Assembly: GCF_002258785.1 (NCBI RefSeq)
Contig: NZ_NOYI01000027.1
Span: 1-64,000, forward strand
Length of the DNA: 64,000 nt
Direction: 5' to 3'
Source: Rhodococcus sp. 06-235-1A
GTDB lineage: Bacteria; Actinomycetota; Actinomycetes; Mycobacteriales; Mycobacteriaceae
Program-made: the position numbers and the translations under genes
Part shown: in pieces, positions 1 to 64,000 of the stretch
How the letters are laid out: each line of letters starts with the position of its first letter
Numbering within the stretch: the stretch's first letter is position 1
The notes under the pieces: model-generated
The model's input: only the letters and a program-made list of their open reading frames with translations
Databases searched by the model: none
What the model was told of the DNA's origin: nothing

Positions 1-1
1 C

Positions 2-163
2 AAAACCACAGCAGGACATCGATATCCGGGCCGCACCCTCTGGCATCCACCCACCGGAATGGACCCACGCCGGCGTGGGCTGATCAATCACGCCCACCAC
101 CCCGAGGAAGTGCTGTACCCACCCGACGACACCGGCGACGAGGAACCACGACAACCCGCATGA
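2..163 (+). CDS. C-terminal fragment of a probable DUF222/HNH endonuclease
   Basis: The window opens inside a frame that ends with TGA at 161-163; about 53 residues are visible and the start lies outside the window. The tail contains a W-x-PP-x3-DP-x-R-x3-N pattern (WHPPTGMDPRRRGLIN) and an acidic, proline-rich end. This resembles the C-terminus of DUF222/13E12-type HNH endonucleases, which are numerous in Rhodococcus and mycobacteria. The catalytic HNH segment is not visible, so the family call rests only on this tail. It could be the end of an unrelated protein. Confidence 0.4.
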   Translation, partial: KTTAGHRYPGRTLWHPPTGMDPRRRGLINHAHHPEEVLYPPDDTGDEEPRQPA

Positions 164-311
164 CGGTCCGCACCAGCGTCAGGGCACAGCCCTGTCTGCG
201 GTCGACCCTGCGCTGAAGCCAAAGGAATGCCGCGCAGAGGGAGATCCCGGTTGCGCCCAATCCCGATCAAGTCTTCGATGAGGGCAACGACCATCGGAGG
301 GGTACGAGGAC

Positions 312-650
312 ATGGCGTACGACGAACTTCTTGCAGACCGCGTTCGCGACATCCTCTCGGAGCAGGAGAGTCTGCGCGAGCAGAAGATGTTCGGCGGGCT
401 CGCATTCATGGTGCGAGACAAAATGGTGGTGTGTGTCGGCACCGACGACCGTGCGCTGCTGGTTCGTGTGGATGGGGTCCATGAACCCGAATACCTCCAG
501 CGCGACGGAGCGCACCACGCTGTGATGGGTCGAGACCGCTCGATGGGCCGAGGGTGGATCACCGTCGACGCAGATGCGCTGACAAGCGAGAAAGCACTGG
601 AATTCTGGGTCGCCGCCGCGCTCGAATACAACTGCAACCGAGCCGACTGA
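312..650 (+). CDS. TfoX N-terminal domain protein
   Basis: A 112-residue protein consisting only of the TfoX/Sxy N-terminal domain. It carries the family pattern of an amphipathic N-terminal helix followed by KMFGGLAFMV (about residues 26-35), then a beta strand with MVVCVG. Proteobacterial TfoX helps switch on competence genes, but in actinobacteria single-domain versions are common, small, cytoplasmic and of unknown role. The length is normal for this class. It follows the partial gene by about 150 bases and is convergent with the GNAT gene. The family is clear; the function is not. Confidence 0.75.
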   Translation: MAYDELLADRVRDILSEQESLREQKMFGGLAFMVRDKMVVCVGTDDRALLVRVDGVHEPEYLQRDGAHHAVMGRDRSMGRGWITVDADALTSEKALEFWVAAALEYNCNRAD

Positions 651-722
651 CAGCCTCTGCAAACGCTCCTCGTACTACCCGAACCCAGCGACGGCGCAGG
701 CGGGGCACTCACAGCAGCGATC

Positions 723-1247
723 TCATTCGAGACTCTTCTCGAAGGGGTGCGATCCGACAGTCTTGGACGGCAAGCTCCGGTCGTACAGCGGGGTGTATCC
801 GGCTGCCAGGTACAGGGCTACGGCTTCCGGCTGATTCCAGCCCGTCGTGAGATAGACCCGGCTATATCCACGCTCGCGTGCGCTGCGTTCCAGCTCGGCC
901 ACGACACGCTTGCCGAAGCCTCGACCCCGCTGTGATTGCGCCGTCCAAATTCGTTTGAGCTCGGCAGTGTCCTCGGCGTACTGCCGATACGCGCCGCCTG
1001 CAACAGGAACGCCGTCGTACAGGGCCACGAGCAGAACCCCACCGGGTGGCTCGAACTCGTGACCGGGATACGACTTCAACTCCTGATACTGCTCCCCAGG
1101 GGACCGGCCGTATCGTGACGCGTATTCGAGCGCCAGTTCCTGCAGCAACGGCGTTGCAAGGGGATCGTCCTGCCCGATCCTGACGAACTGGAGGCGTGCA
1201 TCATCGGCACCGGTGACGCGGGCATTGACTTCGAACGTCGCACTCAT
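723..1247 (-). CDS. GNAT family N-acetyltransferase
   Basis: A 174-residue acetyl-CoA-dependent acyltransferase. The acetyl-CoA binding loop is seen as QRGRGFGKRV (about residues 105-114, the Q/R-x-x-G-x-G/A signature), followed by a helix and the C-terminal strand around GYSRVYLTT and ALYLAAGYTPL. The ATG overlaps the stop of the FAD oxidoreductase by four bases (ATGA), so the two are probably translationally coupled. It is the last gene of a leftward ABC transporter operon. A GNAT enzyme in such a cluster fits N-acetylation of an imported amino acid such as an S-modified cysteine, by analogy with Bacillus yxeL and ytmI. The substrate is inferred. Confidence 0.85.
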   Translation of the reverse strand: MSATFEVNARVTGADDARLQFVRIGQDDPLATPLLQELALEYASRYGRSPGEQYQELKSYPGHEFEPPGGVLLVALYDGVPVAGGAYRQYAEDTAELKRIWTAQSQRGRGFGKRVVAELERSARERGYSRVYLTTGWNQPEAVALYLAAGYTPLYDRSLPSKTVGSHPFEKSLE

Positions 1248-2293
1248 GCTCTCCCCTGCCTTCGTGATCCGTCGACGAGATCGGCCACCACCTCACCGAC
1301 GGCGGGCGCGAATTTGAAGCCATGGCCCGAGAATCCTGCCGCTACTACAGTGTTACCGCTGCGCGTGATAGCGAAGTTGGAGTCCGGCGTACTGGTGTAC
1401 AGACACGTCGATGGGTCCGCGGATTTCGCGTCCACTCCCGGCAGCCACTTCCCGGCGTAGTCGATCAATCGCTGCACACCATCCGGGTTCGGCACGAAGC
1501 CACGGGTACGAGGACTCACGACCGGCCCCGTGGCATGCTCGCCGATCTTGATACCGTCGGGCGAAGACAATCCATAGATGCCGGCAGTATCGAGAAGTGC
1601 ACCGGGATGGTGAATGAAGCTCGGCCACTGCATTTCTGGGCGCAACGGTACGAAATGCGCCGGCTGTTCCTGGGTGGTGACCAGCGGCGGAATCACTTCC
1701 TGCGGCACGAACTCGGATGTCCACGCCCCAGCAGCGAGAACGACCACGTCGGCAACATAGGTGCGGGTGTCCGTCACCACGTCGGAGCCGGAGATCTCAC
1801 GCACCGGCGTCTCGTATTCGACGGTCGCACCGCCCGAGCGAGCTGCTTCGATCGCTGCGGCAACGCTGCGATCGGCGTGAAGTCGCCCGGCCGCAGCGTG
1901 GAACAGCACTGTGGTGTCGAATCGAAGTCCGGGCCACCGCTGCTGCGCAGCAACAGGTTCGAGAACCTCGAACTCGAGCCCAGCCCGCTTCAGTGCGTCG
2001 ATCCTCGGATTCACCGTCGCCGGATCTCCATGATCGACTGCTCCCGTGACAGCCAACAATGCTGTGTCGGTCGCGGTTTCGAGATCGCGCCAGAGCGAGT
2101 GTGCCCGAGCGGCCAGTGATACGTAGTAGTCGTCGGCGTAAGCATGCCGAAAGATCCGTGAACTGCCGTGCGAGGCACCGTTCTTGTGTCCCGGCCCGAA
2201 CTGCTCGAGCAGGGTGACATCGTGCCCGCGTCCTGCGATCTGCCACGCCGACGACGCTCCTATGATGCCGCCACCGACGACTACGACTTTCAC
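1244..2293 (-). CDS. sarcosine oxidase/N-methyltryptophan oxidase-like FAD oxidoreductase
   Basis: A 349-residue flavoprotein of the DAO superfamily, closest in layout to monomeric sarcosine oxidase and N-methyltryptophan oxidase (SolA). The N-terminus KVVVVGGGIIGASSAW is the Rossmann FAD site. The C-terminal TCLYT motif contains the cysteine that carries covalent flavin in this family, and GFSGHGFKFAP is the conserved C-terminal flavin segment. The GTG at 2293 is chosen because it places the Rossmann strand at residue 2; longer in-frame starts add a tail outside the fold. It lies seven bases after the binding-protein stop and overlaps the GNAT start. It probably oxidises a secondary or N-methyl amino acid brought in by the transporter; the substrate is not visible. 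Confidence 0.85.
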   Translation of the reverse strand: MKVVVVGGGIIGASSAWQIAGRGHDVTLLEQFGPGHKNGASHGSSRIFRHAYADDYYVSLAARAHSLWRDLETATDTALLAVTGAVDHGDPATVNPRIDALKRAGLEFEVLEPVAAQQRWPGLRFDTTVLFHAAAGRLHADRSVAAAIEAARSGGATVEYETPVREISGSDVVTDTRTYVADVVVLAAGAWTSEFVPQEVIPPLVTTQEQPAHFVPLRPEMQWPSFIHHPGALLDTAGIYGLSSPDGIKIGEHATGPVVSPRTRGFVPNPDGVQRLIDYAGKWLPGVDAKSADPSTCLYTSTPDSNFAITRSGNTVVAAGFSGHGFKFAPAVGEVVADLVDGSRRQGRA

Positions 2294-2300
2294 CGTGTTC

Positions 2301-3278
2301 CTACGCCGCGGGCTTACGAGGCAGCCCGGGCGGGTTGACGACGGAGTCGGATACAGCCTCGGACTGCAGGCCCCACCGATCGATGACCCGCTGGTAGCTG
2401 CCATCGTCGATGGCATGTTGTAGTGCCTCGTGGATGGCCTCGATGAGACCGTTGTCCTTCTTTGTCAGCACCGCGATCTCTCCCTGCAACGCATCACCGG
2501 CTCCGGAGAACGTCCCGACGACCTTCGATTCCCCACTGGTTGCTGCGTGGTAGACGGCAGAGGGGTTCGGGCCCAGATAGCCGTCGATGCGCTTGGATCC
2601 CAGTGCCAGGTAGTAATCGGAGGTGTTCTGGTAGTAGGCCAGCTCCGCCGGCTGAAGACCTTCGGCCACGTTCGCCTCGTTCCAGTCCACCAACAGCTGC
2701 TCCTGGTTGGTGCCGGACCCGACGCCGATCTTCTTGCCTGCGATGTCCTGACGCTTCTCGACCTTCCAATCGGTGTCTTTCTGGGTCTCGAATGCGAGGT
2801 TGTCGAGCCGGTACGTGGCGAAGTCGTACTTGTCCTTGCGCTCCTCGGTGACCGTGACGTTGGAGATGAACACGTCGTTCTCACCGGAGTCGATCTTGAC
2901 GAAGTTCTGCGACCAGTCGGCAACTTGCAGATCGACGTCCAGCCCGAGAATGTCGCCGACGAGGTAGGAGAAGTCGACCTCGGATCCGACGATGGTGGTG
3001 TCGTCGGTGGCGTAGAAGCGCAGCGGCGGCGCGGTCCCGCCCGAGCCGGTGACGATCAGCGTTCCTCGGTCTCGAATGGCCTGTGGCACTTTCGCTGCGA
3101 TCTCGTCGACTTTGTCGACTCGCACTCGTTCGGTCTGCTCGGGAGTGAGGTCGAAGCTTTGCCCGTCCTCGGTGACGACCTGCGACTCGGCCTCCGGTTC
3201 GCTGCAGGCAGTCGCGGTGAGCGCCACGATGGCCAATGCTGCGGCCATGACCGTCAGCCTGCGTGATGGTTTCGACAT
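2301..3278 (-). CDS. amino-acid ABC transporter substrate-binding lipoprotein
   Basis: A 325-residue family 3 solute-binding protein. The N-terminus has a basic stretch, a hydrophobic segment and the lipobox TATAC with lipidation cysteine near residue 25, so it should be anchored outside the membrane. The body shows the family 3 features GTLIVTGSGGTAPPLRFYA, then SEVDFSYLVGDILGL, and a central aspartate-rich NDVFISNVTVTEERKDKYDFA region. These proteins bind polar amino acids. It sits between the ATPase gene and the FAD oxidoreductase on the same strand. Together with the NtaA-type monooxygenase, this context suggests a sulfur-containing amino acid or conjugate as ligand, which is inference. 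Confidence 0.9.
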   Translation of the reverse strand: MSKPSRRLTVMAAALAIVALTATACSEPEAESQVVTEDGQSFDLTPEQTERVRVDKVDEIAAKVPQAIRDRGTLIVTGSGGTAPPLRFYATDDTTIVGSEVDFSYLVGDILGLDVDLQVADWSQNFVKIDSGENDVFISNVTVTEERKDKYDFATYRLDNLAFETQKDTDWKVEKRQDIAGKKIGVGSGTNQEQLLVDWNEANVAEGLQPAELAYYQNTSDYYLALGSKRIDGYLGPNPSAVYHAATSGESKVVGTFSGAGDALQGEIAVLTKKDNGLIEAIHEALQHAIDDGSYQRVIDRWGLQSEAVSDSVVNPPGLPRKPAA

Positions 3279-3312
3279 GAGTGTTGTCCGTCTTTCGCTG
3301 AAGTGAGGTGGT

Positions 3313-4110
3313 TTACAGAACGTGGGAGAGGAAAGCTTTGGTCCGCTCGTGGTGCGGCGAATCGAGAAGAGTTGCAGGAGATCCCTGTTCGACGACGACG
3401 CCGGAATCCATGAATACGACGGTGTCGGCGATCTCGCGCGCGAAGCCCACTTCGTGCGTGACGATCACCAGCGTGGCACCATCGCGTGCAAGTCCGCGAA
3501 TGACTTCGAGCACCTCGCCGACGAGCTCCGGATCGAGCGCCGAGGTGGGCTCGTCGAACAGAATCACTTTGGGGCGCAGCGCCAGTGCCCGCGCGATCGC
3601 GACTCGCTGTTGCTGGCCCCCGGAGAGCCGACGCGGGTAATCGTGCGCTTTCGCGGCAACGCCGACCCGCTCGAGCAGCGCCAGCGCTTCGGGCTCCACA
3701 TCCGCACGCTTGCGCTTCTGCGCCGAAATCGGTGCCTCGATGACGTTCTCGAGTACCGTCAGGTGCGGAAACAGGTTGAAGTTCTGGAACACGAACCCGA
3801 TCTGCGAACGCTGACGCAGAATCTCACGGTTGCTCAGCTCGTGCAGCTTGGTACCTCTGCGTTTGTAGCCCACCAGATCGCCGTCCACCCGCACGGTCCC
3901 CTGTTCGACTTTCTCGAGGTGATTGATGATGCGCAACAGGGTCGATTTGCCGGATCCGGACGGGCCGATGATCGCGGTGACCTCGCCGGGGCGGACGGTG
4001 AGGTCCACTCCTTTGAGCACCTCGAGGGGACCGTAGGACTTGTGCACTCCACGAACCTCCACTGCAAACTCGGTCTCTGAAGTGGACGTGGTGGCGTCGA
4101 GAGTGGTCAT
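3313..4110 (-). CDS. polar amino-acid ABC transporter ATP-binding protein
   Basis: A 265-residue ATPase of the GlnQ/HisP class. Visible motifs in order are Walker A GPSGSGKST, the Q-loop FVFQNFNLFPHLTVLENV, the signature LSGGQQQRVAIARAL, Walker B VILFDEPTSALDPE and the switch histidine in VIVTHEVGFA. The charged insert after Walker A (VEQGTVRVDGDLVGYKRRGTK) is of the kind seen in amino-acid importers. The start overlaps the permease stop by four bases. It powers import together with the permease and lipoprotein of this operon. Confidence 0.95.
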   Translation of the reverse strand: MTTLDATTSTSETEFAVEVRGVHKSYGPLEVLKGVDLTVRPGEVTAIIGPSGSGKSTLLRIINHLEKVEQGTVRVDGDLVGYKRRGTKLHELSNREILRQRSQIGFVFQNFNLFPHLTVLENVIEAPISAQKRKRADVEPEALALLERVGVAAKAHDYPRRLSGGQQQRVAIARALALRPKVILFDEPTSALDPELVGEVLEVIRGLARDGATLVIVTHEVGFAREIADTVVFMDSGVVVEQGSPATLLDSPHHERTKAFLSHVL

Positions 4111-5072
4111 CGTGTTGCTCCTCGCGGGGCGAGGGTGATCTCGGCCAGCTTCTTGCGCAGCTTCTGGACGGGAGTGAGTTCGATTGTGCGCACTGCCCCC
4201 TTGGCATAGTGCCGCTCCACGTAGTACTGCACCACCGAGAGAATCGAGGTGAGAATGATGTACCAGACAGTGGCCACCATCAGCAGCGGCACCACTCGGC
4301 CGCTTCGGCCGTAGATGACCTGAACCTGGTAGAACAGCTCGGCGATGGCCATGACGGAGACGATCGACGTGCCTTTGAACAGGCTGATCACCTCGTTGGC
4401 CGCATTGGGCAAGATCCCCCGCATCGCCTGCGGAAGAATGATCTTGAAGAACTCTCGACTTTTCGGAATACCCAGTGCTGCAGACGCTTCCAGCTGTCCA
4501 TGATCTACCGAGATGATACCGGCGCGGACGATCTCAGCGGAGTATGCGGCCTGATGCAGAGCGAGCCCGATGATCGCTGCCGTCGAGCCGCTGATGACGT
4601 TGTTGACGTCGAACTCGAAGAAGCTGGGTCCGAACGGAATTCCCACCGACAGGGTTTGGTAGAGATACGCGATGTTGAACCAGAACAGCAGCTGCACGAT
4701 CAGGGGAATGGACCGGAACGCCCAGATATAGAACCACGAGATCACCTGCAGCACTGGGTTGTTCGACAGCCTCGCTACCGCAAGCGCGATACCGAGAGCG
4801 AAGCCGATCAGGGTTCCCCAGAACGTGAGCTGGATGGTGAGCCACAGGGCCGAGAGCACCGATTGTGCGGTGAAGTACTGGGCGAACGTGCCCCAGTCCC
4901 ATCCCGGATTGGTGGCGAAGCCGTGCAGGAACTGAGCGACCACGACCAGGGTGGCGATGCTGATCACCCAACGCCACGGATGCCACTTCCTGGCGACGAC
5001 GAGTTGCTCGTCCGGCAGTTCTGCGGTGTCGCTCGAACCGGTGGATTTCGGCGAGGTCTGTAGTTGCGTCAC
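4107..5072 (-). CDS. amino-acid ABC transporter permease (HisM/ArtQ family)
   Basis: A 321-residue inner-membrane permease with a roughly 35-residue cytoplasmic head and about five or six membrane segments. The coupling (EAA) loop is clear at EASAALGIPKSREFFKIILP followed by NEVISLFKGTSIVS. Only one permease gene is present, so the channel is presumably a homodimer. The predicted start is GTG at 5072, and that codon lies inside a small GC-rich stem (CACCGG/CCGGTG, 5070-5086) that could mask initiation. It is the first main gene of the operon, behind a 9-codon leader ORF. Confidence 0.93.
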   Translation of the reverse strand: MTQLQTSPKSTGSSDTAELPDEQLVVARKWHPWRWVISIATLVVVAQFLHGFATNPGWDWGTFAQYFTAQSVLSALWLTIQLTFWGTLIGFALGIALAVARLSNNPVLQVISWFYIWAFRSIPLIVQLLFWFNIAYLYQTLSVGIPFGPSFFEFDVNNVISGSTAAIIGLALHQAAYSAEIVRAGIISVDHGQLEASAALGIPKSREFFKIILPQAMRGILPNAANEVISLFKGTSIVSVMAIAELFYQVQVIYGRSGRVVPLLMVATVWYIILTSILSVVQYYVERHYAKGAVRTIELTPVQKLRKKLAEITLAPRGATR

Positions 5073-5086
5073 CGGAGCCGCCGGTG
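5070..5086 (-). promoter_or_regulatory. hairpin over the permease start codon
   Basis: Six-base arms CACCGG and CCGGTG around a 5-base loop include the GTG start of the permease. In the transcript this stem would partly sequester initiation, which could be relieved by ribosomes on the upstream leader ORF. The structure is seen; the regulatory role is inferred. Confidence 0.35.
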
Positions 5087-5150
5087 CGGATGGGCAGCGA
5101 TCATCGCTGTGGTGCCTTTCGAAAGGGTGGACTGTGAGTACGCGAACCGG

Positions 5151-5180
5151 TCAGGCGGGCGTACGGATACAGGTGTTCAT
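5151..5180 (-). CDS. 9-residue leader peptide upstream of the ABC operon
   Basis: An ATG-to-TGA frame encoding MNTCIRTPA. A near-perfect Shine-Dalgarno sequence GGAGGA (5188-5193) stands seven bases before the ATG, stronger than that of the permease itself. The stop is 78 bases before the permease GTG. Mycobacteria control some sulfur genes with cysteine-containing upstream ORFs. This one has a single Cys codon and no polycysteine run, so a cysteine-responsive role is only a hypothesis. Confidence 0.4.
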   Translation of the reverse strand: MNTCIRTPA

Positions 5181-5288
5181 CAGCAGTTCCTCCATCGGTC
5201 CTGGCGGTAGCACCCACACGCCCGAGGGCGGGGTTGCTGCGACGTCGTAGAGCCAAGGTCTCTCGGTCGCTCTGGATGGTGACAGGAA

Positions 5289-5316
5289 TGTATAGAACTT
5301 CAGATTGAAAAGTCAA
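5289..5316 (-). promoter_or_regulatory. sigma-70 type promoter of the ABC operon
   Basis: On the minus strand TTGACT (5311-5316) and TATACA (5289-5294) are separated by 16 bases, close to the consensus for the principal sigma factor. Transcription would begin near 5282, leaving a leader of about 210 bases that contains the leader ORF and the hairpin at the permease start. The 5073-5385 region otherwise shows no longer gene. Confidence 0.65.
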
Positions 5317-5332
5317 GTGCGCGTGGTCTTTC

Positions 5333-5359
5333 GGGTTGAAATCACGATGATTTCAACCC
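5333..5359. promoter_or_regulatory. perfect 12-bp inverted repeat, likely operator
   Basis: Arms GGGTTGAAATCA and TGATTTCAACCC are separated by CGA. The centre lies about 65 bases upstream of the predicted transcription start of the ABC operon, a usual activator position. A related sequence precedes the TauD/AtsK-like gene at 9726-9748 and a half-site lies at 7290-7300. There is no T-run, so an operator is more likely than a terminator, although it also lies just downstream of the monooxygenase gene. Confidence 0.55.
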
Positions 5360-5385
5360 TTGCCACGTTTCCGAACTGCCTGGTG

Positions 5386-6741
5386 TCAGCTGAAGGCGCC
5401 CCGGTATCGGGCAGCCGGATGCGACGCGGGCAGTCTGTCCCGGCCGGTGAGTTTGCGTCGGACGGTGCCCCGGCCGTACTCCCGTTGCGCCAGCCCGCGC
5501 TGCTGAAGAACCGGCATCAGATGTTCGATGAATTCCACGTAGCTGCCCGGGATCGTCGAGTTGATGACGTTGATCCCGTCGACGCCGGCGTCGCGCCACT
5601 GTTCGAGACGATCGGCGATGGACTCCGGCGTTCCCACCACCCGCCCGCTCCGAGTCCGCATGTGCGCCAGATCCCGAACGGTGGGTTCTCGATCGGTGAT
5701 CGCCTCGCGGAGCCACGCCAACGTGCTCTGGGAGCCTTCTCCCTGCACCTGACCGATCGGGGTGTCCAGATCGTAGGAGCCCAGATCTATGCCGATCCCA
5801 CCCGCAGCGTGCGCGATCATCGCCTCGTCGTCGACGTATTCGTCCAACTCCGCTTCTCTGCGTCGAGCTTCGCTCTCGGTGCTCCCGATGACGAACGACA
5901 GACCCTGGAAGAATTCGAGGTCCCCCACGGACCTACCGGCCTCGATGACCAGACGGCGCGTGTCGGCGATGAGCGAGCGCGCGGCCTCGGGTGTCGGAGA
6001 CGCAATGAATTGGGCCTCGGCGTTACGCGCGGCGAAGCGTCGGCCCGTCGGAGATGAACCGGCCTGGAACAACAACGGCGTCCGCTGCGGCGATGGAGCC
6101 ACGAGATGCGGGCCCTCGACGCTGTAGCGCGCGCCGACGTGATCGATCTTGTGCACCTTCGAGAAATCGCTGTGCCGACCGGATGCTTTGTCCTGCAACA
6201 GCGCTCCGTCGTCCCACGACCCTTCCCACAGCTTGTACACAACATCGACGTACTCGTCCGCCCAGGCATATCGATCCTCGTGGAGAGCCATATCTCCGAA
6301 GCCGAAGTTGCGCCAGGCGTTCGGCGACAGACTCGTCACGATGTTCCAGGCGATGCGGCCGTCCGACGCGTGATCGAGCGTGGACATCTTTCGCGCGAAG
6401 TTGAACGGATGCTCCTGCAGAATCGACGACGTCAACGCGATACCGAGATGCTCTGTCGCATAAGCGATCGCCGACGCGATCACGGTGGGATCGTTGCTGG
6501 GAATCTGCAATCCGGATTCGACGAACTTCTCCCACGAACCCTGATAGTCGTCGTACAGTCCCACGACATCGGCAAAGAATATGAAATCGAACTTGCCGCG
6601 CTCGAGTTCTTTCGCCAACGACACCCAATGCTCCAACGAGGAGAAATCGGTCTGCTCCGCCTCCGGCTTGCGCCACGCACCGTGCACGATATGAGACGTG
6701 GTGTTCATGACGAATGCGGAGAACCTGAGCGGCCGAGTCAT
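5386..6741 (-). CDS. NtaA/SnaA/DszA-family FMN-dependent monooxygenase
   Basis: A 451-residue luciferase-like monooxygenase. The NtaA-type layout is visible: an N-terminal strand PLRFSAFVMNT, the early FDFIFFADVVGLYD segment, RIAWNIVTS followed by HEDRYAWADEYVDVVYKLW, then PLLFQAGSSPTGRRFAA and a C-terminal TPESIADRLEQW. Enzymes of this branch use FMNH2 from a partner reductase to cleave C-S or C-N bonds, for example DszA, NtaA and YxeK. The ATG at 6741 is chosen because the conserved strand begins there. The gene precedes the ABC operon on the same strand but has the promoter and operator between them. No flavin reductase gene is adjacent. Confidence 0.88.
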   Translation of the reverse strand: MTRPLRFSAFVMNTTSHIVHGAWRKPEAEQTDFSSLEHWVSLAKELERGKFDFIFFADVVGLYDDYQGSWEKFVESGLQIPSNDPTVIASAIAYATEHLGIALTSSILQEHPFNFARKMSTLDHASDGRIAWNIVTSLSPNAWRNFGFGDMALHEDRYAWADEYVDVVYKLWEGSWDDGALLQDKASGRHSDFSKVHKIDHVGARYSVEGPHLVAPSPQRTPLLFQAGSSPTGRRFAARNAEAQFIASPTPEAARSLIADTRRLVIEAGRSVGDLEFFQGLSFVIGSTESEARRREAELDEYVDDEAMIAHAAGGIGIDLGSYDLDTPIGQVQGEGSQSTLAWLREAITDREPTVRDLAHMRTRSGRVVGTPESIADRLEQWRDAGVDGINVINSTIPGSYVEFIEHLMPVLQQRGLAQREYGRGTVRRKLTGRDRLPASHPAARYRGAFS

Positions 6742-6782
6742 ACCGCCACCATGCCACGAATACACACGACGCGGCAGTCCAC

Positions 6783-6812
6783 TATCGGCTGTTGCCGACC
6801 GCGTAGCCGATA
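6783..6812. promoter_or_regulatory. inverted repeat between monooxygenase and membrane-protein genes
   Basis: Arms TATCGGCT (6783-6790) and AGCCGATA (6805-6812) are separated by 14 bases in the 159-base divergent gap. The size fits a dimeric regulator site. Its target gene is not determined. Confidence 0.4.
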
Positions 6813-6900
6813 CCTACGAAATCGCCTGAAGACCTAGAGCTTTGCGATGAACAGCTGACCCGCCGGTACCATCGACTGCACGCAACCGAGGAGGTAAGGC

Positions 6901-7269
6901 TTGTTTCGCGACATGCCGCGCTATCAGCAACTGAACGCAGCGAGTGTCGTTTCTCTCGGTTCGCTGGTCGTGATCGGCACATTCCAAGCAGCCGACACGT
7001 CCGATCTGGTACGTCTGACCGCGCACGCGACCATTCTCGTGGCGGTCGTGGCGGCAATTATCCACGGGGTCAGGCACACTGCGATGAAGCCGACGTGGCT
7101 ACTCCCCCGAATGACGCTGATACTGTTCGCTCTCGGCAGTCTCATGTGTGTCGTCGCAGGCGAGTACCTCCCCGCGGCGGTCGGCGCGATCCAGGCGGCA
7201 TTGCTTCCGCTCTTGATGCTGGACGATCGATTGAACGCGCTCTTTCGGTACACCCCCGACGTGTCCTGA
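6901..7269 (+). CDS. small integral membrane protein of unknown function
   Basis: A 122-residue protein with about four hydrophobic segments (near residues 14-28, 42-58, 69-86 and 90-105) and no recognised motif. Translation is placed at TTG 6901 because a full AGGAGG lies six bases upstream, while the next ATG (6913) would be too far from it. It is divergent from the monooxygenase gene. It is probably a real gene, but no function can be stated. Confidence 0.6.
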   Translation: MFRDMPRYQQLNAASVVSLGSLVVIGTFQAADTSDLVRLTAHATILVAVVAAIIHGVRHTAMKPTWLLPRMTLILFALGSLMCVVAGEYLPAAVGAIQAALLPLLMLDDRLNALFRYTPDVS

Positions 7270-7276
7270 ACAGGAC

Positions 7277-7300
7277 CCTCGAATCACCCTGATTTCAACC
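7277..7300. promoter_or_regulatory. partial match to the 5333-5359 operator
   Basis: TGATTTCAACC (7290-7300) equals one arm of the repeat at 5333-5359, and the preceding AATCAC matches part of the other. It lies about 100 bases upstream of the WhiB-like gene. Only the right half is well conserved, so the call is weak. Confidence 0.3.
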
Positions 7301-7399
7301 ATTGCGTCGCACCCTCGACGCGGCGAGCCTTTTCGGTAGCGAATCGTTCTGTGCGGGCTGGGTCTCGCGCAGCGTCGACGAAAGGAATGGGTCGCCACG

Positions 7400-7738
7400 A
7401 TGCCGAACAGCTCTACCACGTCGAACAACACCGCAATCGCCATGATCGAACGCAGAATCTCCTCCGCCGCCGAATCCTGGGGCTGGCAGGTCGACGCACT
7501 CTGCCGCGGCCAGGACTCGGAGATCTTCTTCTCCCCGTCCGGCGAGGGCCGCTCGGCCCGCCGCGTACGGGAGGACCGCGCGAAGCAGGTGTGCGCTGGC
7601 TGCCGGGTCATCGAAGAGTGCCGACGATTCGCACTGGCCGCCAACGAACCGTTCGGAGTCTGGGGCGGAACGACTGCCCGCGAGCGACAACAGCACCGGG
7701 CCAACTCCCGACGTGCCGAGGAACTGCAGGCGAGTTAG
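7400..7738 (+). CDS. WhiB-family iron-sulfur transcription regulator
   Basis: A 112-residue WhiB-like protein with the four cysteines that bind a 4Fe-4S cluster: one in ALCRG, then QVCAGC and the EEC five residues later (C-x2-C-x5-C). The GVWGG turn and a basic C-terminal tail (TTARERQQHRANSRR) follow, as in DNA-associated WhiB proteins. The family works by binding the principal sigma factor and responding to redox state or nitric oxide. Which WhiB subgroup this is cannot be told from the sequence alone. A partial operator-like match lies upstream. Confidence 0.92.
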   Translation: MPNSSTTSNNTAIAMIERRISSAAESWGWQVDALCRGQDSEIFFSPSGEGRSARRVREDRAKQVCAGCRVIEECRRFALAANEPFGVWGGTTARERQQHRANSRRAEELQAS

Positions 7739-7741
7739 CAG

Positions 7742-7807
7742 CAGGAGTGAAGCTTGCGGAACGACCCGATAGTTCAGGAGTGAAGCCAGCGGAACGACCC
7801 GATAGTT
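7742..7807 (+). repeat. two adjacent 33-bp tandem repeats
   Basis: Copies at 7742-7774 and 7775-7807 abut directly and differ only at two neighbouring bases (TT versus CA). Each begins CAGGAGTGAAGC and ends ACGACCCGATAGTT. They fill the gap between the whiB-like stop and the HAD start, so they form the leader of the HAD gene. The AGGAG in each could act as a ribosome site, but neither is well placed for the GTG at 7820. Confidence 0.85.
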
Positions 7808-7819
7808 CACAATGGACGG

Positions 7820-8617
7820 GTGAGCGAAACCGAGAAGCCTCAGCAGTGGACGTACCTGATGGACATGGACGGCGTGCTCGTCCACGAGGATCACCTGATC
7901 CCCGGTGCCGACACGTTCCTCGCCGAACTGCAGGCCAACGAAATCCCGTTCATCGTACTGACCAACAATTCGATTCGTACCCCCCGTGACCTGCGCGCAC
8001 GTCTCGCATTCACCGGTCTGGACATTCCGGAGAAGTCGATCTGGACCTCGGCTCTGGCCACCGCGACCTTCCTCGGCAATCAACGACCCGGTGGCAGCGC
8101 CTATGTCGTCGGCGAGTCCGGCTTGACCACCGCCCTGCACGACATCGGCTACACGCTCACCGACTCGAGCCCGGATTACGTGGTGCTCGGCGAGACCCGG
8201 ACGTATTCGTTCGAGGCAATCACCACCGCCATTCGCCTCGTCGAGAAGGGCTCGCGCTTCATCGCCACCAACCCCGACGCCACCGGCCCCTCCCGTGAGG
8301 GTTCACTGCCCGCGACCGGTTCGGTGGCAGCGTTGATCACGAAGGCCACCGGCAAGGAGCCGTACTACGTGGGCAAGCCCAACGCATTGATGATGCGGTC
8401 GGCACTGCGCGCGATCGGCGGGCATTCCGAGAACACGCTGATGATCGGCGACCGGATGGACACCGACGTGCTCTCGGGCCTCGAAGCCGGACTGCAGACC
8501 ATCCTGGTCCTCACCGGGATCTCGACGGTCCAGTCCGTCGAGCAGTACCCGTACCGACCGACCAAAGTTCTCGATTCCGTCGCAGACCTGGTGGGCCGCA
8601 CTCAGAACCCGTTCTGA
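7820..8617 (+). CDS. HAD-IIA family sugar-phosphatase (NagD-like)
   Basis: A 265-residue phosphatase with all four HAD motifs: DMDGVLV (nucleophile and acid/base aspartates, about residues 15-21), LTNNS, the lysine in YVGKPN, and MIGDRMDTDV. The cap between motifs II and III is the class IIA type found in NagD and 4-nitrophenylphosphatases. The cytoplasmic substrate is probably a small sugar or nucleotide phosphate. The start is GTG, six codons before the tryptophan that leads into motif I. The stop overlaps the isochorismate synthase ATG (TGATG), which suggests coupling. Confidence 0.9.
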   Translation: MSETEKPQQWTYLMDMDGVLVHEDHLIPGADTFLAELQANEIPFIVLTNNSIRTPRDLRARLAFTGLDIPEKSIWTSALATATFLGNQRPGGSAYVVGESGLTTALHDIGYTLTDSSPDYVVLGETRTYSFEAITTAIRLVEKGSRFIATNPDATGPSREGSLPATGSVAALITKATGKEPYYVGKPNALMMRSALRAIGGHSENTLMIGDRMDTDVLSGLEAGLQTILVLTGISTVQSVEQYPYRPTKVLDSVADLVGRTQNPF

Positions 8618-9690
8618 TGACTCTCGAATTCGTTCTGTCCCGGCAGGATCACCACGTCGTCGGACTGGGTGTCCGGCACGCTTTTCCCGACGTCGCCGAC
8701 GCGGTGGCCGCGGTCCGGGAAGGCCGAAATGTCGTCGGCGCACTCCCTTTCGACATGTCCGACGCCACCGCCCTGATCGAACCGGAGGAGTTCTACCGAC
8801 TCGACGGGCCCTGGATGACAACCGATACCCTGCCGCCGCTACCGGCGGCAACCGTCGCACGACAGATTCCCGATCCGGACGTCCACGTGCAGCGAGTGCG
8901 AGATGTCGTCGAGCAATTGAAAGCCGGTGCAGCCGAGAAGATCGTGCTCGCGCGGGCCATCGAGGTGACCGCGGAATCGCCGATCGAGCCTGTCTCGGTG
9001 TTGAGCGCGTTGGTCTCCCGCGATCCGATGGGCAACGGCTTTCTGGCGAATCTGTCGCCCGCAGGTAAGACCGGCACGCACATCGTCGGCGCGAGCCCGG
9101 AACTGTTGGTTCGTAAGCGCGGCAACATCGTCAGCTGCCATCCGTTTGCCGGGACGGCTGCGCGTTCCACCGATCCCGACGAAGAAGCACGCATCTCCGC
9201 GGCGTTGGCGGCCAGCGCCAAGGATCAGGCCGAACACCGATTCGTCGTCGACGAGATCCGTGCTGCGTTGACGCCGTTCTGCGAGTCGCTGGAGGTGCCC
9301 GAGTCACCCCAGCTGAGCAGCACTCCGCAGCTGTGGCACCTGTCGACGCCGATCGTCGGCACCCTGGCCGATCCCGCGACCTCGGCGCTCGATCTCGCAC
9401 TGGCGCTGCATCCCACGGCCGCCGTCGCCGGGGTTCCCCGCGCCGCGGCCATGGCTGCGATCGCAGACGTCGAGGGCTCCCGTGGCTTCTACGCCGGAGC
9501 CGTCGGGTGGACCGACGGCAGCGGCGACGGCGAATGGATGGTCACGATCCGCTGCATCGAACTCGCGGCGGACGGACTGTCCGGAACGGCCACCGCCGGC
9601 GGCGGCATCGTCGCAGATTCCGACCCCGACGCCGAACTGAACGAAACCACGGCCAAGTTCAGAACCGTGCTCAGCGTCTTCGAGCCCTGA
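8617..9690 (+). CDS. entC: isochorismate synthase
   Basis: A 357-residue member of the chorismate-utilising enzymes. Conserved blocks in order are EKIVLARAIEV (general base lysine), GASPELL, SCHPFAGTAAR, FVVDEIRAAL, LWHLSTPIVGTL, LHPTAAVAGVPR, GFYAGAVGW, EWMVTIRC and ATAGGGIVADSDPDAE. It converts chorismate to isochorismate for menaquinone or catechol siderophores. No men or ent partners are adjacent, so the pathway is not resolved; isolated copies like this are usual in mycobacteria and rhodococci. It is coupled to the HAD gene. Confidence 0.9.
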   Translation: MTLEFVLSRQDHHVVGLGVRHAFPDVADAVAAVREGRNVVGALPFDMSDATALIEPEEFYRLDGPWMTTDTLPPLPAATVARQIPDPDVHVQRVRDVVEQLKAGAAEKIVLARAIEVTAESPIEPVSVLSALVSRDPMGNGFLANLSPAGKTGTHIVGASPELLVRKRGNIVSCHPFAGTAARSTDPDEEARISAALAASAKDQAEHRFVVDEIRAALTPFCESLEVPESPQLSSTPQLWHLSTPIVGTLADPATSALDLALALHPTAAVAGVPRAAAMAAIADVEGSRGFYAGAVGWTDGSGDGEWMVTIRCIELAADGLSGTATAGGGIVADSDPDAELNETTAKFRTVLSVFEP

Positions 9691-9725
9691 CGCAGATACG
9701 GACACTGCTACCGATCGATTGCGGC

Positions 9726-9748
9726 GTTGAGATCACGGTGAATCGAAC
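9726..9748. promoter_or_regulatory. operator-like sequence upstream of the AtsK-like gene
   Basis: GTTGAGATCACGGTGAATCG plus AAC matches the core of the perfect repeat at 5333-5359 in 18 of 23 positions. It lies about 95 bases before the dioxygenase ATG. TTGAGA within it and TGTACA at 9751-9756 could be promoter elements. Sharing with the ABC operon suggests one regulator for both. Confidence 0.5.
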
Positions 9749-9841
9749 TGTGTACATGACCGATCGACAATGGTCAGCTTGTTGAATTCCGCACTGCACC
9801 GGTGCAATTCGGGCAGTCTTCGACCAGCGAAAGGTATCGAC

Positions 9842-10783
9842 ATGTCGGTGGACACTCTTGTCGAGAATACGACAGCTCTGCGTGCGATCAAGATCGGTGG
9901 CAACCTCGGTGCCCGCATCGAAGGCGTGCGACTCGGCGGCGATCTCGATGCGAACACTGTCGAGTTCGTTCGGCGCGCTCTGCTCGAGCACAAGGTCATC
10001 TTCTTCAGCGGCCAGCACCACCTCGACGACGAAAGCCAGTATGCGTTCGCCGAATTGCTCGGGTCGCCGACCACCCCGCACCCCACTGTCACCTCACGTG
10101 GCACCAGAACACTGGCCATCGACTCCGAATACGGCAAGGCCAACAGCTGGCATTCGGATGTGACCTTCGTCGACCGAATCCCGAAGGCCTCCATCCTGCG
10201 TGCGGTCAGCCTCCCGGAATACGGCGGGAACACCACGTGGGCCTCACAGACCGCCGCCTACGCGCAGTTGCCGGATTCGTTGAAGGCGTTGGTGGACAAC
10301 CTCTGGGCCACGCACTCGAACAACTACGACTACTCGGCGACTGCTGCAGAGAAGATTCGGAACGACAAGACCGAGGAGTACCGAAAGGAGTTCCAGTCCA
10401 CTTACTTCGAGACCGAGCACCCAGTCGTCCGCGTGCACCCCGAAACCGGTGAGAAGACTCTGCTGCTCGGTCACTTCGTCAAGAACTTCATCGGATTGTC
10501 GACCAAGGAGTCGCAGACCCTGTTCGATCTCCTACAGAATCGAGTGACCAAGCTGGAGAACACTGTTCGCTGGACCTGGAGCCTGGGCGACGTGGCCATC
10601 TGGGACAACCGCGCCACCCAGCACTACGCCGTCGCAGACTGGGACGATCAGTACCGCCGCCTCGAACGCATCACCTTGGCCGGCGACGTGCCGGTACACC
10701 CCAACGGAGAGAAGAGCCGGGTGGTCGCAGGCGACGCGGCGCACTACTCCCTCATCGACAAGCCGCTACCGGTGACGCTCTGA
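9842..10783 (+). CDS. TauD/TfdA-family dioxygenase, alkylsulfatase (AtsK)-like
   Basis: A 313-residue Fe(II)/2-oxoglutarate dioxygenase. The metal site HxD is seen in SWHSDVTF (about residues 102-109), and the distal histidine is in [11 protein letters not shown] with the 2-oxoglutarate arginine in RRLERITL. The family oxidises sulfonates, sulfate esters or aryloxy acids so that sulfite, sulfate or alcohol is released. The SIxRAV and NTTWAS segments fit AtsK-type alkylsulfatases. The ATG at 9842 is preferred over an upstream in-frame GTG because it matches the family N-terminus. Location beside metZ and rhodanese supports a sulfur-scavenging role. Confidence 0.88.
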
Positions 10784-10789
10784 CACCGA

Positions 10790-12013
10790 CTACTTCAGAG
10801 CCTGGTCCAGATCTCCGATCAGATCCTCGGTGTCCTCGAGGCCGATGGAAATGCGCACCACACCGTCGGTGATGCCCACTGCCGCACGGCCTTCCGGGCC
10901 CATCGCGCGGTGCGTGGTGGTGGCCGGATGAGTGATCAGTGTCTTGGAGTCGCCGAGGTTGTTGGAGATGTCGACGATACGCAACGCGTCCAGCACCTCG
11001 AAGGCGCGCTTCTTGCCCTCCCCCTCCGGTGCTTCGAGTTCGAAGGTCACGACGGTACCGCCGCCCGACATCTGCGACTTCGCCAGTGCGTACTGCGGAT
11101 GTGATTGCAGGAACGGGTATTTCACCCAGCGCACCGCAGGGTGAGCTTCGAGGAACTCGGCGATCCGCAGCGCGGAATTCACCGAATGCCGCACCCGCAC
11201 CGGCATCGTCTCGAGCCCTTTGAGCAGCGTCCAGGCATTGAACGGGCTCAGTGCCGGGCCGGTGTGCCGCATCAGAGTCTGCACCGGGCCTTCGATGTAT
11301 TCCTTCGAGCCCAGGATCGCCCCGCCGAGTACCCGACCCTGGCCGTCGATGTGCTTGGTGCCCGAGTACACGACCACGTCGGCCCCGAGTTCCAGGCTGC
11401 GCTGCAGCAACGGCGTCGCGAAGACGTTGTCCAGCACCACCGTTGCTCCGGCAGCATGTGCCAGCTCGGAGACGCGCCGGACATCGACCAACGACTGCAT
11501 CGGGTTGGACGGGGTCTCGAAGAACACCGCCGTCGTCGGCACCGACAGCGCCTGCTCCCACTGCTCGAGGTCTTCGCCGTCGACGAAGACGGTCTCGACG
11601 CCCCACCGCGGCAGAATCTCGTTGCAGACCACGAAGCAGGAGCCGAAAAGGCTACGCGCAGCGACCAATCGGTCACCGGCCTTCAGCAGTGCGCCCAATG
11701 CGGTGAACACCGCCGACATTCCGCTCGACGTCCCGAAGCATGCCTCGGCACCCTCGATCAGCCGCAGCCGCTCCTCGAACATCTTGACCGTCGGGTTGCC
11801 GTAGCGCGAGTACACGAAATGATCGATGTCGCCGGTGAACGCCTGCTCGGCCGCTCCGGCACTCTCGTACACGAAACCCGAAGAGAGATAGAGTGCTTCG
11901 GCGTTCTCGTCGAACCCGGATCGCATCAGACCGCCGCGAACTCCCAGCGTTCCCTGACCCACACCCTCGGGCAAGGGCTTGTCGAATCCGCCGCCTTTCG
12001 GAATGTTCGTCAC
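10790..12013 (-). CDS. metZ: O-succinylhomoserine sulfhydrylase
   Basis: A 407-residue PLP enzyme of the Cys/Met metabolism family. The pyridoxal lysine is in VVYSGTKHIDGQG, the phosphate-binding region in FGTSSGMSAV, and the tyrosine/arginine pair in YSRYGNPT. It makes homocysteine from O-succinylhomoserine (or the acetyl form) and sulfide. The GTG start overlaps the rhodanese stop by four bases, the same rhodanese-metZ order as M. tuberculosis Rv0390-Rv0391, which supports the name. It is convergent with the dioxygenase gene with only six bases between stops. Confidence 0.93.
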   Translation of the reverse strand: MTNIPKGGGFDKPLPEGVGQGTLGVRGGLMRSGFDENAEALYLSSGFVYESAGAAEQAFTGDIDHFVYSRYGNPTVKMFEERLRLIEGAEACFGTSSGMSAVFTALGALLKAGDRLVAARSLFGSCFVVCNEILPRWGVETVFVDGEDLEQWEQALSVPTTAVFFETPSNPMQSLVDVRRVSELAHAAGATVVLDNVFATPLLQRSLELGADVVVYSGTKHIDGQGRVLGGAILGSKEYIEGPVQTLMRHTGPALSPFNAWTLLKGLETMPVRVRHSVNSALRIAEFLEAHPAVRWVKYPFLQSHPQYALAKSQMSGGGTVVTFELEAPEGEGKKRAFEVLDALRIVDISNNLGDSKTLITHPATTTHRAMGPEGRAAVGITDGVVRISIGLEDTEDLIGDLDQALK

Positions 12014-12423
12014 GACTGCCTCCACGGCAACCCGACCGCACGCCAACCCGTGGCTCCGCGATGACCGTCGGCATCGGTGGCACCTTCGAAACCGTCGAGC
12101 ACGTTGTAGGACGGACCGATTCCTGCAGCCGTCGCGGCTTCGGCAGCACCGATGGATCGCTGACCGGAGCGGCACAGGAACACCACCGGTCGATCGCCAT
12201 CCACGCCTGCGGCTTTCAAGTCCTCGACGAAGTTCGTGTTCCGGGCACCGTCGGGGAAGCTGACCCATTCGATCAAGTGCGTGGGGCGGTCGATTCCGGA
12301 CGTGTCAGGCACTCCGACGTACTGCCACTCGGCGCGCGTCCGAACGTCCACGAGCACGGCCTCGGGGTTGCTCTGCAACAACTCCCAGGCAGCTTCCGGG
12401 GTTATGTCACCTGCGTAGGTCAC
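12010..12423 (-). CDS. rhodanese-like sulfurtransferase
   Basis: A 137-residue single-domain rhodanese. The active-site loop is VVFLCRSGQRSIGAA, with the persulfide cysteine near residue 93, preceded by the family motif VLVDVRTRAEW. It probably carries sulfane sulfur for or from the homocysteine-forming reaction of the coupled metZ gene. The GTG start has GGAAGG about nine bases upstream. The length is typical of cytosolic single-domain forms. Confidence 0.9.
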   Translation of the reverse strand: MTYAGDITPEAAWELLQSNPEAVLVDVRTRAEWQYVGVPDTSGIDRPTHLIEWVSFPDGARNTNFVEDLKAAGVDGDRPVVFLCRSGQRSIGAAEAATAAGIGPSYNVLDGFEGATDADGHRGATGWRAVGLPWRQS

Positions 12424-12468
12424 TTGATCAGCCTTCCGTCACTCGCTGTTTCGACATCACACACGCCA

Positions 12469-12996
12469 TCACACATTGCACACCAGCCACTTGTCGTCGA
12501 CGCGGACGAACTTCCACTGATCGTCGGTCTGCACTCCGGATTTCTCTTCCTTCAGCGGGACCTTCACCACACCGCGGTCGCCGTTGACCTCGTACTCCGA
12601 CGGCACCCCGTCGATGGACGTCTCGCCGTTGCGCTCGACCTCGCCTGCTCGATCGGTTCGGTACTGCGCGTCGTCGCCGGGAACGAGGAGCGCAACCTGG
12701 TCGAAGCAGGTGTTCTCGCGCAACAGATCCGCATCGCCGGTGTTCTGTGCTTCGAGGAATCCGTCGACGGCGTCGGTGAGCAGCTGCGCCTGCGTCACGT
12801 TGTTCTCGGCGGGGGCGAACTTCGACGCTGCGAAGATGCCGACGAGCAGAACCACGACGATGCCCGCGGCGATGATGAACGGCCACGCGTTCGGTGGACG
12901 CTGCTCACCGGAGTCGGCAGCGGCCTTCGACGCGTTGTTTCGCGCTTCCTCACGACTGTCGACCCACTGCTGCCTACGTTCACTCCACGACGCCAT
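12469..12996 (-). CDS. single-pass membrane protein with Rv0361-like extracytoplasmic domain
   Basis: A 175-residue protein with a basic 38-residue cytoplasmic head, one membrane helix (about residues 39-58, WPFIIAAGIVVVLLVGIFAA) and an external domain with two cysteines that ends QWKFVRVDDKWLVCNV. The architecture and the final W-K-V-C ending are the same as in the larger protein at 30093-31010, so the two look like paralogues of the Rv0361 type. The fold is probably of the NTF2/lumazine-binding-like kind. It lies 45 bases upstream of the rhodanese gene on the same strand. Function unknown. Confidence 0.75.
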   Translation of the reverse strand: MASWSERRQQWVDSREEARNNASKAAADSGEQRPPNAWPFIIAAGIVVVLLVGIFAASKFAPAENNVTQAQLLTDAVDGFLEAQNTGDADLLRENTCFDQVALLVPGDDAQYRTDRAGEVERNGETSIDGVPSEYEVNGDRGVVKVPLKEEKSGVQTDDQWKFVRVDDKWLVCNV

Positions 12997-13030
12997 GCGG
13001 CCAATCTTCCTCGATCCGACGGGCCGGGCA

Positions 13031-13891
13031 CTATCGGGGTCCGACGGGAATGTCTCCTCGCAACGTGATGCGGTGCATCTTGCGATGCTCGGTGCCGTAG
13101 TCGCGATTGGCGTAGTGCGAGGTGCTGCGGTTGTCCCACAGCACCAGATCGCCCAGCCGCCAGCGGTGCCGCACGATGTGTTCGGGCTTGGTCAGGTGCG
13201 CGTACAGCAGATCCAGGATGCCGCGACTCTCGGCCTCCGACACCCCCACGATGTGCGAGGTGAAACCCGGATTGACGAAGAGCCCCTTGCGGCCGGTTTC
13301 CGGATGGACCCGCACGACGGGATGTTCGACGGGAACCAGCGCGGTGACTTCCTTGCCGTCCCACACATTCCCTTTTCCGCCGCGCTTCTGCGCGAGGTAG
13401 TAACCGAATTCGCGGTTGCCGTCGTGAATCGCCGTCAGCCCGTCGATCATTCGGCGAACGGGTGCGGACAGCGACTCGTAGGCGAGCTGACTGTCGGCCC
13501 AGTTGGTGTCGCCGCCGTGCGGTGGCAGGACGACGGGCCGCAGGATCGAGCCCATCGGCGGACGTTCCATGAACGTGACGTCGGTGTGCCAGACGTCGGC
13601 GAAACCGTTGTCCTGACTGTCGAGCGCGTAGACCTCGGGAGCGACGTGGCCGCTGTCGTGTACCGGGTGGCCGGCCGTGAGGTCGCCGAGACGACGGCCG
13701 AATTCGACGTGTGCCGCGTCGTCGAGCGTCTGCCCGCGCAGCACCAGAACCTTGTGGTCGACGAGCGCTCGGCGTACGGCATGAATCTGAGCATCGGACG
13801 CCGACGCGACGTCGAGCCCGATGACCTCGGCTCCGAACGACGGGCCGAGCTTGTCGAGCGTGAGAGTGGCGGTCTGTTCCAGGGTGGTCAT
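13031..13891 (-). CDS. TauD/TfdA-family dioxygenase
   Basis: A 286-residue Fe(II)/2-oxoglutarate dioxygenase, clearly related to the one at 9842-10783. The metal pair is in VWHTDVTFMERPP, the distal histidine in RSTSHYANRDYG and the arginine in KMHRITLRGD. The length matches taurine dioxygenase. Substrates could be taurine, another sulfonate or a sulfate ester; the sequence does not decide. It is divergent from fprA across a 296-base gap and lies 34 bases upstream of the membrane protein gene on the same strand. Confidence 0.88.
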   Translation of the reverse strand: MTTLEQTATLTLDKLGPSFGAEVIGLDVASASDAQIHAVRRALVDHKVLVLRGQTLDDAAHVEFGRRLGDLTAGHPVHDSGHVAPEVYALDSQDNGFADVWHTDVTFMERPPMGSILRPVVLPPHGGDTNWADSQLAYESLSAPVRRMIDGLTAIHDGNREFGYYLAQKRGGKGNVWDGKEVTALVPVEHPVVRVHPETGRKGLFVNPGFTSHIVGVSEAESRGILDLLYAHLTKPEHIVRHRWRLGDLVLWDNRSTSHYANRDYGTEHRKMHRITLRGDIPVGPR

Positions 13892-14030
13892 GTGTCCTCG
13901 AATCCGTGCACGGCAGGGCGCTGATCTGCGGCAACGCTGCCGTCGAGAGAGGGGTCCCGTCCTGTTCAGGGAGGGGAAGGGCGTCGGGTCAGGTCACCGA
14001 CAACACATGTTGGTGCAGGTACGACAGAAG

Positions 14031-14048
14031 TCGACGGTGAACCGTCGA
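14031..14048. promoter_or_regulatory. perfect inverted repeat in the dioxygenase/fprA gap
   Basis: Arms TCGACGGT and ACCGTCGA flank GA. It lies 140 bases from each divergent start codon. The rest of the 13892-14187 gap shows no gene; AACACATGTTGG near 14011 is a second, shorter dyad. Regulator not known. Confidence 0.45.
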
Positions 14049-14187
14049 ACCAGGTATGTCGTGCGCACAGAGCAATTCCTACCGGAAACCGGGAAATCCG
14101 GCAAGTTTGCCCACTGCCCCAGCTCAGGTTGTCCTTAATTTATGCTGGGGTGTCCGCACTTCCCTCGAAGAAGGTAGCTCGCTGCAC

Positions 14188-15573
14188 ATGACTGATCAGA
14201 CTCGTCCACTCCGCGTCGCCATCGTCGGTGCCGGACCGGCCGGCATCTATGCCGCCGACGCGCTCATGAAGTCCGACCACAATGTCAGCGGACCGGGCGT
14301 GAGCATCGACCTCTTCGAGCGCATGCCTGCACCGTTCGGGCTGATCCGCTACGGCGTGGCCCCGGACCACCCGCGCATCAAGGGCATCATCACCGCACTG
14401 CACAAGGTGCTCGACAAGCCGCAGGTTCGCCTGCTCGGCAACATCGACTACGGCACCGACATCACCCTCGACGACCTGCGCCGCTTCTACGACGCCGTCA
14501 TCTTCTCCACCGGTGCCAACGCGGACCGCGCGCTGAACATCCCCGGCATCGACCTCGAGGGCAGCTACGGCGCCGCCGACTTCGTGTCCTGGTACGACGG
14601 CCACCCGGACGTGCCGCGCACCTGGCCGCTCGAGGCCGAGAAGGTCGCCGTCCTCGGCGTCGGAAACGTCGCTCTCGACGTCGCACGCGTCCTCGCCAAG
14701 ACCGGCGACGAACTGCTGCCCACCGAAATCCCGGCCAACGTCTACGAGGGCCTCAAGGCGAACAAGGCCATCGAGGTGCACGTGTTCGGCCGCCGCGGAC
14801 CGGCTCAGGCAAAGTTCACCCCGTTGGAGCTACGCGAGCTCGACCATTCCCCCAACATCGAGGTCATCGTCTCCCCCGAGGACATCGACTACGACGAGGG
14901 CTCGGAGCAGGCCCGCCGCAGCTCCAAGCAGATCGACATGGTTGCCAACACCCTGCAGGACTGGGCCATCCGCGACGTCGGCAGCCGCCCGCACAAGCTG
15001 TTCCTGCACTTCTTCGAGTCGCCAAGCGAGGTACTCGGTGAGGACGGCAAGGTCGTGGGTCTGCGCACCGAGCGCACCGAGCTCGACGGCACCGGCAACG
15101 TCAAGGGCACCGGCAAGTACAACGACTGGGACGTCCAGGCCGTCTACCGCGCCGTCGGCTACCTCAGCCAGAACATCAGCCAGCTCCCGTTCGACGAGCA
15201 GGCAGGCACCATCCCCAACGAGGCCGGACGCGTCGTCGAATCCCCGTCCTCGACCACCCCCGTTCCCGCCACGTACGTCACCGGCTGGATCAAGCGCGGA
15301 CCCGTCGGCCTCATCGGTCACACCAAGGGCGACGCGAACGAGACGGTCGCCAACCTGCTCGAGGATGCACCGAGCTTCGTCGGTGCGGCCGAGCCTGATC
15401 TGGATGCCGTCACATCGTTCCTCGAAGGCAAGCAGGTTCCCTTCACCACCTGGGACGGCTGGTACCGCCTCGACGCGCACGAGCGTTCACTCGGTGAGCC
15501 CGAGGGCCGCGAGCGCGTGAAGGTCGTCGAGCGTGAGGACATGCTGAAGGCTTCCGAGCCCGACAAGGCCTGA
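14188..15573 (+). CDS. fprA: ferredoxin/flavodoxin-NADP(+) reductase FprA
   Basis: A 461-residue flavoprotein of the adrenodoxin-reductase type. It has the FAD Rossmann motif VGAGPAGIYAADAL at the N-terminus, the signature APFGLIRYGVAPDHP, the NADPH site VLGVGNVALDVAR near residue 155, and the C-terminal FAD loop YVTGWIKRGPVGLIGHTKGD. It passes electrons from NADPH to ferredoxins that feed P450s and other enzymes. The length matches mycobacterial FprA. The ATG at 14188 is the one next to the Rossmann strand; longer in-frame starts lie in the promoter region. A single-gene unit closed by the terminator at 15584-15633. Confidence 0.95.
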   Translation: MTDQTRPLRVAIVGAGPAGIYAADALMKSDHNVSGPGVSIDLFERMPAPFGLIRYGVAPDHPRIKGIITALHKVLDKPQVRLLGNIDYGTDITLDDLRRFYDAVIFSTGANADRALNIPGIDLEGSYGAADFVSWYDGHPDVPRTWPLEAEKVAVLGVGNVALDVARVLAKTGDELLPTEIPANVYEGLKANKAIEVHVFGRRGPAQAKFTPLELRELDHSPNIEVIVSPEDIDYDEGSEQARRSSKQIDMVANTLQDWAIRDVGSRPHKLFLHFFESPSEVLGEDGKVVGLRTERTELDGTGNVKGTGKYNDWDVQAVYRAVGYLSQNISQLPFDEQAGTIPNEAGRVVESPSSTTPVPATYVTGWIKRGPVGLIGHTKGDANETVANLLEDAPSFVGAAEPDLDAVTSFLEGKQVPFTTWDGWYRLDAHERSLGEPEGRERVKVVEREDMLKASEPDKA

Positions 15574-15583
15574 GCGGCTGCGC

Positions 15584-15633
15584 CGCATGTGCACGAAACT
15601 TCGTAGCCCACTACGAAGTTTCGTGCACATGCG
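15584..15633. terminator. bidirectional terminator hairpin, 23-bp stem
   Basis: Perfect 23-base arms (beginning CGCATGTGCACGAAACTTCG) around a CCCA loop lie between the convergent fprA and SMP-30 genes. There is no long T-run. A hairpin with closely related arms stands at 31015-31062, so this may also belong to a dispersed palindromic repeat. Confidence 0.75.
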
Positions 15634-15642
15634 CGAAGCGCT

Positions 15643-16512
15643 CTACACCCGAACAGACAACAACTTGCCCTCTGTCTCGATTTTGCGTTGATGCTCGTTG
15701 AAATCCGGTGCAGCGCAGACGAACAGCGTGCGGCCGTCGGATCCGCCGAGTCCGCAGGCGAAGACCCCGAGATCGAAATCGAGCTGCTGGAGGATCTCCC
15801 CGCCCTGTGCAACGTGCAGCACTCGCTGCCCGAGCGCGTCGGCGATCCACATCGTGCCGTCGGTGTCGATGCAGCATCCGTCGGCGGCCACCTTCACCTC
15901 GCCCAGGGCCGTCGCCATATCTGTCGACGACGGTAGTTCGCCGAACGTCGCCCAGTCACGCCGCTCCCCCAGAGAACCGTCCTCGGCGATGTCGAAGGCA
16001 CTGACCCGGTTGCCGACCGTCTCGTCCACCAGCAGTTCGCCCGACGCGGTGAATGCCATCCCGTTGGGGAAGTACAGATCCGAGGCCACGACGTGCGCAG
16101 AACCGTCGGGGTCCACGCGAATAAGATCGGCCGTCTCGACGGGGGCGAAGTTCATCAGATCGAACCCGAAGTTCCCGATGTACGCGCGGCCCTGCGCGTC
16201 CACGAGCATGTCGTTGAGGTTCGCGGACACGTACGTCGACAGATCGGCATGCACCGTCAGCGAGCCGTCGTGCTCGCGCAGCAGCAGCTTGTGGTCGCGC
16301 ATCGACACGATCAGCAGTCGGCCGTCGGGCAACCAACCCAGGCCCGACGGCTGATTGGGTACCTCGGCTTCGACTCGCACATCGGACCCGTCCTCGAGAG
16401 CGGACAGGACACGGTGGGAGTAGAAGTCCGATACCCAGACCCTCCCCTCGTGCCAACGTGGACATTCGAAGTAGGTGTATCCGTCGAGAACGACAGTGGT
16501 CTCCGGTTTCAT
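15643..16512 (-). CDS. SMP-30/gluconolactonase/LRE family protein
   Basis: A 289-residue six-bladed beta-propeller. Divalent-metal ligands typical of the family are visible: the glutamate in FECPRW (about residue 16), asparagine in LNDMLVD, asparagine in LYFPNGMAF and aspartate in IDTDGTMWIADA. Members hydrolyse sugar lactones or related esters in the cytosol. The gene is divergent from the amidohydrolase across 55 bases, and a lactonase beside an amidohydrolase-2 protein is a common catabolic pairing. The substrate is unknown. Confidence 0.88.
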   Translation of the reverse strand: MKPETTVVLDGYTYFECPRWHEGRVWVSDFYSHRVLSALEDGSDVRVEAEVPNQPSGLGWLPDGRLLIVSMRDHKLLLREHDGSLTVHADLSTYVSANLNDMLVDAQGRAYIGNFGFDLMNFAPVETADLIRVDPDGSAHVVASDLYFPNGMAFTASGELLVDETVGNRVSAFDIAEDGSLGERRDWATFGELPSSTDMATALGEVKVAADGCCIDTDGTMWIADALGQRVLHVAQGGEILQQLDFDLGVFACGLGGSDGRTLFVCAAPDFNEHQRKIETEGKLLSVRV

Positions 16513-16567
16513 GTTTCGAATTCAAACACCGAGCACGGTGGCCGCGACGCCGAATGCGTGAGCTGGC

Positions 16568-17314
16568 ATGCTGGGAGCCGTGTTCGACGCCCACCTACAC
16601 ATCATCGACCCGAAGTTTCCGCTCATCGAGAACCACGGTTTCCTGCCCGATCCGTACACCGTCTCGAACTACCTCTACGACGTCGACGGGCTCGGCATCA
16701 CCGGCGGCGCGGTGATCTCGGGATCGTTCCAGGGCACCGATCAGACCTATCTGATGGCAGCACTGGAGACTCTGGGACGCGGCTGGGTGGGCGTGACTCA
16801 GATCGATCCGGAATGCTCCGACGAGGACATCGTCGCGCTGCACGACGCAGGCGTACGCGGAATGCGATTCAACCTCAAGCGCGGCGAGACCGACGTTCAG
16901 ATGCTCACCACGCAGGCACGTCGCGTGCACGAATTGGTCGGATGGCACGCCGAGCTGTACGTCGATGCGTCCCTGCTGCTCTCGCTCGAACCCATCCTCG
17001 CGAAGTTGCCGGCGGTCAGCATCGATCACCTGGGCTTGTCCACTCAGGGGTTGCCGTACCTTCTGAACCTCGTCGACCGCGGAGTACGCGTCAAGGCAAC
17101 CGGATTCGGTCGAGTGGATCTCGACATCGCCGACACGCTGCAGCAGATCCATCGAGTCAACCCCGCGGCGTTGATGTTCGGCACCGATCTACCGGGCACC
17201 CGAGCCCCACGTCCGTTCTCGGAGACCGACCTCGACATCATCACCCACGCTGTCGGTGGCGACCTCCCTGCCGTGCTCGACGGCAATGCCCGGGCTTGGT
17301 ATCGCGTCTCCTGA
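16568..17314 (+). CDS. amidohydrolase-2 family metal-dependent hydrolase
   Basis: A 248-residue TIM-barrel hydrolase. The N-terminal metal motif is FDAHLHIID, the central histidine is in VSIDHLGLS and the late catalytic aspartate is in LMFGTDLPGTRAP. These match the 4-sulfomuconolactonase/2-pyrone-4,6-dicarboxylate hydrolase branch in general layout. The ATG at 16568 is used; a GTG at 16580 would start at the metal motif but is too close to GGGAG. It is convergent with the DUF456 gene. Confidence 0.85.
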   Translation: MLGAVFDAHLHIIDPKFPLIENHGFLPDPYTVSNYLYDVDGLGITGGAVISGSFQGTDQTYLMAALETLGRGWVGVTQIDPECSDEDIVALHDAGVRGMRFNLKRGETDVQMLTTQARRVHELVGWHAELYVDASLLLSLEPILAKLPAVSIDHLGLSTQGLPYLLNLVDRGVRVKATGFGRVDLDIADTLQQIHRVNPAALMFGTDLPGTRAPRPFSETDLDIITHAVGGDLPAVLDGNARAWYRVS

Positions 17315-17315
17315 T

Positions 17316-17798
17316 CTATACGAGCACGGCTCCCCCGAGCCACACCGCCGAGGCGAGCAACGCACCGAACAGTTCCACCAGTATGGAGAGCCCGGCGGCC
17401 TTGGTGGCGTGCACGGTCGATCGCCAGGCCTCGGAATGGTTTCGGTGCCTGGGTACTTCGGCGACGTAGACCCCTGCGATGAACCCGATGAACAGCCCGA
17501 CGACGGGGATGACGAAAAATCCGACGATGCCGAGTAGACCGCCGATCATCAGCGATCGCATCGGCACACCCGCTTCCCGCATGCGCCGACCCGGCCACGT
17601 GTACTTCACGACGCCGCTGAGTACCAGCAGCACCGTCGCGACCGCGAACACCGTCCAGGCGGCTGCTCCACCGGTGAGCCACGCCCAGACAGCGACGGCA
17701 GCGAAGATCAGGATGGTGCCGGGCAGAATGGGAACGACGATACCGACGAGGCCGACCAGAATCACCAGGCCGACCAGTATTTCTCCGAGCGCGCTCAT
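17316..17798 (-). CDS. DUF456 family membrane protein
   Basis: A 160-residue integral membrane protein with about four hydrophobic helices and a glycine-rich core (GLVGIVVPILPG and GFIAGVYVAE), the pattern of DUF456 in which glycine-zipper helices repeat. No catalytic motif is present and the role is unknown. It follows purT by 24 bases on the same strand and is probably co-transcribed with it. Confidence 0.8.
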   Translation of the reverse strand: MSALGEILVGLVILVGLVGIVVPILPGTILIFAAVAVWAWLTGGAAAWTVFAVATVLLVLSGVVKYTWPGRRMREAGVPMRSLMIGGLLGIVGFFVIPVVGLFIGFIAGVYVAEVPRHRNHSEAWRSTVHATKAAGLSILVELFGALLASAVWLGGAVLV

Positions 17799-17822
17799 GA
17801 GCTCAGTGTGCCCTGTGCCGGG

Positions 17823-19040
17823 TCAGACGACAGGACGAACCTTTCCTGCTGCCTCGCGTGCTCGGCTTCGTGCCGTCTCGATGTCCGACGCCGTCGACAC
17901 CGCGACGCCCATCCGACGCCTGACGAAGCTCGTCGGCTTGCCGAACAGGCGCAGGTCGGTCTCGGCAACCGCCAACGCATCGGCGACGCCTTCGAAGGAA
18001 ACGCCGTCCGCATCCACGCCGCCGTAGATCACCGCCGACGCACCGGGTGAGAGCAGCGCCGTGTCGATCGGCAGACCGAGCACGGCGCGGGCATGGAGCT
18101 CGAACTCCGAGAACCGTTGCGTACGAAGCGTTACCAGGCCGGTATCGTGTGGCCGCGGACTGACCTCGGAGAAATACACGTTGTCGCCCTGGACGAACAG
18201 CTCGACGCCGAACAATCCGCTCCCACCCAGTGCCGTCGTGATTCGCTCGGCAACATCGCGCGCACCGGCCAGGGCCGCGTCGGACATCGGTTGCGGCTGC
18301 CAGGATTCGACGTAGTCACCGGACTCCTGCAGGTGGCCGATCGGCTCGCAGAACGCTGTTCCATCCACCCCGCGCACAGTCAGAAGAGTTATCTCGTAAT
18401 CGAAATCGACGAATCCCTCGACGATGACACGGCCGAGATCGACGCGGCCACCCTTCAACGCGTACTCCCACGCGGCCTCGACATCGTCCTCGCTGCGCAC
18501 GACGGACTGCCCTTTGCCCGACGACGACATGACGGGCTTGATGACGGCAGGGAAACCAATGGTGGACAATGCTTCTCGAACCTGGCCCAGCGAATCGGCA
18601 AAGGCATAGGGCGACGTCGGCAGCCCGAGCTCCTCGGCAGCCAGACGCCTGATGCCCTCACGGTTCATCGTCAACTGCGTCGCCCGTGCCGTCGGAATGA
18701 TCACCGTCCGGCCCCTGGCTTCCACCTCGGCCAACGCGTCCGTCGCAATGGCCTCGATCTCCGGGACAACGAAGTCCGGCTGCTGCGAATCGATCAGCGC
18801 CAGAAGCTCTTCGGGGTTGCTCATGTCGATCGTGAATGCATGATGCGCCACCTGGTGGCCAGGGGCATTGTCGTAGCGATCGACGGCGATCACCTCGACG
18901 CCGAGGCGCTGGAACGCGATGATCACCTCTTTGCCCAGCTCACCCGAGCCGAGCAGCATCACCCGGGTCGCCCCTGGAGTGAGCGGAGTACCGATACGGA
19001 CGGGTTCTGGGGCAGTCACAGCCTTATTATCCACACCCAC
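17823..19040 (-). CDS. purT: formate-dependent phosphoribosylglycinamide formyltransferase
   Basis: A 405-residue ATP-grasp enzyme that makes formylglycinamide ribotide from GAR, formate and ATP in purine synthesis. Visible features are the N-terminal nucleotide fold [14 protein letters not shown], the ATP-grasp loop [25 protein letters not shown] and the metal-binding [15 protein letters not shown]. The start is taken as GTG 19040; a second GTG eight codons later is possible. The left arm of the large palindrome begins inside this gene at 18719, and its 5' part reappears at 63679-64000. Confidence 0.95.
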
Positions 19041-19115
19041 ATTACTTGGACGACCTAGTACAGGTTAGTCTCCTGTCACAATCGCAGCGCACAACGTCGG
19101 AACGAGGCAAATTAC

Positions 19116-20192
19116 GTGTCGAACACTGGTGGACCGCTCGCAGGGCTCCGCGTCGTCGAACTCGCAGGCATCGGGCCCGGCCCGCACGCCGCACTGCTCC
19201 TGGCCGACCTCGGCGCGGACGTCGTTCGCATCCAACGCGCCGGGCAGGTCTCTCCGCACGACCATCAACTGCGCAGTCGCACCATCGTCGAGGCGAACCT
19301 CAAGGACCCCGCCGACATCGAGAAGGTTCTCGGCCTCGTCGAGCGCGCCGACGTGCTGATCGAGGGATTCCGCCCCGGTGTCACCGAGCGACTCGGACTC
19401 GGACCCGACGACGCCTTGGCCCGCAACCCGCGCTTGGTCTACGGCCGCATGACCGGCTGGGGCCAGGAAGGCCCCTGGGCACAGACCGCAGGCCACGACA
19501 TCAACTACATCTCCGTCACCGGCGTCCTCAACGCCATCGGCCGTGCGGGAGAGCGCCCGGTGCCGCCGCTGAACATGGTCGGCGACTTCGGTGGCGGCTC
19601 GATGTTCCTCGTCTTCGGCATCATGGCGGCGCTCTACGAGCGACAGAACTCCGGGCAGGGCCAGGTGGTCGACGCGGCCATGGTCGACGGCACGGCCGCA
19701 CTCTCGCACATGATCTGGTCGTGGCGCGGAGTCGGAGCGTGGAGCGACGACCGCGGCACCAACCTGCTCGACACCGGCGCGCCGTTCTACGACACCTACG
19801 AGACCTCCGACGGCCAGTACATGGCAGTCGGCTCGCTCGAGCCGCAGTTCTACGCTCAGCTGCTCACCGGACTCGGCCTCTCCGATACGGATCTGCCATC
19901 GCAGATGGACAAGTCGCGTTGGCCGGAACTGCGCGAGAAGTTCACCTCGACATTCCTGTCGAAGACCCGCGACGAATGGGCCGCGATCTTCGACGGCACC
20001 GACGCCTGCGTATCGCCGGTCCTCACCTTCGCCGAAGCTCCGAACCACCCGCACATGAAGGATCGCGACTCACTCATCGACGTCGGCGGCGTCACGCAAC
20101 ACCGTCCGGCACCGCGATTCTCCCGCACCGAAAACGGAGTTCCGACGCCACCGCCGTCCACCGCCACCGACATCGCGTCGGTCTGGGTGTAA
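19116..20192 (+). CDS. mcr: CaiB/BaiF family, alpha-methylacyl-CoA racemase-like
   Basis: A 358-residue class III CoA-transferase fold protein. The three catalytic residues of the mycobacterial racemase MCR (His126, Asp156, Glu241) have equivalents one residue later: His127 in AGHDINY, Asp157 in [11 protein letters not shown] and Glu242 in SLEPQFY. This favours 2-methylacyl-CoA racemisation in branched-chain or sterol side-chain degradation over CoA transfer. The N-terminal CoA-binding region [13 protein letters not shown] is present. It is divergent from purT across 75 bases and is followed by the convergent MocR gene. Confidence 0.88.
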
Positions 20193-20203
20193 CCGCCTGC
20201 GCG

Positions 20204-21685
20204 TCAGAACACCAGAGCCGGCTGTTCCGATTCGGCGCTGGGGGCGAGTGCTCGGTACGCCCCGGCCGTTGCGGCGACAGCGGCCCGAAGCTCTTGCGGC
20301 TCACGGGTGTACGGCAACCTGAGATAGCGCTCGAACGCACCCTCGACGCCGAATCGCGGTCCTGCCGCCAGCACCGCTCCGAATGCCGGAGCGGTGGCGG
20401 CGAGTGCACTCGACACCGGTGCAGGCAGCTGCAACCACAGCGACATACCGCCCTCGGAGCGGCGATAGCGCCAGTCCGGAAGATGCTCGGCCAGAGCGTC
20501 CTCGAGTACGTCACGACGTTCACGCAGTTGCGATCGGCGGAGCTCGAGTGCGGGTTCGGCGTCCTGCAGCAAGAACGACGACGCCAACTGATCCATGATC
20601 GACGTGCCGAGGTCGTGCGCCGCCCGCGAACCTGCGAGCTGGGATACCAGCGACGGGTGCGCCCTGATCCACCCGATGCGCAGTCCGCCCCAGAACGACT
20701 TGGACGCCGAGCCGATCGTGACGATGTCGGAGCCCGAGACCCGTCCGAACGACGCGACCGGTGGTGGCGGCGGGGCGTCGAGCCACAGGTCCACCATCGT
20801 CTCGTCGACGATGAGCGTCATGCGAGTGTCACGGGTGATGCGCGCGAGTTCGGCCCGGCCCTCGGCGTCCAGCACCTGCCCGGTCGGATTGTGAAAGTCC
20901 GGAATCAGGTACGCGACCTTGGCGGCCGTTTGCCGTGCGGCACTGCGAATTCCGTCGAGATCCCAGTCGCCGTCCGCGGGACGAACCGGCACCGGCACCG
21001 GCCGCGCGCCGACGCGTCGGATGGCCTCGAGCGCGTTGGGATAGGTCGGGTGATCGATCAGCACCCGATCACCGGGTGACGTCAACGTGCCCAGCAAGAG
21101 CCGAACTGCTTGCTGCGCACCGGATGTGACCATGATCTGATCCGCGGTCGTCGGTAGGCCACGCTCGACGAATCGCTGCGCGATGGCCTCCCGCAACACC
21201 GCCAAGCCGATGGGCTCCATTCCGTGCGTCGGCAGGTACGTCGGAAGTGCTTGCAGTGCAGACTCGTACGCGGCCGTCATGGTTCCGTCGGCGGCCGACA
21301 TGGCAGCGTGAGACATGTCCACCACCGGACCCGACGTCGACGTCGACTGGATCAGCAGTCCGTTCGGGGTGGGGGCCGCAGGCAGCGCGACGGTACTGCG
21401 CGAACCCTGCTTGCTGATCAGATAGCCCTCGTCACGCAGCACCGAATAGGAGGAGGTGATGGTGGTGCGGCTCAAATCGAGTGCGGCCGACAGATCGCGC
21501 TCACTGGGCAGACCGACACCCAACGGAATCCGACCGTCGTGAATGAGGAGTCGAACGCCGTCCGCCAACGCGCGATACGTCGGACGCGACGCCTTGCGCC
21601 GGCCGGGTCCATCGGAGGAGGCGTCAGCGCGCCAGCTACCGAGATCGCGGGCCAGTGACGTTGCGTTGAGAACTCTCGAGGCCAT
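20204..21685 (-). CDS. MocR-type regulator (GntR winged helix fused to aminotransferase domain)
   Basis: A 493-residue two-domain protein. The N-terminal winged helix (about residues 30-100) includes LPSERDLSAALDLSRTTI and GYLISKQGSRS. The rest is a fold-type I aminotransferase domain with the PLP lysine in GSASKSFWGGLRIGW and the PLP-contacting DFHNPTGQ. MocR regulators sense PLP or amino-acid adducts. The ATG at 21685 has GGAG upstream, whereas the ATG eleven codons earlier has no clear ribosome site. ACTGG boxes in the gap to ogt suggest autoregulation. The regulated pathway is not evident from neighbours. Confidence 0.88.
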   Translation of the reverse strand: MASRVLNATSLARDLGSWRADASSDGPGRRKASRPTYRALADGVRLLIHDGRIPLGVGLPSERDLSAALDLSRTTITSSYSVLRDEGYLISKQGSRSTVALPAAPTPNGLLIQSTSTSGPVVDMSHAAMSAADGTMTAAYESALQALPTYLPTHGMEPIGLAVLREAIAQRFVERGLPTTADQIMVTSGAQQAVRLLLGTLTSPGDRVLIDHPTYPNALEAIRRVGARPVPVPVRPADGDWDLDGIRSAARQTAAKVAYLIPDFHNPTGQVLDAEGRAELARITRDTRMTLIVDETMVDLWLDAPPPPPVASFGRVSGSDIVTIGSASKSFWGGLRIGWIRAHPSLVSQLAGSRAAHDLGTSIMDQLASSFLLQDAEPALELRRSQLRERRDVLEDALAEHLPDWRYRRSEGGMSLWLQLPAPVSSALAATAPAFGAVLAAGPRFGVEGAFERYLRLPYTREPQELRAAVAATAGAYRALAPSAESEQPALVF

Positions 21686-21690
21686 GTTCT

Positions 21691-21774
21691 CCAGTATTGG
21701 CCCACTGGCATCGAACATTCAAGTCCATTCGGTCGTCTACTGGACTGCTCCCCGACCTCGGGTGGATACTGGAC
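21691..21774. promoter_or_regulatory. ACTGG boxes in the mocR-ogt gap, likely MocR site
   Basis: CCAGT at 21691 and ACTGG at 21704 form a dyad, and TACTGGAC is repeated directly at 21738 and 21767 (29 bases apart). MocR proteins often bind direct repeats near their own promoter. The boxes are seen; binding is inferred. Confidence 0.4.
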
Positions 21775-21776
21775 CC

Positions 21777-22301
21777 ATGCCGAGCTGCACGCTCTTCGAC
21801 ACCGCCATCGGTCGCTGCGGTATCGCCTGGACCGACGACGGAGTAGCCGCGGTTGCGCTGCCCGAACCGTCGGACGAGGCAATGATCGACTACCTGACCG
21901 GCTTCGGTGCGGCAGAAGGGCCGGTCGACGCACTGGCCGCCGATGCCATCGACCGGATCACCGGACTCCTCGACGGCCGTGCCGTCGACTTGAGGCCGAT
22001 ACCGCTGGTGCTCGACGTTTCGGAGTTCGATGCGTCGGTGTACACCGTGTGCAGCGACATCCCTCGGGGCGCGACACTCACCTACGGCGACATCGCTCGC
22101 AGACTCGGCCATCCCGGTGCGGCGCAAGCGGTCGGCGGTGCACTCGGCCGCAACCCGGTGCCGATCATCGTTCCGTGCCACCGTGTGCTCGGTGCAGGCA
22201 GCGAAGTCGGCGGCTTCTCCGCGCCGGGTGGAGCGAACACCAAACAACGAATTCTTGGCATAGAAGGCGTACCGGGATTCGACGAGCCCACATTGTTCTG
22301 A
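21777..22301 (+). CDS. ogt: methylated-DNA-protein cysteine methyltransferase
   Basis: A 174-residue DNA repair protein that removes methyl groups from O6-methylguanine by suicide transfer. The acceptor cysteine is in the invariant IVPCHRVLG (about residues 138-146), followed by GGFSAPGG and the helix-turn-helix region TYGDIARRLGHPGAAQAVGGALGRNP. The ATG at 21777 follows the ACTGG box. No Ada-type regulatory domain is present. It is divergent from the MocR gene and convergent with the LGFP gene. Confidence 0.93.
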   Translation: MPSCTLFDTAIGRCGIAWTDDGVAAVALPEPSDEAMIDYLTGFGAAEGPVDALAADAIDRITGLLDGRAVDLRPIPLVLDVSEFDASVYTVCSDIPRGATLTYGDIARRLGHPGAAQAVGGALGRNPVPIIVPCHRVLGAGSEVGGFSAPGGANTKQRILGIEGVPGFDEPTLF

Positions 22302-22310
22302 ATCAGAGCG

Positions 22311-22348
22311 CGGCGTTTATTCCGACCGTTCGACCGAATAAACCGCCG
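22311..22348. terminator. hairpin between ogt and the LGFP gene
   Basis: CGGCGTTTATTC and GAATAAACCGCCG pair with one bulged base in the convergent gap 22302-22371. The stem contains T and A runs that suit either direction. Likely a shared terminator. Confidence 0.55.
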
Positions 22349-22371
22349 AAAACAGGGAGCAGAATTGTATT

Positions 22372-22812
22372 TCAGGCCGAAATTCCCAGTTCGGAAATAG
22401 GACCGTCGACCGCCGAGACCGATACAGCTTCCGGACCGGGGCTGACATCCGATTCCTCGCCCCGACCACCGATGGTGAACGCACCCACATCGGGCAGCCA
22501 TCCGATGGCCCCGCGCTGGAAAAGGTTGTATCTGCCGGAGCCCGTCGGCGTCGGACGCTCGTTGCTGATCGGATAGCCAAGTGCCCCATAGGGTCCGCCG
22601 TGACCGAGGTACCAATCGAGTATGGGACCGTGCACCTCGTGCGCGCCACCTTCGGGAAGAGCGAACACAGTGGCATGGGTGAATTCGAGCATTCCGCCGC
22701 CCTCGGGACCGAGCATGAATTCACCGGCTTGAGCGCCGATCCAGGGATGTTCGTAAGTGAACCGATCGTATTGGTAGCTGAAAACTTCCAACCCGTTGTA
22801 ATTTTCGGTCAT
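22372..22812 (-). CDS. LGFP-repeat protein without signal peptide
   Basis: A 146-residue protein with one clear LGFP-type repeat (about residues 66-115): GPILDWYLGHGGPYGALGYP, then NERPTPTGSGRYNLFQRGAIGW. LGFP repeats are thought to bind the cell wall in mycolate-containing bacteria and usually sit behind a signal peptide or an esterase domain. Neither is seen here. The ATG has GGAGG about nine bases upstream. Base composition is somewhat lower in GC than the neighbours. Function unknown. Confidence 0.7.
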   Translation of the reverse strand: MTENYNGLEVFSYQYDRFTYEHPWIGAQAGEFMLGPEGGGMLEFTHATVFALPEGGAHEVHGPILDWYLGHGGPYGALGYPISNERPTPTGSGRYNLFQRGAIGWLPDVGAFTIGGRGEESDVSPGPEAVSVSAVDGPISELGISA

Positions 22813-22933
22813 CGCTGGAACCTCCGTCGCTTTACCTGAACCGATTATCCACGTCGGCGAGCAGATATGCAGCTCGATTCGGACATATATGTGGGATGCC
22901 GCAGAATTCGCTCTGTCTCGACCAGGCCTCACA

Positions 22934-22980
22934 CACATGCGAAAGCCCCGAGGCTGGACGCCTCGGGGCTTTCGCATGTG
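22934..22980. terminator. strong bidirectional terminator, 21-bp stem
   Basis: Perfect 21-base arms (CACATGCGAAAGCCCCGAGG plus C, and its complement) around a TGGAC loop. It stands between the purA stop at 23004 and the start region of the LGFP gene, both on the minus strand, so it ends purA transcription and insulates the next gene. Confidence 0.85.
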
Positions 22981-23003
22981 GCAAGTTGCGTACCGCAGAT
23001 TTC

Positions 23004-24356
<1,353 letters not shown>

Positions 24357-24494
24357 TCACCATTTGTCGCAGGCGCGACAGTGGCCGGGAGAACAGTCTA
24401 GCCGAGCCGGTGAGCTGGCCCGCATGCCGCTACGGTGGAGTCGAAACGAGGGCACTATGGTCGCCTGAGGGTTCGACGAAGATCTAGGAGCGCC

Positions 24495-25160
24495 GTGACA
24501 CCGTTCGTTCTGCACTGCGGGAACCCGCCGCTGCCGATCACGCTGACCGACGTCCCACTGCGCAGCGCCGACGCCGTACCGACCGACGACGACTGCAGCG
24601 GGATCTTCTCCGACATCGAATCGGTCCCTGCCCCCCGCATCATCGTCCTGGGCGACGATGCCTCCCTGGCCGCCGTGCTGACCCGACTGATGCGCACCGA
24701 CCGCCTGCACGTCGAACTCGCTTTCGTGCCCGACACGGCCACCGACGCAGCGCACATCTACAAACTCGGCACCGGATCACGCGCCGCGAAAGTGGCACTG
24801 ACAGGCTCGGCGTCGGGCACTCCCCTCATTCGCGACGACGCGGGCAAGGCGGTGGTCGGCCGGGCACTTCTCGGCGGGGCCGACGGAGCCGAACTCGAGG
24901 GCGAGGCCTACGTCGACGACACTCGCCTGTTCTCCGGCGTCGTACCCGGCGTCGAGGTGGCACCGACCGCGGAACTGCCCGGCCTTCGTGCGCGCGTGAT
25001 CAGCCGACGACGTCTTCTACCCCGCCGCTGGGTGAGCGGGCGCGCAATGCAACTCGGTTCCCCTGCCGCGAACCTGATGCGCGACGGCATCGCCGGCGAC
25101 CGAACGGTGAAGAGATCGACGTTCTACCGGCACCATCAGGAGTGGTTGCTGGTCCGATGA
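24495..25160 (+). CDS. conserved actinobacterial protein, Rv0358-like
   Basis: A 221-residue soluble protein with no catalytic motif that I recognise. It has an acidic N-terminal half, the segment APRIIVLGDDASLAAVLTRL, and a basic C-terminus (RRRLLPRRW, RHHQEWLLVR). The GTG at 24495 has AGGAG seven bases upstream; the longer in-frame ATG would begin in promoter sequence. Its identity is inferred from position: divergent from purA and overlapping an M50 protease gene, as for Rv0358 and Rv0359. The last residues overlap the protease start (ATGA). Confidence 0.7.
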   Translation: MTPFVLHCGNPPLPITLTDVPLRSADAVPTDDDCSGIFSDIESVPAPRIIVLGDDASLAAVLTRLMRTDRLHVELAFVPDTATDAAHIYKLGTGSRAAKVALTGSASGTPLIRDDAGKAVVGRALLGGADGAELEGEAYVDDTRLFSGVVPGVEVAPTAELPGLRARVISRRRLLPRRWVSGRAMQLGSPAANLMRDGIAGDRTVKRSTFYRHHQEWLLVR

Positions 25161-25930
25161 CCGTTCCCTTGCGTCGCAGTCCCGTCCTGCCGAGCCCGGT
25201 CTTCGTCGCCGTTCTCGCCGTCGCAGGAGTGGGCGGCGCAGTGGCGTGGACAGCCGAGGACGTCACGTCCACCGCTGCACGCCTCGGGGTGTTCGTTCTG
25301 GTACTGGCCGGCTGGATCGCCTCGGTGTGCCTGCACGAATTCGGTCACGCGTTCACCGCGTTTCGCGCCGGGGATCGCGAGGTCGAGCTCCGCGGCTACC
25401 TGACGCTCAACCCGCTGAAGTACACCCACCCGTTGCTCTCGATCGTCTTGCCGGTCGTATTCATCGCGATCGGCGGAATCGGACTGCCGGGCGGTGCCGT
25501 ATATCTGCGCACCGGCCAGTTCTCGGCATCGACGCAGCGGCGCATCGCCCTCGCCGGTCCGTTCGCCAATGCCGTTCTCGCCGTGTTACTTCTGATCGTC
25601 ATTCGCGTGTTCGGCACGGACGGGACCCATCAGGCCTTCTGGTACGGGCTCAGCTTCCTGGCCTTCCTGCAGATCATGGCCACGATCCTCAACCTGATTC
25701 CGGTGCCGGGACTCGACGGATACGCCGCACTCGAACCCTCGCTCTCGCCCGCCACCCGTGCATCGATGAACCAGTTCAAGGGCTACGGAATCCTCGTTCT
25801 CGTGGCATTGCTGTTCGTGCCGGCAGTCAATTCGGCATTCTTCGGGGCGATCTACACCCTCTTCGGATTGTCCGGTGTTCCCGAGTTCTTCGCCGGCAAC
25901 GGTAACTTCCTGATGCGATTCTGGCTGTGA
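25157..25930 (+). CDS. M50-family membrane metalloprotease (Rv0359-like)
   Basis: A 257-residue polytopic membrane protein of the site-2 protease class. The zinc motif HEFGH is in SVCLHEFGHAFTAF (about residues 59-72), and the second metal motif is NLIPVPGLDGYAAL. About six membrane segments are visible. Such short forms lack PDZ domains and may cleave membrane-bound anti-sigma factors or other substrates. Translation is coupled to the upstream Rv0358-like gene. It is convergent with the WYL regulator gene with one base between stops. Confidence 0.88.
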   Translation: MTVPLRRSPVLPSPVFVAVLAVAGVGGAVAWTAEDVTSTAARLGVFVLVLAGWIASVCLHEFGHAFTAFRAGDREVELRGYLTLNPLKYTHPLLSIVLPVVFIAIGGIGLPGGAVYLRTGQFSASTQRRIALAGPFANAVLAVLLLIVIRVFGTDGTHQAFWYGLSFLAFLQIMATILNLIPVPGLDGYAALEPSLSPATRASMNQFKGYGILVLVALLFVPAVNSAFFGAIYTLFGLSGVPEFFAGNGNFLMRFWL

Positions 25931-25931
25931 C

Positions 25932-26873
25932 TCAACTGTTCTCGCTCACGATGCTCGCCGCGACATCACGCAGCGATCGTCGCAGCGAAGCCGGCCCCAG
26001 CACACTGACTCCCCCGCCGAGCGCGATCAGCTGAGCGAGTGCGACCTCCTCGCTCTCGAGCATCAACTCCACCTCGGTCCAGCCGTCACTGTCGGCCGTG
26101 CCCAGATCCGGCGTGGCCGCGACTCCGATCACCCGAGGCAGGGCACGCACTGCGTTGTCGGACAATCGGACTCGACAGGGGAACCTCAGCAACGACCGAT
26201 CGAACTCCACCATCGACGCATCCCACCACTGCGCGAGGTCGAACCCGACCGGCCGAAGCACGTCGGTAGCCTGCTCCACCACGCTCTCGATCCGGTCGAC
26301 CCGAAACGACAGGATGCGCGCACCGCGAGTGGCCACCAAGTACCAGACCGACGCCTTCACCACCAGGCCGAGTGGCCCGACGACCCGGCTCCCCCCGCGG
26401 TAACGGATCTCGATCTCCCGACCACCGAGCACCGTCCGCGCCAAGACGGGCACCAACTCGTTCGCAACGGGCGCGGTGAACCAACCGGGAACATCGACGT
26501 GCACACGCTCACGCCACAGCTGCGCGCTCGCCCGGAGCGAGACCGGCAGCGCGCCGAGGAGCTTGCTCTCGGCAGCGGCGGTGGCGTCGGACAAGCCGAG
26601 GTCGGCCGCAACCGACGGCATACCGAGCAGCATCAGCGCCGACGTTTCGGTACCGGTCATGCCGGTCAGTTTCGACTGCCACCCGTCGAGCAATCGGATG
26701 CCGCCGCCGGGGCCGGGTTCGGTCCACAGCGGCACGCCCGCGGCCCCGAGCGCGCCGATGTCGCGGTAGATCGTGCGTACCGATACCTCGACCTCGTCCG
26801 CAAGGGACTGCGCGGTCGCCTGTCGCCCCTCTTGGAGCAACAACATGATCCGAAGCAACCGTGCGGAACGCAT
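25932..26873 (-). CDS. WYL-domain helix-turn-helix regulator
   Basis: A 313-residue regulator of the YafY/DeoR-HTH plus WYL class. The N-terminal HTH (residues 1-60) contains ATAQSLADEVEVSVRTIYRD, and the WYL motif is in VKASVWYLVATRGARILSFRVDRIES. WYL domains bind small ligands or nucleic acids and control nearby genes. The ATG at 26873 starts right at the HTH. It is divergent from a PPOX-family gene, with an inverted repeat in the 53-base gap that it could bind. Confidence 0.9.
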   Translation of the reverse strand: MRSARLLRIMLLLQEGRQATAQSLADEVEVSVRTIYRDIGALGAAGVPLWTEPGPGGGIRLLDGWQSKLTGMTGTETSALMLLGMPSVAADLGLSDATAAAESKLLGALPVSLRASAQLWRERVHVDVPGWFTAPVANELVPVLARTVLGGREIEIRYRGGSRVVGPLGLVVKASVWYLVATRGARILSFRVDRIESVVEQATDVLRPVGFDLAQWWDASMVEFDRSLLRFPCRVRLSDNAVRALPRVIGVAATPDLGTADSDGWTEVELMLESEEVALAQLIALGGGVSVLGPASLRRSLRDVAASIVSENS

Positions 26874-26885
26874 CTGCCCGATATT

Positions 26886-26904
26886 ACTGACACACGATGT
26901 CAGT
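26886..26904. promoter_or_regulatory. operator candidate between WYL regulator and PPOX gene
   Basis: Arms ACTGACA and TGTCAGT are separated by CACGA, 13 bases upstream of the regulator ATG. The repeat covers a possible upstream ATG (26897) of the PPOX gene, which favours the later start at 26927. Likely bound by the adjacent WYL regulator. Confidence 0.55.
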
Positions 26905-26926
26905 GATGGGGGTCGATACTCGCAAC

Positions 26927-27394
26927 ATGACGACGTGGAAAGACTTCTCGACAACCGCCCCGAACCTCGCATCGGCCGTACAGGCCAGATTCACCGCTCA
27001 CAAACACCATGTGCTCGCGACGCTCCGCGCGGACGGCTCACCGCGGGTGAGCGGCACCGAGGTCGAGTTCGACGACAGTGGCGTCCTGCGCCTCGGTTCG
27101 ATGCTCGGTGCCGTCAAGGCACGGGATCTGCAGCGCGACGGACGATTCGCGCTGCACAGCAATCCAGGGCATCACTCGATGGAGGGCGGGGATGCGAAGA
27201 TCGGCGGTCGAGCCGTCGAAATCACCGATCCGGCTGCGCTGCAACCGATATTCGACGCTGCACCGGGCGAACTGGTGCCGTATCACGTGTTCGATCTCGA
27301 CATCACCGAGGTCGTCCTGACGTCACTGGTGGACGATCACATGCAGATCGACGTGTGGCGTCCGGGCTTCGAGATACGCACGGTCACCAGGTGA
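26927..27394 (+). CDS. pyridoxamine 5'-phosphate oxidase-family protein
   Basis: A 155-residue split-barrel flavin-binding protein. Family features include HVLATLRADGSPRVSGTEV at the N-terminal strands and LGSMLGAVKARDLQRDGRFAL for cofactor contact. It may use FMN or F420; the sequence does not settle this. The ATG at 26927 is preferred because an upstream ATG lies in the probable operator. It is divergent from a WYL regulator, which usually controls its neighbour. The last 11 bases overlap the end of the CDF gene on the other strand. Confidence 0.82.
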   Translation: MTTWKDFSTTAPNLASAVQARFTAHKHHVLATLRADGSPRVSGTEVEFDDSGVLRLGSMLGAVKARDLQRDGRFALHSNPGHHSMEGGDAKIGGRAVEITDPAALQPIFDAAPGELVPYHVFDLDITEVVLTSLVDDHMQIDVWRPGFEIRTVTR

Positions 27395-28313
27395 GCTCTT
27401 CCTTGCAGGTCCGGCCGTGCGCGGTCGGTTCGACCTGAACCGTGGCGTGGTCGAGGCCGTAGGTGGACAACAGAGATCTGGCCCGGTCGAGCACCATCGA
27501 CGACGACCCATCGCATTCGAGATGCACAGTGGCCACGTCCATTCCGGTGGTCAGCGTCCACACGTGCAGGTCGTGCACCCCCGTCACCCCCGGTAGCGCC
27601 GTCAGGTCGCCGGTCAACGCATCGACGTCGACGTGCCCTGGACTCGCCTGAGTGAGAATGCGCAGAGCCGAGCCGGCGAGCTTGATTGCGCGCGGGATCA
27701 CCCACAGGGAGATCAGGACACCGACGACGATGTCGGCCCAGGTCCACTGAAACACGACCATCAGAACGCCTGCGACGAGCACCCCGACACTGCCGACTGC
27801 GTCGGCCAGAACTTCCATGTAGGCACCGCGCACTGCCAGGGAGTCCTTGGCATCGGCGCGAATGAGCAGCATGACGACGACATTGGCCGCGAGACCGGCT
27901 GTCGCAGTGAGGATGAGCGGTACGCCGGGGATTTCGGGAGCATCGCCGATGCGAGAGACCGCCTCGTACATGATGAACGCCGCGACACCCAGCAGTAGAA
28001 CTGCATTCGCGATGGCAGTGAGCACCTCGGCCCGGTGCCAACCGAAAGTCCTTGCCGCGGCGGCACTTCCCTTGCGGGCCAGCAGAAGCGCGACCAACCC
28101 CATGGACATGCCGAGCACGTCGGTGAGCATGTGGCCTGCATCGGCGAGCAGACCGAGCGAACCGATGGCCACGGCCACGGTGGCCTCGACGACGAGGAAC
28201 ACCACCAGAATCGCCAACGCCACGACCATCTTGCGAATGCGGGCCTTGGGCGGCCCCACACCTGTGGACGAGTGACCGCCCACCCCGTGACTGTGCCCGT
28301 GACCCGCGCCCAT
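27384..28313 (-). CDS. cation diffusion facilitator, zinc/cobalt/cadmium exporter
   Basis: A 309-residue CDF protein. It has a His-rich cytoplasmic N-terminus (HGHSHGVGGHSS), six membrane helices, and a C-terminal metal-sensing domain (GVHDLHVWTLTTGMDVATVHL). The helix-2 metal site is HMLTD in LADAGHMLTD. In helix 5 the corresponding motif reads EVLAD, with glutamate where many zinc CDFs have histidine. It exports divalent metal in exchange for protons. A perfect 10-bp inverted repeat 40 bases upstream is a candidate metal-responsive operator. No ArsR/SmtB gene is adjacent. Confidence 0.92.
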   Translation of the reverse strand: MGAGHGHSHGVGGHSSTGVGPPKARIRKMVVALAILVVFLVVEATVAVAIGSLGLLADAGHMLTDVLGMSMGLVALLLARKGSAAAARTFGWHRAEVLTAIANAVLLLGVAAFIMYEAVSRIGDAPEIPGVPLILTATAGLAANVVVMLLIRADAKDSLAVRGAYMEVLADAVGSVGVLVAGVLMVVFQWTWADIVVGVLISLWVIPRAIKLAGSALRILTQASPGHVDVDALTGDLTALPGVTGVHDLHVWTLTTGMDVATVHLECDGSSSMVLDRARSLLSTYGLDHATVQVEPTAHGRTCKEELTW

Positions 28314-28352
28314 GACTCCCCCTCGCTACCGATACCGACTTCCGGGAGTCAC

Positions 28353-28374
28353 CATATGCGTACATACGCATATG
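28353..28374. promoter_or_regulatory. perfect 10-bp inverted repeat upstream of the CDF gene
   Basis: Arms CATATGCGTA and TACGCATATG are separated by CA, between the FUSC stop and the CDF start. The size and AT-rich symmetry resemble operators of ArsR/SmtB-type metal sensors that control exporters. The regulator would have to be encoded elsewhere. Confidence 0.65.
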
Positions 28375-28394
28375 TGCAATGGTGTGCGCTCAGG

Positions 28395-29564
28395 TCATTC
28401 CTCCGGCGGGACGTGCGGATGCTTCACCGTCGGCGGAAGCGTCGCCAACGCAGAAATACGCTTGAGGCCGGCGACCTGCAGCAAGTCGACGATGATCGAC
28501 CGCAACTGCGCCAACACCACCGTCGCCGACAGGCCGGCGTTGGAGATCAACTCCGGCTTGGCACCGGCCGCGACCGACCGCAGCACTCGTGCTGCCTCCG
28601 CCGCATCCGGCTTCTGCCCCGGATCGGCGAGAATCATCTGCCGCAACACCTCCACGGCATGCGCCAGCTTCTCCACCTCGTCGACGACGCGCGGATCGAG
28701 AATCTCGTCGTCTCGTACCAGCGTCAGCGATCGCCGAGCGAGCACCCGGATGTTGCGGACGGCATTGTCGATCGGATCGGCCGTCGCCGCGAGGGCCGCC
28801 AGGCGATTGCGGTGATTCCAGTACATCGGCGAGATCCGGGCAATTTCCCGGCCTCCCTTGAGGTCGGTCCGCAGAGCATCGATACCCGACTGCGTTGCAC
28901 GCGCCTTACGCAACGCCTCCTCGATCGGTTTGGGATCGTTCGCCACCAAACCGTCGGCTACCTTCTGCAGCACACTTGCAGCCGTCGCCAACACGCTCGC
29001 CGCATCCTTGCGTGCACGCCACACCGGATGTGTCGGAATCAACGCCACGATCGCGATGCCCACCAGACCGCCGACCAACGCGTCGACCATGCGGTTGGGG
29101 CCACCCATGTTGCCCGGCGGGATCAGGGTCGCCACCAGAACCGCGGACGATCCGGCCTGCATCGCGATGATCGGACCGCCGTCGAGGAACACCGCGGCCG
29201 ACATCGCCAACACGACCACCAACGCGATCTGCCACGGCCCGCTACCGATCAGCGAGATGAGCAGATCGCCGACGCCGATGCCCACCGTCACTCCGACGAC
29301 GAGCTCCGCCGATCGGCGCAGGCGAGCTCCGAGCGATACGCCCAGCGAGACGACCGCGGCGATCGGTGCGAAGAACGGGCTCTCGTGACCGACGATGTCC
29401 GTCGCGACGAACCACGCCACACCTGCCGCCAACGCGCACTGAATGATGGGCAGCAGCGACAACTTCAACCGAGCACTGCCCGACTTCAGCCGGGTCCGGC
29501 CTCGCGCCCGGCTGGCGCGGGCCCGATCAGCCCAGGCCGAGCGCTTCTGCTGCCTTGGGGTCAC
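28395..29564 (-). CDS. FUSC-family membrane protein
   Basis: A protein of about 389 residues with a basic head, roughly six membrane helices (LLPIIQCALAAGVAWFVA to IAIVALIPTHPV) and a long alpha-helical cytoplasmic tail. This matches the aromatic acid exporter/fusaric acid resistance (FUSC) family. The start is uncertain: GTG 29564 lies inside the DUF3151 gene, overlapping it by 38 bases, and gives the usual basic head RQQKRSAWADRARASRARGR; shorter TTG starts are possible. It is probably coupled to DUF3151. The exported substrate is unknown. Confidence 0.75.
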   Translation of the reverse strand: MTPRQQKRSAWADRARASRARGRTRLKSGSARLKLSLLPIIQCALAAGVAWFVATDIVGHESPFFAPIAAVVSLGVSLGARLRRSAELVVGVTVGIGVGDLLISLIGSGPWQIALVVVLAMSAAVFLDGGPIIAMQAGSSAVLVATLIPPGNMGGPNRMVDALVGGLVGIAIVALIPTHPVWRARKDAASVLATAASVLQKVADGLVANDPKPIEEALRKARATQSGIDALRTDLKGGREIARISPMYWNHRNRLAALAATADPIDNAVRNIRVLARRSLTLVRDDEILDPRVVDEVEKLAHAVEVLRQMILADPGQKPDAAEAARVLRSVAAGAKPELISNAGLSATVVLAQLRSIIVDLLQVAGLKRISALATLPPTVKHPHVPPEE

Positions 29565-29943
29565 AGTCTTCGAGGAGGTCGAGGCAGCGGGCGTACTCGT
29601 CGTTCTCGTTGATGTCGCGGGCGGCTTTGGCGAGGACTGCGACGCATCGGAGGAATCCGCGGTTGGGCTCATGGCTGTACGGGACCGGCCCGAATCCCTT
29701 CCATCCATTACGACGCAACTGGTCCAGACCTCGGTGATATCCGGTGCGCGCATAGGCGTACGCGGTGATGGTGGCGCCCGACTCGAGAGATGCCTCGGCC
29801 AGGTAGGCCCAGGCGATCGACGCCGTCGGATGCGCAGCTGCGACCGTCTCGGGAGCCTCGTGGTTCAGCAGCGCGGATTCGGCCTCGTCGTCGCCGGGCA
29901 ACAGTGTGGGTTGGGGTCCGAGCAGATCACCGAAAGAAGTCAT
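29527..29943 (-). CDS. DUF3151 family protein (Rv0360c-like)
   Basis: A 138-residue protein found across mycolic-acid actinobacteria. Conserved segments are TSFGDLLGPQPTLLPGDDEAE, AYAYARTGYHRGLDQLRRNGW and GPVPYSHEPNRGFLRCV, followed by a TPR-like helical end. No biochemical role is known. A second ATG three codons upstream (29952) is also possible, and GGGG lies between the ideal distances for both. Its neighbour order matches Rv0360c beside Rv0361. Confidence 0.88.
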   Translation of the reverse strand: MTSFGDLLGPQPTLLPGDDEAESALLNHEAPETVAAAHPTASIAWAYLAEASLESGATITAYAYARTGYHRGLDQLRRNGWKGFGPVPYSHEPNRGFLRCVAVLAKAARDINENDEYARCLDLLEDCDPKAAEALGLG

Positions 29944-30092
29944 GGCGCTCATTGTGCCCCTACGTCACCGAATCGTGTCCGAACACCCCCGGTGGCGCTC
30001 GCGCCGAGCCGCAGTCACGGTGGATAGGCTGCCAGCTGACGAAATCGAGACCACGTGGGTTTTCGGACGATTCGGTGAACGAGGGAGAATGC

Positions 30093-31010
30093 ATGCCGGA
30101 CGAGAACAAGAAGGCGTCCTCCGAGGCCGATGCAGCCACCGAGGCCGACGCAGCAACCGAGAAGATCGATCTGGGCAAGAAGAAGCAGGTCGACGATTCC
30201 GCAGGAATCCAGACGGAGAAAATCGACCTCGACGCCGAACCCCAGCCGAAGGACAAGCCCGAGACAGAGGACGCGGCGACCGAGAAGATCGCCACAGTTC
30301 CAACCGAAACGCCTGCAGCTCCGGCCGCGAAACCGGTCGTCTCGCAGACTGCCAAACCTACCGCGGCCCCGCGTCGCATCCCGCCGCGGGGCCCGTCCGA
30401 TAGTTTTGCGAAACCCGTTGCAGCAGAACAGAAAATACCGGCAGCAGTGCCTCCACCGGTCGGACCTCGGAAAATCGAGCCGCAGCAGGCCGCACCCAAG
30501 CAGGCCGCACCCAAGCAGGCCGCACCCAAGCAGGTCGGGCCCCAGCGCATCGGGCCCGCGCCCGCAGGGCCGGGACAGCCGAGTCACAAGAAGTGGTGGG
30601 CGGCGCTGGTGGCCGCAATCGTCGTGATCGCGGCGGTGGCCGCCGGGGCATATCTGCTCGTCGACCGGACGAGCGAGGACAACTCACCCGAGGCGCAGAT
30701 CCGGTCCACGGTCGAATCGTTCACCAGGGCACTGGCCGGCGGTGACCTGGCCACGCTGCGCAGCACCTCGTGTGGGGATCTGGCGACGTTCTACCGCGAC
30801 ATCCCGGACTCCGAATTCGCCGATGTCCACCGCGTCTCGGTGGAACAGGGCAGCATCCCGAATCTCGACAGCATCGACGCCATCCAGGTCGGCGACGACA
30901 CCACCGCGATCGCTCAAGTCATCGCGCACACCGATGCCAATCCGAACGACAGGTCGCCGCGCACCTTCGACCTGCGCCTGGAAGGCGATCAGTGGAAGGT
31001 GTGCAGCTGA
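30093..31010 (+). CDS. Rv0361-like membrane protein with repetitive cytoplasmic tail
   Basis: A 305-residue protein. The first 165 residues are a charged, then Pro/Ala-rich disordered tail with three EKID/EKIA motifs and three exact QAAPK units. One membrane helix follows (about residues 171-192), then an external domain ending DLRLEGDQWKVCS with two cysteines. The domain order and ending are shared with the protein at 12469-12996. The ATG at 30093 has GAGGGAGA upstream. Position next to DUF3151 and fba matches Rv0361. Function unknown; the external domain is probably NTF2-like. Confidence 0.8.
   Translation: MPDENKKASSEADAATEADAATEKIDLGKKKQVDDSAGIQTEKIDLDAEPQPKDKPETEDAATEKIATVPTETPAAPAAKPVVSQTAKPTAAPRRIPPRGPSDSFAKPVAAEQKIPAAVPPPVGPRKIEPQQAAPKQAAPKQAAPKQVGPQRIGPAPAGPGQPSHKKWWAALVAAIVVIAAVAAGAYLLVDRTSEDNSPEAQIRSTVESFTRALAGGDLATLRSTSCGDLATFYRDIPDSEFADVHRVSVEQGSIPNLDSIDAIQVGDDTTAIAQVIAHTDANPNDRSPRTFDLRLEGDQWKVCS
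30486..30530 (+). repeat. three 15-bp tandem repeats inside the Rv0361-like gene
   Basis: Three identical copies of CAGGCCGCACCCAAG encode QAAPK units in the disordered tail. The identity at the base level suggests recent slippage expansion, so copy number may vary between strains. Confidence 0.9.
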
Positions 31011-31014
31011 CGCT

Positions 31015-31062
31015 GCATGTGCGCAGAAACTCGTAGCAGAGCACGAGTTTCCGCGCACGTGC
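31015..31062. terminator. hairpin between the Rv0361-like gene and fba
   Basis: Arms of 20 bases (GCATGTGCGCAGAAACTCGT and a partner with two G-U type changes) enclose an 8-base loop in the convergent gap. The arm resembles that of the hairpin at 15584-15633. Acts as a shared terminator. Confidence 0.7.
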
Positions 31063-31074
31063 GGCGAAGCCGCT

Positions 31075-32115
31075 CTATCCTGCGGATACGCTGCGGCCTG
31101 CGGACTTCAGGTCGTTGCACGCCTCGATGACACGGGCGGTCATACCGGCCTCGGCCTTCTTGAGGTAGCTGCGCGGGTCGTAGGCCTTCTTGTTGCCCAC
31201 CTCGCCGTCGACCTTGAGCACACCGTCGTAGTTGGAGAAGAAGTGTCCGGCGATGGGGCGGCTGAACGCGTACTGGGTGTCGGTGTCGACGTTCATCTTC
31301 ACGACGCCGTACTCGAGGGCCTCTTCGATTTCGCTCTTCGCCGAGCCCGATCCGCCGTGGAAGACGAAGTCGAACGGCTTGGAACCCGATGCCAGGCCGA
31401 GCTTCTCCGAAGCAACCTTCTGGCCGTCAGCGAGCACCGATGGCTTGAGCTTGACGTTGCCCGGCTTGTACACGCCGTGCACGTTGCCGAACGTCGCTGC
31501 CAGCAGGTACCGCGAGCCCGCATCACCTGCGCCGAGCGCCTCGACGGTCTTGAGGAAGTCTTCGTTGGAGGTGTAGAGCTTGTCGTTGATCTCGGCCTCG
31601 ACGCCGTCTTCCTCGCCGCCGACGACGCCGATCTCGACCTCGAGAATGATGTTCGCCGCTGCAGCGCGGGCCAACAGGTCCTTGGCGATCTCGAGGTTCT
31701 CGTCGATCGGGATGGCCGAGCCGTCCCACATGTGCGACTGGAACAGCGGGTTCTTTCCTGCGTCGACGCGTTCCTGTGAGATCGCGATCAGCGGTCGAAC
31801 GTACGTGTCCAGCTTGTCCTTGGGGCAGTGGTCGGTGTGCAACGCGATGGTGACGTCGTACTTGGCGGCGATCACGTGCGCGAACTCGGCCAGCGCCACT
31901 GCGCCGACGACCATGTCCTTGATGCCGAGGCCCGATCCGAACTCGGCACCTCCGGTGGAGAACTGGATGATGCCGTCGCTACCCGCGTCGGCGAAGCCCT
32001 TGATGGCGGCATTGATGGACTCGGAACCCACACAGTTGATTGCCGGAAAGGCGAACTTGTGTTCCTTCGCCCGGCCCAGCATCTCGGCGTAGACCTCGGG
32101 AGTTGCGATAGGCAC
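31075..32115 (-). CDS. fba: class II fructose-bisphosphate aldolase
   Basis: A 346-residue zinc-dependent aldolase of glycolysis and gluconeogenesis. Zinc and catalytic residues are visible in ALHTDHCPKD, VEIGVVGGEEDG, ATFGNVHGVY and FHGGSGS. Length and motifs match mycobacterial FbaA. The GTG start at 32115 has GGAGG upstream and gives PIATPEVYAEML, the family N-terminus. It is divergent from a DedA gene, as Rv0363c is from Rv0364. Essential in mycobacteria, so a true second copy would be unusual. Confidence 0.97.
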   Translation of the reverse strand: MPIATPEVYAEMLGRAKEHKFAFPAINCVGSESINAAIKGFADAGSDGIIQFSTGGAEFGSGLGIKDMVVGAVALAEFAHVIAAKYDVTIALHTDHCPKDKLDTYVRPLIAISQERVDAGKNPLFQSHMWDGSAIPIDENLEIAKDLLARAAAANIILEVEIGVVGGEEDGVEAEINDKLYTSNEDFLKTVEALGAGDAGSRYLLAATFGNVHGVYKPGNVKLKPSVLADGQKVASEKLGLASGSKPFDFVFHGGSGSAKSEIEEALEYGVVKMNVDTDTQYAFSRPIAGHFFSNYDGVLKVDGEVGNKKAYDPRSYLKKAEAGMTARVIEACNDLKSAGRSVSAG

Positions 32116-32308
32116 GGCGTCATTCCTCCATTGAAAGTTCGATTGTGTCCTGTGCAGTATGGCAACCTCCCGGCGCGGTGTCGTGCGTACCCGCATCCCT
32201 GAGGTCATTCCACAGGCGCACCGAGAACGACGAACAGGCCATCGCGTTCACAGCCGGGCGACACCATCTATTCAGGACTTACCAGTTTCGGCCGGTAGTG
32301 TGGGCGCG

Positions 32309-33040
32309 GTGAGTCTCCTAGCTGCCTCGGAATCCGTGACGACGAACCTGGCCCTTTTGCCTGGATTCCTCGACCCGGTGAACCTGCTCAACTCTTTCGG
32401 TCACTGGGTGCTGATCGGGCTCCTGCTGGTGGTGTTCATCGAGTCCGGACTGCTGTTTCCGCTGCTCCCTGGCGATTCACTGCTCTTCACGGCAGGATTG
32501 ATCGCGGCGTCGAAGTCCACCGAGATCGAGCCGTTCGCGTCCATCTGGACTCTCGTCATCCTGATTCCGATTGCGGCCATCCTCGGCGATCAGGTCGGCT
32601 ACCTCATCGGCACCAAGGGTGGCGCGGCCCTGTTCAAGAGCAACGATTCGCGATTCTTCAAGAAGAAGTACATCGACGAATCGCACCTGTTCTTCGAAAA
32701 GCACGGTCCGATCACCATCATCCTGGCTCGCTTCGTGCCGATCGTGCGGACGTTCGCGCCGGTCGTCGCCGGTGCGTCGCACATGAAGTACTCACTGTTC
32801 CTCACGTACAACGTCGTCGGCGGCATCCTGTGGGGCGCGGGTGTGACGGTACTGGGATACCTGCTCGGGCAGATCGCGTTCATCCGTGAGCACGTCGACA
32901 TCATCTTCCTGATCATCGTTGCCGTGTCCGTACTGCCCATCGTCATCGAGGTCGGCAAGCGCATGATCAAAGCCCGCAAGACTCCGCTCGGCGAGGCGGC
33001 CGACGCACTAGAGGCCGACGCCCCGGACGCCAAGTCCTGA
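32309..33040 (+). CDS. DedA/VTT-domain membrane protein (Rv0364-like)
   Basis: A protein of about 243 residues. DedA motifs are the glutamate-containing FIESGLLFPLLPGDSLLFTAG, then GDQVGYLIGTKGG, and ARFVPIVRTFAPVVAG with the two arginines. These proteins act in lipid carrier or phospholipid flipping across the membrane. The start is not certain: GTG 32309 is used, a GTG nine codons later is possible, and neither has a strong ribosome site. It precedes a second DedA gene by 16 bases. Confidence 0.9.
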   Translation: MSLLAASESVTTNLALLPGFLDPVNLLNSFGHWVLIGLLLVVFIESGLLFPLLPGDSLLFTAGLIAASKSTEIEPFASIWTLVILIPIAAILGDQVGYLIGTKGGAALFKSNDSRFFKKKYIDESHLFFEKHGPITIILARFVPIVRTFAPVVAGASHMKYSLFLTYNVVGGILWGAGVTVLGYLLGQIAFIREHVDIIFLIIVAVSVLPIVIEVGKRMIKARKTPLGEAADALEADAPDAKS

Positions 33041-33056
33041 CCGAGATCCTCCGAAA

Positions 33057-33764
33057 GTGATCGAGTCCATGTCGTCGCTTACCACTGCGCTGCCGACCGT
33101 CTCCGTTCAGGCAGTCGGCAGCTTCGGCCCGCTGCAGACGGCAGGGCCCCTCGTCGTGTGGATCGTCGTGATGACGTTCGTGTTCATCGAATGCGCCGTG
33201 ATCATCGGACTGTTCCTGCCCGGCGATTCGATGCTGATCACCGCAGGAATCGTGATGGCGACGCACGCGTCGGGCACCGGTCACATCTGGGCTCTGTCGC
33301 TCGGTGCGATGGTCGCCGCAATCGCGGGCAATCAGGTGGGATACATGATCGGCCACCGGACCGGCTCGACACTGGTGGCCCGCAAGAACGGCAAGTACCT
33401 CAACACCAAGAACCTGCACAAGGTGAATCTGCTCCTCGAGAAGCACGGATTCTGGGCTGTGCTCGTTGCGCGCTGGATTCCGTGGGTGCGCACTCTGTGC
33501 CCGCTCGTCGCGGGTGCCGCGAAGATGGATCACCGCAAGTACACGGTCGCCAGCACCCTCGGCGCAATCATCTGGGCCCCGGTGTTGCTGCTGATCGGGT
33601 TCTACTTCGGCTCGTTCATCGAAGGCATACCGTGGCTGATGCCCGTCGTCCTGATCAGCATGATCGTGCTGCTCGTCGTCGGAACCGGGCTCGGCATCTG
33701 GCAGTACCGCAAGGAAATGTCGCGCCCCGAGGAGATCATCGAGGTCGACGAGGTAGTCGAGTAG
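33057..33764 (+). CDS. second DedA/VTT-domain membrane protein
   Basis: A 235-residue DedA protein. It shares FIECAVIIGLFLPGDSMLITAG, GNQVGYMIGHRTGS and ARWIPWVRTLCPLVAG with its upstream neighbour, but is only distantly similar, so this looks like an old tandem duplication rather than a recent one. GTG 33057 or ATG 33069 may be the start. The acidic C-terminal tail (EEIIEVDEVVE) is probably cytoplasmic. Likely co-transcribed with the first DedA gene. Confidence 0.9.
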   Translation: MIESMSSLTTALPTVSVQAVGSFGPLQTAGPLVVWIVVMTFVFIECAVIIGLFLPGDSMLITAGIVMATHASGTGHIWALSLGAMVAAIAGNQVGYMIGHRTGSTLVARKNGKYLNTKNLHKVNLLLEKHGFWAVLVARWIPWVRTLCPLVAGAAKMDHRKYTVASTLGAIIWAPVLLLIGFYFGSFIEGIPWLMPVVLISMIVLLVVGTGLGIWQYRKEMSRPEEIIEVDEVVE

Positions 33765-33772
33765 GGCGGAAC

Positions 33773-34909
33773 CTAGTGTCCTGCAGCCGAGACTCGGTAG
33801 GCGGCTTCCATCAGCATCCAGCCGCTCAGCTGCACCGATAGGTCTCTCTCGGGTACGTCGGACGGTCGCACCGTGCCTTCGGTGAAGGTGGCGATGTGCA
33901 GTCCTTGCCCGGGGAATCGCGCCTCGCGGTTCCAGTCGGCTCCGAACAGCGGGTTGTCCTCCACTTCGAGTCGGTTCTCCCATGCGGCCTCGGCCGAGTT
34001 CAGGACGATCGCCGCGGCAAGTTCGCGGGCACGGTCGTCCGCCTCCGAGTCCCCTGGCAGCTCGACCGCGACCACCGCCAGGTAACGCGCGAGGATGGCG
34101 TTGAACAGGCCGCCGTCTCCCCCGCCGCCGCCGGTGATGACCAGGTTGCGGGTCAGGTGGTTCTCCACGGCGTCGACCAGCGCGTGGACCCGCTCGGCAT
34201 GCCTCGGGTGGCCGAGCCGAATCGCGAGTTCGGTTTCGAGACCCAGGGTGACGCCCTGGCAGTAGCTGTAGATCGCGCGTTCGACCTGTCCCGGTTCACC
34301 CGCGTCGACGAGTGCGCGGGTGGAGTGCACTCCGTCGATGATCAAGCCGGTTCGGGGGTCCCTCAGGGTGCGGTCCATCCAGTCGGACATCTCCTGGGCC
34401 CGCCACAGTCGGCCGGTGCGCGCGAGCATGATCGCGGCAGGACCGTTGGCCGGGGCGTTGTAGAAGTCGGACTTCTTGCGCCACGGGATGCCTCCGCCCT
34501 CGGCCGGGGCCCAGGCATCGAACAATTCCATCTCGATCTGCTGGATGCCGCCGCGATTGCCCACGAAATGCTGCCGCTGCGCGCGCTCGAGCGCCAACCC
34601 GAGCCACGCCATGTCGTCGTAGTAGTTGTTGGTCCACCCGCTGATGTTGCGGGTTCGGTGCGCTCGGGTGATCTTGTTCAGACGCCGACGACGCTTGGCG
34701 GTGAGATCGCGGTCGGCGGCATCGACCGCGCAATCGAGAAGGTGCGCCTGCCACCAGTAGTGCCAACGCAGGAACAGCCGCTCCCGGCGAACCGGTGGCC
34801 AGGCGACGACTCCGAGCGTCGTGCCCGGCAGACCCCACAGCCGACGCATGTGCCGCGCGACGACGGCCCCCTCCGCAGCGTCCGCACGCTGCGACCACAA
34901 CTCCTGCAT
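33773..34909 (-). CDS. glycoside hydrolase family 76 protein (Rv0365c-like)
   Basis: A 378-residue alpha-helical glycosidase. The family's paired catalytic aspartates are in TNNYYDDMAWLGLAL (about residues 95-109). Other conserved segments are IPWRKKSDFYNAPANGPAAIM and YSYCQGVTLGLE. GH76 enzymes cleave alpha-1,6-mannans. No signal peptide is visible, so a cytoplasmic role in mannan or lipomannan turnover is more likely than secretion. It is convergent with the DedA pair and lies 61 bases after the SpoU gene. Confidence 0.88.
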   Translation of the reverse strand: MQELWSQRADAAEGAVVARHMRRLWGLPGTTLGVVAWPPVRRERLFLRWHYWWQAHLLDCAVDAADRDLTAKRRRRLNKITRAHRTRNISGWTNNYYDDMAWLGLALERAQRQHFVGNRGGIQQIEMELFDAWAPAEGGGIPWRKKSDFYNAPANGPAAIMLARTGRLWRAQEMSDWMDRTLRDPRTGLIIDGVHSTRALVDAGEPGQVERAIYSYCQGVTLGLETELAIRLGHPRHAERVHALVDAVENHLTRNLVITGGGGGDGGLFNAILARYLAVVAVELPGDSEADDRARELAAAIVLNSAEAAWENRLEVEDNPLFGADWNREARFPGQGLHIATFTEGTVRPSDVPERDLSVQLSGWMLMEAAYRVSAAGH

Positions 34910-34970
34910 ACCGAGATCCTGCCACTACCGTTGCTGATTCGTTACATGCCGCCCCGGAACGGACGTGGCC

Positions 34971-35651
34971 TCACCATGCGTCGTCGAGATCTGCGTGCCG
35001 CCTGATCCACGAGTGCATGGCAATCCCGGCAGCGACACCAGCATTGATGCTCCGAGTGGATCCGAATTGAGCGATCGATACCGTCATCGACGCCGACTCA
35101 CGGGCACTCTCGGTGACGCCCGGTCCCTCCTGACCGAAGAGCAGAAGGCAGTCCCGCGGCAGATCGGCCGTCTCGATGGGGACCGACCCAGGAGTGTTGT
35201 CGACGGCGACGACGACGAGCCCGTGTTCGGCCGCGAACGCCATCAGCGCCTCCACCGAGTCGTGGTGATGGATGTGCTGGTACCGGTCGGTGACCATCGC
35301 ACCGCGGCGGTTCCATCGACGTCGCCCGACGATATGCACGGCCTGGGCGGCGAAGGCGTTGGCGGTGCGCACGACGGTGCCGATGTTGGCGTCGTTGGTG
35401 AAGTTCTCGATGGCGACGTGCAACGGGTGGCGTCGAGTATCGATGTCGGCAACGATCGCCTCCCGTCGCCAATATCGATAGGCGTCGACGACGTTCCGGC
35501 GGTCACCGTCGGCGAGAAGCTCGGGATCCAGCCGCGGATCGTCGGGTGGTGGTTCGGCATGGGTCTCCGCCCACGGTCCGACGCCGTGCGGATTCTCGCC
35601 CCACTCGGTCGGGCCGACGTCCTCCGACGGCGAAGCGCTCTCGCCGCTCAA
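34971..35651 (-). CDS. SpoU/TrmH-family RNA 2'-O-methyltransferase
   Basis: A 226-residue SPOUT methyltransferase. Motif 1 FTNDANIGTVVRTANAF, motif 2 LLLFGQEGPGVTES and motif 3 GSTRSINAGVAAGIAMHSW form the SAM-binding knot. A 75-residue N-terminal extension contains AYRYWRREAIVAD. The target RNA is not evident. No ATG or GTG is available before the conserved fold; the start is taken as TTG 35651, which overlaps the lipoprotein stop (TTGA). It resembles Rv0380c. Confidence 0.85.
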   Translation of the reverse strand: MSGESASPSEDVGPTEWGENPHGVGPWAETHAEPPPDDPRLDPELLADGDRRNVVDAYRYWRREAIVADIDTRRHPLHVAIENFTNDANIGTVVRTANAFAAQAVHIVGRRRWNRRGAMVTDRYQHIHHHDSVEALMAFAAEHGLVVVAVDNTPGSVPIETADLPRDCLLLFGQEGPGVTESARESASMTVSIAQFGSTRSINAGVAAGIAMHSWIRRHADLDDAW

Positions 35652-36292
35652 TAGATTTCGTTGCTGTCGGCCGCGATGCGGAATCCGTGGCCGGTCGCGT
35701 CGTCGACGCACGAGATGCCGTTCTCGGCGGACGTGCAGGTGAAGCCGGCTTCCGCGATGGTCGCGCCCACCGCGAGTGGTGGATCGATCGACTCCCCGCC
35801 CGAGGTGTACACCACCCCACCCGCGCACATGAAAGCCGCGGGACCGTCGTTGGTGACTCGAATACCGTTGCCCCAGTTGATCATACAATCGTCGGGTCGC
35901 GGCGGCACCGGCGTGGTGGTGCCCTGGCACCCGGCCTCGGTGCGGCTCGCCAACGGCACGATGCCGCACTGGAACAGACCGTCGGGGGAACTGAAGTAGT
36001 ACGCGCCCCCGATGGCGGCGTAGGTCGTCTGCGGTTCGACCGTGGGCGGCGGTTCCGCCGGAGGCGGAGGAGGCGGTAGCGGCACCTCGGTAGTCGTGAT
36101 CGGCGGGGCGGTGGTGGGCGCTGCCGTGGTCGTCGTTACCGCGGGCGTGGTGGTCGACGGCGGCGGAGACTGAGCCGCGGATTCACCACTGCATCCGGCG
36201 AGAACGAGAGCGGAGGCTGCGGCGATCCCGATCACCCCAGCCCGTACCGAACGAATTTTCCTTGCCCTGCTCGACCCGAACGTGCTCAGCAT
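35648..36292 (-). CDS. secreted lipoprotein with Thr/Pro-rich linker
   Basis: A 214-residue protein with a basic N-terminus, hydrophobic helix and lipobox LVLAGC (cysteine near residue 34). A Thr/Pro-rich linker of about 50 residues (TTTPAVTTTTAAPTTAPP, then PPPPPP) leads to a C-terminal domain with six cysteines, likely three disulfides, containing GAYYFSSPDGLFQCGI and CMINWGNGIRV. The domain looks like those of mycobacterial secreted proteins of unknown function. ATG 36292 has GGGG six bases upstream; a GTG six codons earlier is less likely. Confidence 0.82.
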   Translation of the reverse strand: MLSTFGSSRARKIRSVRAGVIGIAAASALVLAGCSGESAAQSPPPSTTTPAVTTTTAAPTTAPPITTTEVPLPPPPPPAEPPPTVEPQTTYAAIGGAYYFSSPDGLFQCGIVPLASRTEAGCQGTTTPVPPRPDDCMINWGNGIRVTNDGPAAFMCAGGVVYTSGGESIDPPLAVGATIAEAGFTCTSAENGISCVDDATGHGFRIAADSNEIY

Positions 36293-36379
36293 GAAAAAAC
36301 CCCGACCCACCTTTCGACACCGACTGCTCGAAGGACCGACGATACCGGCGTCAGGGCCGGCATCGTCCGGCGAGGAGTT

Positions 36380-37180
36380 CTAGGTGTGGCTCAGGCGCCG
36401 GTTGACCTCACGAGTGAGCCATGCGGGCGAGAAGCGCGATCCGAGCGAGAGCGCCTTGGAAGGCAAGCCGACCGGGAAATGCACCTTGTGCAACCGACGC
36501 TTCACCGGACGGGTCGCCGCGAAGATCGCGTCGGACACATCTTTCACGGTCAGTTTGATACCCAACGAGCTCGTGGTGCCCGTCGAGACGCCCTGGGTCA
36601 TCGCCGTCTGGACGAACAGCGGCCACATGGCCTTGACCGAGATGTCGTACTTGCTCCACTCGAGGTCCAACGCCTCGGTGATGCCGCGCACCGCGAACTT
36701 GGTTGCGCCGTACGTCACCAACTCGGGCTGACCGTAGATGGCCGACGCGGAGCACAGGTTGACGACCTGCGCGCCCGGTGTGTCCTTCAGGTAAGGGAAC
36801 GCCGCGAGGGTGCCGTAGATGACCCCGTTGACGTTGATGTCGATCTGACGACGGTGCACCGCGAGCGGCATGTCCTCGAACGCACCCGCGGCCAGAATTC
36901 CGGCGTTGTTGATCAGGATGTCGAGTCGACGACCGTCGCCCTCGGCGACGAACTCCTTCAACCGGGTTTCCCACTGATCGGAGTTGGTTACATCCAAGAT
37001 GCCGGTGACGACGCGGCCGCTGAGCGAGGCAGCTTCCTTGCCGAGCGATGCCAAGCCGGTCTCGTCGATGTCGTAGGCACCGACGAGGTAGCCACTGGCA
37101 GCGAACTTGAGAGCCGTCGCGCGGCCGATACCGGCTGCTGCGCCTGAGATGAAGACAGTTGGTCGAGTCACATCGATCAC
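36380..37180 (-). CDS. short-chain dehydrogenase/reductase
   Basis: A 266-residue classical SDR. The cofactor loop is ISGAAAGIGRA, the structural motif NNAG is in ILINNAGILAA, and the catalytic Ser and Tyr-x3-Lys are in LCSASAIYGQ and TYGATKFA. The acidic residue after strand 2 (AYDIDE) favours NAD(H). The C-terminal tail HFPVGLPSKALSLGSRFSPAWL is amphipathic and may touch the membrane. The start is GTG 37180; a second GTG three codons on is possible. The substrate is unknown. Confidence 0.9.
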   Translation of the reverse strand: MIDVTRPTVFISGAAAGIGRATALKFAASGYLVGAYDIDETGLASLGKEAASLSGRVVTGILDVTNSDQWETRLKEFVAEGDGRRLDILINNAGILAAGAFEDMPLAVHRRQIDINVNGVIYGTLAAFPYLKDTPGAQVVNLCSASAIYGQPELVTYGATKFAVRGITEALDLEWSKYDISVKAMWPLFVQTAMTQGVSTGTTSSLGIKLTVKDVSDAIFAATRPVKRRLHKVHFPVGLPSKALSLGSRFSPAWLTREVNRRLSHT

Positions 37181-37260
37181 CGTACATGTAACCCTACTTG
37201 CCGGTAACCCCCTATCGTCGAATATCGAACAACCGCCGTCGGCGGCTCAGGAGCACCGAA

Positions 37261-37713
37261 GTGAACAACGCGAGAATCGTGCGATCCGTCGTCATCGTGA
37301 CGATCGGCTACGGGGTCGTCCTGGCGATCTGGATCGGCTGGCTGCAGCCCCGGACTCCGCCCGGAACGCTTCCGTACCAGCTGGCGGCCCTGGTGGCCGG
37401 ATTCGGCGCCGCTCTCGGACTGGCGATGATGATCGCCGGACGCCCCACGCGTGAGCAGAAACAACTGATCGAACACGGCGTCGAGGGCTGGGCGACGGTG
37501 GACGCCATCCGCCGAATCGACGACGACACCGCCGAGCTCGACCTCGAATTCACGGTTCCGGGATCGGCCAGCTACTTCGGAAAGATCGTCTACGACATAC
37601 CGAATTCCGACACCTCGCGGTTCGAGCCCGGCACGGTGATCGCCGTCCGCGTCGATCCCGCCCACCGCGAACGGGTCCTGCTCCTACCTCGACCTCAGGG
37701 CCTCGACGAGTAG
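37261..37713 (+). CDS. small two-helix membrane protein with DUF3592-like domain
   Basis: A 150-residue protein with two membrane helices near residues 7-23 and 37-58, then a soluble beta domain (GWATVDAIRRIDDDTAELDLEF and GTVIAVRVDPAHRERVLL) of the DUF3592 kind. The GTG at 37261 has AGGAG nine bases upstream. The end overlaps the convergent YhhN gene by 30 bases. Function unknown. Confidence 0.72.
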   Translation: MNNARIVRSVVIVTIGYGVVLAIWIGWLQPRTPPGTLPYQLAALVAGFGAALGLAMMIAGRPTREQKQLIEHGVEGWATVDAIRRIDDDTAELDLEFTVPGSASYFGKIVYDIPNSDTSRFEPGTVIAVRVDPAHRERVLLLPRPQGLDE

Positions 37714-38319
37714 GACCTGCGCCGCCACATAGGTCGAGAGAACGATCGCCTCGGCTGCCCTGCGATGGCTCTCCTCGGTCAGAAACAGACGTCGGAACAC
37801 GATCAGCGCATCGGAGGCGGTGAACAGCGCTCCGCCGATCATCAGCCGTCGATCGCCGCCCCGCGAGACCGCGCCCGCGGACAGCGTCGCGGTGGTTGCC
37901 AACACTGCCCCGTAGGCCGACAGGGTCGGCGCCACCGCTGGCTGCCGTCGGGCCAGGAGCACCGCCGCGGCCGCCCACCCCGCATACCTCGGGATCGCGT
38001 CGACCGGTGCGGGACGGGCACCCCGTCGGAGCAGCAGATACGTGTAGCTGCCCTGCATCACCGCGAACGCACGCGCACCCCATTCCAGGGCGGAGTCGTC
38101 GTCCGGATCGATCAACAGAACGTCGCCGACGGTAGCGGCCGCAAGGCCTGCCAACAGCACCCGATCACGCGCCGGATCGAGCCCGCTCGCCAGCGCCGGG
38201 ACGATCAGCGGTTTGACTGCACGCTGCAACGACGAAGATCCCGTCCAAGCACCGACAACGGTCACCGCCCCCGCCGCCACCGCGGCCGCGCGAGCCCGCC
38301 GAACCCGACCGACACCCAT
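37684..38319 (-). CDS. YhhN-family membrane protein (lysoplasmalogenase-like)
   Basis: A 211-residue protein with about seven or eight hydrophobic helices and the family segments LAATVGDVLLI, FAVMQGSYTYLL and GGALFTASDALIVFRR. The charged GD and SD pairs within helices match YhhN/TMEM86, whose characterised members cleave the vinyl ether of lysoplasmalogens. Activity in actinobacteria is not established. The ATG at 38319 has GGAGG. It is divergent from the Rv1733c-like gene. Confidence 0.85.
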   Translation of the reverse strand: MGVGRVRRARAAAVAAGAVTVVGAWTGSSSLQRAVKPLIVPALASGLDPARDRVLLAGLAAATVGDVLLIDPDDDSALEWGARAFAVMQGSYTYLLLRRGARPAPVDAIPRYAGWAAAAVLLARRQPAVAPTLSAYGAVLATTATLSAGAVSRGGDRRLMIGGALFTASDALIVFRRLFLTEESHRRAAEAIVLSTYVAAQVLLVEALRSR

Positions 38320-38343
38320 TCCAGACCTCCACCGAAAAATCTC

Positions 38344-38367
38344 GTCACAGTGAAAGTCACATGTGAC
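38344..38367. promoter_or_regulatory. GTCACATGTGAC palindrome and partial repeat
   Basis: A perfect 12-base palindrome (38356-38367) is preceded by GTCACAGTGA (38344-38353) in the 132-base divergent gap. TGTGAC/GTCACA half-sites are the building blocks of CRP/GlxR-type sites, but the standard TGTGA-N6-TCACA spacing is not met. The regulator is unknown. Confidence 0.45.
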
Positions 38368-38451
38368 GCTGACCCCTATCGCTTGATACTCGCAGGTCGC
38401 GTCGCCATCGTGGAAAAGTCGGTCGGAAAATTTCGAGCAGTGGGGACCATC

Positions 38452-39051
38452 ATGCGCCGCAAACTCACCGGGCAGGCCAGTTCTGCGCGCTCCGATGTCT
38501 TCGACCTCCCCAATCCGTTGCTCCGCGACTGCGACCTCCGTCAGGCGCGCATCAAGCGCTGGGTCACCGCCCTGCTCATCGTCATGGTTCCGGTGTCGCT
38601 GTGGATCGGTCTCAGCGCGCACGACGATCAGCAACAGCGGCTCGAAAATCAGAGAAACTCGATTCACCAGGTCACTGCGACCACGACCGACGTGGCAGAG
38701 ACCGCATCGGTCGCATCGACCGAATTCGGATCGTCCGGCGCTGCAGCCGCCACCGCTGTCGACTCCCGCTGGGTATACCGGGGCATCGAACACACCGGAC
38801 GCGTCAGCGTCGACACCGGTTCTCCGGTCGGGACCACCACCGAGATCTGGGTCGACAACAGCGGCAACCTGAGTTTGCGACCACTGACGTCGTCCGACGT
38901 CGCCGCCGCATCCATCTTCAACGCCATCGGTAGCTGGGTGCTGGCCGCGGTAGTTCTCATCGGCTTCTACCACCTGATGTGCTTCCGGTACGACGGTCGA
39001 CGTAATGCGGAGTGGGATCGCGACATCGCCGATCTCCTGAGCCGACACTGA
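38452..39051 (+). CDS. Rv1733c-family membrane protein
   Basis: A 199-residue protein with the layout of M. tuberculosis Rv1733c: NPLLRDCDLRQARIKRW, a first membrane helix (about residues 37-53), an external domain with SRWVYRGIEHTGRV and TEIWVDNSGNLSL, a second helix and the C-terminal EWDRDIADLL. Rv1733c belongs to the dormancy regulon in M. tuberculosis; whether this one is so regulated is unknown. GGGGA six bases before the ATG supports the start. Confidence 0.85.
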   Translation: MRRKLTGQASSARSDVFDLPNPLLRDCDLRQARIKRWVTALLIVMVPVSLWIGLSAHDDQQQRLENQRNSIHQVTATTTDVAETASVASTEFGSSGAAAATAVDSRWVYRGIEHTGRVSVDTGSPVGTTTEIWVDNSGNLSLRPLTSSDVAAASIFNAIGSWVLAAVVLIGFYHLMCFRYDGRRNAEWDRDIADLLSRH

Positions 39052-39121
39052 CCGATCCCCTGATTCCTTCGGGATCAGGCCCGCGTTGCGATAGATAGTT
39101 AGTGTATGTAACAATAAATCG

Positions 39122-39583
39122 GTGAGTCACTCCGACGAAGACATCCGGGACCTTCTCTCACAGTTGGTCACCAGCTCATCGCGCTTCGTCCGATTGGCCG
39201 CGCGGTTCGGCAGCGACGAATGGCCGCGAGCATGGATGCGAGCCCTGTCGTTGCTCGAGGAATACCAGCCGGTGCGAATCAGCACCTTCGCCGAGCTGGA
39301 TCGATGCTCCCAACCATCGGCGACGGCGTTGCTCGCCAAGCTGAGCAACGCCGACCTCGTCACCAGACGATCGGACCCCGACGACTCGCGCGCCGTGCTC
39401 GTCGAGATGACCGAGGCCGGCCACCGGTGGCTCGCCGACGGTCGACGCCACCTCGTCGACGGACTGGTCCCGTACCTGTCCGACCGTGACCCAGAACAGA
39501 TCCAGAAACTGACCGACGGCTTGAGCGAGCTACGCAGCATTCTCGAGCCCGTCGATCACGGAATGAGAGGAACTCTTTCGTGA
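39122..39583 (+). CDS. MarR-family transcription regulator
   Basis: A 153-residue winged-helix regulator. The recognition region is FAELDRCSQPSATALLAKLSNADLVTR (quoted in part: CSQPSATALLAKL) and the wing is RSDPDDSRAVLVEMTEAG, the MarR DxR signature. It overlaps the MFS gene by four bases (GTGA), so it very likely represses that transporter and itself in response to a toxic compound. A short GTTA-N7-TAAC dyad precedes the GTG start. Confidence 0.92.
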   Translation: MSHSDEDIRDLLSQLVTSSSRFVRLAARFGSDEWPRAWMRALSLLEEYQPVRISTFAELDRCSQPSATALLAKLSNADLVTRRSDPDDSRAVLVEMTEAGHRWLADGRRHLVDGLVPYLSDRDPEQIQKLTDGLSELRSILEPVDHGMRGTLS

Positions 39584-40806
39584 CCGCCAGCACCTCCTCC
39601 GACAGCCTCTTGAAGCAACCCCGCGCGGTGTGGGCTGTCGCATTCGCCAGCGTCATCGCCTTCATGGGCATCGGCCTCGTGGATCCCATCCTCAAGCCGA
39701 TCGGTGAGCAACTCGATGCCTCGCCGTCCCAGGTGTCACTGCTCTTCACCAGCTACATGCTCGTCACCGGCGTCGCAATGCTGATCACCGGAGTGGTGTC
39801 CAGCCGCTTCGGCCCGAAGCGGACATTGCTGGTGGGCCTGGCGATCATCGTCGTCTTCGCCGCGCTGGCCGGCACGTCCGGATCGGTCGGCGAGATCATC
39901 GGCTTCCGCGCCGGCTGGGGACTGGGCAACGCGCTCTTCATCGCCACGGCGCTGTCGACCATTGTCGGTGCCGCGTCGGGTGGAGTCGCGCGGGCGATCA
40001 TCCTCTACGAGGCCGCGCTGGGTATCGGCATCGCGACCGGTCCCCTCGTCGGCGGCGTCCTGGGTGGATTCAGCTGGCGTGGACCGTTCTTCGGCGTCGC
40101 GGCCCTGATGGCCGTCGCGTTCATCCTGCTCATCGTCATGCTCCCCGACACCCCCAAGCCCGCGCACACCACCTCGATCCTCGATCCGTTTCGTGCGCTT
40201 CGGCACCGCGGATTGTTGACCGTCGGGATCACTGCTCTGCTCTACAACTACGGCTTCTTCACCCTGCTCGCGTACACGCCGTTCCCACTGGACATGGGCA
40301 CCTACTCGATCGGATTCATCTTCTTCGGCTGGGGCCTGTGCCTGGCCGTGGCGTCGGTGTTCATCGCACCGAAGCTGCAGCGGGCCTTCGGAACGCTGAA
40401 CATGATGATGCTCGCGCTCCTGCTGTTCGCCGTCGACCTGGGCGTCATGGCGATGTTCACCGAGAACAAGACCGTCCTGATCGTGGGAACCGTCGTGGCC
40501 GGGTTGTTCCTCGGCGTCAACAACACCCTGATCACCGAGACGGTCATGATCTCGGCACCGGTCGAACGGTCGACGGCATCGGCTGCCTACAGCTTCGTTC
40601 GCTTCACCGGTGGAGCAGCGGCGCCGTACCTGGCAGGCAAGCTGGGCGAGTCCAACATGCACGTGCCGTTCTGGGTGGGTGCCGCGTGCACCGCGCTGGC
40701 GATCGTCGTCCTTGCCACCGGACGGAAGGTGCTCGCTCACGTCGACGACCACGAACCTGCACCTCACAGCATCGACGAGGCCCGGGCTGTGACGGTCGGC
40801 GACTGA
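39580..40806 (+). CDS. MFS drug-type transporter
   Basis: A 408-residue major facilitator with twelve predicted membrane helices. The loop 2-3 motif is GVVSSRFGPKRTLLVGL, close to the classical G-x3-D/R-x-G-R, and GIATGPLVGGVLGGFSWRGPFF matches motif C of proton-driven exporters. Coupled to marR, it probably exports a drug-like molecule. The gene ends 24 bases before the hairpin at 40831-40865. Confidence 0.92.
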   Translation: MTASTSSDSLLKQPRAVWAVAFASVIAFMGIGLVDPILKPIGEQLDASPSQVSLLFTSYMLVTGVAMLITGVVSSRFGPKRTLLVGLAIIVVFAALAGTSGSVGEIIGFRAGWGLGNALFIATALSTIVGAASGGVARAIILYEAALGIGIATGPLVGGVLGGFSWRGPFFGVAALMAVAFILLIVMLPDTPKPAHTTSILDPFRALRHRGLLTVGITALLYNYGFFTLLAYTPFPLDMGTYSIGFIFFGWGLCLAVASVFIAPKLQRAFGTLNMMMLALLLFAVDLGVMAMFTENKTVLIVGTVVAGLFLGVNNTLITETVMISAPVERSTASAAYSFVRFTGGAAAPYLAGKLGESNMHVPFWVGAACTALAIVVLATGRKVLAHVDDHEPAPHSIDEARAVTVGD

Positions 40807-40830
40807 ATTACGTTCATCCGAAAGCCTTTT

Positions 40831-40865
40831 CGCGACGGTCGAGATCACGGATCTCGGCCGTCGCG
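40831..40865. terminator. terminator hairpin after the MFS gene
   Basis: CGCGACGGTCGAGATC and GATCTCGGCCGTCGCG pair over 16 bases with one G-U pair and an ACG loop, just after CTTTT. Closes the marR-MFS operon. The remaining gap to 41079 shows no gene; it is the leader region of the secreted-protein gene. Confidence 0.7.
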
Positions 40866-41079
40866 TCGCATCTGCGGCCCCTCTCGCCACATGAGCCTCA
40901 TCCGTAACACTTCCATAACCAAACCACTGTAAAGCTCTTTTCTGTTTGCTGGACCGGACGGTTGGTTTACGGTTCCCCCATCACGGTTGTTCGTGTGACT
41001 CACCAACAACACTCGTTCCGCGTGGGAGGACGGGTGCGCGCAGCACGATGCTGCCACTGACCGAAGGGCCACAATCTCC

Positions 41080-41359
41080 ATGTCGCAGAAGTCGATCGCC
41101 AGGTCCAAGAAGGCGCGCCTCGCCGCTGCCGGGGCCGCCATGGCGCTGTCCCTCTCCATCGCCGCACCGGGAATTGCCAGTGCGCAGGAACCGACGACCC
41201 CCGAAAGTTCCGCCGTCGAGCAGCCGGCCACCGAGGGCGGCACCGAATCCGGGGCCCCCGCCGCCGGAGAAGGCGCAGGCGTGGACGGATCGGCCACAGC
41301 CTCCGTCGACGGGCAGCTCCAAGCCCCCGCCCCCGCTGTCACCCCCGAGGATGCGGCCG
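41080..41359 (+). pseudogene. 5' part of a secreted-protein gene, cut by the palindrome axis
   Basis: Ninety-three codons of a secreted Ala/Pro/Glu-rich protein. The N-terminus has basic residues, a hydrophobic segment (AAAGAAMALSLSIAAPGI) and a signal-peptidase site ASA-QE near residue 35. The mature part is low complexity (EPTTPESSAVEQPATEGG). At 41359/41360 the DNA folds back, so beyond this point the frame only reads its own complement. No stop occurs until 41874, giving an artificial 264-residue product. The original C-terminus is not in the window and the protein cannot be identified. Confidence 0.8.
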
Positions 41360-41373
41360 CGGCCGCATCCTCG
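41346..41373. other. axis of the giant palindrome
   Basis: Perfect symmetry is centred between 41359 and 41360. The core GCGGCCGCGGCCGC (41353-41366) is itself a natural-looking self-complementary GC run encoding alanines. It could have acted as the hinge for template switching in vivo or in library preparation. There is no spacer, adapter or insertion-sequence trace. Confidence 0.95.
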
Positions 41374-41639
41374 GGGGTGACAGCGGGGGCGGGGGCTTGG
41401 AGCTGCCCGTCGACGGAGGCTGTGGCCGATCCGTCCACGCCTGCGCCTTCTCCGGCGGCGGGGGCCCCGGATTCGGTGCCGCCCTCGGTGGCCGGCTGCT
41501 CGACGGCGGAACTTTCGGGGGTCGTCGGTTCCTGCGCACTGGCAATTCCCGGTGCGGCGATGGAGAGGGACAGCGCCATGGCGGCCCCGGCAGCGGCGAG
41601 GCGCGCCTTCTTGGACCTGGCGATCGACTTCTGCGACAT
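41360..41639 (-). pseudogene. mirror copy of the truncated secreted-protein gene
   Basis: The same 93 codons as at 41080-41359, now running leftward into the axis. The two signal-peptide halves face each other head to head at their broken 3' ends. Confidence 0.8.
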
Positions 41640-41853
41640 GGAGATTGTGGCCCTTCGGTCAGTGGCAGCATCGTGCTGCGCGCACCCGTCCTCCCACGCG
41701 GAACGAGTGTTGTTGGTGAGTCACACGAACAACCGTGATGGGGGAACCGTAAACCAACCGTCCGGTCCAGCAAACAGAAAAGAGCTTTACAGTGGTTTGG
41801 TTATGGAAGTGTTACGGATGAGGCTCATGTGGCGAGAGGGGCCGCAGATGCGA

Positions 41854-41888
41854 CGCGACGGCCGAGATCCGTGATCTCGACCGTCGCG
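41854..41888. terminator. mirror copy of the MFS terminator
   Basis: The same 16-bp stem with ACG-type loop as at 40831-40865, here following the leftward MFS gene. Confidence 0.68.
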
Positions 41889-41912
41889 AAAAGGCTTTCG
41901 GATGAACGTAAT

Positions 41913-43139
41913 TCAGTCGCCGACCGTCACAGCCCGGGCCTCGTCGATGCTGTGAGGTGCAGGTTCGTGGTCGTCGACGTGAGCGAGCACCTTCCGTCCG
42001 GTGGCAAGGACGACGATCGCCAGCGCGGTGCACGCGGCACCCACCCAGAACGGCACGTGCATGTTGGACTCGCCCAGCTTGCCTGCCAGGTACGGCGCCG
42101 CTGCTCCACCGGTGAAGCGAACGAAGCTGTAGGCAGCCGATGCCGTCGACCGTTCGACCGGTGCCGAGATCATGACCGTCTCGGTGATCAGGGTGTTGTT
42201 GACGCCGAGGAACAACCCGGCCACGACGGTTCCCACGATCAGGACGGTCTTGTTCTCGGTGAACATCGCCATGACGCCCAGGTCGACGGCGAACAGCAGG
42301 AGCGCGAGCATCATCATGTTCAGCGTTCCGAAGGCCCGCTGCAGCTTCGGTGCGATGAACACCGACGCCACGGCCAGGCACAGGCCCCAGCCGAAGAAGA
42401 TGAATCCGATCGAGTAGGTGCCCATGTCCAGTGGGAACGGCGTGTACGCGAGCAGGGTGAAGAAGCCGTAGTTGTAGAGCAGAGCAGTGATCCCGACGGT
42501 CAACAATCCGCGGTGCCGAAGCGCACGAAACGGATCGAGGATCGAGGTGGTGTGCGCGGGCTTGGGGGTGTCGGGGAGCATGACGATGAGCAGGATGAAC
42601 GCGACGGCCATCAGGGCCGCGACGCCGAAGAACGGTCCACGCCAGCTGAATCCACCCAGGACGCCGCCGACGAGGGGACCGGTCGCGATGCCGATACCCA
42701 GCGCGGCCTCGTAGAGGATGATCGCCCGCGCGACTCCACCCGACGCGGCACCGACAATGGTCGACAGCGCCGTGGCGATGAAGAGCGCGTTGCCCAGTCC
42801 CCAGCCGGCGCGGAAGCCGATGATCTCGCCGACCGATCCGGACGTGCCGGCCAGCGCGGCGAAGACGACGATGATCGCCAGGCCCACCAGCAATGTCCGC
42901 TTCGGGCCGAAGCGGCTGGACACCACTCCGGTGATCAGCATTGCGACGCCGGTGACGAGCATGTAGCTGGTGAAGAGCAGTGACACCTGGGACGGCGAGG
43001 CATCGAGTTGCTCACCGATCGGCTTGAGGATGGGATCCACGAGGCCGATGCCCATGAAGGCGATGACGCTGGCGAATGCGACAGCCCACACCGCGCGGGG
43101 TTGCTTCAAGAGGCTGTCGGAGGAGGTGCTGGCGGTCAC
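41913..43139 (-). CDS. MFS drug-type transporter (mirror copy)
   Basis: A 408-residue, twelve-helix exporter identical to the product of 39580-40806. It keeps the GTGA overlap with its marR gene, so the operon is duplicated intact. Confidence 0.9.
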   Translation of the reverse strand: MTASTSSDSLLKQPRAVWAVAFASVIAFMGIGLVDPILKPIGEQLDASPSQVSLLFTSYMLVTGVAMLITGVVSSRFGPKRTLLVGLAIIVVFAALAGTSGSVGEIIGFRAGWGLGNALFIATALSTIVGAASGGVARAIILYEAALGIGIATGPLVGGVLGGFSWRGPFFGVAALMAVAFILLIVMLPDTPKPAHTTSILDPFRALRHRGLLTVGITALLYNYGFFTLLAYTPFPLDMGTYSIGFIFFGWGLCLAVASVFIAPKLQRAFGTLNMMMLALLLFAVDLGVMAMFTENKTVLIVGTVVAGLFLGVNNTLITETVMISAPVERSTASAAYSFVRFTGGAAAPYLAGKLGESNMHVPFWVGAACTALAIVVLATGRKVLAHVDDHEPAPHSIDEARAVTVGD

Positions 43140-43597
43140 GAAAGAGTTCCTCTCATTCCGTGATCGACGGGCTCGAGAATGCTGCGTAGCTCGCTCAAGC
43201 CGTCGGTCAGTTTCTGGATCTGTTCTGGGTCACGGTCGGACAGGTACGGGACCAGTCCGTCGACGAGGTGGCGTCGACCGTCGGCGAGCCACCGGTGGCC
43301 GGCCTCGGTCATCTCGACGAGCACGGCGCGCGAGTCGTCGGGGTCCGATCGTCTGGTGACGAGGTCGGCGTTGCTCAGCTTGGCGAGCAACGCCGTCGCC
43401 GATGGTTGGGAGCATCGATCCAGCTCGGCGAAGGTGCTGATTCGCACCGGCTGGTATTCCTCGAGCAACGACAGGGCTCGCATCCATGCTCGCGGCCATT
43501 CGTCGCTGCCGAACCGCGCGGCCAATCGGACGAAGCGCGATGAGCTGGTGACCAACTGTGAGAGAAGGTCCCGGATGTCTTCGTCGGAGTGACTCAC
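43136..43597 (-). CDS. MarR-family regulator (mirror copy)
   Basis: The same 153-residue winged-helix protein as at 39122-39583, with its promoter region present at 43598-43667. If both copies are real they would act on the same operator sequences. Confidence 0.9.
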   Translation of the reverse strand: MSHSDEDIRDLLSQLVTSSSRFVRLAARFGSDEWPRAWMRALSLLEEYQPVRISTFAELDRCSQPSATALLAKLSNADLVTRRSDPDDSRAVLVEMTEAGHRWLADGRRHLVDGLVPYLSDRDPEQIQKLTDGLSELRSILEPVDHGMRGTLS

Positions 43598-43667
43598 CGA
43601 TTTATTGTTACATACACTAACTATCTATCGCAACGCGGGCCTGATCCCGAAGGAATCAGGGGATCGG

Positions 43668-44267
43668 TCAGTGTCGGCTCAGGAGATCGGCGATGTCGCG
43701 ATCCCACTCCGCATTACGTCGACCGTCGTACCGGAAGCACATCAGGTGGTAGAAGCCGATGAGAACTACCGCGGCCAGCACCCAGCTACCGATGGCGTTG
43801 AAGATGGATGCGGCGGCGACGTCGGACGACGTCAGTGGTCGCAAACTCAGGTTGCCGCTGTTGTCGACCCAGATCTCGGTGGTGGTCCCGACCGGAGAAC
43901 CGGTGTCGACGCTGACGCGTCCGGTGTGTTCGATGCCCCGGTATACCCAGCGGGAGTCGACAGCGGTGGCGGCTGCAGCGCCGGACGATCCGAATTCGGT
44001 CGATGCGACCGATGCGGTCTCTGCCACGTCGGTCGTGGTCGCAGTGACCTGGTGAATCGAGTTTCTCTGATTTTCGAGCCGCTGTTGCTGATCGTCGTGC
44101 GCGCTGAGACCGATCCACAGCGACACCGGAACCATGACGATGAGCAGGGCGGTGACCCAGCGCTTGATGCGCGCCTGACGGAGGTCGCAGTCGCGGAGCA
44201 ACGGATTGGGGAGGTCGAAGACATCGGAGCGCGCAGAACTGGCCTGCCCGGTGAGTTTGCGGCGCAT
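43668..44267 (-). CDS. Rv1733c-family membrane protein (mirror copy)
   Basis: A 199-residue two-helix protein identical to that at 38452-39051, including the GGGGA ribosome site. Confidence 0.83.
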   Translation of the reverse strand: MRRKLTGQASSARSDVFDLPNPLLRDCDLRQARIKRWVTALLIVMVPVSLWIGLSAHDDQQQRLENQRNSIHQVTATTTDVAETASVASTEFGSSGAAAATAVDSRWVYRGIEHTGRVSVDTGSPVGTTTEIWVDNSGNLSLRPLTSSDVAAASIFNAIGSWVLAAVVLIGFYHLMCFRYDGRRNAEWDRDIADLLSRH

Positions 44268-44351
44268 GATGGTCCCCACTGCTCGAAATTTTCCGACCGA
44301 CTTTTCCACGATGGCGACGCGACCTGCGAGTATCAAGCGATAGGGGTCAGC

Positions 44352-44375
44352 GTCACATGTGACTTTCACTGTGAC
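44352..44375. promoter_or_regulatory. GTCACATGTGAC palindrome (mirror copy)
   Basis: Mirror of 38344-38367 in the gap between the Rv1733c-like and YhhN genes; the 12-base palindrome itself is at 44352-44363. Confidence 0.43.
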
Positions 44376-44399
44376 GAGATTTTTCGGTGGAGGTCTGGA

Positions 44400-45035
44400 A
44401 TGGGTGTCGGTCGGGTTCGGCGGGCTCGCGCGGCCGCGGTGGCGGCGGGGGCGGTGACCGTTGTCGGTGCTTGGACGGGATCTTCGTCGTTGCAGCGTGC
44501 AGTCAAACCGCTGATCGTCCCGGCGCTGGCGAGCGGGCTCGATCCGGCGCGTGATCGGGTGCTGTTGGCAGGCCTTGCGGCCGCTACCGTCGGCGACGTT
44601 CTGTTGATCGATCCGGACGACGACTCCGCCCTGGAATGGGGTGCGCGTGCGTTCGCGGTGATGCAGGGCAGCTACACGTATCTGCTGCTCCGACGGGGTG
44701 CCCGTCCCGCACCGGTCGACGCGATCCCGAGGTATGCGGGGTGGGCGGCCGCGGCGGTGCTCCTGGCCCGACGGCAGCCAGCGGTGGCGCCGACCCTGTC
44801 GGCCTACGGGGCAGTGTTGGCAACCACCGCGACGCTGTCCGCGGGCGCGGTCTCGCGGGGCGGCGATCGACGGCTGATGATCGGCGGAGCGCTGTTCACC
44901 GCCTCCGATGCGCTGATCGTGTTCCGACGTCTGTTTCTGACCGAGGAGAGCCATCGCAGGGCAGCCGAGGCGATCGTTCTCTCGACCTATGTGGCGGCGC
45001 AGGTCCTACTCGTCGAGGCCCTGAGGTCGAGGTAG
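44400..45035 (+). CDS. YhhN-family membrane protein (mirror copy)
   Basis: A 211-residue polytopic protein identical to that at 37684-38319. ATG at 44400 follows GGAGG. It again overlaps its convergent neighbour by 30 bases. Confidence 0.83.
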   Translation: MGVGRVRRARAAAVAAGAVTVVGAWTGSSSLQRAVKPLIVPALASGLDPARDRVLLAGLAAATVGDVLLIDPDDDSALEWGARAFAVMQGSYTYLLLRRGARPAPVDAIPRYAGWAAAAVLLARRQPAVAPTLSAYGAVLATTATLSAGAVSRGGDRRLMIGGALFTASDALIVFRRLFLTEESHRRAAEAIVLSTYVAAQVLLVEALRSR

Positions 45036-45458
45036 GAGCAGGACCCGTTCGCGGTGGGCGGGATCGACGCGGACGGCGATCACCGTGCCGGGCTCGAACC
45101 GCGAGGTGTCGGAATTCGGTATGTCGTAGACGATCTTTCCGAAGTAGCTGGCCGATCCCGGAACCGTGAATTCGAGGTCGAGCTCGGCGGTGTCGTCGTC
45201 GATTCGGCGGATGGCGTCCACCGTCGCCCAGCCCTCGACGCCGTGTTCGATCAGTTGTTTCTGCTCACGCGTGGGGCGTCCGGCGATCATCATCGCCAGT
45301 CCGAGAGCGGCGCCGAATCCGGCCACCAGGGCCGCCAGCTGGTACGGAAGCGTTCCGGGCGGAGTCCGGGGCTGCAGCCAGCCGATCCAGATCGCCAGGA
45401 CGACCCCGTAGCCGATCGTCACGATGACGACGGATCGCACGATTCTCGCGTTGTTCAC
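45006..45458 (-). CDS. small two-helix membrane protein (mirror copy)
   Basis: The 150-residue DUF3592-like protein also present at 37261-37713, with the same GTG start behind AGGAG. Confidence 0.7.
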   Translation of the reverse strand: MNNARIVRSVVIVTIGYGVVLAIWIGWLQPRTPPGTLPYQLAALVAGFGAALGLAMMIAGRPTREQKQLIEHGVEGWATVDAIRRIDDDTAELDLEFTVPGSASYFGKIVYDIPNSDTSRFEPGTVIAVRVDPAHRERVLLLPRPQGLDE

Positions 45459-45538
45459 TTCGGTGCTCCTGAGCCGCCGACGGCGGTTGTTCGATATTCG
45501 ACGATAGGGGGTTACCGGCAAGTAGGGTTACATGTACG

Positions 45539-46339
45539 GTGATCGATGTGACTCGACCAACTGTCTTCATCTCAGGCGCAGCAGCCGGTATCGGCCGCGC
45601 GACGGCTCTCAAGTTCGCTGCCAGTGGCTACCTCGTCGGTGCCTACGACATCGACGAGACCGGCTTGGCATCGCTCGGCAAGGAAGCTGCCTCGCTCAGC
45701 GGCCGCGTCGTCACCGGCATCTTGGATGTAACCAACTCCGATCAGTGGGAAACCCGGTTGAAGGAGTTCGTCGCCGAGGGCGACGGTCGTCGACTCGACA
45801 TCCTGATCAACAACGCCGGAATTCTGGCCGCGGGTGCGTTCGAGGACATGCCGCTCGCGGTGCACCGTCGTCAGATCGACATCAACGTCAACGGGGTCAT
45901 CTACGGCACCCTCGCGGCGTTCCCTTACCTGAAGGACACACCGGGCGCGCAGGTCGTCAACCTGTGCTCCGCGTCGGCCATCTACGGTCAGCCCGAGTTG
46001 GTGACGTACGGCGCAACCAAGTTCGCGGTGCGCGGCATCACCGAGGCGTTGGACCTCGAGTGGAGCAAGTACGACATCTCGGTCAAGGCCATGTGGCCGC
46101 TGTTCGTCCAGACGGCGATGACCCAGGGCGTCTCGACGGGCACCACGAGCTCGTTGGGTATCAAACTGACCGTGAAAGATGTGTCCGACGCGATCTTCGC
46201 GGCGACCCGTCCGGTGAAGCGTCGGTTGCACAAGGTGCATTTCCCGGTCGGCTTGCCTTCCAAGGCGCTCTCGCTCGGATCGCGCTTCTCGCCCGCATGG
46301 CTCACTCGTGAGGTCAACCGGCGCCTGAGCCACACCTAG
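45539..46339 (+). CDS. short-chain dehydrogenase/reductase (mirror copy)
   Basis: A 266-residue classical SDR identical to that at 36380-37180 (GAAAGIG, NNAG and YGATK motifs intact). Confidence 0.88.
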   Translation: MIDVTRPTVFISGAAAGIGRATALKFAASGYLVGAYDIDETGLASLGKEAASLSGRVVTGILDVTNSDQWETRLKEFVAEGDGRRLDILINNAGILAAGAFEDMPLAVHRRQIDINVNGVIYGTLAAFPYLKDTPGAQVVNLCSASAIYGQPELVTYGATKFAVRGITEALDLEWSKYDISVKAMWPLFVQTAMTQGVSTGTTSSLGIKLTVKDVSDAIFAATRPVKRRLHKVHFPVGLPSKALSLGSRFSPAWLTREVNRRLSHT

Positions 46340-46426
46340 AACTCCTCGCCGGACGATGCCGGCCCTGACGCCGGTATCGTCGGTCCTTCGAGCAGTCGGT
46401 GTCGAAAGGTGGGTCGGGGTTTTTTC

Positions 46427-47071
46427 ATGCTGAGCACGTTCGGGTCGAGCAGGGCAAGGAAAATTCGTTCGGTACGGGCTGGGGTGATCGGGATCGCCGC
46501 AGCCTCCGCTCTCGTTCTCGCCGGATGCAGTGGTGAATCCGCGGCTCAGTCTCCGCCGCCGTCGACCACCACGCCCGCGGTAACGACGACCACGGCAGCG
46601 CCCACCACCGCCCCGCCGATCACGACTACCGAGGTGCCGCTACCGCCTCCTCCGCCTCCGGCGGAACCGCCGCCCACGGTCGAACCGCAGACGACCTACG
46701 CCGCCATCGGGGGCGCGTACTACTTCAGTTCCCCCGACGGTCTGTTCCAGTGCGGCATCGTGCCGTTGGCGAGCCGCACCGAGGCCGGGTGCCAGGGCAC
46801 CACCACGCCGGTGCCGCCGCGACCCGACGATTGTATGATCAACTGGGGCAACGGTATTCGAGTCACCAACGACGGTCCCGCGGCTTTCATGTGCGCGGGT
46901 GGGGTGGTGTACACCTCGGGCGGGGAGTCGATCGATCCACCACTCGCGGTGGGCGCGACCATCGCGGAAGCCGGCTTCACCTGCACGTCCGCCGAGAACG
47001 GCATCTCGTGCGTCGACGACGCGACCGGCCACGGATTCCGCATCGCGGCCGACAGCAACGAAATCTATTGA
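46427..47071 (+). CDS. secreted lipoprotein with Thr/Pro-rich linker (mirror copy)
   Basis: A 214-residue lipoprotein identical to that at 35648-36292; lipobox LVLAGC. Its TGA overlaps the TTG start of the methyltransferase gene. Confidence 0.8.
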   Translation: MLSTFGSSRARKIRSVRAGVIGIAAASALVLAGCSGESAAQSPPPSTTTPAVTTTTAAPTTAPPITTTEVPLPPPPPPAEPPPTVEPQTTYAAIGGAYYFSSPDGLFQCGIVPLASRTEAGCQGTTTPVPPRPDDCMINWGNGIRVTNDGPAAFMCAGGVVYTSGGESIDPPLAVGATIAEAGFTCTSAENGISCVDDATGHGFRIAADSNEIY

Positions 47072-47748
47072 GCGGCGAGAGCGCTTCGCCGTCGGAGGAC
47101 GTCGGCCCGACCGAGTGGGGCGAGAATCCGCACGGCGTCGGACCGTGGGCGGAGACCCATGCCGAACCACCACCCGACGATCCGCGGCTGGATCCCGAGC
47201 TTCTCGCCGACGGTGACCGCCGGAACGTCGTCGACGCCTATCGATATTGGCGACGGGAGGCGATCGTTGCCGACATCGATACTCGACGCCACCCGTTGCA
47301 CGTCGCCATCGAGAACTTCACCAACGACGCCAACATCGGCACCGTCGTGCGCACCGCCAACGCCTTCGCCGCCCAGGCCGTGCATATCGTCGGGCGACGT
47401 CGATGGAACCGCCGCGGTGCGATGGTCACCGACCGGTACCAGCACATCCATCACCACGACTCGGTGGAGGCGCTGATGGCGTTCGCGGCCGAACACGGGC
47501 TCGTCGTCGTCGCCGTCGACAACACTCCTGGGTCGGTCCCCATCGAGACGGCCGATCTGCCGCGGGACTGCCTTCTGCTCTTCGGTCAGGAGGGACCGGG
47601 CGTCACCGAGAGTGCCCGTGAGTCGGCGTCGATGACGGTATCGATCGCTCAATTCGGATCCACTCGGAGCATCAATGCTGGTGTCGCTGCCGGGATTGCC
47701 ATGCACTCGTGGATCAGGCGGCACGCAGATCTCGACGACGCATGGTGA
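47068..47748 (+). CDS. SpoU/TrmH-family RNA methyltransferase (mirror copy)
   Basis: The 226-residue SPOUT enzyme of 34971-35651 in reverse orientation, with the same unusual TTG start. Confidence 0.83.
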   Translation: MSGESASPSEDVGPTEWGENPHGVGPWAETHAEPPPDDPRLDPELLADGDRRNVVDAYRYWRREAIVADIDTRRHPLHVAIENFTNDANIGTVVRTANAFAAQAVHIVGRRRWNRRGAMVTDRYQHIHHHDSVEALMAFAAEHGLVVVAVDNTPGSVPIETADLPRDCLLLFGQEGPGVTESARESASMTVSIAQFGSTRSINAGVAAGIAMHSWIRRHADLDDAW

Positions 47749-47809
47749 GGCCACGTCCGTTCCGGGGCGGCATGTAACGAATCAGCAACGGTAGTGGCAG
47801 GATCTCGGT

Positions 47810-48946
47810 ATGCAGGAGTTGTGGTCGCAGCGTGCGGACGCTGCGGAGGGGGCCGTCGTCGCGCGGCACATGCGTCGGCTGTGGGGTCTGCCGGGCACGA
47901 CGCTCGGAGTCGTCGCCTGGCCACCGGTTCGCCGGGAGCGGCTGTTCCTGCGTTGGCACTACTGGTGGCAGGCGCACCTTCTCGATTGCGCGGTCGATGC
48001 CGCCGACCGCGATCTCACCGCCAAGCGTCGTCGGCGTCTGAACAAGATCACCCGAGCGCACCGAACCCGCAACATCAGCGGGTGGACCAACAACTACTAC
48101 GACGACATGGCGTGGCTCGGGTTGGCGCTCGAGCGCGCGCAGCGGCAGCATTTCGTGGGCAATCGCGGCGGCATCCAGCAGATCGAGATGGAATTGTTCG
48201 ATGCCTGGGCCCCGGCCGAGGGCGGAGGCATCCCGTGGCGCAAGAAGTCCGACTTCTACAACGCCCCGGCCAACGGTCCTGCCGCGATCATGCTCGCGCG
48301 CACCGGCCGACTGTGGCGGGCCCAGGAGATGTCCGACTGGATGGACCGCACCCTGAGGGACCCCCGAACCGGCTTGATCATCGACGGAGTGCACTCCACC
48401 CGCGCACTCGTCGACGCGGGTGAACCGGGACAGGTCGAACGCGCGATCTACAGCTACTGCCAGGGCGTCACCCTGGGTCTCGAAACCGAACTCGCGATTC
48501 GGCTCGGCCACCCGAGGCATGCCGAGCGGGTCCACGCGCTGGTCGACGCCGTGGAGAACCACCTGACCCGCAACCTGGTCATCACCGGCGGCGGCGGGGG
48601 AGACGGCGGCCTGTTCAACGCCATCCTCGCGCGTTACCTGGCGGTGGTCGCGGTCGAGCTGCCAGGGGACTCGGAGGCGGACGACCGTGCCCGCGAACTT
48701 GCCGCGGCGATCGTCCTGAACTCGGCCGAGGCCGCATGGGAGAACCGACTCGAAGTGGAGGACAACCCGCTGTTCGGAGCCGACTGGAACCGCGAGGCGC
48801 GATTCCCCGGGCAAGGACTGCACATCGCCACCTTCACCGAAGGCACGGTGCGACCGTCCGACGTACCCGAGAGAGACCTATCGGTGCAGCTGAGCGGCTG
48901 GATGCTGATGGAAGCCGCCTACCGAGTCTCGGCTGCAGGACACTAG
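47810..48946 (+). CDS. glycoside hydrolase family 76 protein (mirror copy)
   Basis: A 378-residue protein identical to that at 33773-34909, including the catalytic pair in NYYDDMAW. Confidence 0.86.
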   Translation: MQELWSQRADAAEGAVVARHMRRLWGLPGTTLGVVAWPPVRRERLFLRWHYWWQAHLLDCAVDAADRDLTAKRRRRLNKITRAHRTRNISGWTNNYYDDMAWLGLALERAQRQHFVGNRGGIQQIEMELFDAWAPAEGGGIPWRKKSDFYNAPANGPAAIMLARTGRLWRAQEMSDWMDRTLRDPRTGLIIDGVHSTRALVDAGEPGQVERAIYSYCQGVTLGLETELAIRLGHPRHAERVHALVDAVENHLTRNLVITGGGGGDGGLFNAILARYLAVVAVELPGDSEADDRARELAAAIVLNSAEAAWENRLEVEDNPLFGADWNREARFPGQGLHIATFTEGTVRPSDVPERDLSVQLSGWMLMEAAYRVSAAGH

Positions 48947-48954
48947 GTTCCGCC

Positions 48955-49662
48955 CTACTCGACTACCTCGTCGACCTCGATGATCTCCTCGGGGCGCGAC
49001 ATTTCCTTGCGGTACTGCCAGATGCCGAGCCCGGTTCCGACGACGAGCAGCACGATCATGCTGATCAGGACGACGGGCATCAGCCACGGTATGCCTTCGA
49101 TGAACGAGCCGAAGTAGAACCCGATCAGCAGCAACACCGGGGCCCAGATGATTGCGCCGAGGGTGCTGGCGACCGTGTACTTGCGGTGATCCATCTTCGC
49201 GGCACCCGCGACGAGCGGGCACAGAGTGCGCACCCACGGAATCCAGCGCGCAACGAGCACAGCCCAGAATCCGTGCTTCTCGAGGAGCAGATTCACCTTG
49301 TGCAGGTTCTTGGTGTTGAGGTACTTGCCGTTCTTGCGGGCCACCAGTGTCGAGCCGGTCCGGTGGCCGATCATGTATCCCACCTGATTGCCCGCGATTG
49401 CGGCGACCATCGCACCGAGCGACAGAGCCCAGATGTGACCGGTGCCCGACGCGTGCGTCGCCATCACGATTCCTGCGGTGATCAGCATCGAATCGCCGGG
49501 CAGGAACAGTCCGATGATCACGGCGCATTCGATGAACACGAACGTCATCACGACGATCCACACGACGAGGGGCCCTGCCGTCTGCAGCGGGCCGAAGCTG
49601 CCGACTGCCTGAACGGAGACGGTCGGCAGCGCAGTGGTAAGCGACGACATGGACTCGATCAC
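48955..49662 (-). CDS. second DedA/VTT-domain protein (mirror copy)
   Basis: A 235-residue membrane protein identical to that at 33057-33764, downstream of the other DedA gene by 16 bases. Confidence 0.88.
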   Translation of the reverse strand: MIESMSSLTTALPTVSVQAVGSFGPLQTAGPLVVWIVVMTFVFIECAVIIGLFLPGDSMLITAGIVMATHASGTGHIWALSLGAMVAAIAGNQVGYMIGHRTGSTLVARKNGKYLNTKNLHKVNLLLEKHGFWAVLVARWIPWVRTLCPLVAGAAKMDHRKYTVASTLGAIIWAPVLLLIGFYFGSFIEGIPWLMPVVLISMIVLLVVGTGLGIWQYRKEMSRPEEIIEVDEVVE

Positions 49663-49678
49663 TTTCGGAGGATCTCGG

Positions 49679-50410
49679 TCAGGACTTGGCGTCCGGGGCG
49701 TCGGCCTCTAGTGCGTCGGCCGCCTCGCCGAGCGGAGTCTTGCGGGCTTTGATCATGCGCTTGCCGACCTCGATGACGATGGGCAGTACGGACACGGCAA
49801 CGATGATCAGGAAGATGATGTCGACGTGCTCACGGATGAACGCGATCTGCCCGAGCAGGTATCCCAGTACCGTCACACCCGCGCCCCACAGGATGCCGCC
49901 GACGACGTTGTACGTGAGGAACAGTGAGTACTTCATGTGCGACGCACCGGCGACGACCGGCGCGAACGTCCGCACGATCGGCACGAAGCGAGCCAGGATG
50001 ATGGTGATCGGACCGTGCTTTTCGAAGAACAGGTGCGATTCGTCGATGTACTTCTTCTTGAAGAATCGCGAATCGTTGCTCTTGAACAGGGCCGCGCCAC
50101 CCTTGGTGCCGATGAGGTAGCCGACCTGATCGCCGAGGATGGCCGCAATCGGAATCAGGATGACGAGAGTCCAGATGGACGCGAACGGCTCGATCTCGGT
50201 GGACTTCGACGCCGCGATCAATCCTGCCGTGAAGAGCAGTGAATCGCCAGGGAGCAGCGGAAACAGCAGTCCGGACTCGATGAACACCACCAGCAGGAGC
50301 CCGATCAGCACCCAGTGACCGAAAGAGTTGAGCAGGTTCACCGGGTCGAGGAATCCAGGCAAAAGGGCCAGGTTCGTCGTCACGGATTCCGAGGCAGCTA
50401 GGAGACTCAC
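49679..50410 (-). CDS. DedA/VTT-domain protein, Rv0364-like (mirror copy)
   Basis: A protein of about 243 residues identical to that at 32309-33040, divergent from the second fba copy. The start codon is equally uncertain here. Confidence 0.88.
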   Translation of the reverse strand: MSLLAASESVTTNLALLPGFLDPVNLLNSFGHWVLIGLLLVVFIESGLLFPLLPGDSLLFTAGLIAASKSTEIEPFASIWTLVILIPIAAILGDQVGYLIGTKGGAALFKSNDSRFFKKKYIDESHLFFEKHGPITIILARFVPIVRTFAPVVAGASHMKYSLFLTYNVVGGILWGAGVTVLGYLLGQIAFIREHVDIIFLIIVAVSVLPIVIEVGKRMIKARKTPLGEAADALEADAPDAKS

Positions 50411-50603
50411 CGCGCCCACACTACCGGCCGAAACTGGTAAGTCCTGAATAGATGGTGTCGCCCGGCTGTGAACGCGATGGCCTGTTCGTCGTTCTCGGTG
50501 CGCCTGTGGAATGACCTCAGGGATGCGGGTACGCACGACACCGCGCCGGGAGGTTGCCATACTGCACAGGACACAATCGAACTTTCAATGGAGGAATGAC
50601 GCC

Positions 50604-51644
50604 GTGCCTATCGCAACTCCCGAGGTCTACGCCGAGATGCTGGGCCGGGCGAAGGAACACAAGTTCGCCTTTCCGGCAATCAACTGTGTGGGTTCCGAGT
50701 CCATCAATGCCGCCATCAAGGGCTTCGCCGACGCGGGTAGCGACGGCATCATCCAGTTCTCCACCGGAGGTGCCGAGTTCGGATCGGGCCTCGGCATCAA
50801 GGACATGGTCGTCGGCGCAGTGGCGCTGGCCGAGTTCGCGCACGTGATCGCCGCCAAGTACGACGTCACCATCGCGTTGCACACCGACCACTGCCCCAAG
50901 GACAAGCTGGACACGTACGTTCGACCGCTGATCGCGATCTCACAGGAACGCGTCGACGCAGGAAAGAACCCGCTGTTCCAGTCGCACATGTGGGACGGCT
51001 CGGCCATCCCGATCGACGAGAACCTCGAGATCGCCAAGGACCTGTTGGCCCGCGCTGCAGCGGCGAACATCATTCTCGAGGTCGAGATCGGCGTCGTCGG
51101 CGGCGAGGAAGACGGCGTCGAGGCCGAGATCAACGACAAGCTCTACACCTCCAACGAAGACTTCCTCAAGACCGTCGAGGCGCTCGGCGCAGGTGATGCG
51201 GGCTCGCGGTACCTGCTGGCAGCGACGTTCGGCAACGTGCACGGCGTGTACAAGCCGGGCAACGTCAAGCTCAAGCCATCGGTGCTCGCTGACGGCCAGA
51301 AGGTTGCTTCGGAGAAGCTCGGCCTGGCATCGGGTTCCAAGCCGTTCGACTTCGTCTTCCACGGCGGATCGGGCTCGGCGAAGAGCGAAATCGAAGAGGC
51401 CCTCGAGTACGGCGTCGTGAAGATGAACGTCGACACCGACACCCAGTACGCGTTCAGCCGCCCCATCGCCGGACACTTCTTCTCCAACTACGACGGTGTG
51501 CTCAAGGTCGACGGCGAGGTGGGCAACAAGAAGGCCTACGACCCGCGCAGCTACCTCAAGAAGGCCGAGGCCGGTATGACCGCCCGTGTCATCGAGGCGT
51601 GCAACGACCTGAAGTCCGCAGGCCGCAGCGTATCCGCAGGATAG
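50604..51644 (+). CDS. fba: class II fructose-bisphosphate aldolase (mirror copy)
   Basis: A 346-residue enzyme identical to that at 31075-32115, GTG start behind GGAGG. An exact second copy of a core glycolytic gene is one of the strongest reasons to doubt that the palindrome is genomic. Confidence 0.95.
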   Translation: MPIATPEVYAEMLGRAKEHKFAFPAINCVGSESINAAIKGFADAGSDGIIQFSTGGAEFGSGLGIKDMVVGAVALAEFAHVIAAKYDVTIALHTDHCPKDKLDTYVRPLIAISQERVDAGKNPLFQSHMWDGSAIPIDENLEIAKDLLARAAAANIILEVEIGVVGGEEDGVEAEINDKLYTSNEDFLKTVEALGAGDAGSRYLLAATFGNVHGVYKPGNVKLKPSVLADGQKVASEKLGLASGSKPFDFVFHGGSGSAKSEIEEALEYGVVKMNVDTDTQYAFSRPIAGHFFSNYDGVLKVDGEVGNKKAYDPRSYLKKAEAGMTARVIEACNDLKSAGRSVSAG

Positions 51645-51656
51645 AGCGGCTTCGCC

Positions 51657-51704
51657 GCACGTGCGCGGAAACTCGTGCTCTGCTACGAGTTTCTGCGCAC
51701 ATGC
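51657..51704. terminator. hairpin between fba and the Rv0361-like gene (mirror copy)
   Basis: Mirror of the 20-bp imperfect stem at 31015-31062, in the convergent gap after the second fba copy. Confidence 0.68.
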
Positions 51705-51708
51705 AGCG

Positions 51709-52626
51709 TCAGCTGCACACCTTCCACTGATCGCCTTCCAGGCGCAGGTCGAAGGTGCGCGGCGACCTGTCGTTCGGATTGGCATCGGTGTGCGCGATGA
51801 CTTGAGCGATCGCGGTGGTGTCGTCGCCGACCTGGATGGCGTCGATGCTGTCGAGATTCGGGATGCTGCCCTGTTCCACCGAGACGCGGTGGACATCGGC
51901 GAATTCGGAGTCCGGGATGTCGCGGTAGAACGTCGCCAGATCCCCACACGAGGTGCTGCGCAGCGTGGCCAGGTCACCGCCGGCCAGTGCCCTGGTGAAC
52001 GATTCGACCGTGGACCGGATCTGCGCCTCGGGTGAGTTGTCCTCGCTCGTCCGGTCGACGAGCAGATATGCCCCGGCGGCCACCGCCGCGATCACGACGA
52101 TTGCGGCCACCAGCGCCGCCCACCACTTCTTGTGACTCGGCTGTCCCGGCCCTGCGGGCGCGGGCCCGATGCGCTGGGGCCCGACCTGCTTGGGTGCGGC
52201 CTGCTTGGGTGCGGCCTGCTTGGGTGCGGCCTGCTGCGGCTCGATTTTCCGAGGTCCGACCGGTGGAGGCACTGCTGCCGGTATTTTCTGTTCTGCTGCA
52301 ACGGGTTTCGCAAAACTATCGGACGGGCCCCGCGGCGGGATGCGACGCGGGGCCGCGGTAGGTTTGGCAGTCTGCGAGACGACCGGTTTCGCGGCCGGAG
52401 CTGCAGGCGTTTCGGTTGGAACTGTGGCGATCTTCTCGGTCGCCGCGTCCTCTGTCTCGGGCTTGTCCTTCGGCTGGGGTTCGGCGTCGAGGTCGATTTT
52501 CTCCGTCTGGATTCCTGCGGAATCGTCGACCTGCTTCTTCTTGCCCAGATCGATCTTCTCGGTTGCTGCGTCGGCCTCGGTGGCTGCATCGGCCTCGGAG
52601 GACGCCTTCTTGTTCTCGTCCGGCAT
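51709..52626 (-). CDS. Rv0361-like membrane protein (mirror copy)
   Basis: A 305-residue protein identical to that at 30093-31010, with the same three QAAPK units. Confidence 0.78.
   Translation of the reverse strand: MPDENKKASSEADAATEADAATEKIDLGKKKQVDDSAGIQTEKIDLDAEPQPKDKPETEDAATEKIATVPTETPAAPAAKPVVSQTAKPTAAPRRIPPRGPSDSFAKPVAAEQKIPAAVPPPVGPRKIEPQQAAPKQAAPKQAAPKQVGPQRIGPAPAGPGQPSHKKWWAALVAAIVVIAAVAAGAYLLVDRTSEDNSPEAQIRSTVESFTRALAGGDLATLRSTSCGDLATFYRDIPDSEFADVHRVSVEQGSIPNLDSIDAIQVGDDTTAIAQVIAHTDANPNDRSPRTFDLRLEGDQWKVCS
52189..52233 (-). repeat. three 15-bp tandem repeats (mirror copy)
   Basis: The same three QAAPK-coding units as at 30486-30530. Equal copy number in both arms at a slippage-prone site argues for an extremely young or artificial duplication. 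Confidence 0.88.
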
Positions 52627-52775
52627 GCATTCTCCCTCGTTCACCGAATCGTCCGAAAACCCACGTGGTCTCGATTTCGTCAGCTGGCAGCCTATCCACC
52701 GTGACTGCGGCTCGGCGCGAGCGCCACCGGGGGTGTTCGGACACGATTCGGTGACGTAGGGGCACAATGAGCGCC

Positions 52776-53192
52776 ATGACTTCTTTCGGTGATCTGCTCG
52801 GACCCCAACCCACACTGTTGCCCGGCGACGACGAGGCCGAATCCGCGCTGCTGAACCACGAGGCTCCCGAGACGGTCGCAGCTGCGCATCCGACGGCGTC
52901 GATCGCCTGGGCCTACCTGGCCGAGGCATCTCTCGAGTCGGGCGCCACCATCACCGCGTACGCCTATGCGCGCACCGGATATCACCGAGGTCTGGACCAG
53001 TTGCGTCGTAATGGATGGAAGGGATTCGGGCCGGTCCCGTACAGCCATGAGCCCAACCGCGGATTCCTCCGATGCGTCGCAGTCCTCGCCAAAGCCGCCC
53101 GCGACATCAACGAGAACGACGAGTACGCCCGCTGCCTCGACCTCCTCGAAGACTGTGACCCCAAGGCAGCAGAAGCGCTCGGCCTGGGCTGA
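52776..53192 (+). CDS. DUF3151 family protein (mirror copy)
   Basis: A 138-residue protein identical to that at 29527-29943. The alternative ATG is at 52767. Confidence 0.86.
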   Translation: MTSFGDLLGPQPTLLPGDDEAESALLNHEAPETVAAAHPTASIAWAYLAEASLESGATITAYAYARTGYHRGLDQLRRNGWKGFGPVPYSHEPNRGFLRCVAVLAKAARDINENDEYARCLDLLEDCDPKAAEALGLG

Positions 53193-54324
53193 TCGGGCCC
53201 GCGCCAGCCGGGCGCGAGGCCGGACCCGGCTGAAGTCGGGCAGTGCTCGGTTGAAGTTGTCGCTGCTGCCCATCATTCAGTGCGCGTTGGCGGCAGGTGT
53301 GGCGTGGTTCGTCGCGACGGACATCGTCGGTCACGAGAGCCCGTTCTTCGCACCGATCGCCGCGGTCGTCTCGCTGGGCGTATCGCTCGGAGCTCGCCTG
53401 CGCCGATCGGCGGAGCTCGTCGTCGGAGTGACGGTGGGCATCGGCGTCGGCGATCTGCTCATCTCGCTGATCGGTAGCGGGCCGTGGCAGATCGCGTTGG
53501 TGGTCGTGTTGGCGATGTCGGCCGCGGTGTTCCTCGACGGCGGTCCGATCATCGCGATGCAGGCCGGATCGTCCGCGGTTCTGGTGGCGACCCTGATCCC
53601 GCCGGGCAACATGGGTGGCCCCAACCGCATGGTCGACGCGTTGGTCGGCGGTCTGGTGGGCATCGCGATCGTGGCGTTGATTCCGACACATCCGGTGTGG
53701 CGTGCACGCAAGGATGCGGCGAGCGTGTTGGCGACGGCTGCAAGTGTGCTGCAGAAGGTAGCCGACGGTTTGGTGGCGAACGATCCCAAACCGATCGAGG
53801 AGGCGTTGCGTAAGGCGCGTGCAACGCAGTCGGGTATCGATGCTCTGCGGACCGACCTCAAGGGAGGCCGGGAAATTGCCCGGATCTCGCCGATGTACTG
53901 GAATCACCGCAATCGCCTGGCGGCCCTCGCGGCGACGGCCGATCCGATCGACAATGCCGTCCGCAACATCCGGGTGCTCGCTCGGCGATCGCTGACGCTG
54001 GTACGAGACGACGAGATTCTCGATCCGCGCGTCGTCGACGAGGTGGAGAAGCTGGCGCATGCCGTGGAGGTGTTGCGGCAGATGATTCTCGCCGATCCGG
54101 GGCAGAAGCCGGATGCGGCGGAGGCAGCACGAGTGCTGCGGTCGGTCGCGGCCGGTGCCAAGCCGGAGTTGATCTCCAACGCCGGCCTGTCGGCGACGGT
54201 GGTGTTGGCGCAGTTGCGGTCGATCATCGTCGACTTGCTGCAGGTCGCCGGCCTCAAGCGTATTTCTGCGTTGGCGACGCTTCCGCCGACGGTGAAGCAT
54301 CCGCACGTCCCGCCGGAGGAATGA
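53155..54324 (+). CDS. FUSC-family membrane protein (mirror copy)
   Basis: Mirror of 28395-29564; the GTG at 53155 overlaps the end of the DUF3151 gene by 38 bases. Confidence 0.73.
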   Translation: MTPRQQKRSAWADRARASRARGRTRLKSGSARLKLSLLPIIQCALAAGVAWFVATDIVGHESPFFAPIAAVVSLGVSLGARLRRSAELVVGVTVGIGVGDLLISLIGSGPWQIALVVVLAMSAAVFLDGGPIIAMQAGSSAVLVATLIPPGNMGGPNRMVDALVGGLVGIAIVALIPTHPVWRARKDAASVLATAASVLQKVADGLVANDPKPIEEALRKARATQSGIDALRTDLKGGREIARISPMYWNHRNRLAALAATADPIDNAVRNIRVLARRSLTLVRDDEILDPRVVDEVEKLAHAVEVLRQMILADPGQKPDAAEAARVLRSVAAGAKPELISNAGLSATVVLAQLRSIIVDLLQVAGLKRISALATLPPTVKHPHVPPEE

Positions 54325-54344
54325 CCTGAGCGCACACCATTGCA

Positions 54345-54366
54345 CATATGCGTATGTACGCATATG
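54345..54366. promoter_or_regulatory. 10-bp inverted repeat upstream of the CDF gene (mirror copy)
   Basis: CATATGCGTA/TACGCATATG with a 2-base spacer, 40 bases before the second CDF copy; same as 28353-28374. Confidence 0.63.
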
Positions 54367-54405
54367 GTGACTCCCGGAAGTCGGTATCGGTAGCGAGGGG
54401 GAGTC

Positions 54406-55335
54406 ATGGGCGCGGGTCACGGGCACAGTCACGGGGTGGGCGGTCACTCGTCCACAGGTGTGGGGCCGCCCAAGGCCCGCATTCGCAAGATGGTCGTGGC
54501 GTTGGCGATTCTGGTGGTGTTCCTCGTCGTCGAGGCCACCGTGGCCGTGGCCATCGGTTCGCTCGGTCTGCTCGCCGATGCAGGCCACATGCTCACCGAC
54601 GTGCTCGGCATGTCCATGGGGTTGGTCGCGCTTCTGCTGGCCCGCAAGGGAAGTGCCGCCGCGGCAAGGACTTTCGGTTGGCACCGGGCCGAGGTGCTCA
54701 CTGCCATCGCGAATGCAGTTCTACTGCTGGGTGTCGCGGCGTTCATCATGTACGAGGCGGTCTCTCGCATCGGCGATGCTCCCGAAATCCCCGGCGTACC
54801 GCTCATCCTCACTGCGACAGCCGGTCTCGCGGCCAATGTCGTCGTCATGCTGCTCATTCGCGCCGATGCCAAGGACTCCCTGGCAGTGCGCGGTGCCTAC
54901 ATGGAAGTTCTGGCCGACGCAGTCGGCAGTGTCGGGGTGCTCGTCGCAGGCGTTCTGATGGTCGTGTTTCAGTGGACCTGGGCCGACATCGTCGTCGGTG
55001 TCCTGATCTCCCTGTGGGTGATCCCGCGCGCAATCAAGCTCGCCGGCTCGGCTCTGCGCATTCTCACTCAGGCGAGTCCAGGGCACGTCGACGTCGATGC
55101 GTTGACCGGCGACCTGACGGCGCTACCGGGGGTGACGGGGGTGCACGACCTGCACGTGTGGACGCTGACCACCGGAATGGACGTGGCCACTGTGCATCTC
55201 GAATGCGATGGGTCGTCGTCGATGGTGCTCGACCGGGCCAGATCTCTGTTGTCCACCTACGGCCTCGACCACGCCACGGTTCAGGTCGAACCGACCGCGC
55301 ACGGCCGGACCTGCAAGGAAGAGCTCACCTGGTGA
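54406..55335 (+). CDS. cation diffusion facilitator (mirror copy)
   Basis: A 309-residue metal exporter identical to that at 27384-28313, with the His-rich head and the HMLTD and EVLAD metal-site motifs. Confidence 0.9.
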   Translation: MGAGHGHSHGVGGHSSTGVGPPKARIRKMVVALAILVVFLVVEATVAVAIGSLGLLADAGHMLTDVLGMSMGLVALLLARKGSAAAARTFGWHRAEVLTAIANAVLLLGVAAFIMYEAVSRIGDAPEIPGVPLILTATAGLAANVVVMLLIRADAKDSLAVRGAYMEVLADAVGSVGVLVAGVLMVVFQWTWADIVVGVLISLWVIPRAIKLAGSALRILTQASPGHVDVDALTGDLTALPGVTGVHDLHVWTLTTGMDVATVHLECDGSSSMVLDRARSLLSTYGLDHATVQVEPTAHGRTCKEELTW

Positions 55336-55792
55336 CCGTGCGTATCTCGAAGCCCGGACGCCACACGTCGATCTGCATGTGATCGTCCACCAGTGACGTC
55401 AGGACGACCTCGGTGATGTCGAGATCGAACACGTGATACGGCACCAGTTCGCCCGGTGCAGCGTCGAATATCGGTTGCAGCGCAGCCGGATCGGTGATTT
55501 CGACGGCTCGACCGCCGATCTTCGCATCCCCGCCCTCCATCGAGTGATGCCCTGGATTGCTGTGCAGCGCGAATCGTCCGTCGCGCTGCAGATCCCGTGC
55601 CTTGACGGCACCGAGCATCGAACCGAGGCGCAGGACGCCACTGTCGTCGAACTCGACCTCGGTGCCGCTCACCCGCGGTGAGCCGTCCGCGCGGAGCGTC
55701 GCGAGCACATGGTGTTTGTGAGCGGTGAATCTGGCCTGTACGGCCGATGCGAGGTTCGGGGCGGTTGTCGAGAAGTCTTTCCACGTCGTCAT
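55325..55792 (-). CDS. pyridoxamine 5'-phosphate oxidase-family protein (mirror copy)
   Basis: A 155-residue split-barrel protein identical to that at 26927-27394. It overlaps the CDF end by 11 bases. Confidence 0.8.
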   Translation of the reverse strand: MTTWKDFSTTAPNLASAVQARFTAHKHHVLATLRADGSPRVSGTEVEFDDSGVLRLGSMLGAVKARDLQRDGRFALHSNPGHHSMEGGDAKIGGRAVEITDPAALQPIFDAAPGELVPYHVFDLDITEVVLTSLVDDHMQIDVWRPGFEIRTVTR

Positions 55793-55814
55793 GTTGCGAG
55801 TATCGACCCCCATC

Positions 55815-55833
55815 ACTGACATCGTGTGTCAGT
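55815..55833. promoter_or_regulatory. operator candidate between PPOX and WYL genes (mirror copy)
   Basis: ACTGACA/TGTCAGT dyad, mirror of 26886-26904. Confidence 0.53.
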
Positions 55834-55845
55834 AATATCGGGCAG

Positions 55846-56787
55846 ATGCGTTCCGCACGGTTGCTTCGGATCATGTTGTTGCTCCAAGAGGGGCGACAGG
55901 CGACCGCGCAGTCCCTTGCGGACGAGGTCGAGGTATCGGTACGCACGATCTACCGCGACATCGGCGCGCTCGGGGCCGCGGGCGTGCCGCTGTGGACCGA
56001 ACCCGGCCCCGGCGGCGGCATCCGATTGCTCGACGGGTGGCAGTCGAAACTGACCGGCATGACCGGTACCGAAACGTCGGCGCTGATGCTGCTCGGTATG
56101 CCGTCGGTTGCGGCCGACCTCGGCTTGTCCGACGCCACCGCCGCTGCCGAGAGCAAGCTCCTCGGCGCGCTGCCGGTCTCGCTCCGGGCGAGCGCGCAGC
56201 TGTGGCGTGAGCGTGTGCACGTCGATGTTCCCGGTTGGTTCACCGCGCCCGTTGCGAACGAGTTGGTGCCCGTCTTGGCGCGGACGGTGCTCGGTGGTCG
56301 GGAGATCGAGATCCGTTACCGCGGGGGGAGCCGGGTCGTCGGGCCACTCGGCCTGGTGGTGAAGGCGTCGGTCTGGTACTTGGTGGCCACTCGCGGTGCG
56401 CGCATCCTGTCGTTTCGGGTCGACCGGATCGAGAGCGTGGTGGAGCAGGCTACCGACGTGCTTCGGCCGGTCGGGTTCGACCTCGCGCAGTGGTGGGATG
56501 CGTCGATGGTGGAGTTCGATCGGTCGTTGCTGAGGTTCCCCTGTCGAGTCCGATTGTCCGACAACGCAGTGCGTGCCCTGCCTCGGGTGATCGGAGTCGC
56601 GGCCACGCCGGATCTGGGCACGGCCGACAGTGACGGCTGGACCGAGGTGGAGTTGATGCTCGAGAGCGAGGAGGTCGCACTCGCTCAGCTGATCGCGCTC
56701 GGCGGGGGAGTCAGTGTGCTGGGGCCGGCTTCGCTGCGACGATCGCTGCGTGATGTCGCGGCGAGCATCGTGAGCGAGAACAGTTGA
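55846..56787 (+). CDS. WYL-domain regulator (mirror copy)
   Basis: A 313-residue HTH-WYL protein identical to that at 25932-26873, starting at ATG 55846. Confidence 0.88.
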   Translation: MRSARLLRIMLLLQEGRQATAQSLADEVEVSVRTIYRDIGALGAAGVPLWTEPGPGGGIRLLDGWQSKLTGMTGTETSALMLLGMPSVAADLGLSDATAAAESKLLGALPVSLRASAQLWRERVHVDVPGWFTAPVANELVPVLARTVLGGREIEIRYRGGSRVVGPLGLVVKASVWYLVATRGARILSFRVDRIESVVEQATDVLRPVGFDLAQWWDASMVEFDRSLLRFPCRVRLSDNAVRALPRVIGVAATPDLGTADSDGWTEVELMLESEEVALAQLIALGGGVSVLGPASLRRSLRDVAASIVSENS

Positions 56788-56788
56788 G

Positions 56789-57562
56789 TCACAGCCAGAA
56801 TCGCATCAGGAAGTTACCGTTGCCGGCGAAGAACTCGGGAACACCGGACAATCCGAAGAGGGTGTAGATCGCCCCGAAGAATGCCGAATTGACTGCCGGC
56901 ACGAACAGCAATGCCACGAGAACGAGGATTCCGTAGCCCTTGAACTGGTTCATCGATGCACGGGTGGCGGGCGAGAGCGAGGGTTCGAGTGCGGCGTATC
57001 CGTCGAGTCCCGGCACCGGAATCAGGTTGAGGATCGTGGCCATGATCTGCAGGAAGGCCAGGAAGCTGAGCCCGTACCAGAAGGCCTGATGGGTCCCGTC
57101 CGTGCCGAACACGCGAATGACGATCAGAAGTAACACGGCGAGAACGGCATTGGCGAACGGACCGGCGAGGGCGATGCGCCGCTGCGTCGATGCCGAGAAC
57201 TGGCCGGTGCGCAGATATACGGCACCGCCCGGCAGTCCGATTCCGCCGATCGCGATGAATACGACCGGCAAGACGATCGAGAGCAACGGGTGGGTGTACT
57301 TCAGCGGGTTGAGCGTCAGGTAGCCGCGGAGCTCGACCTCGCGATCCCCGGCGCGAAACGCGGTGAACGCGTGACCGAATTCGTGCAGGCACACCGAGGC
57401 GATCCAGCCGGCCAGTACCAGAACGAACACCCCGAGGCGTGCAGCGGTGGACGTGACGTCCTCGGCTGTCCACGCCACTGCGCCGCCCACTCCTGCGACG
57501 GCGAGAACGGCGACGAAGACCGGGCTCGGCAGGACGGGACTGCGACGCAAGGGAACGGTCAT
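56789..57562 (-). CDS. M50-family membrane metalloprotease (mirror copy)
   Basis: A 257-residue site-2-type protease identical to that at 25157-25930 (HEFGH and PVPGLDG motifs). Confidence 0.86.
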   Translation of the reverse strand: MTVPLRRSPVLPSPVFVAVLAVAGVGGAVAWTAEDVTSTAARLGVFVLVLAGWIASVCLHEFGHAFTAFRAGDREVELRGYLTLNPLKYTHPLLSIVLPVVFIAIGGIGLPGGAVYLRTGQFSASTQRRIALAGPFANAVLAVLLLIVIRVFGTDGTHQAFWYGLSFLAFLQIMATILNLIPVPGLDGYAALEPSLSPATRASMNQFKGYGILVLVALLFVPAVNSAFFGAIYTLFGLSGVPEFFAGNGNFLMRFWL

Positions 57563-58224
57563 CGGACCAGCAACCACTCCTGATGGTGCCGGTAGAACGT
57601 CGATCTCTTCACCGTTCGGTCGCCGGCGATGCCGTCGCGCATCAGGTTCGCGGCAGGGGAACCGAGTTGCATTGCGCGCCCGCTCACCCAGCGGCGGGGT
57701 AGAAGACGTCGTCGGCTGATCACGCGCGCACGAAGGCCGGGCAGTTCCGCGGTCGGTGCCACCTCGACGCCGGGTACGACGCCGGAGAACAGGCGAGTGT
57801 CGTCGACGTAGGCCTCGCCCTCGAGTTCGGCTCCGTCGGCCCCGCCGAGAAGTGCCCGGCCGACCACCGCCTTGCCCGCGTCGTCGCGAATGAGGGGAGT
57901 GCCCGACGCCGAGCCTGTCAGTGCCACTTTCGCGGCGCGTGATCCGGTGCCGAGTTTGTAGATGTGCGCTGCGTCGGTGGCCGTGTCGGGCACGAAAGCG
58001 AGTTCGACGTGCAGGCGGTCGGTGCGCATCAGTCGGGTCAGCACGGCGGCCAGGGAGGCATCGTCGCCCAGGACGATGATGCGGGGGGCAGGGACCGATT
58101 CGATGTCGGAGAAGATCCCGCTGCAGTCGTCGTCGGTCGGTACGGCGTCGGCGCTGCGCAGTGGGACGTCGGTCAGCGTGATCGGCAGCGGCGGGTTCCC
58201 GCAGTGCAGAACGAACGGTGTCAC
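57559..58224 (-). CDS. Rv0358-like conserved protein (mirror copy)
   Basis: A 221-residue protein identical to that at 24495-25160, with GTG start at 58224 and ATGA overlap with the protease gene. Confidence 0.68.
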   Translation of the reverse strand: MTPFVLHCGNPPLPITLTDVPLRSADAVPTDDDCSGIFSDIESVPAPRIIVLGDDASLAAVLTRLMRTDRLHVELAFVPDTATDAAHIYKLGTGSRAAKVALTGSASGTPLIRDDAGKAVVGRALLGGADGAELEGEAYVDDTRLFSGVVPGVEVAPTAELPGLRARVISRRRLLPRRWVSGRAMQLGSPAANLMRDGIAGDRTVKRSTFYRHHQEWLLVR

Positions 58225-58362
58225 GGCGCTCCTAGATCTTCGTCGAACCCTCAGGCGACCATAGTGCCCTCGTTTCGACTCCACCGTAGCGGCATGCGGG
58301 CCAGCTCACCGGCTCGGCTAGACTGTTCTCCCGGCCACTGTCGCGCCTGCGACAAATGGTGA

Positions 58363-59715
<1,353 letters not shown>

Positions 59716-59738
59716 GAAATCTGCGGTACGCAACTTGC

Positions 59739-59785
59739 CACATGCGAAAGCCCCGAGGCGTCCAGCCTCGGGGCTTTCGCATGTG
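59739..59785. terminator. 21-bp stem terminator after purA (mirror copy)
   Basis: Same perfect stem as at 22934-22980, here downstream of the second purA copy. Confidence 0.83.
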
Positions 59786-59906
59786 TGTGAGGCCTGGTCG
59801 AGACAGAGCGAATTCTGCGGCATCCCACATATATGTCCGAATCGAGCTGCATATCTGCTCGCCGACGTGGATAATCGGTTCAGGTAAAGCGACGGAGGTT
59901 CCAGCG

Positions 59907-60347
59907 ATGACCGAAAATTACAACGGGTTGGAAGTTTTCAGCTACCAATACGATCGGTTCACTTACGAACATCCCTGGATCGGCGCTCAAGCCGGTGAAT
60001 TCATGCTCGGTCCCGAGGGCGGCGGAATGCTCGAATTCACCCATGCCACTGTGTTCGCTCTTCCCGAAGGTGGCGCGCACGAGGTGCACGGTCCCATACT
60101 CGATTGGTACCTCGGTCACGGCGGACCCTATGGGGCACTTGGCTATCCGATCAGCAACGAGCGTCCGACGCCGACGGGCTCCGGCAGATACAACCTTTTC
60201 CAGCGCGGGGCCATCGGATGGCTGCCCGATGTGGGTGCGTTCACCATCGGTGGTCGGGGCGAGGAATCGGATGTCAGCCCCGGTCCGGAAGCTGTATCGG
60301 TCTCGGCGGTCGACGGTCCTATTTCCGAACTGGGAATTTCGGCCTGA
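59907..60347 (+). CDS. LGFP-repeat protein (mirror copy)
   Basis: A 146-residue protein identical to that at 22372-22812; ATG behind GGAGG. Confidence 0.68.
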   Translation: MTENYNGLEVFSYQYDRFTYEHPWIGAQAGEFMLGPEGGGMLEFTHATVFALPEGGAHEVHGPILDWYLGHGGPYGALGYPISNERPTPTGSGRYNLFQRGAIGWLPDVGAFTIGGRGEESDVSPGPEAVSVSAVDGPISELGISA

Positions 60348-60370
60348 AATACAATTCTGCTCCCTGTTTT

Positions 60371-60408
60371 CGGCGGTTTATTCGGTCGAACGGTCGGAAT
60401 AAACGCCG
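60371..60408. terminator. hairpin between the LGFP gene and ogt (mirror copy)
   Basis: Mirror of the bulged stem at 22311-22348 in the convergent gap. Confidence 0.53.
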
Positions 60409-60417
60409 CGCTCTGAT

Positions 60418-60942
60418 TCAGAACAATGTGGGCTCGTCGAATCCCGGTACGCCTTCTATGCCAAGAATTCGTTGTTTGGTGTTCGCTCCACCCGGCGCGG
60501 AGAAGCCGCCGACTTCGCTGCCTGCACCGAGCACACGGTGGCACGGAACGATGATCGGCACCGGGTTGCGGCCGAGTGCACCGCCGACCGCTTGCGCCGC
60601 ACCGGGATGGCCGAGTCTGCGAGCGATGTCGCCGTAGGTGAGTGTCGCGCCCCGAGGGATGTCGCTGCACACGGTGTACACCGACGCATCGAACTCCGAA
60701 ACGTCGAGCACCAGCGGTATCGGCCTCAAGTCGACGGCACGGCCGTCGAGGAGTCCGGTGATCCGGTCGATGGCATCGGCGGCCAGTGCGTCGACCGGCC
60801 CTTCTGCCGCACCGAAGCCGGTCAGGTAGTCGATCATTGCCTCGTCCGACGGTTCGGGCAGCGCAACCGCGGCTACTCCGTCGTCGGTCCAGGCGATACC
60901 GCAGCGACCGATGGCGGTGTCGAAGAGCGTGCAGCTCGGCAT
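60418..60942 (-). CDS. ogt: methylated-DNA-protein cysteine methyltransferase (mirror copy)
   Basis: A 174-residue repair protein identical to that at 21777-22301, acceptor cysteine in PCHRV. Confidence 0.91.
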   Translation of the reverse strand: MPSCTLFDTAIGRCGIAWTDDGVAAVALPEPSDEAMIDYLTGFGAAEGPVDALAADAIDRITGLLDGRAVDLRPIPLVLDVSEFDASVYTVCSDIPRGATLTYGDIARRLGHPGAAQAVGGALGRNPVPIIVPCHRVLGAGSEVGGFSAPGGANTKQRILGIEGVPGFDEPTLF

Positions 60943-60944
60943 GG

Positions 60945-61028
60945 GTCCAGTATCCACCCGAGGTCGGGGAGCAGTCCAGTAGACGACCGAATGGACTTGA
61001 ATGTTCGATGCCAGTGGGCCAATACTGG
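60945..61028. promoter_or_regulatory. ACTGG boxes in the ogt-mocR gap (mirror copy)
   Basis: Mirror of 21691-21774, with the same dyad and direct repeats. Confidence 0.38.
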
Positions 61029-61033
61029 AGAAC

Positions 61034-62515
61034 ATGGCCTCGAGAGTTCTCAACGCAACGTCACTGGCCCGCGATCTCGGTAGCTGGCGCGCTGACGCCT
61101 CCTCCGATGGACCCGGCCGGCGCAAGGCGTCGCGTCCGACGTATCGCGCGTTGGCGGACGGCGTTCGACTCCTCATTCACGACGGTCGGATTCCGTTGGG
61201 TGTCGGTCTGCCCAGTGAGCGCGATCTGTCGGCCGCACTCGATTTGAGCCGCACCACCATCACCTCCTCCTATTCGGTGCTGCGTGACGAGGGCTATCTG
61301 ATCAGCAAGCAGGGTTCGCGCAGTACCGTCGCGCTGCCTGCGGCCCCCACCCCGAACGGACTGCTGATCCAGTCGACGTCGACGTCGGGTCCGGTGGTGG
61401 ACATGTCTCACGCTGCCATGTCGGCCGCCGACGGAACCATGACGGCCGCGTACGAGTCTGCACTGCAAGCACTTCCGACGTACCTGCCGACGCACGGAAT
61501 GGAGCCCATCGGCTTGGCGGTGTTGCGGGAGGCCATCGCGCAGCGATTCGTCGAGCGTGGCCTACCGACGACCGCGGATCAGATCATGGTCACATCCGGT
61601 GCGCAGCAAGCAGTTCGGCTCTTGCTGGGCACGTTGACGTCACCCGGTGATCGGGTGCTGATCGATCACCCGACCTATCCCAACGCGCTCGAGGCCATCC
61701 GACGCGTCGGCGCGCGGCCGGTGCCGGTGCCGGTTCGTCCCGCGGACGGCGACTGGGATCTCGACGGAATTCGCAGTGCCGCACGGCAAACGGCCGCCAA
61801 GGTCGCGTACCTGATTCCGGACTTTCACAATCCGACCGGGCAGGTGCTGGACGCCGAGGGCCGGGCCGAACTCGCGCGCATCACCCGTGACACTCGCATG
61901 ACGCTCATCGTCGACGAGACGATGGTGGACCTGTGGCTCGACGCCCCGCCGCCACCACCGGTCGCGTCGTTCGGACGGGTCTCGGGCTCCGACATCGTCA
62001 CGATCGGCTCGGCGTCCAAGTCGTTCTGGGGCGGACTGCGCATCGGGTGGATCAGGGCGCACCCGTCGCTGGTATCCCAGCTCGCAGGTTCGCGGGCGGC
62101 GCACGACCTCGGCACGTCGATCATGGATCAGTTGGCGTCGTCGTTCTTGCTGCAGGACGCCGAACCCGCACTCGAGCTCCGCCGATCGCAACTGCGTGAA
62201 CGTCGTGACGTACTCGAGGACGCTCTGGCCGAGCATCTTCCGGACTGGCGCTATCGCCGCTCCGAGGGCGGTATGTCGCTGTGGTTGCAGCTGCCTGCAC
62301 CGGTGTCGAGTGCACTCGCCGCCACCGCTCCGGCATTCGGAGCGGTGCTGGCGGCAGGACCGCGATTCGGCGTCGAGGGTGCGTTCGAGCGCTATCTCAG
62401 GTTGCCGTACACCCGTGAGCCGCAAGAGCTTCGGGCCGCTGTCGCCGCAACGGCCGGGGCGTACCGAGCACTCGCCCCCAGCGCCGAATCGGAACAGCCG
62501 GCTCTGGTGTTCTGA
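61034..62515 (+). CDS. MocR-type regulator (mirror copy)
   Basis: A 493-residue GntR-aminotransferase fusion identical to that at 20204-21685, ATG 61034 behind GGAG. Confidence 0.86.
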   Translation: MASRVLNATSLARDLGSWRADASSDGPGRRKASRPTYRALADGVRLLIHDGRIPLGVGLPSERDLSAALDLSRTTITSSYSVLRDEGYLISKQGSRSTVALPAAPTPNGLLIQSTSTSGPVVDMSHAAMSAADGTMTAAYESALQALPTYLPTHGMEPIGLAVLREAIAQRFVERGLPTTADQIMVTSGAQQAVRLLLGTLTSPGDRVLIDHPTYPNALEAIRRVGARPVPVPVRPADGDWDLDGIRSAARQTAAKVAYLIPDFHNPTGQVLDAEGRAELARITRDTRMTLIVDETMVDLWLDAPPPPPVASFGRVSGSDIVTIGSASKSFWGGLRIGWIRAHPSLVSQLAGSRAAHDLGTSIMDQLASSFLLQDAEPALELRRSQLRERRDVLEDALAEHLPDWRYRRSEGGMSLWLQLPAPVSSALAATAPAFGAVLAAGPRFGVEGAFERYLRLPYTREPQELRAAVAATAGAYRALAPSAESEQPALVF

Positions 62516-62526
62516 CGCGCAGGCGG

Positions 62527-63603
62527 TTACACCCAGACCGACGCGATGTCGGTGGCGGTGGACGGCGGTGGCGTCGGAACTCCGTTTTCGGTGCGGGAGA
62601 ATCGCGGTGCCGGACGGTGTTGCGTGACGCCGCCGACGTCGATGAGTGAGTCGCGATCCTTCATGTGCGGGTGGTTCGGAGCTTCGGCGAAGGTGAGGAC
62701 CGGCGATACGCAGGCGTCGGTGCCGTCGAAGATCGCGGCCCATTCGTCGCGGGTCTTCGACAGGAATGTCGAGGTGAACTTCTCGCGCAGTTCCGGCCAA
62801 CGCGACTTGTCCATCTGCGATGGCAGATCCGTATCGGAGAGGCCGAGTCCGGTGAGCAGCTGAGCGTAGAACTGCGGCTCGAGCGAGCCGACTGCCATGT
62901 ACTGGCCGTCGGAGGTCTCGTAGGTGTCGTAGAACGGCGCGCCGGTGTCGAGCAGGTTGGTGCCGCGGTCGTCGCTCCACGCTCCGACTCCGCGCCACGA
63001 CCAGATCATGTGCGAGAGTGCGGCCGTGCCGTCGACCATGGCCGCGTCGACCACCTGGCCCTGCCCGGAGTTCTGTCGCTCGTAGAGCGCCGCCATGATG
63101 CCGAAGACGAGGAACATCGAGCCGCCACCGAAGTCGCCGACCATGTTCAGCGGCGGCACCGGGCGCTCTCCCGCACGGCCGATGGCGTTGAGGACGCCGG
63201 TGACGGAGATGTAGTTGATGTCGTGGCCTGCGGTCTGTGCCCAGGGGCCTTCCTGGCCCCAGCCGGTCATGCGGCCGTAGACCAAGCGCGGGTTGCGGGC
63301 CAAGGCGTCGTCGGGTCCGAGTCCGAGTCGCTCGGTGACACCGGGGCGGAATCCCTCGATCAGCACGTCGGCGCGCTCGACGAGGCCGAGAACCTTCTCG
63401 ATGTCGGCGGGGTCCTTGAGGTTCGCCTCGACGATGGTGCGACTGCGCAGTTGATGGTCGTGCGGAGAGACCTGCCCGGCGCGTTGGATGCGAACGACGT
63501 CCGCGCCGAGGTCGGCCAGGAGCAGTGCGGCGTGCGGGCCGGGCCCGATGCCTGCGAGTTCGACGACGCGGAGCCCTGCGAGCGGTCCACCAGTGTTCGA
63601 CAC
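62527..63603 (-). CDS. mcr: alpha-methylacyl-CoA racemase-like protein (mirror copy)
   Basis: A 358-residue CaiB-family protein identical to that at 19116-20192, with the His127/Asp157/Glu242 set. Confidence 0.86.
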
Positions 63604-63678
63604 GTAATTTGCCTCGTTCCGACGTTGTGCGCTGCGATTGTGACAGGAGACTAACCTGTACTAGGTCGTCCAAGTAAT

Positions 63679-64000
63679 GTGGGTGTGGATAATAAGGCTG
63701 TGACTGCCCCAGAACCCGTCCGTATCGGTACTCCGCTCACTCCAGGGGCGACCCGGGTGATGCTGCTCGGCTCGGGTGAGCTGGGCAAAGAGGTGATCAT
63801 CGCGTTCCAGCGCCTCGGCGTCGAGGTGATCGCCGTCGATCGCTACGACAATGCCCCTGGCCACCAGGTGGCGCATCATGCATTCACGATCGACATGAGC
63901 AACCCCGAAGAGCTTCTGGCGCTGATCGATTCGCAGCAGCCGGACTTCGTTGTCCCGGAGATCGAGGCCATTGCGACGGACGCGTTGGCCGAGGTGGAAG
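63679..64000 (+). CDS. purT: purT, 5' part (mirror copy, cut by the window edge)
   Basis: The first 107 codons of the formyltransferase at 17823-19040 in reverse orientation, including the nucleotide fold [14 protein letters not shown]. The frame is open at the last base of the window, so nothing shows whether the copy is complete. Confidence 0.93.

Follow-up and report, generated by a model that had tools for sequence, protein, structure and literature searches.

The window analysed here comprises bases 1–64000 of contig C1 (605,643 bases) from a Rhodococcus genome that has been assembled into 37 contigs with a total of 6,095,245 bases. Two inverted copies of one long segment meet within the window. 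At their meeting point lies the start of a gene for an alanine-rich protein, adjoined by an MFS transporter gene. The outer end of the segment, beyond the window at 82.7 kb of C1, falls in a DUF222 gene (PF02720), of which C1 opens with a truncated mirror copy. The coordinates of all features are listed in Table 1.

Table 1. Features of the inverted segment at the start of contig C1 (positions 1–64000 are those of the window).
Feature	Position	Strand	Remarks
Left arm	1..41359	.	Reverse-complement copy of C1:41360-82718, read as spurious; 0 mismatches; reproduced by the toy graph at K=99
Terminal 99-mer of C1	1..99	.	Reverse complement of C1:82620-82718; first 99 bases of the 164-base repeat; branching node at K=99
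Truncated mirror copy, 3' end of DUF222 gene	1..163	+	Complete copy at C1:82556-84331 (-), PF02720, E 1.5e-65
Mirror of the 264-aa chimeric ORF	40845..41639	-	Not a gene
Mirror copy of the gene fragment	41080..41359	+	From palindrome symmetry and own-genome search
Chimeric ORF of 264 aa spanning the axis	41080..41874	+	Gene fragment running into its own antisense; not a gene
Axis	41359..41360	.	Within an alanine codon run; C31 base 1, read as the true continuation, a few tens of bases off
Gene start of 93 codons, cut by the axis	41360..41639	-	Continues at C31:2-1471
Right arm, read as the genuine copy	41360..64000, continuing to C1:82718 and the remainder of the contig	.	Collinear with four relatives
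MFS transporter gene adjoining the axis, genuine arm	41913..43139	-	PF07690, E 1.3e-41; mirror copy 39580-40806 (+)

Within the window, each position x in the range 18719–41359 is complementary to position 82719-x, with 0 mismatches in 22,641 pairs. A preliminary description of this DNA had reported a perfect, spacerless palindrome of at least 45 kb, and the deposited sequence truly holds it. The coordinates given at that time were limited solely by the window edge. With the following stretches of C1 added, the palindrome runs on past position 64000 to C1:82718, free of mismatches and without a spacer, and consists of two arms of 41,359 bases each (82,718 bases in total) around an axis at 41359/41360. 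The left arm opens at base 1 of C1; positions from 82719 onward have no partner because the contig begins at the mirror position. The length of the palindrome rules out a chance origin. Two queries, one of 201 bases across the axis and one of 2,041 bases from the inner end of the right arm, matched the genome at the two mirror places only, a uniqueness that refers to the axis and the inner arm end. A perfect palindrome of 83 kb that lacks any spacer would be extraordinary if it were real.

The arm also carries several smaller repeats. A 74-bp near-palindrome (window 15572–15643; genuine copy C1:67076–67147) is 86% identical to its own reverse complement and belongs to a dispersed family with at least 56 matches in the genome, corresponding to about 40 distinct places when mirror copies are counted once (40 of 62 candidates scored). 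This family is a small palindromic repeat of this Rhodococcus. A 95-bp repeat with 88.5% identity occurs at window 5187–5280 (genuine copy C1:77439–77532) and at C1:86177–86271, its sole two genuine places in the genome. A 47-bp inverted repeat forms a hairpin at window 22934–22980 (mirror 59739–59785), and window 7742–7809 holds two 35-bp units in tandem.

The gene cut at the axis is read from the right arm toward the axis. Its product is alanine-rich, with a start that resembles a signal peptide as judged by eye. The central bases of the axis are alanine codons, which are self-complementary in the contig. Neither this gene nor the 264-residue chimeric ORF across the axis matched a Pfam family. 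Proteins like the one cut at the axis were found in seven records, all named Rhodococcus or Rhodococcoides. In relatives the gene comprises at least 600 codons, the frame being open through all 600 codons read in six named records. Five relatives show no stop codon between this start and the end of the compared stretch (563–595 codons).

The missing part of this gene was located by searching the own genome with a 589-residue query from a relative's protein. Residues 1–99 matched at both mirror copies, in a match that overshoots the axis by 26 bases of mirror sequence. Residues 100–589 matched at C31:2–1471 without a stop codon, so that the gene continues at the first bases of another contig. 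Since the first 300 bases of C31 occur at a single place in the genome, the start of this contig is a dead end rather than a branch at a repeat; a repeat at the C31 start was rejected on the same single-copy result. Some bases of the alanine run are absent between the arm tip and C31, and the closest record (L106, 87–89% identity) has 34 bases at this position. The G+C content reaches 78% in the final 60 bases of the arm and 80% in the initial 30 bases of C31. Such a GC-rich alanine run is plausibly a place where short-read coverage is easily lost.

The arrangement in related genomes agrees with this continuation. The arm tip has a match of some kind in 16 of 20 other genomes. In all four relatives compared over 80 kb (G010, G012, G008 and G004) the start of C31 lies beside the C1 arm in the expected orientation. 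Collinearity is unbroken through 82.7 kb in three of them; in G004 it breaks after 81.4 kb and resumes at 86.6 kb. The same order at the axis is found in all seven named records, in L108 with a wider unmatched gap. These four relatives and seven named records, three of the latter being G012, G008 and G011, represent nine different genomes, a count that leaves out G002, G009, G003, G005 and G006. G012, G008 and G011 share the genus with the source genome. In the relatives the place homologous to the axis is internal to the contigs, one of which is 3.07 Mb long. The four 80-kb stretches hold no second, inverted copy of the arm, and their longest inverted self-matches measure 80, 48, 37 and 56 bp. 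The neighbourhood is not universal in the genus: about 60 kb in G009 and about 4 kb in G002 separate the MFS match from the piece that resembles the start of the gene, and at the G009 locus the last 500 bases of the arm had no match within the 1.5-kb flank.

A length difference was observed elsewhere in the arm. Window 59715–59826 spans about 0.1 kb here and 4.3–5.0 kb in G010, G012 and G008, with a similar surplus in G004. A segment has probably been lost at this position in the present genome.

The outer end of the palindrome is set by a repeat between two contigs. The DUF222 gene at 82.7 kb has a 94%-identical stretch on contig C32, and the maximal exact match between both is 164 bases long (C1:82620–82783 = C32:72208–72371). 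The left arm stops at the mirror of position 82718, exactly 99 bases into this match. A terminal exact repeat of exactly 99 bases is present at 31 of the 61 readable contig ends, the left tip of C1 included (74 tips in all, of which 13 ending in N were dropped before counting). For the other 30 readable ends, 27 showed no terminal match in the stretches compared, two had one of 247 bases and one had one of 22 bases. A de Bruijn graph characteristically leaves contig ends that have exactly K bases in common, and 99 is a customary K value of the SPAdes program. The pattern of contig ends points to a de Bruijn graph assembly with K=99, and we infer from it that short reads were used. Because the outer end of the palindrome is a K=99 node like 30 other contig ends, it is no biological boundary.

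Two further observations concern these sequences. Exact tracts of 164, 144 and 223 bases shared by the two DUF222 genes (C1:82556–84331 and C32:72.1–74.0 kb) are interspersed with diverged sequence. Such a mosaic suggests gene conversion within the family. Six contigs of 658–1,716 bases (C4, C7, C9, C11, C30 and C36) read as N throughout, and C26 and C29 do so in part.

We then built a toy de Bruijn graph from C1:41360–100000, the first 20 kb of C31, C32:70001–76000 and one 300-base fold-back read of the axis taken from the window. At K=99 this graph contained a single unbranched path from 1 to 82718, which is exactly the observed palindrome. At other values of K the ends of the path were displaced, to 45/82674 (K=55), 23/82696 (K=77) and -27/82746 (K=127). 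When the fold-back read was left out, the path ended at 41360. As the graph at K=99 yields both ends of the palindrome, a single spurious junction at the axis accounts for both; the graph reproduces the extent of the palindrome and not the source of the junction.

On this evidence the palindrome is almost certainly a fold-back artefact of de Bruijn assembly, in which the start of C1 was folded back onto itself. Bases 1–41359 are very probably a spurious copy and not a chromosomal feature. The artefact most probably arose as follows. An assembler with a node length of 99, presumably a SPAdes-like program supplied with short reads, hit a dead end at the very GC-rich alanine codon run, and the link from the arm tip to its true continuation on C31 was lost there. 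The unitig was then joined to its own reverse complement via a self-complementary edge. This yielded a self-complementary unitig of 82,718 bases, leading from the nearest branching 99-mer, at the edge of the 164-base repeat, to the fold and back to the same 99-mer. On one side, path extension crossed the repeat and went on into the remainder of C1; the other side halted at the branch and became base 1 of the contig.

The seed of such a join may have been a fold-back (hairpin) read from the library or, at a smaller K, a short self-complementary k-mer that was then carried upward. A natural palindrome as the sole seed was rejected, since the alanine tract in six named relatives contains perfect palindromes of 6–8 bp only, which are too short alone. 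Because 6–8 bp do not suffice for a self-complementary 100-mer, the latter must have come from a chimeric read, from a longer palindrome among the unread bases or from joining at a smaller K. The event is single in this assembly among the 32 stretches scanned, none of which contained an inverted self-match of at least 150 bp. The scan began with 39 stretches. Each of the other 36 contigs contributed its first 20 kb or its full length, and the final 45.6 kb of C1 was divided into three. Seven stretches with more than 30% N were dropped, and the right ends of 23 large contigs were covered over 2 kb only.

A real inverted duplication, present in all or some of the cells, is the strongest of the other explanations. 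It might be a tandem inversion duplication with the order arm, inverted arm, arm, C31, of which one junction was assembled. Bacterial inversion duplications can have head-to-head junctions at short palindromes, and an array of this kind would keep C31 beside one copy of the arm, so the adjacency of C31 alone is not exclusive to an artefact. The graph would also look alike at the axis and halt at the same node, behind which a longer duplication could hide. As a real duplication could leave C31 by an arm copy and stop at this very node, the artefact reading falls short of certainty. A duplication, however, needs a second junction at its outer end, and there we find the K=99 node that also terminates 30 other contig ends. 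Moreover, it would have to persist with zero differences over 41 kb and no spacer, and perfect spacerless long palindromes are very unstable in bacteria. The relatives are single-copy for the arm. We consider a real duplication very unlikely on these grounds. The narrower proposition, that the head-to-head junction at the alanine-codon palindrome exists in some or all cells and was merely extended by the assembler to the next node, appears just as improbable.

The preliminary description had ranked an artefact above a real inverted duplication, with a misassembled contig end among the causes, and this part is borne out by our analysis. The cause it had named first, a fold-back chimera in long reads, fits poorly. 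Such a chimera, formed through a missed hairpin adapter or by template switching and then built into the contig, does give perfect spacerless palindromes at contig ends. One report describes palindromic long reads after whole-genome amplification (PMC6218980), and another describes inverted-repeat chimeras from nanopore ligation libraries (PMC13141652). In this assembly, however, the contig ends (31 of 61) bear the K=99 signature of de Bruijn assembly, and the left arm stops at a graph node and not at a random read end; only by coincidence would such a read end lie exactly 99 bases into an exact repeat. A long-read origin is therefore highly improbable, more so than a real duplication. Least probable of all, and rejected, is a covalently closed hairpin telomere of a linear replicon at the axis: reading round one by the assembler would yield a spacerless palindrome, but the axis lies inside a coding gene that continues on C31, the homologous place is internal to the relatives' contigs, and a search for the telomere resolvase (PF16684) that was positive in one of 14 control genomes found none in the own genome, stretches of N aside.

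Under the preferred reading of a fold-back artefact, the assembly is inflated by 41,359 bases (0.7% of 6,095,245). The genes within bases 1–41359 are counted double, each pair with 100% identity. One gene is broken between two contigs, and the axis is crossed by two nonsense ORFs. Bases 1–41359, the gene copies they contain and both chimeric ORFs across the axis should be disregarded. The case is also of use for quality control. A fold-back at a contig tip that ends exactly K bases inside a repeat, together with a missing neighbour at the tip of another contig, would flag this error in public genomes without access to the reads.

Palindromic contigs, that is fold-back or self-complementary unitigs, are a generally known artefact of de Bruijn assemblies; a literature search for this artefact by name found no paper naming it. 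The present case shares with it the perfect, spacerless palindrome at a contig tip with arms that end at a branching k-mer, and the missing neighbour at the tip of another contig (C31:2). It differs in the unusual length of the arms (41 kb), which arises because the next branching k-mer is that distant. With bacterial tandem inversion duplications it has in common the head-to-head junction and a normal flank that is retained elsewhere. Those duplications, however, have two biological junctions, whereas the outer end here is an assembler node. A third comparison concerns library preparation, during which short natural palindromes or inverted repeats have been described to give rise to fold-back reads (PMC10908179, PMC3946424). 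These reports deal with human tumour and historic fish DNA and describe the chimeras read by read, whereas here we see the resulting contig alone. The likeness lies in the junction itself: a read that switches to its own reverse complement within self-complementary sequence, as in those libraries (PMC10908179, PMC3946424), would provide the join needed at the axis of C1.
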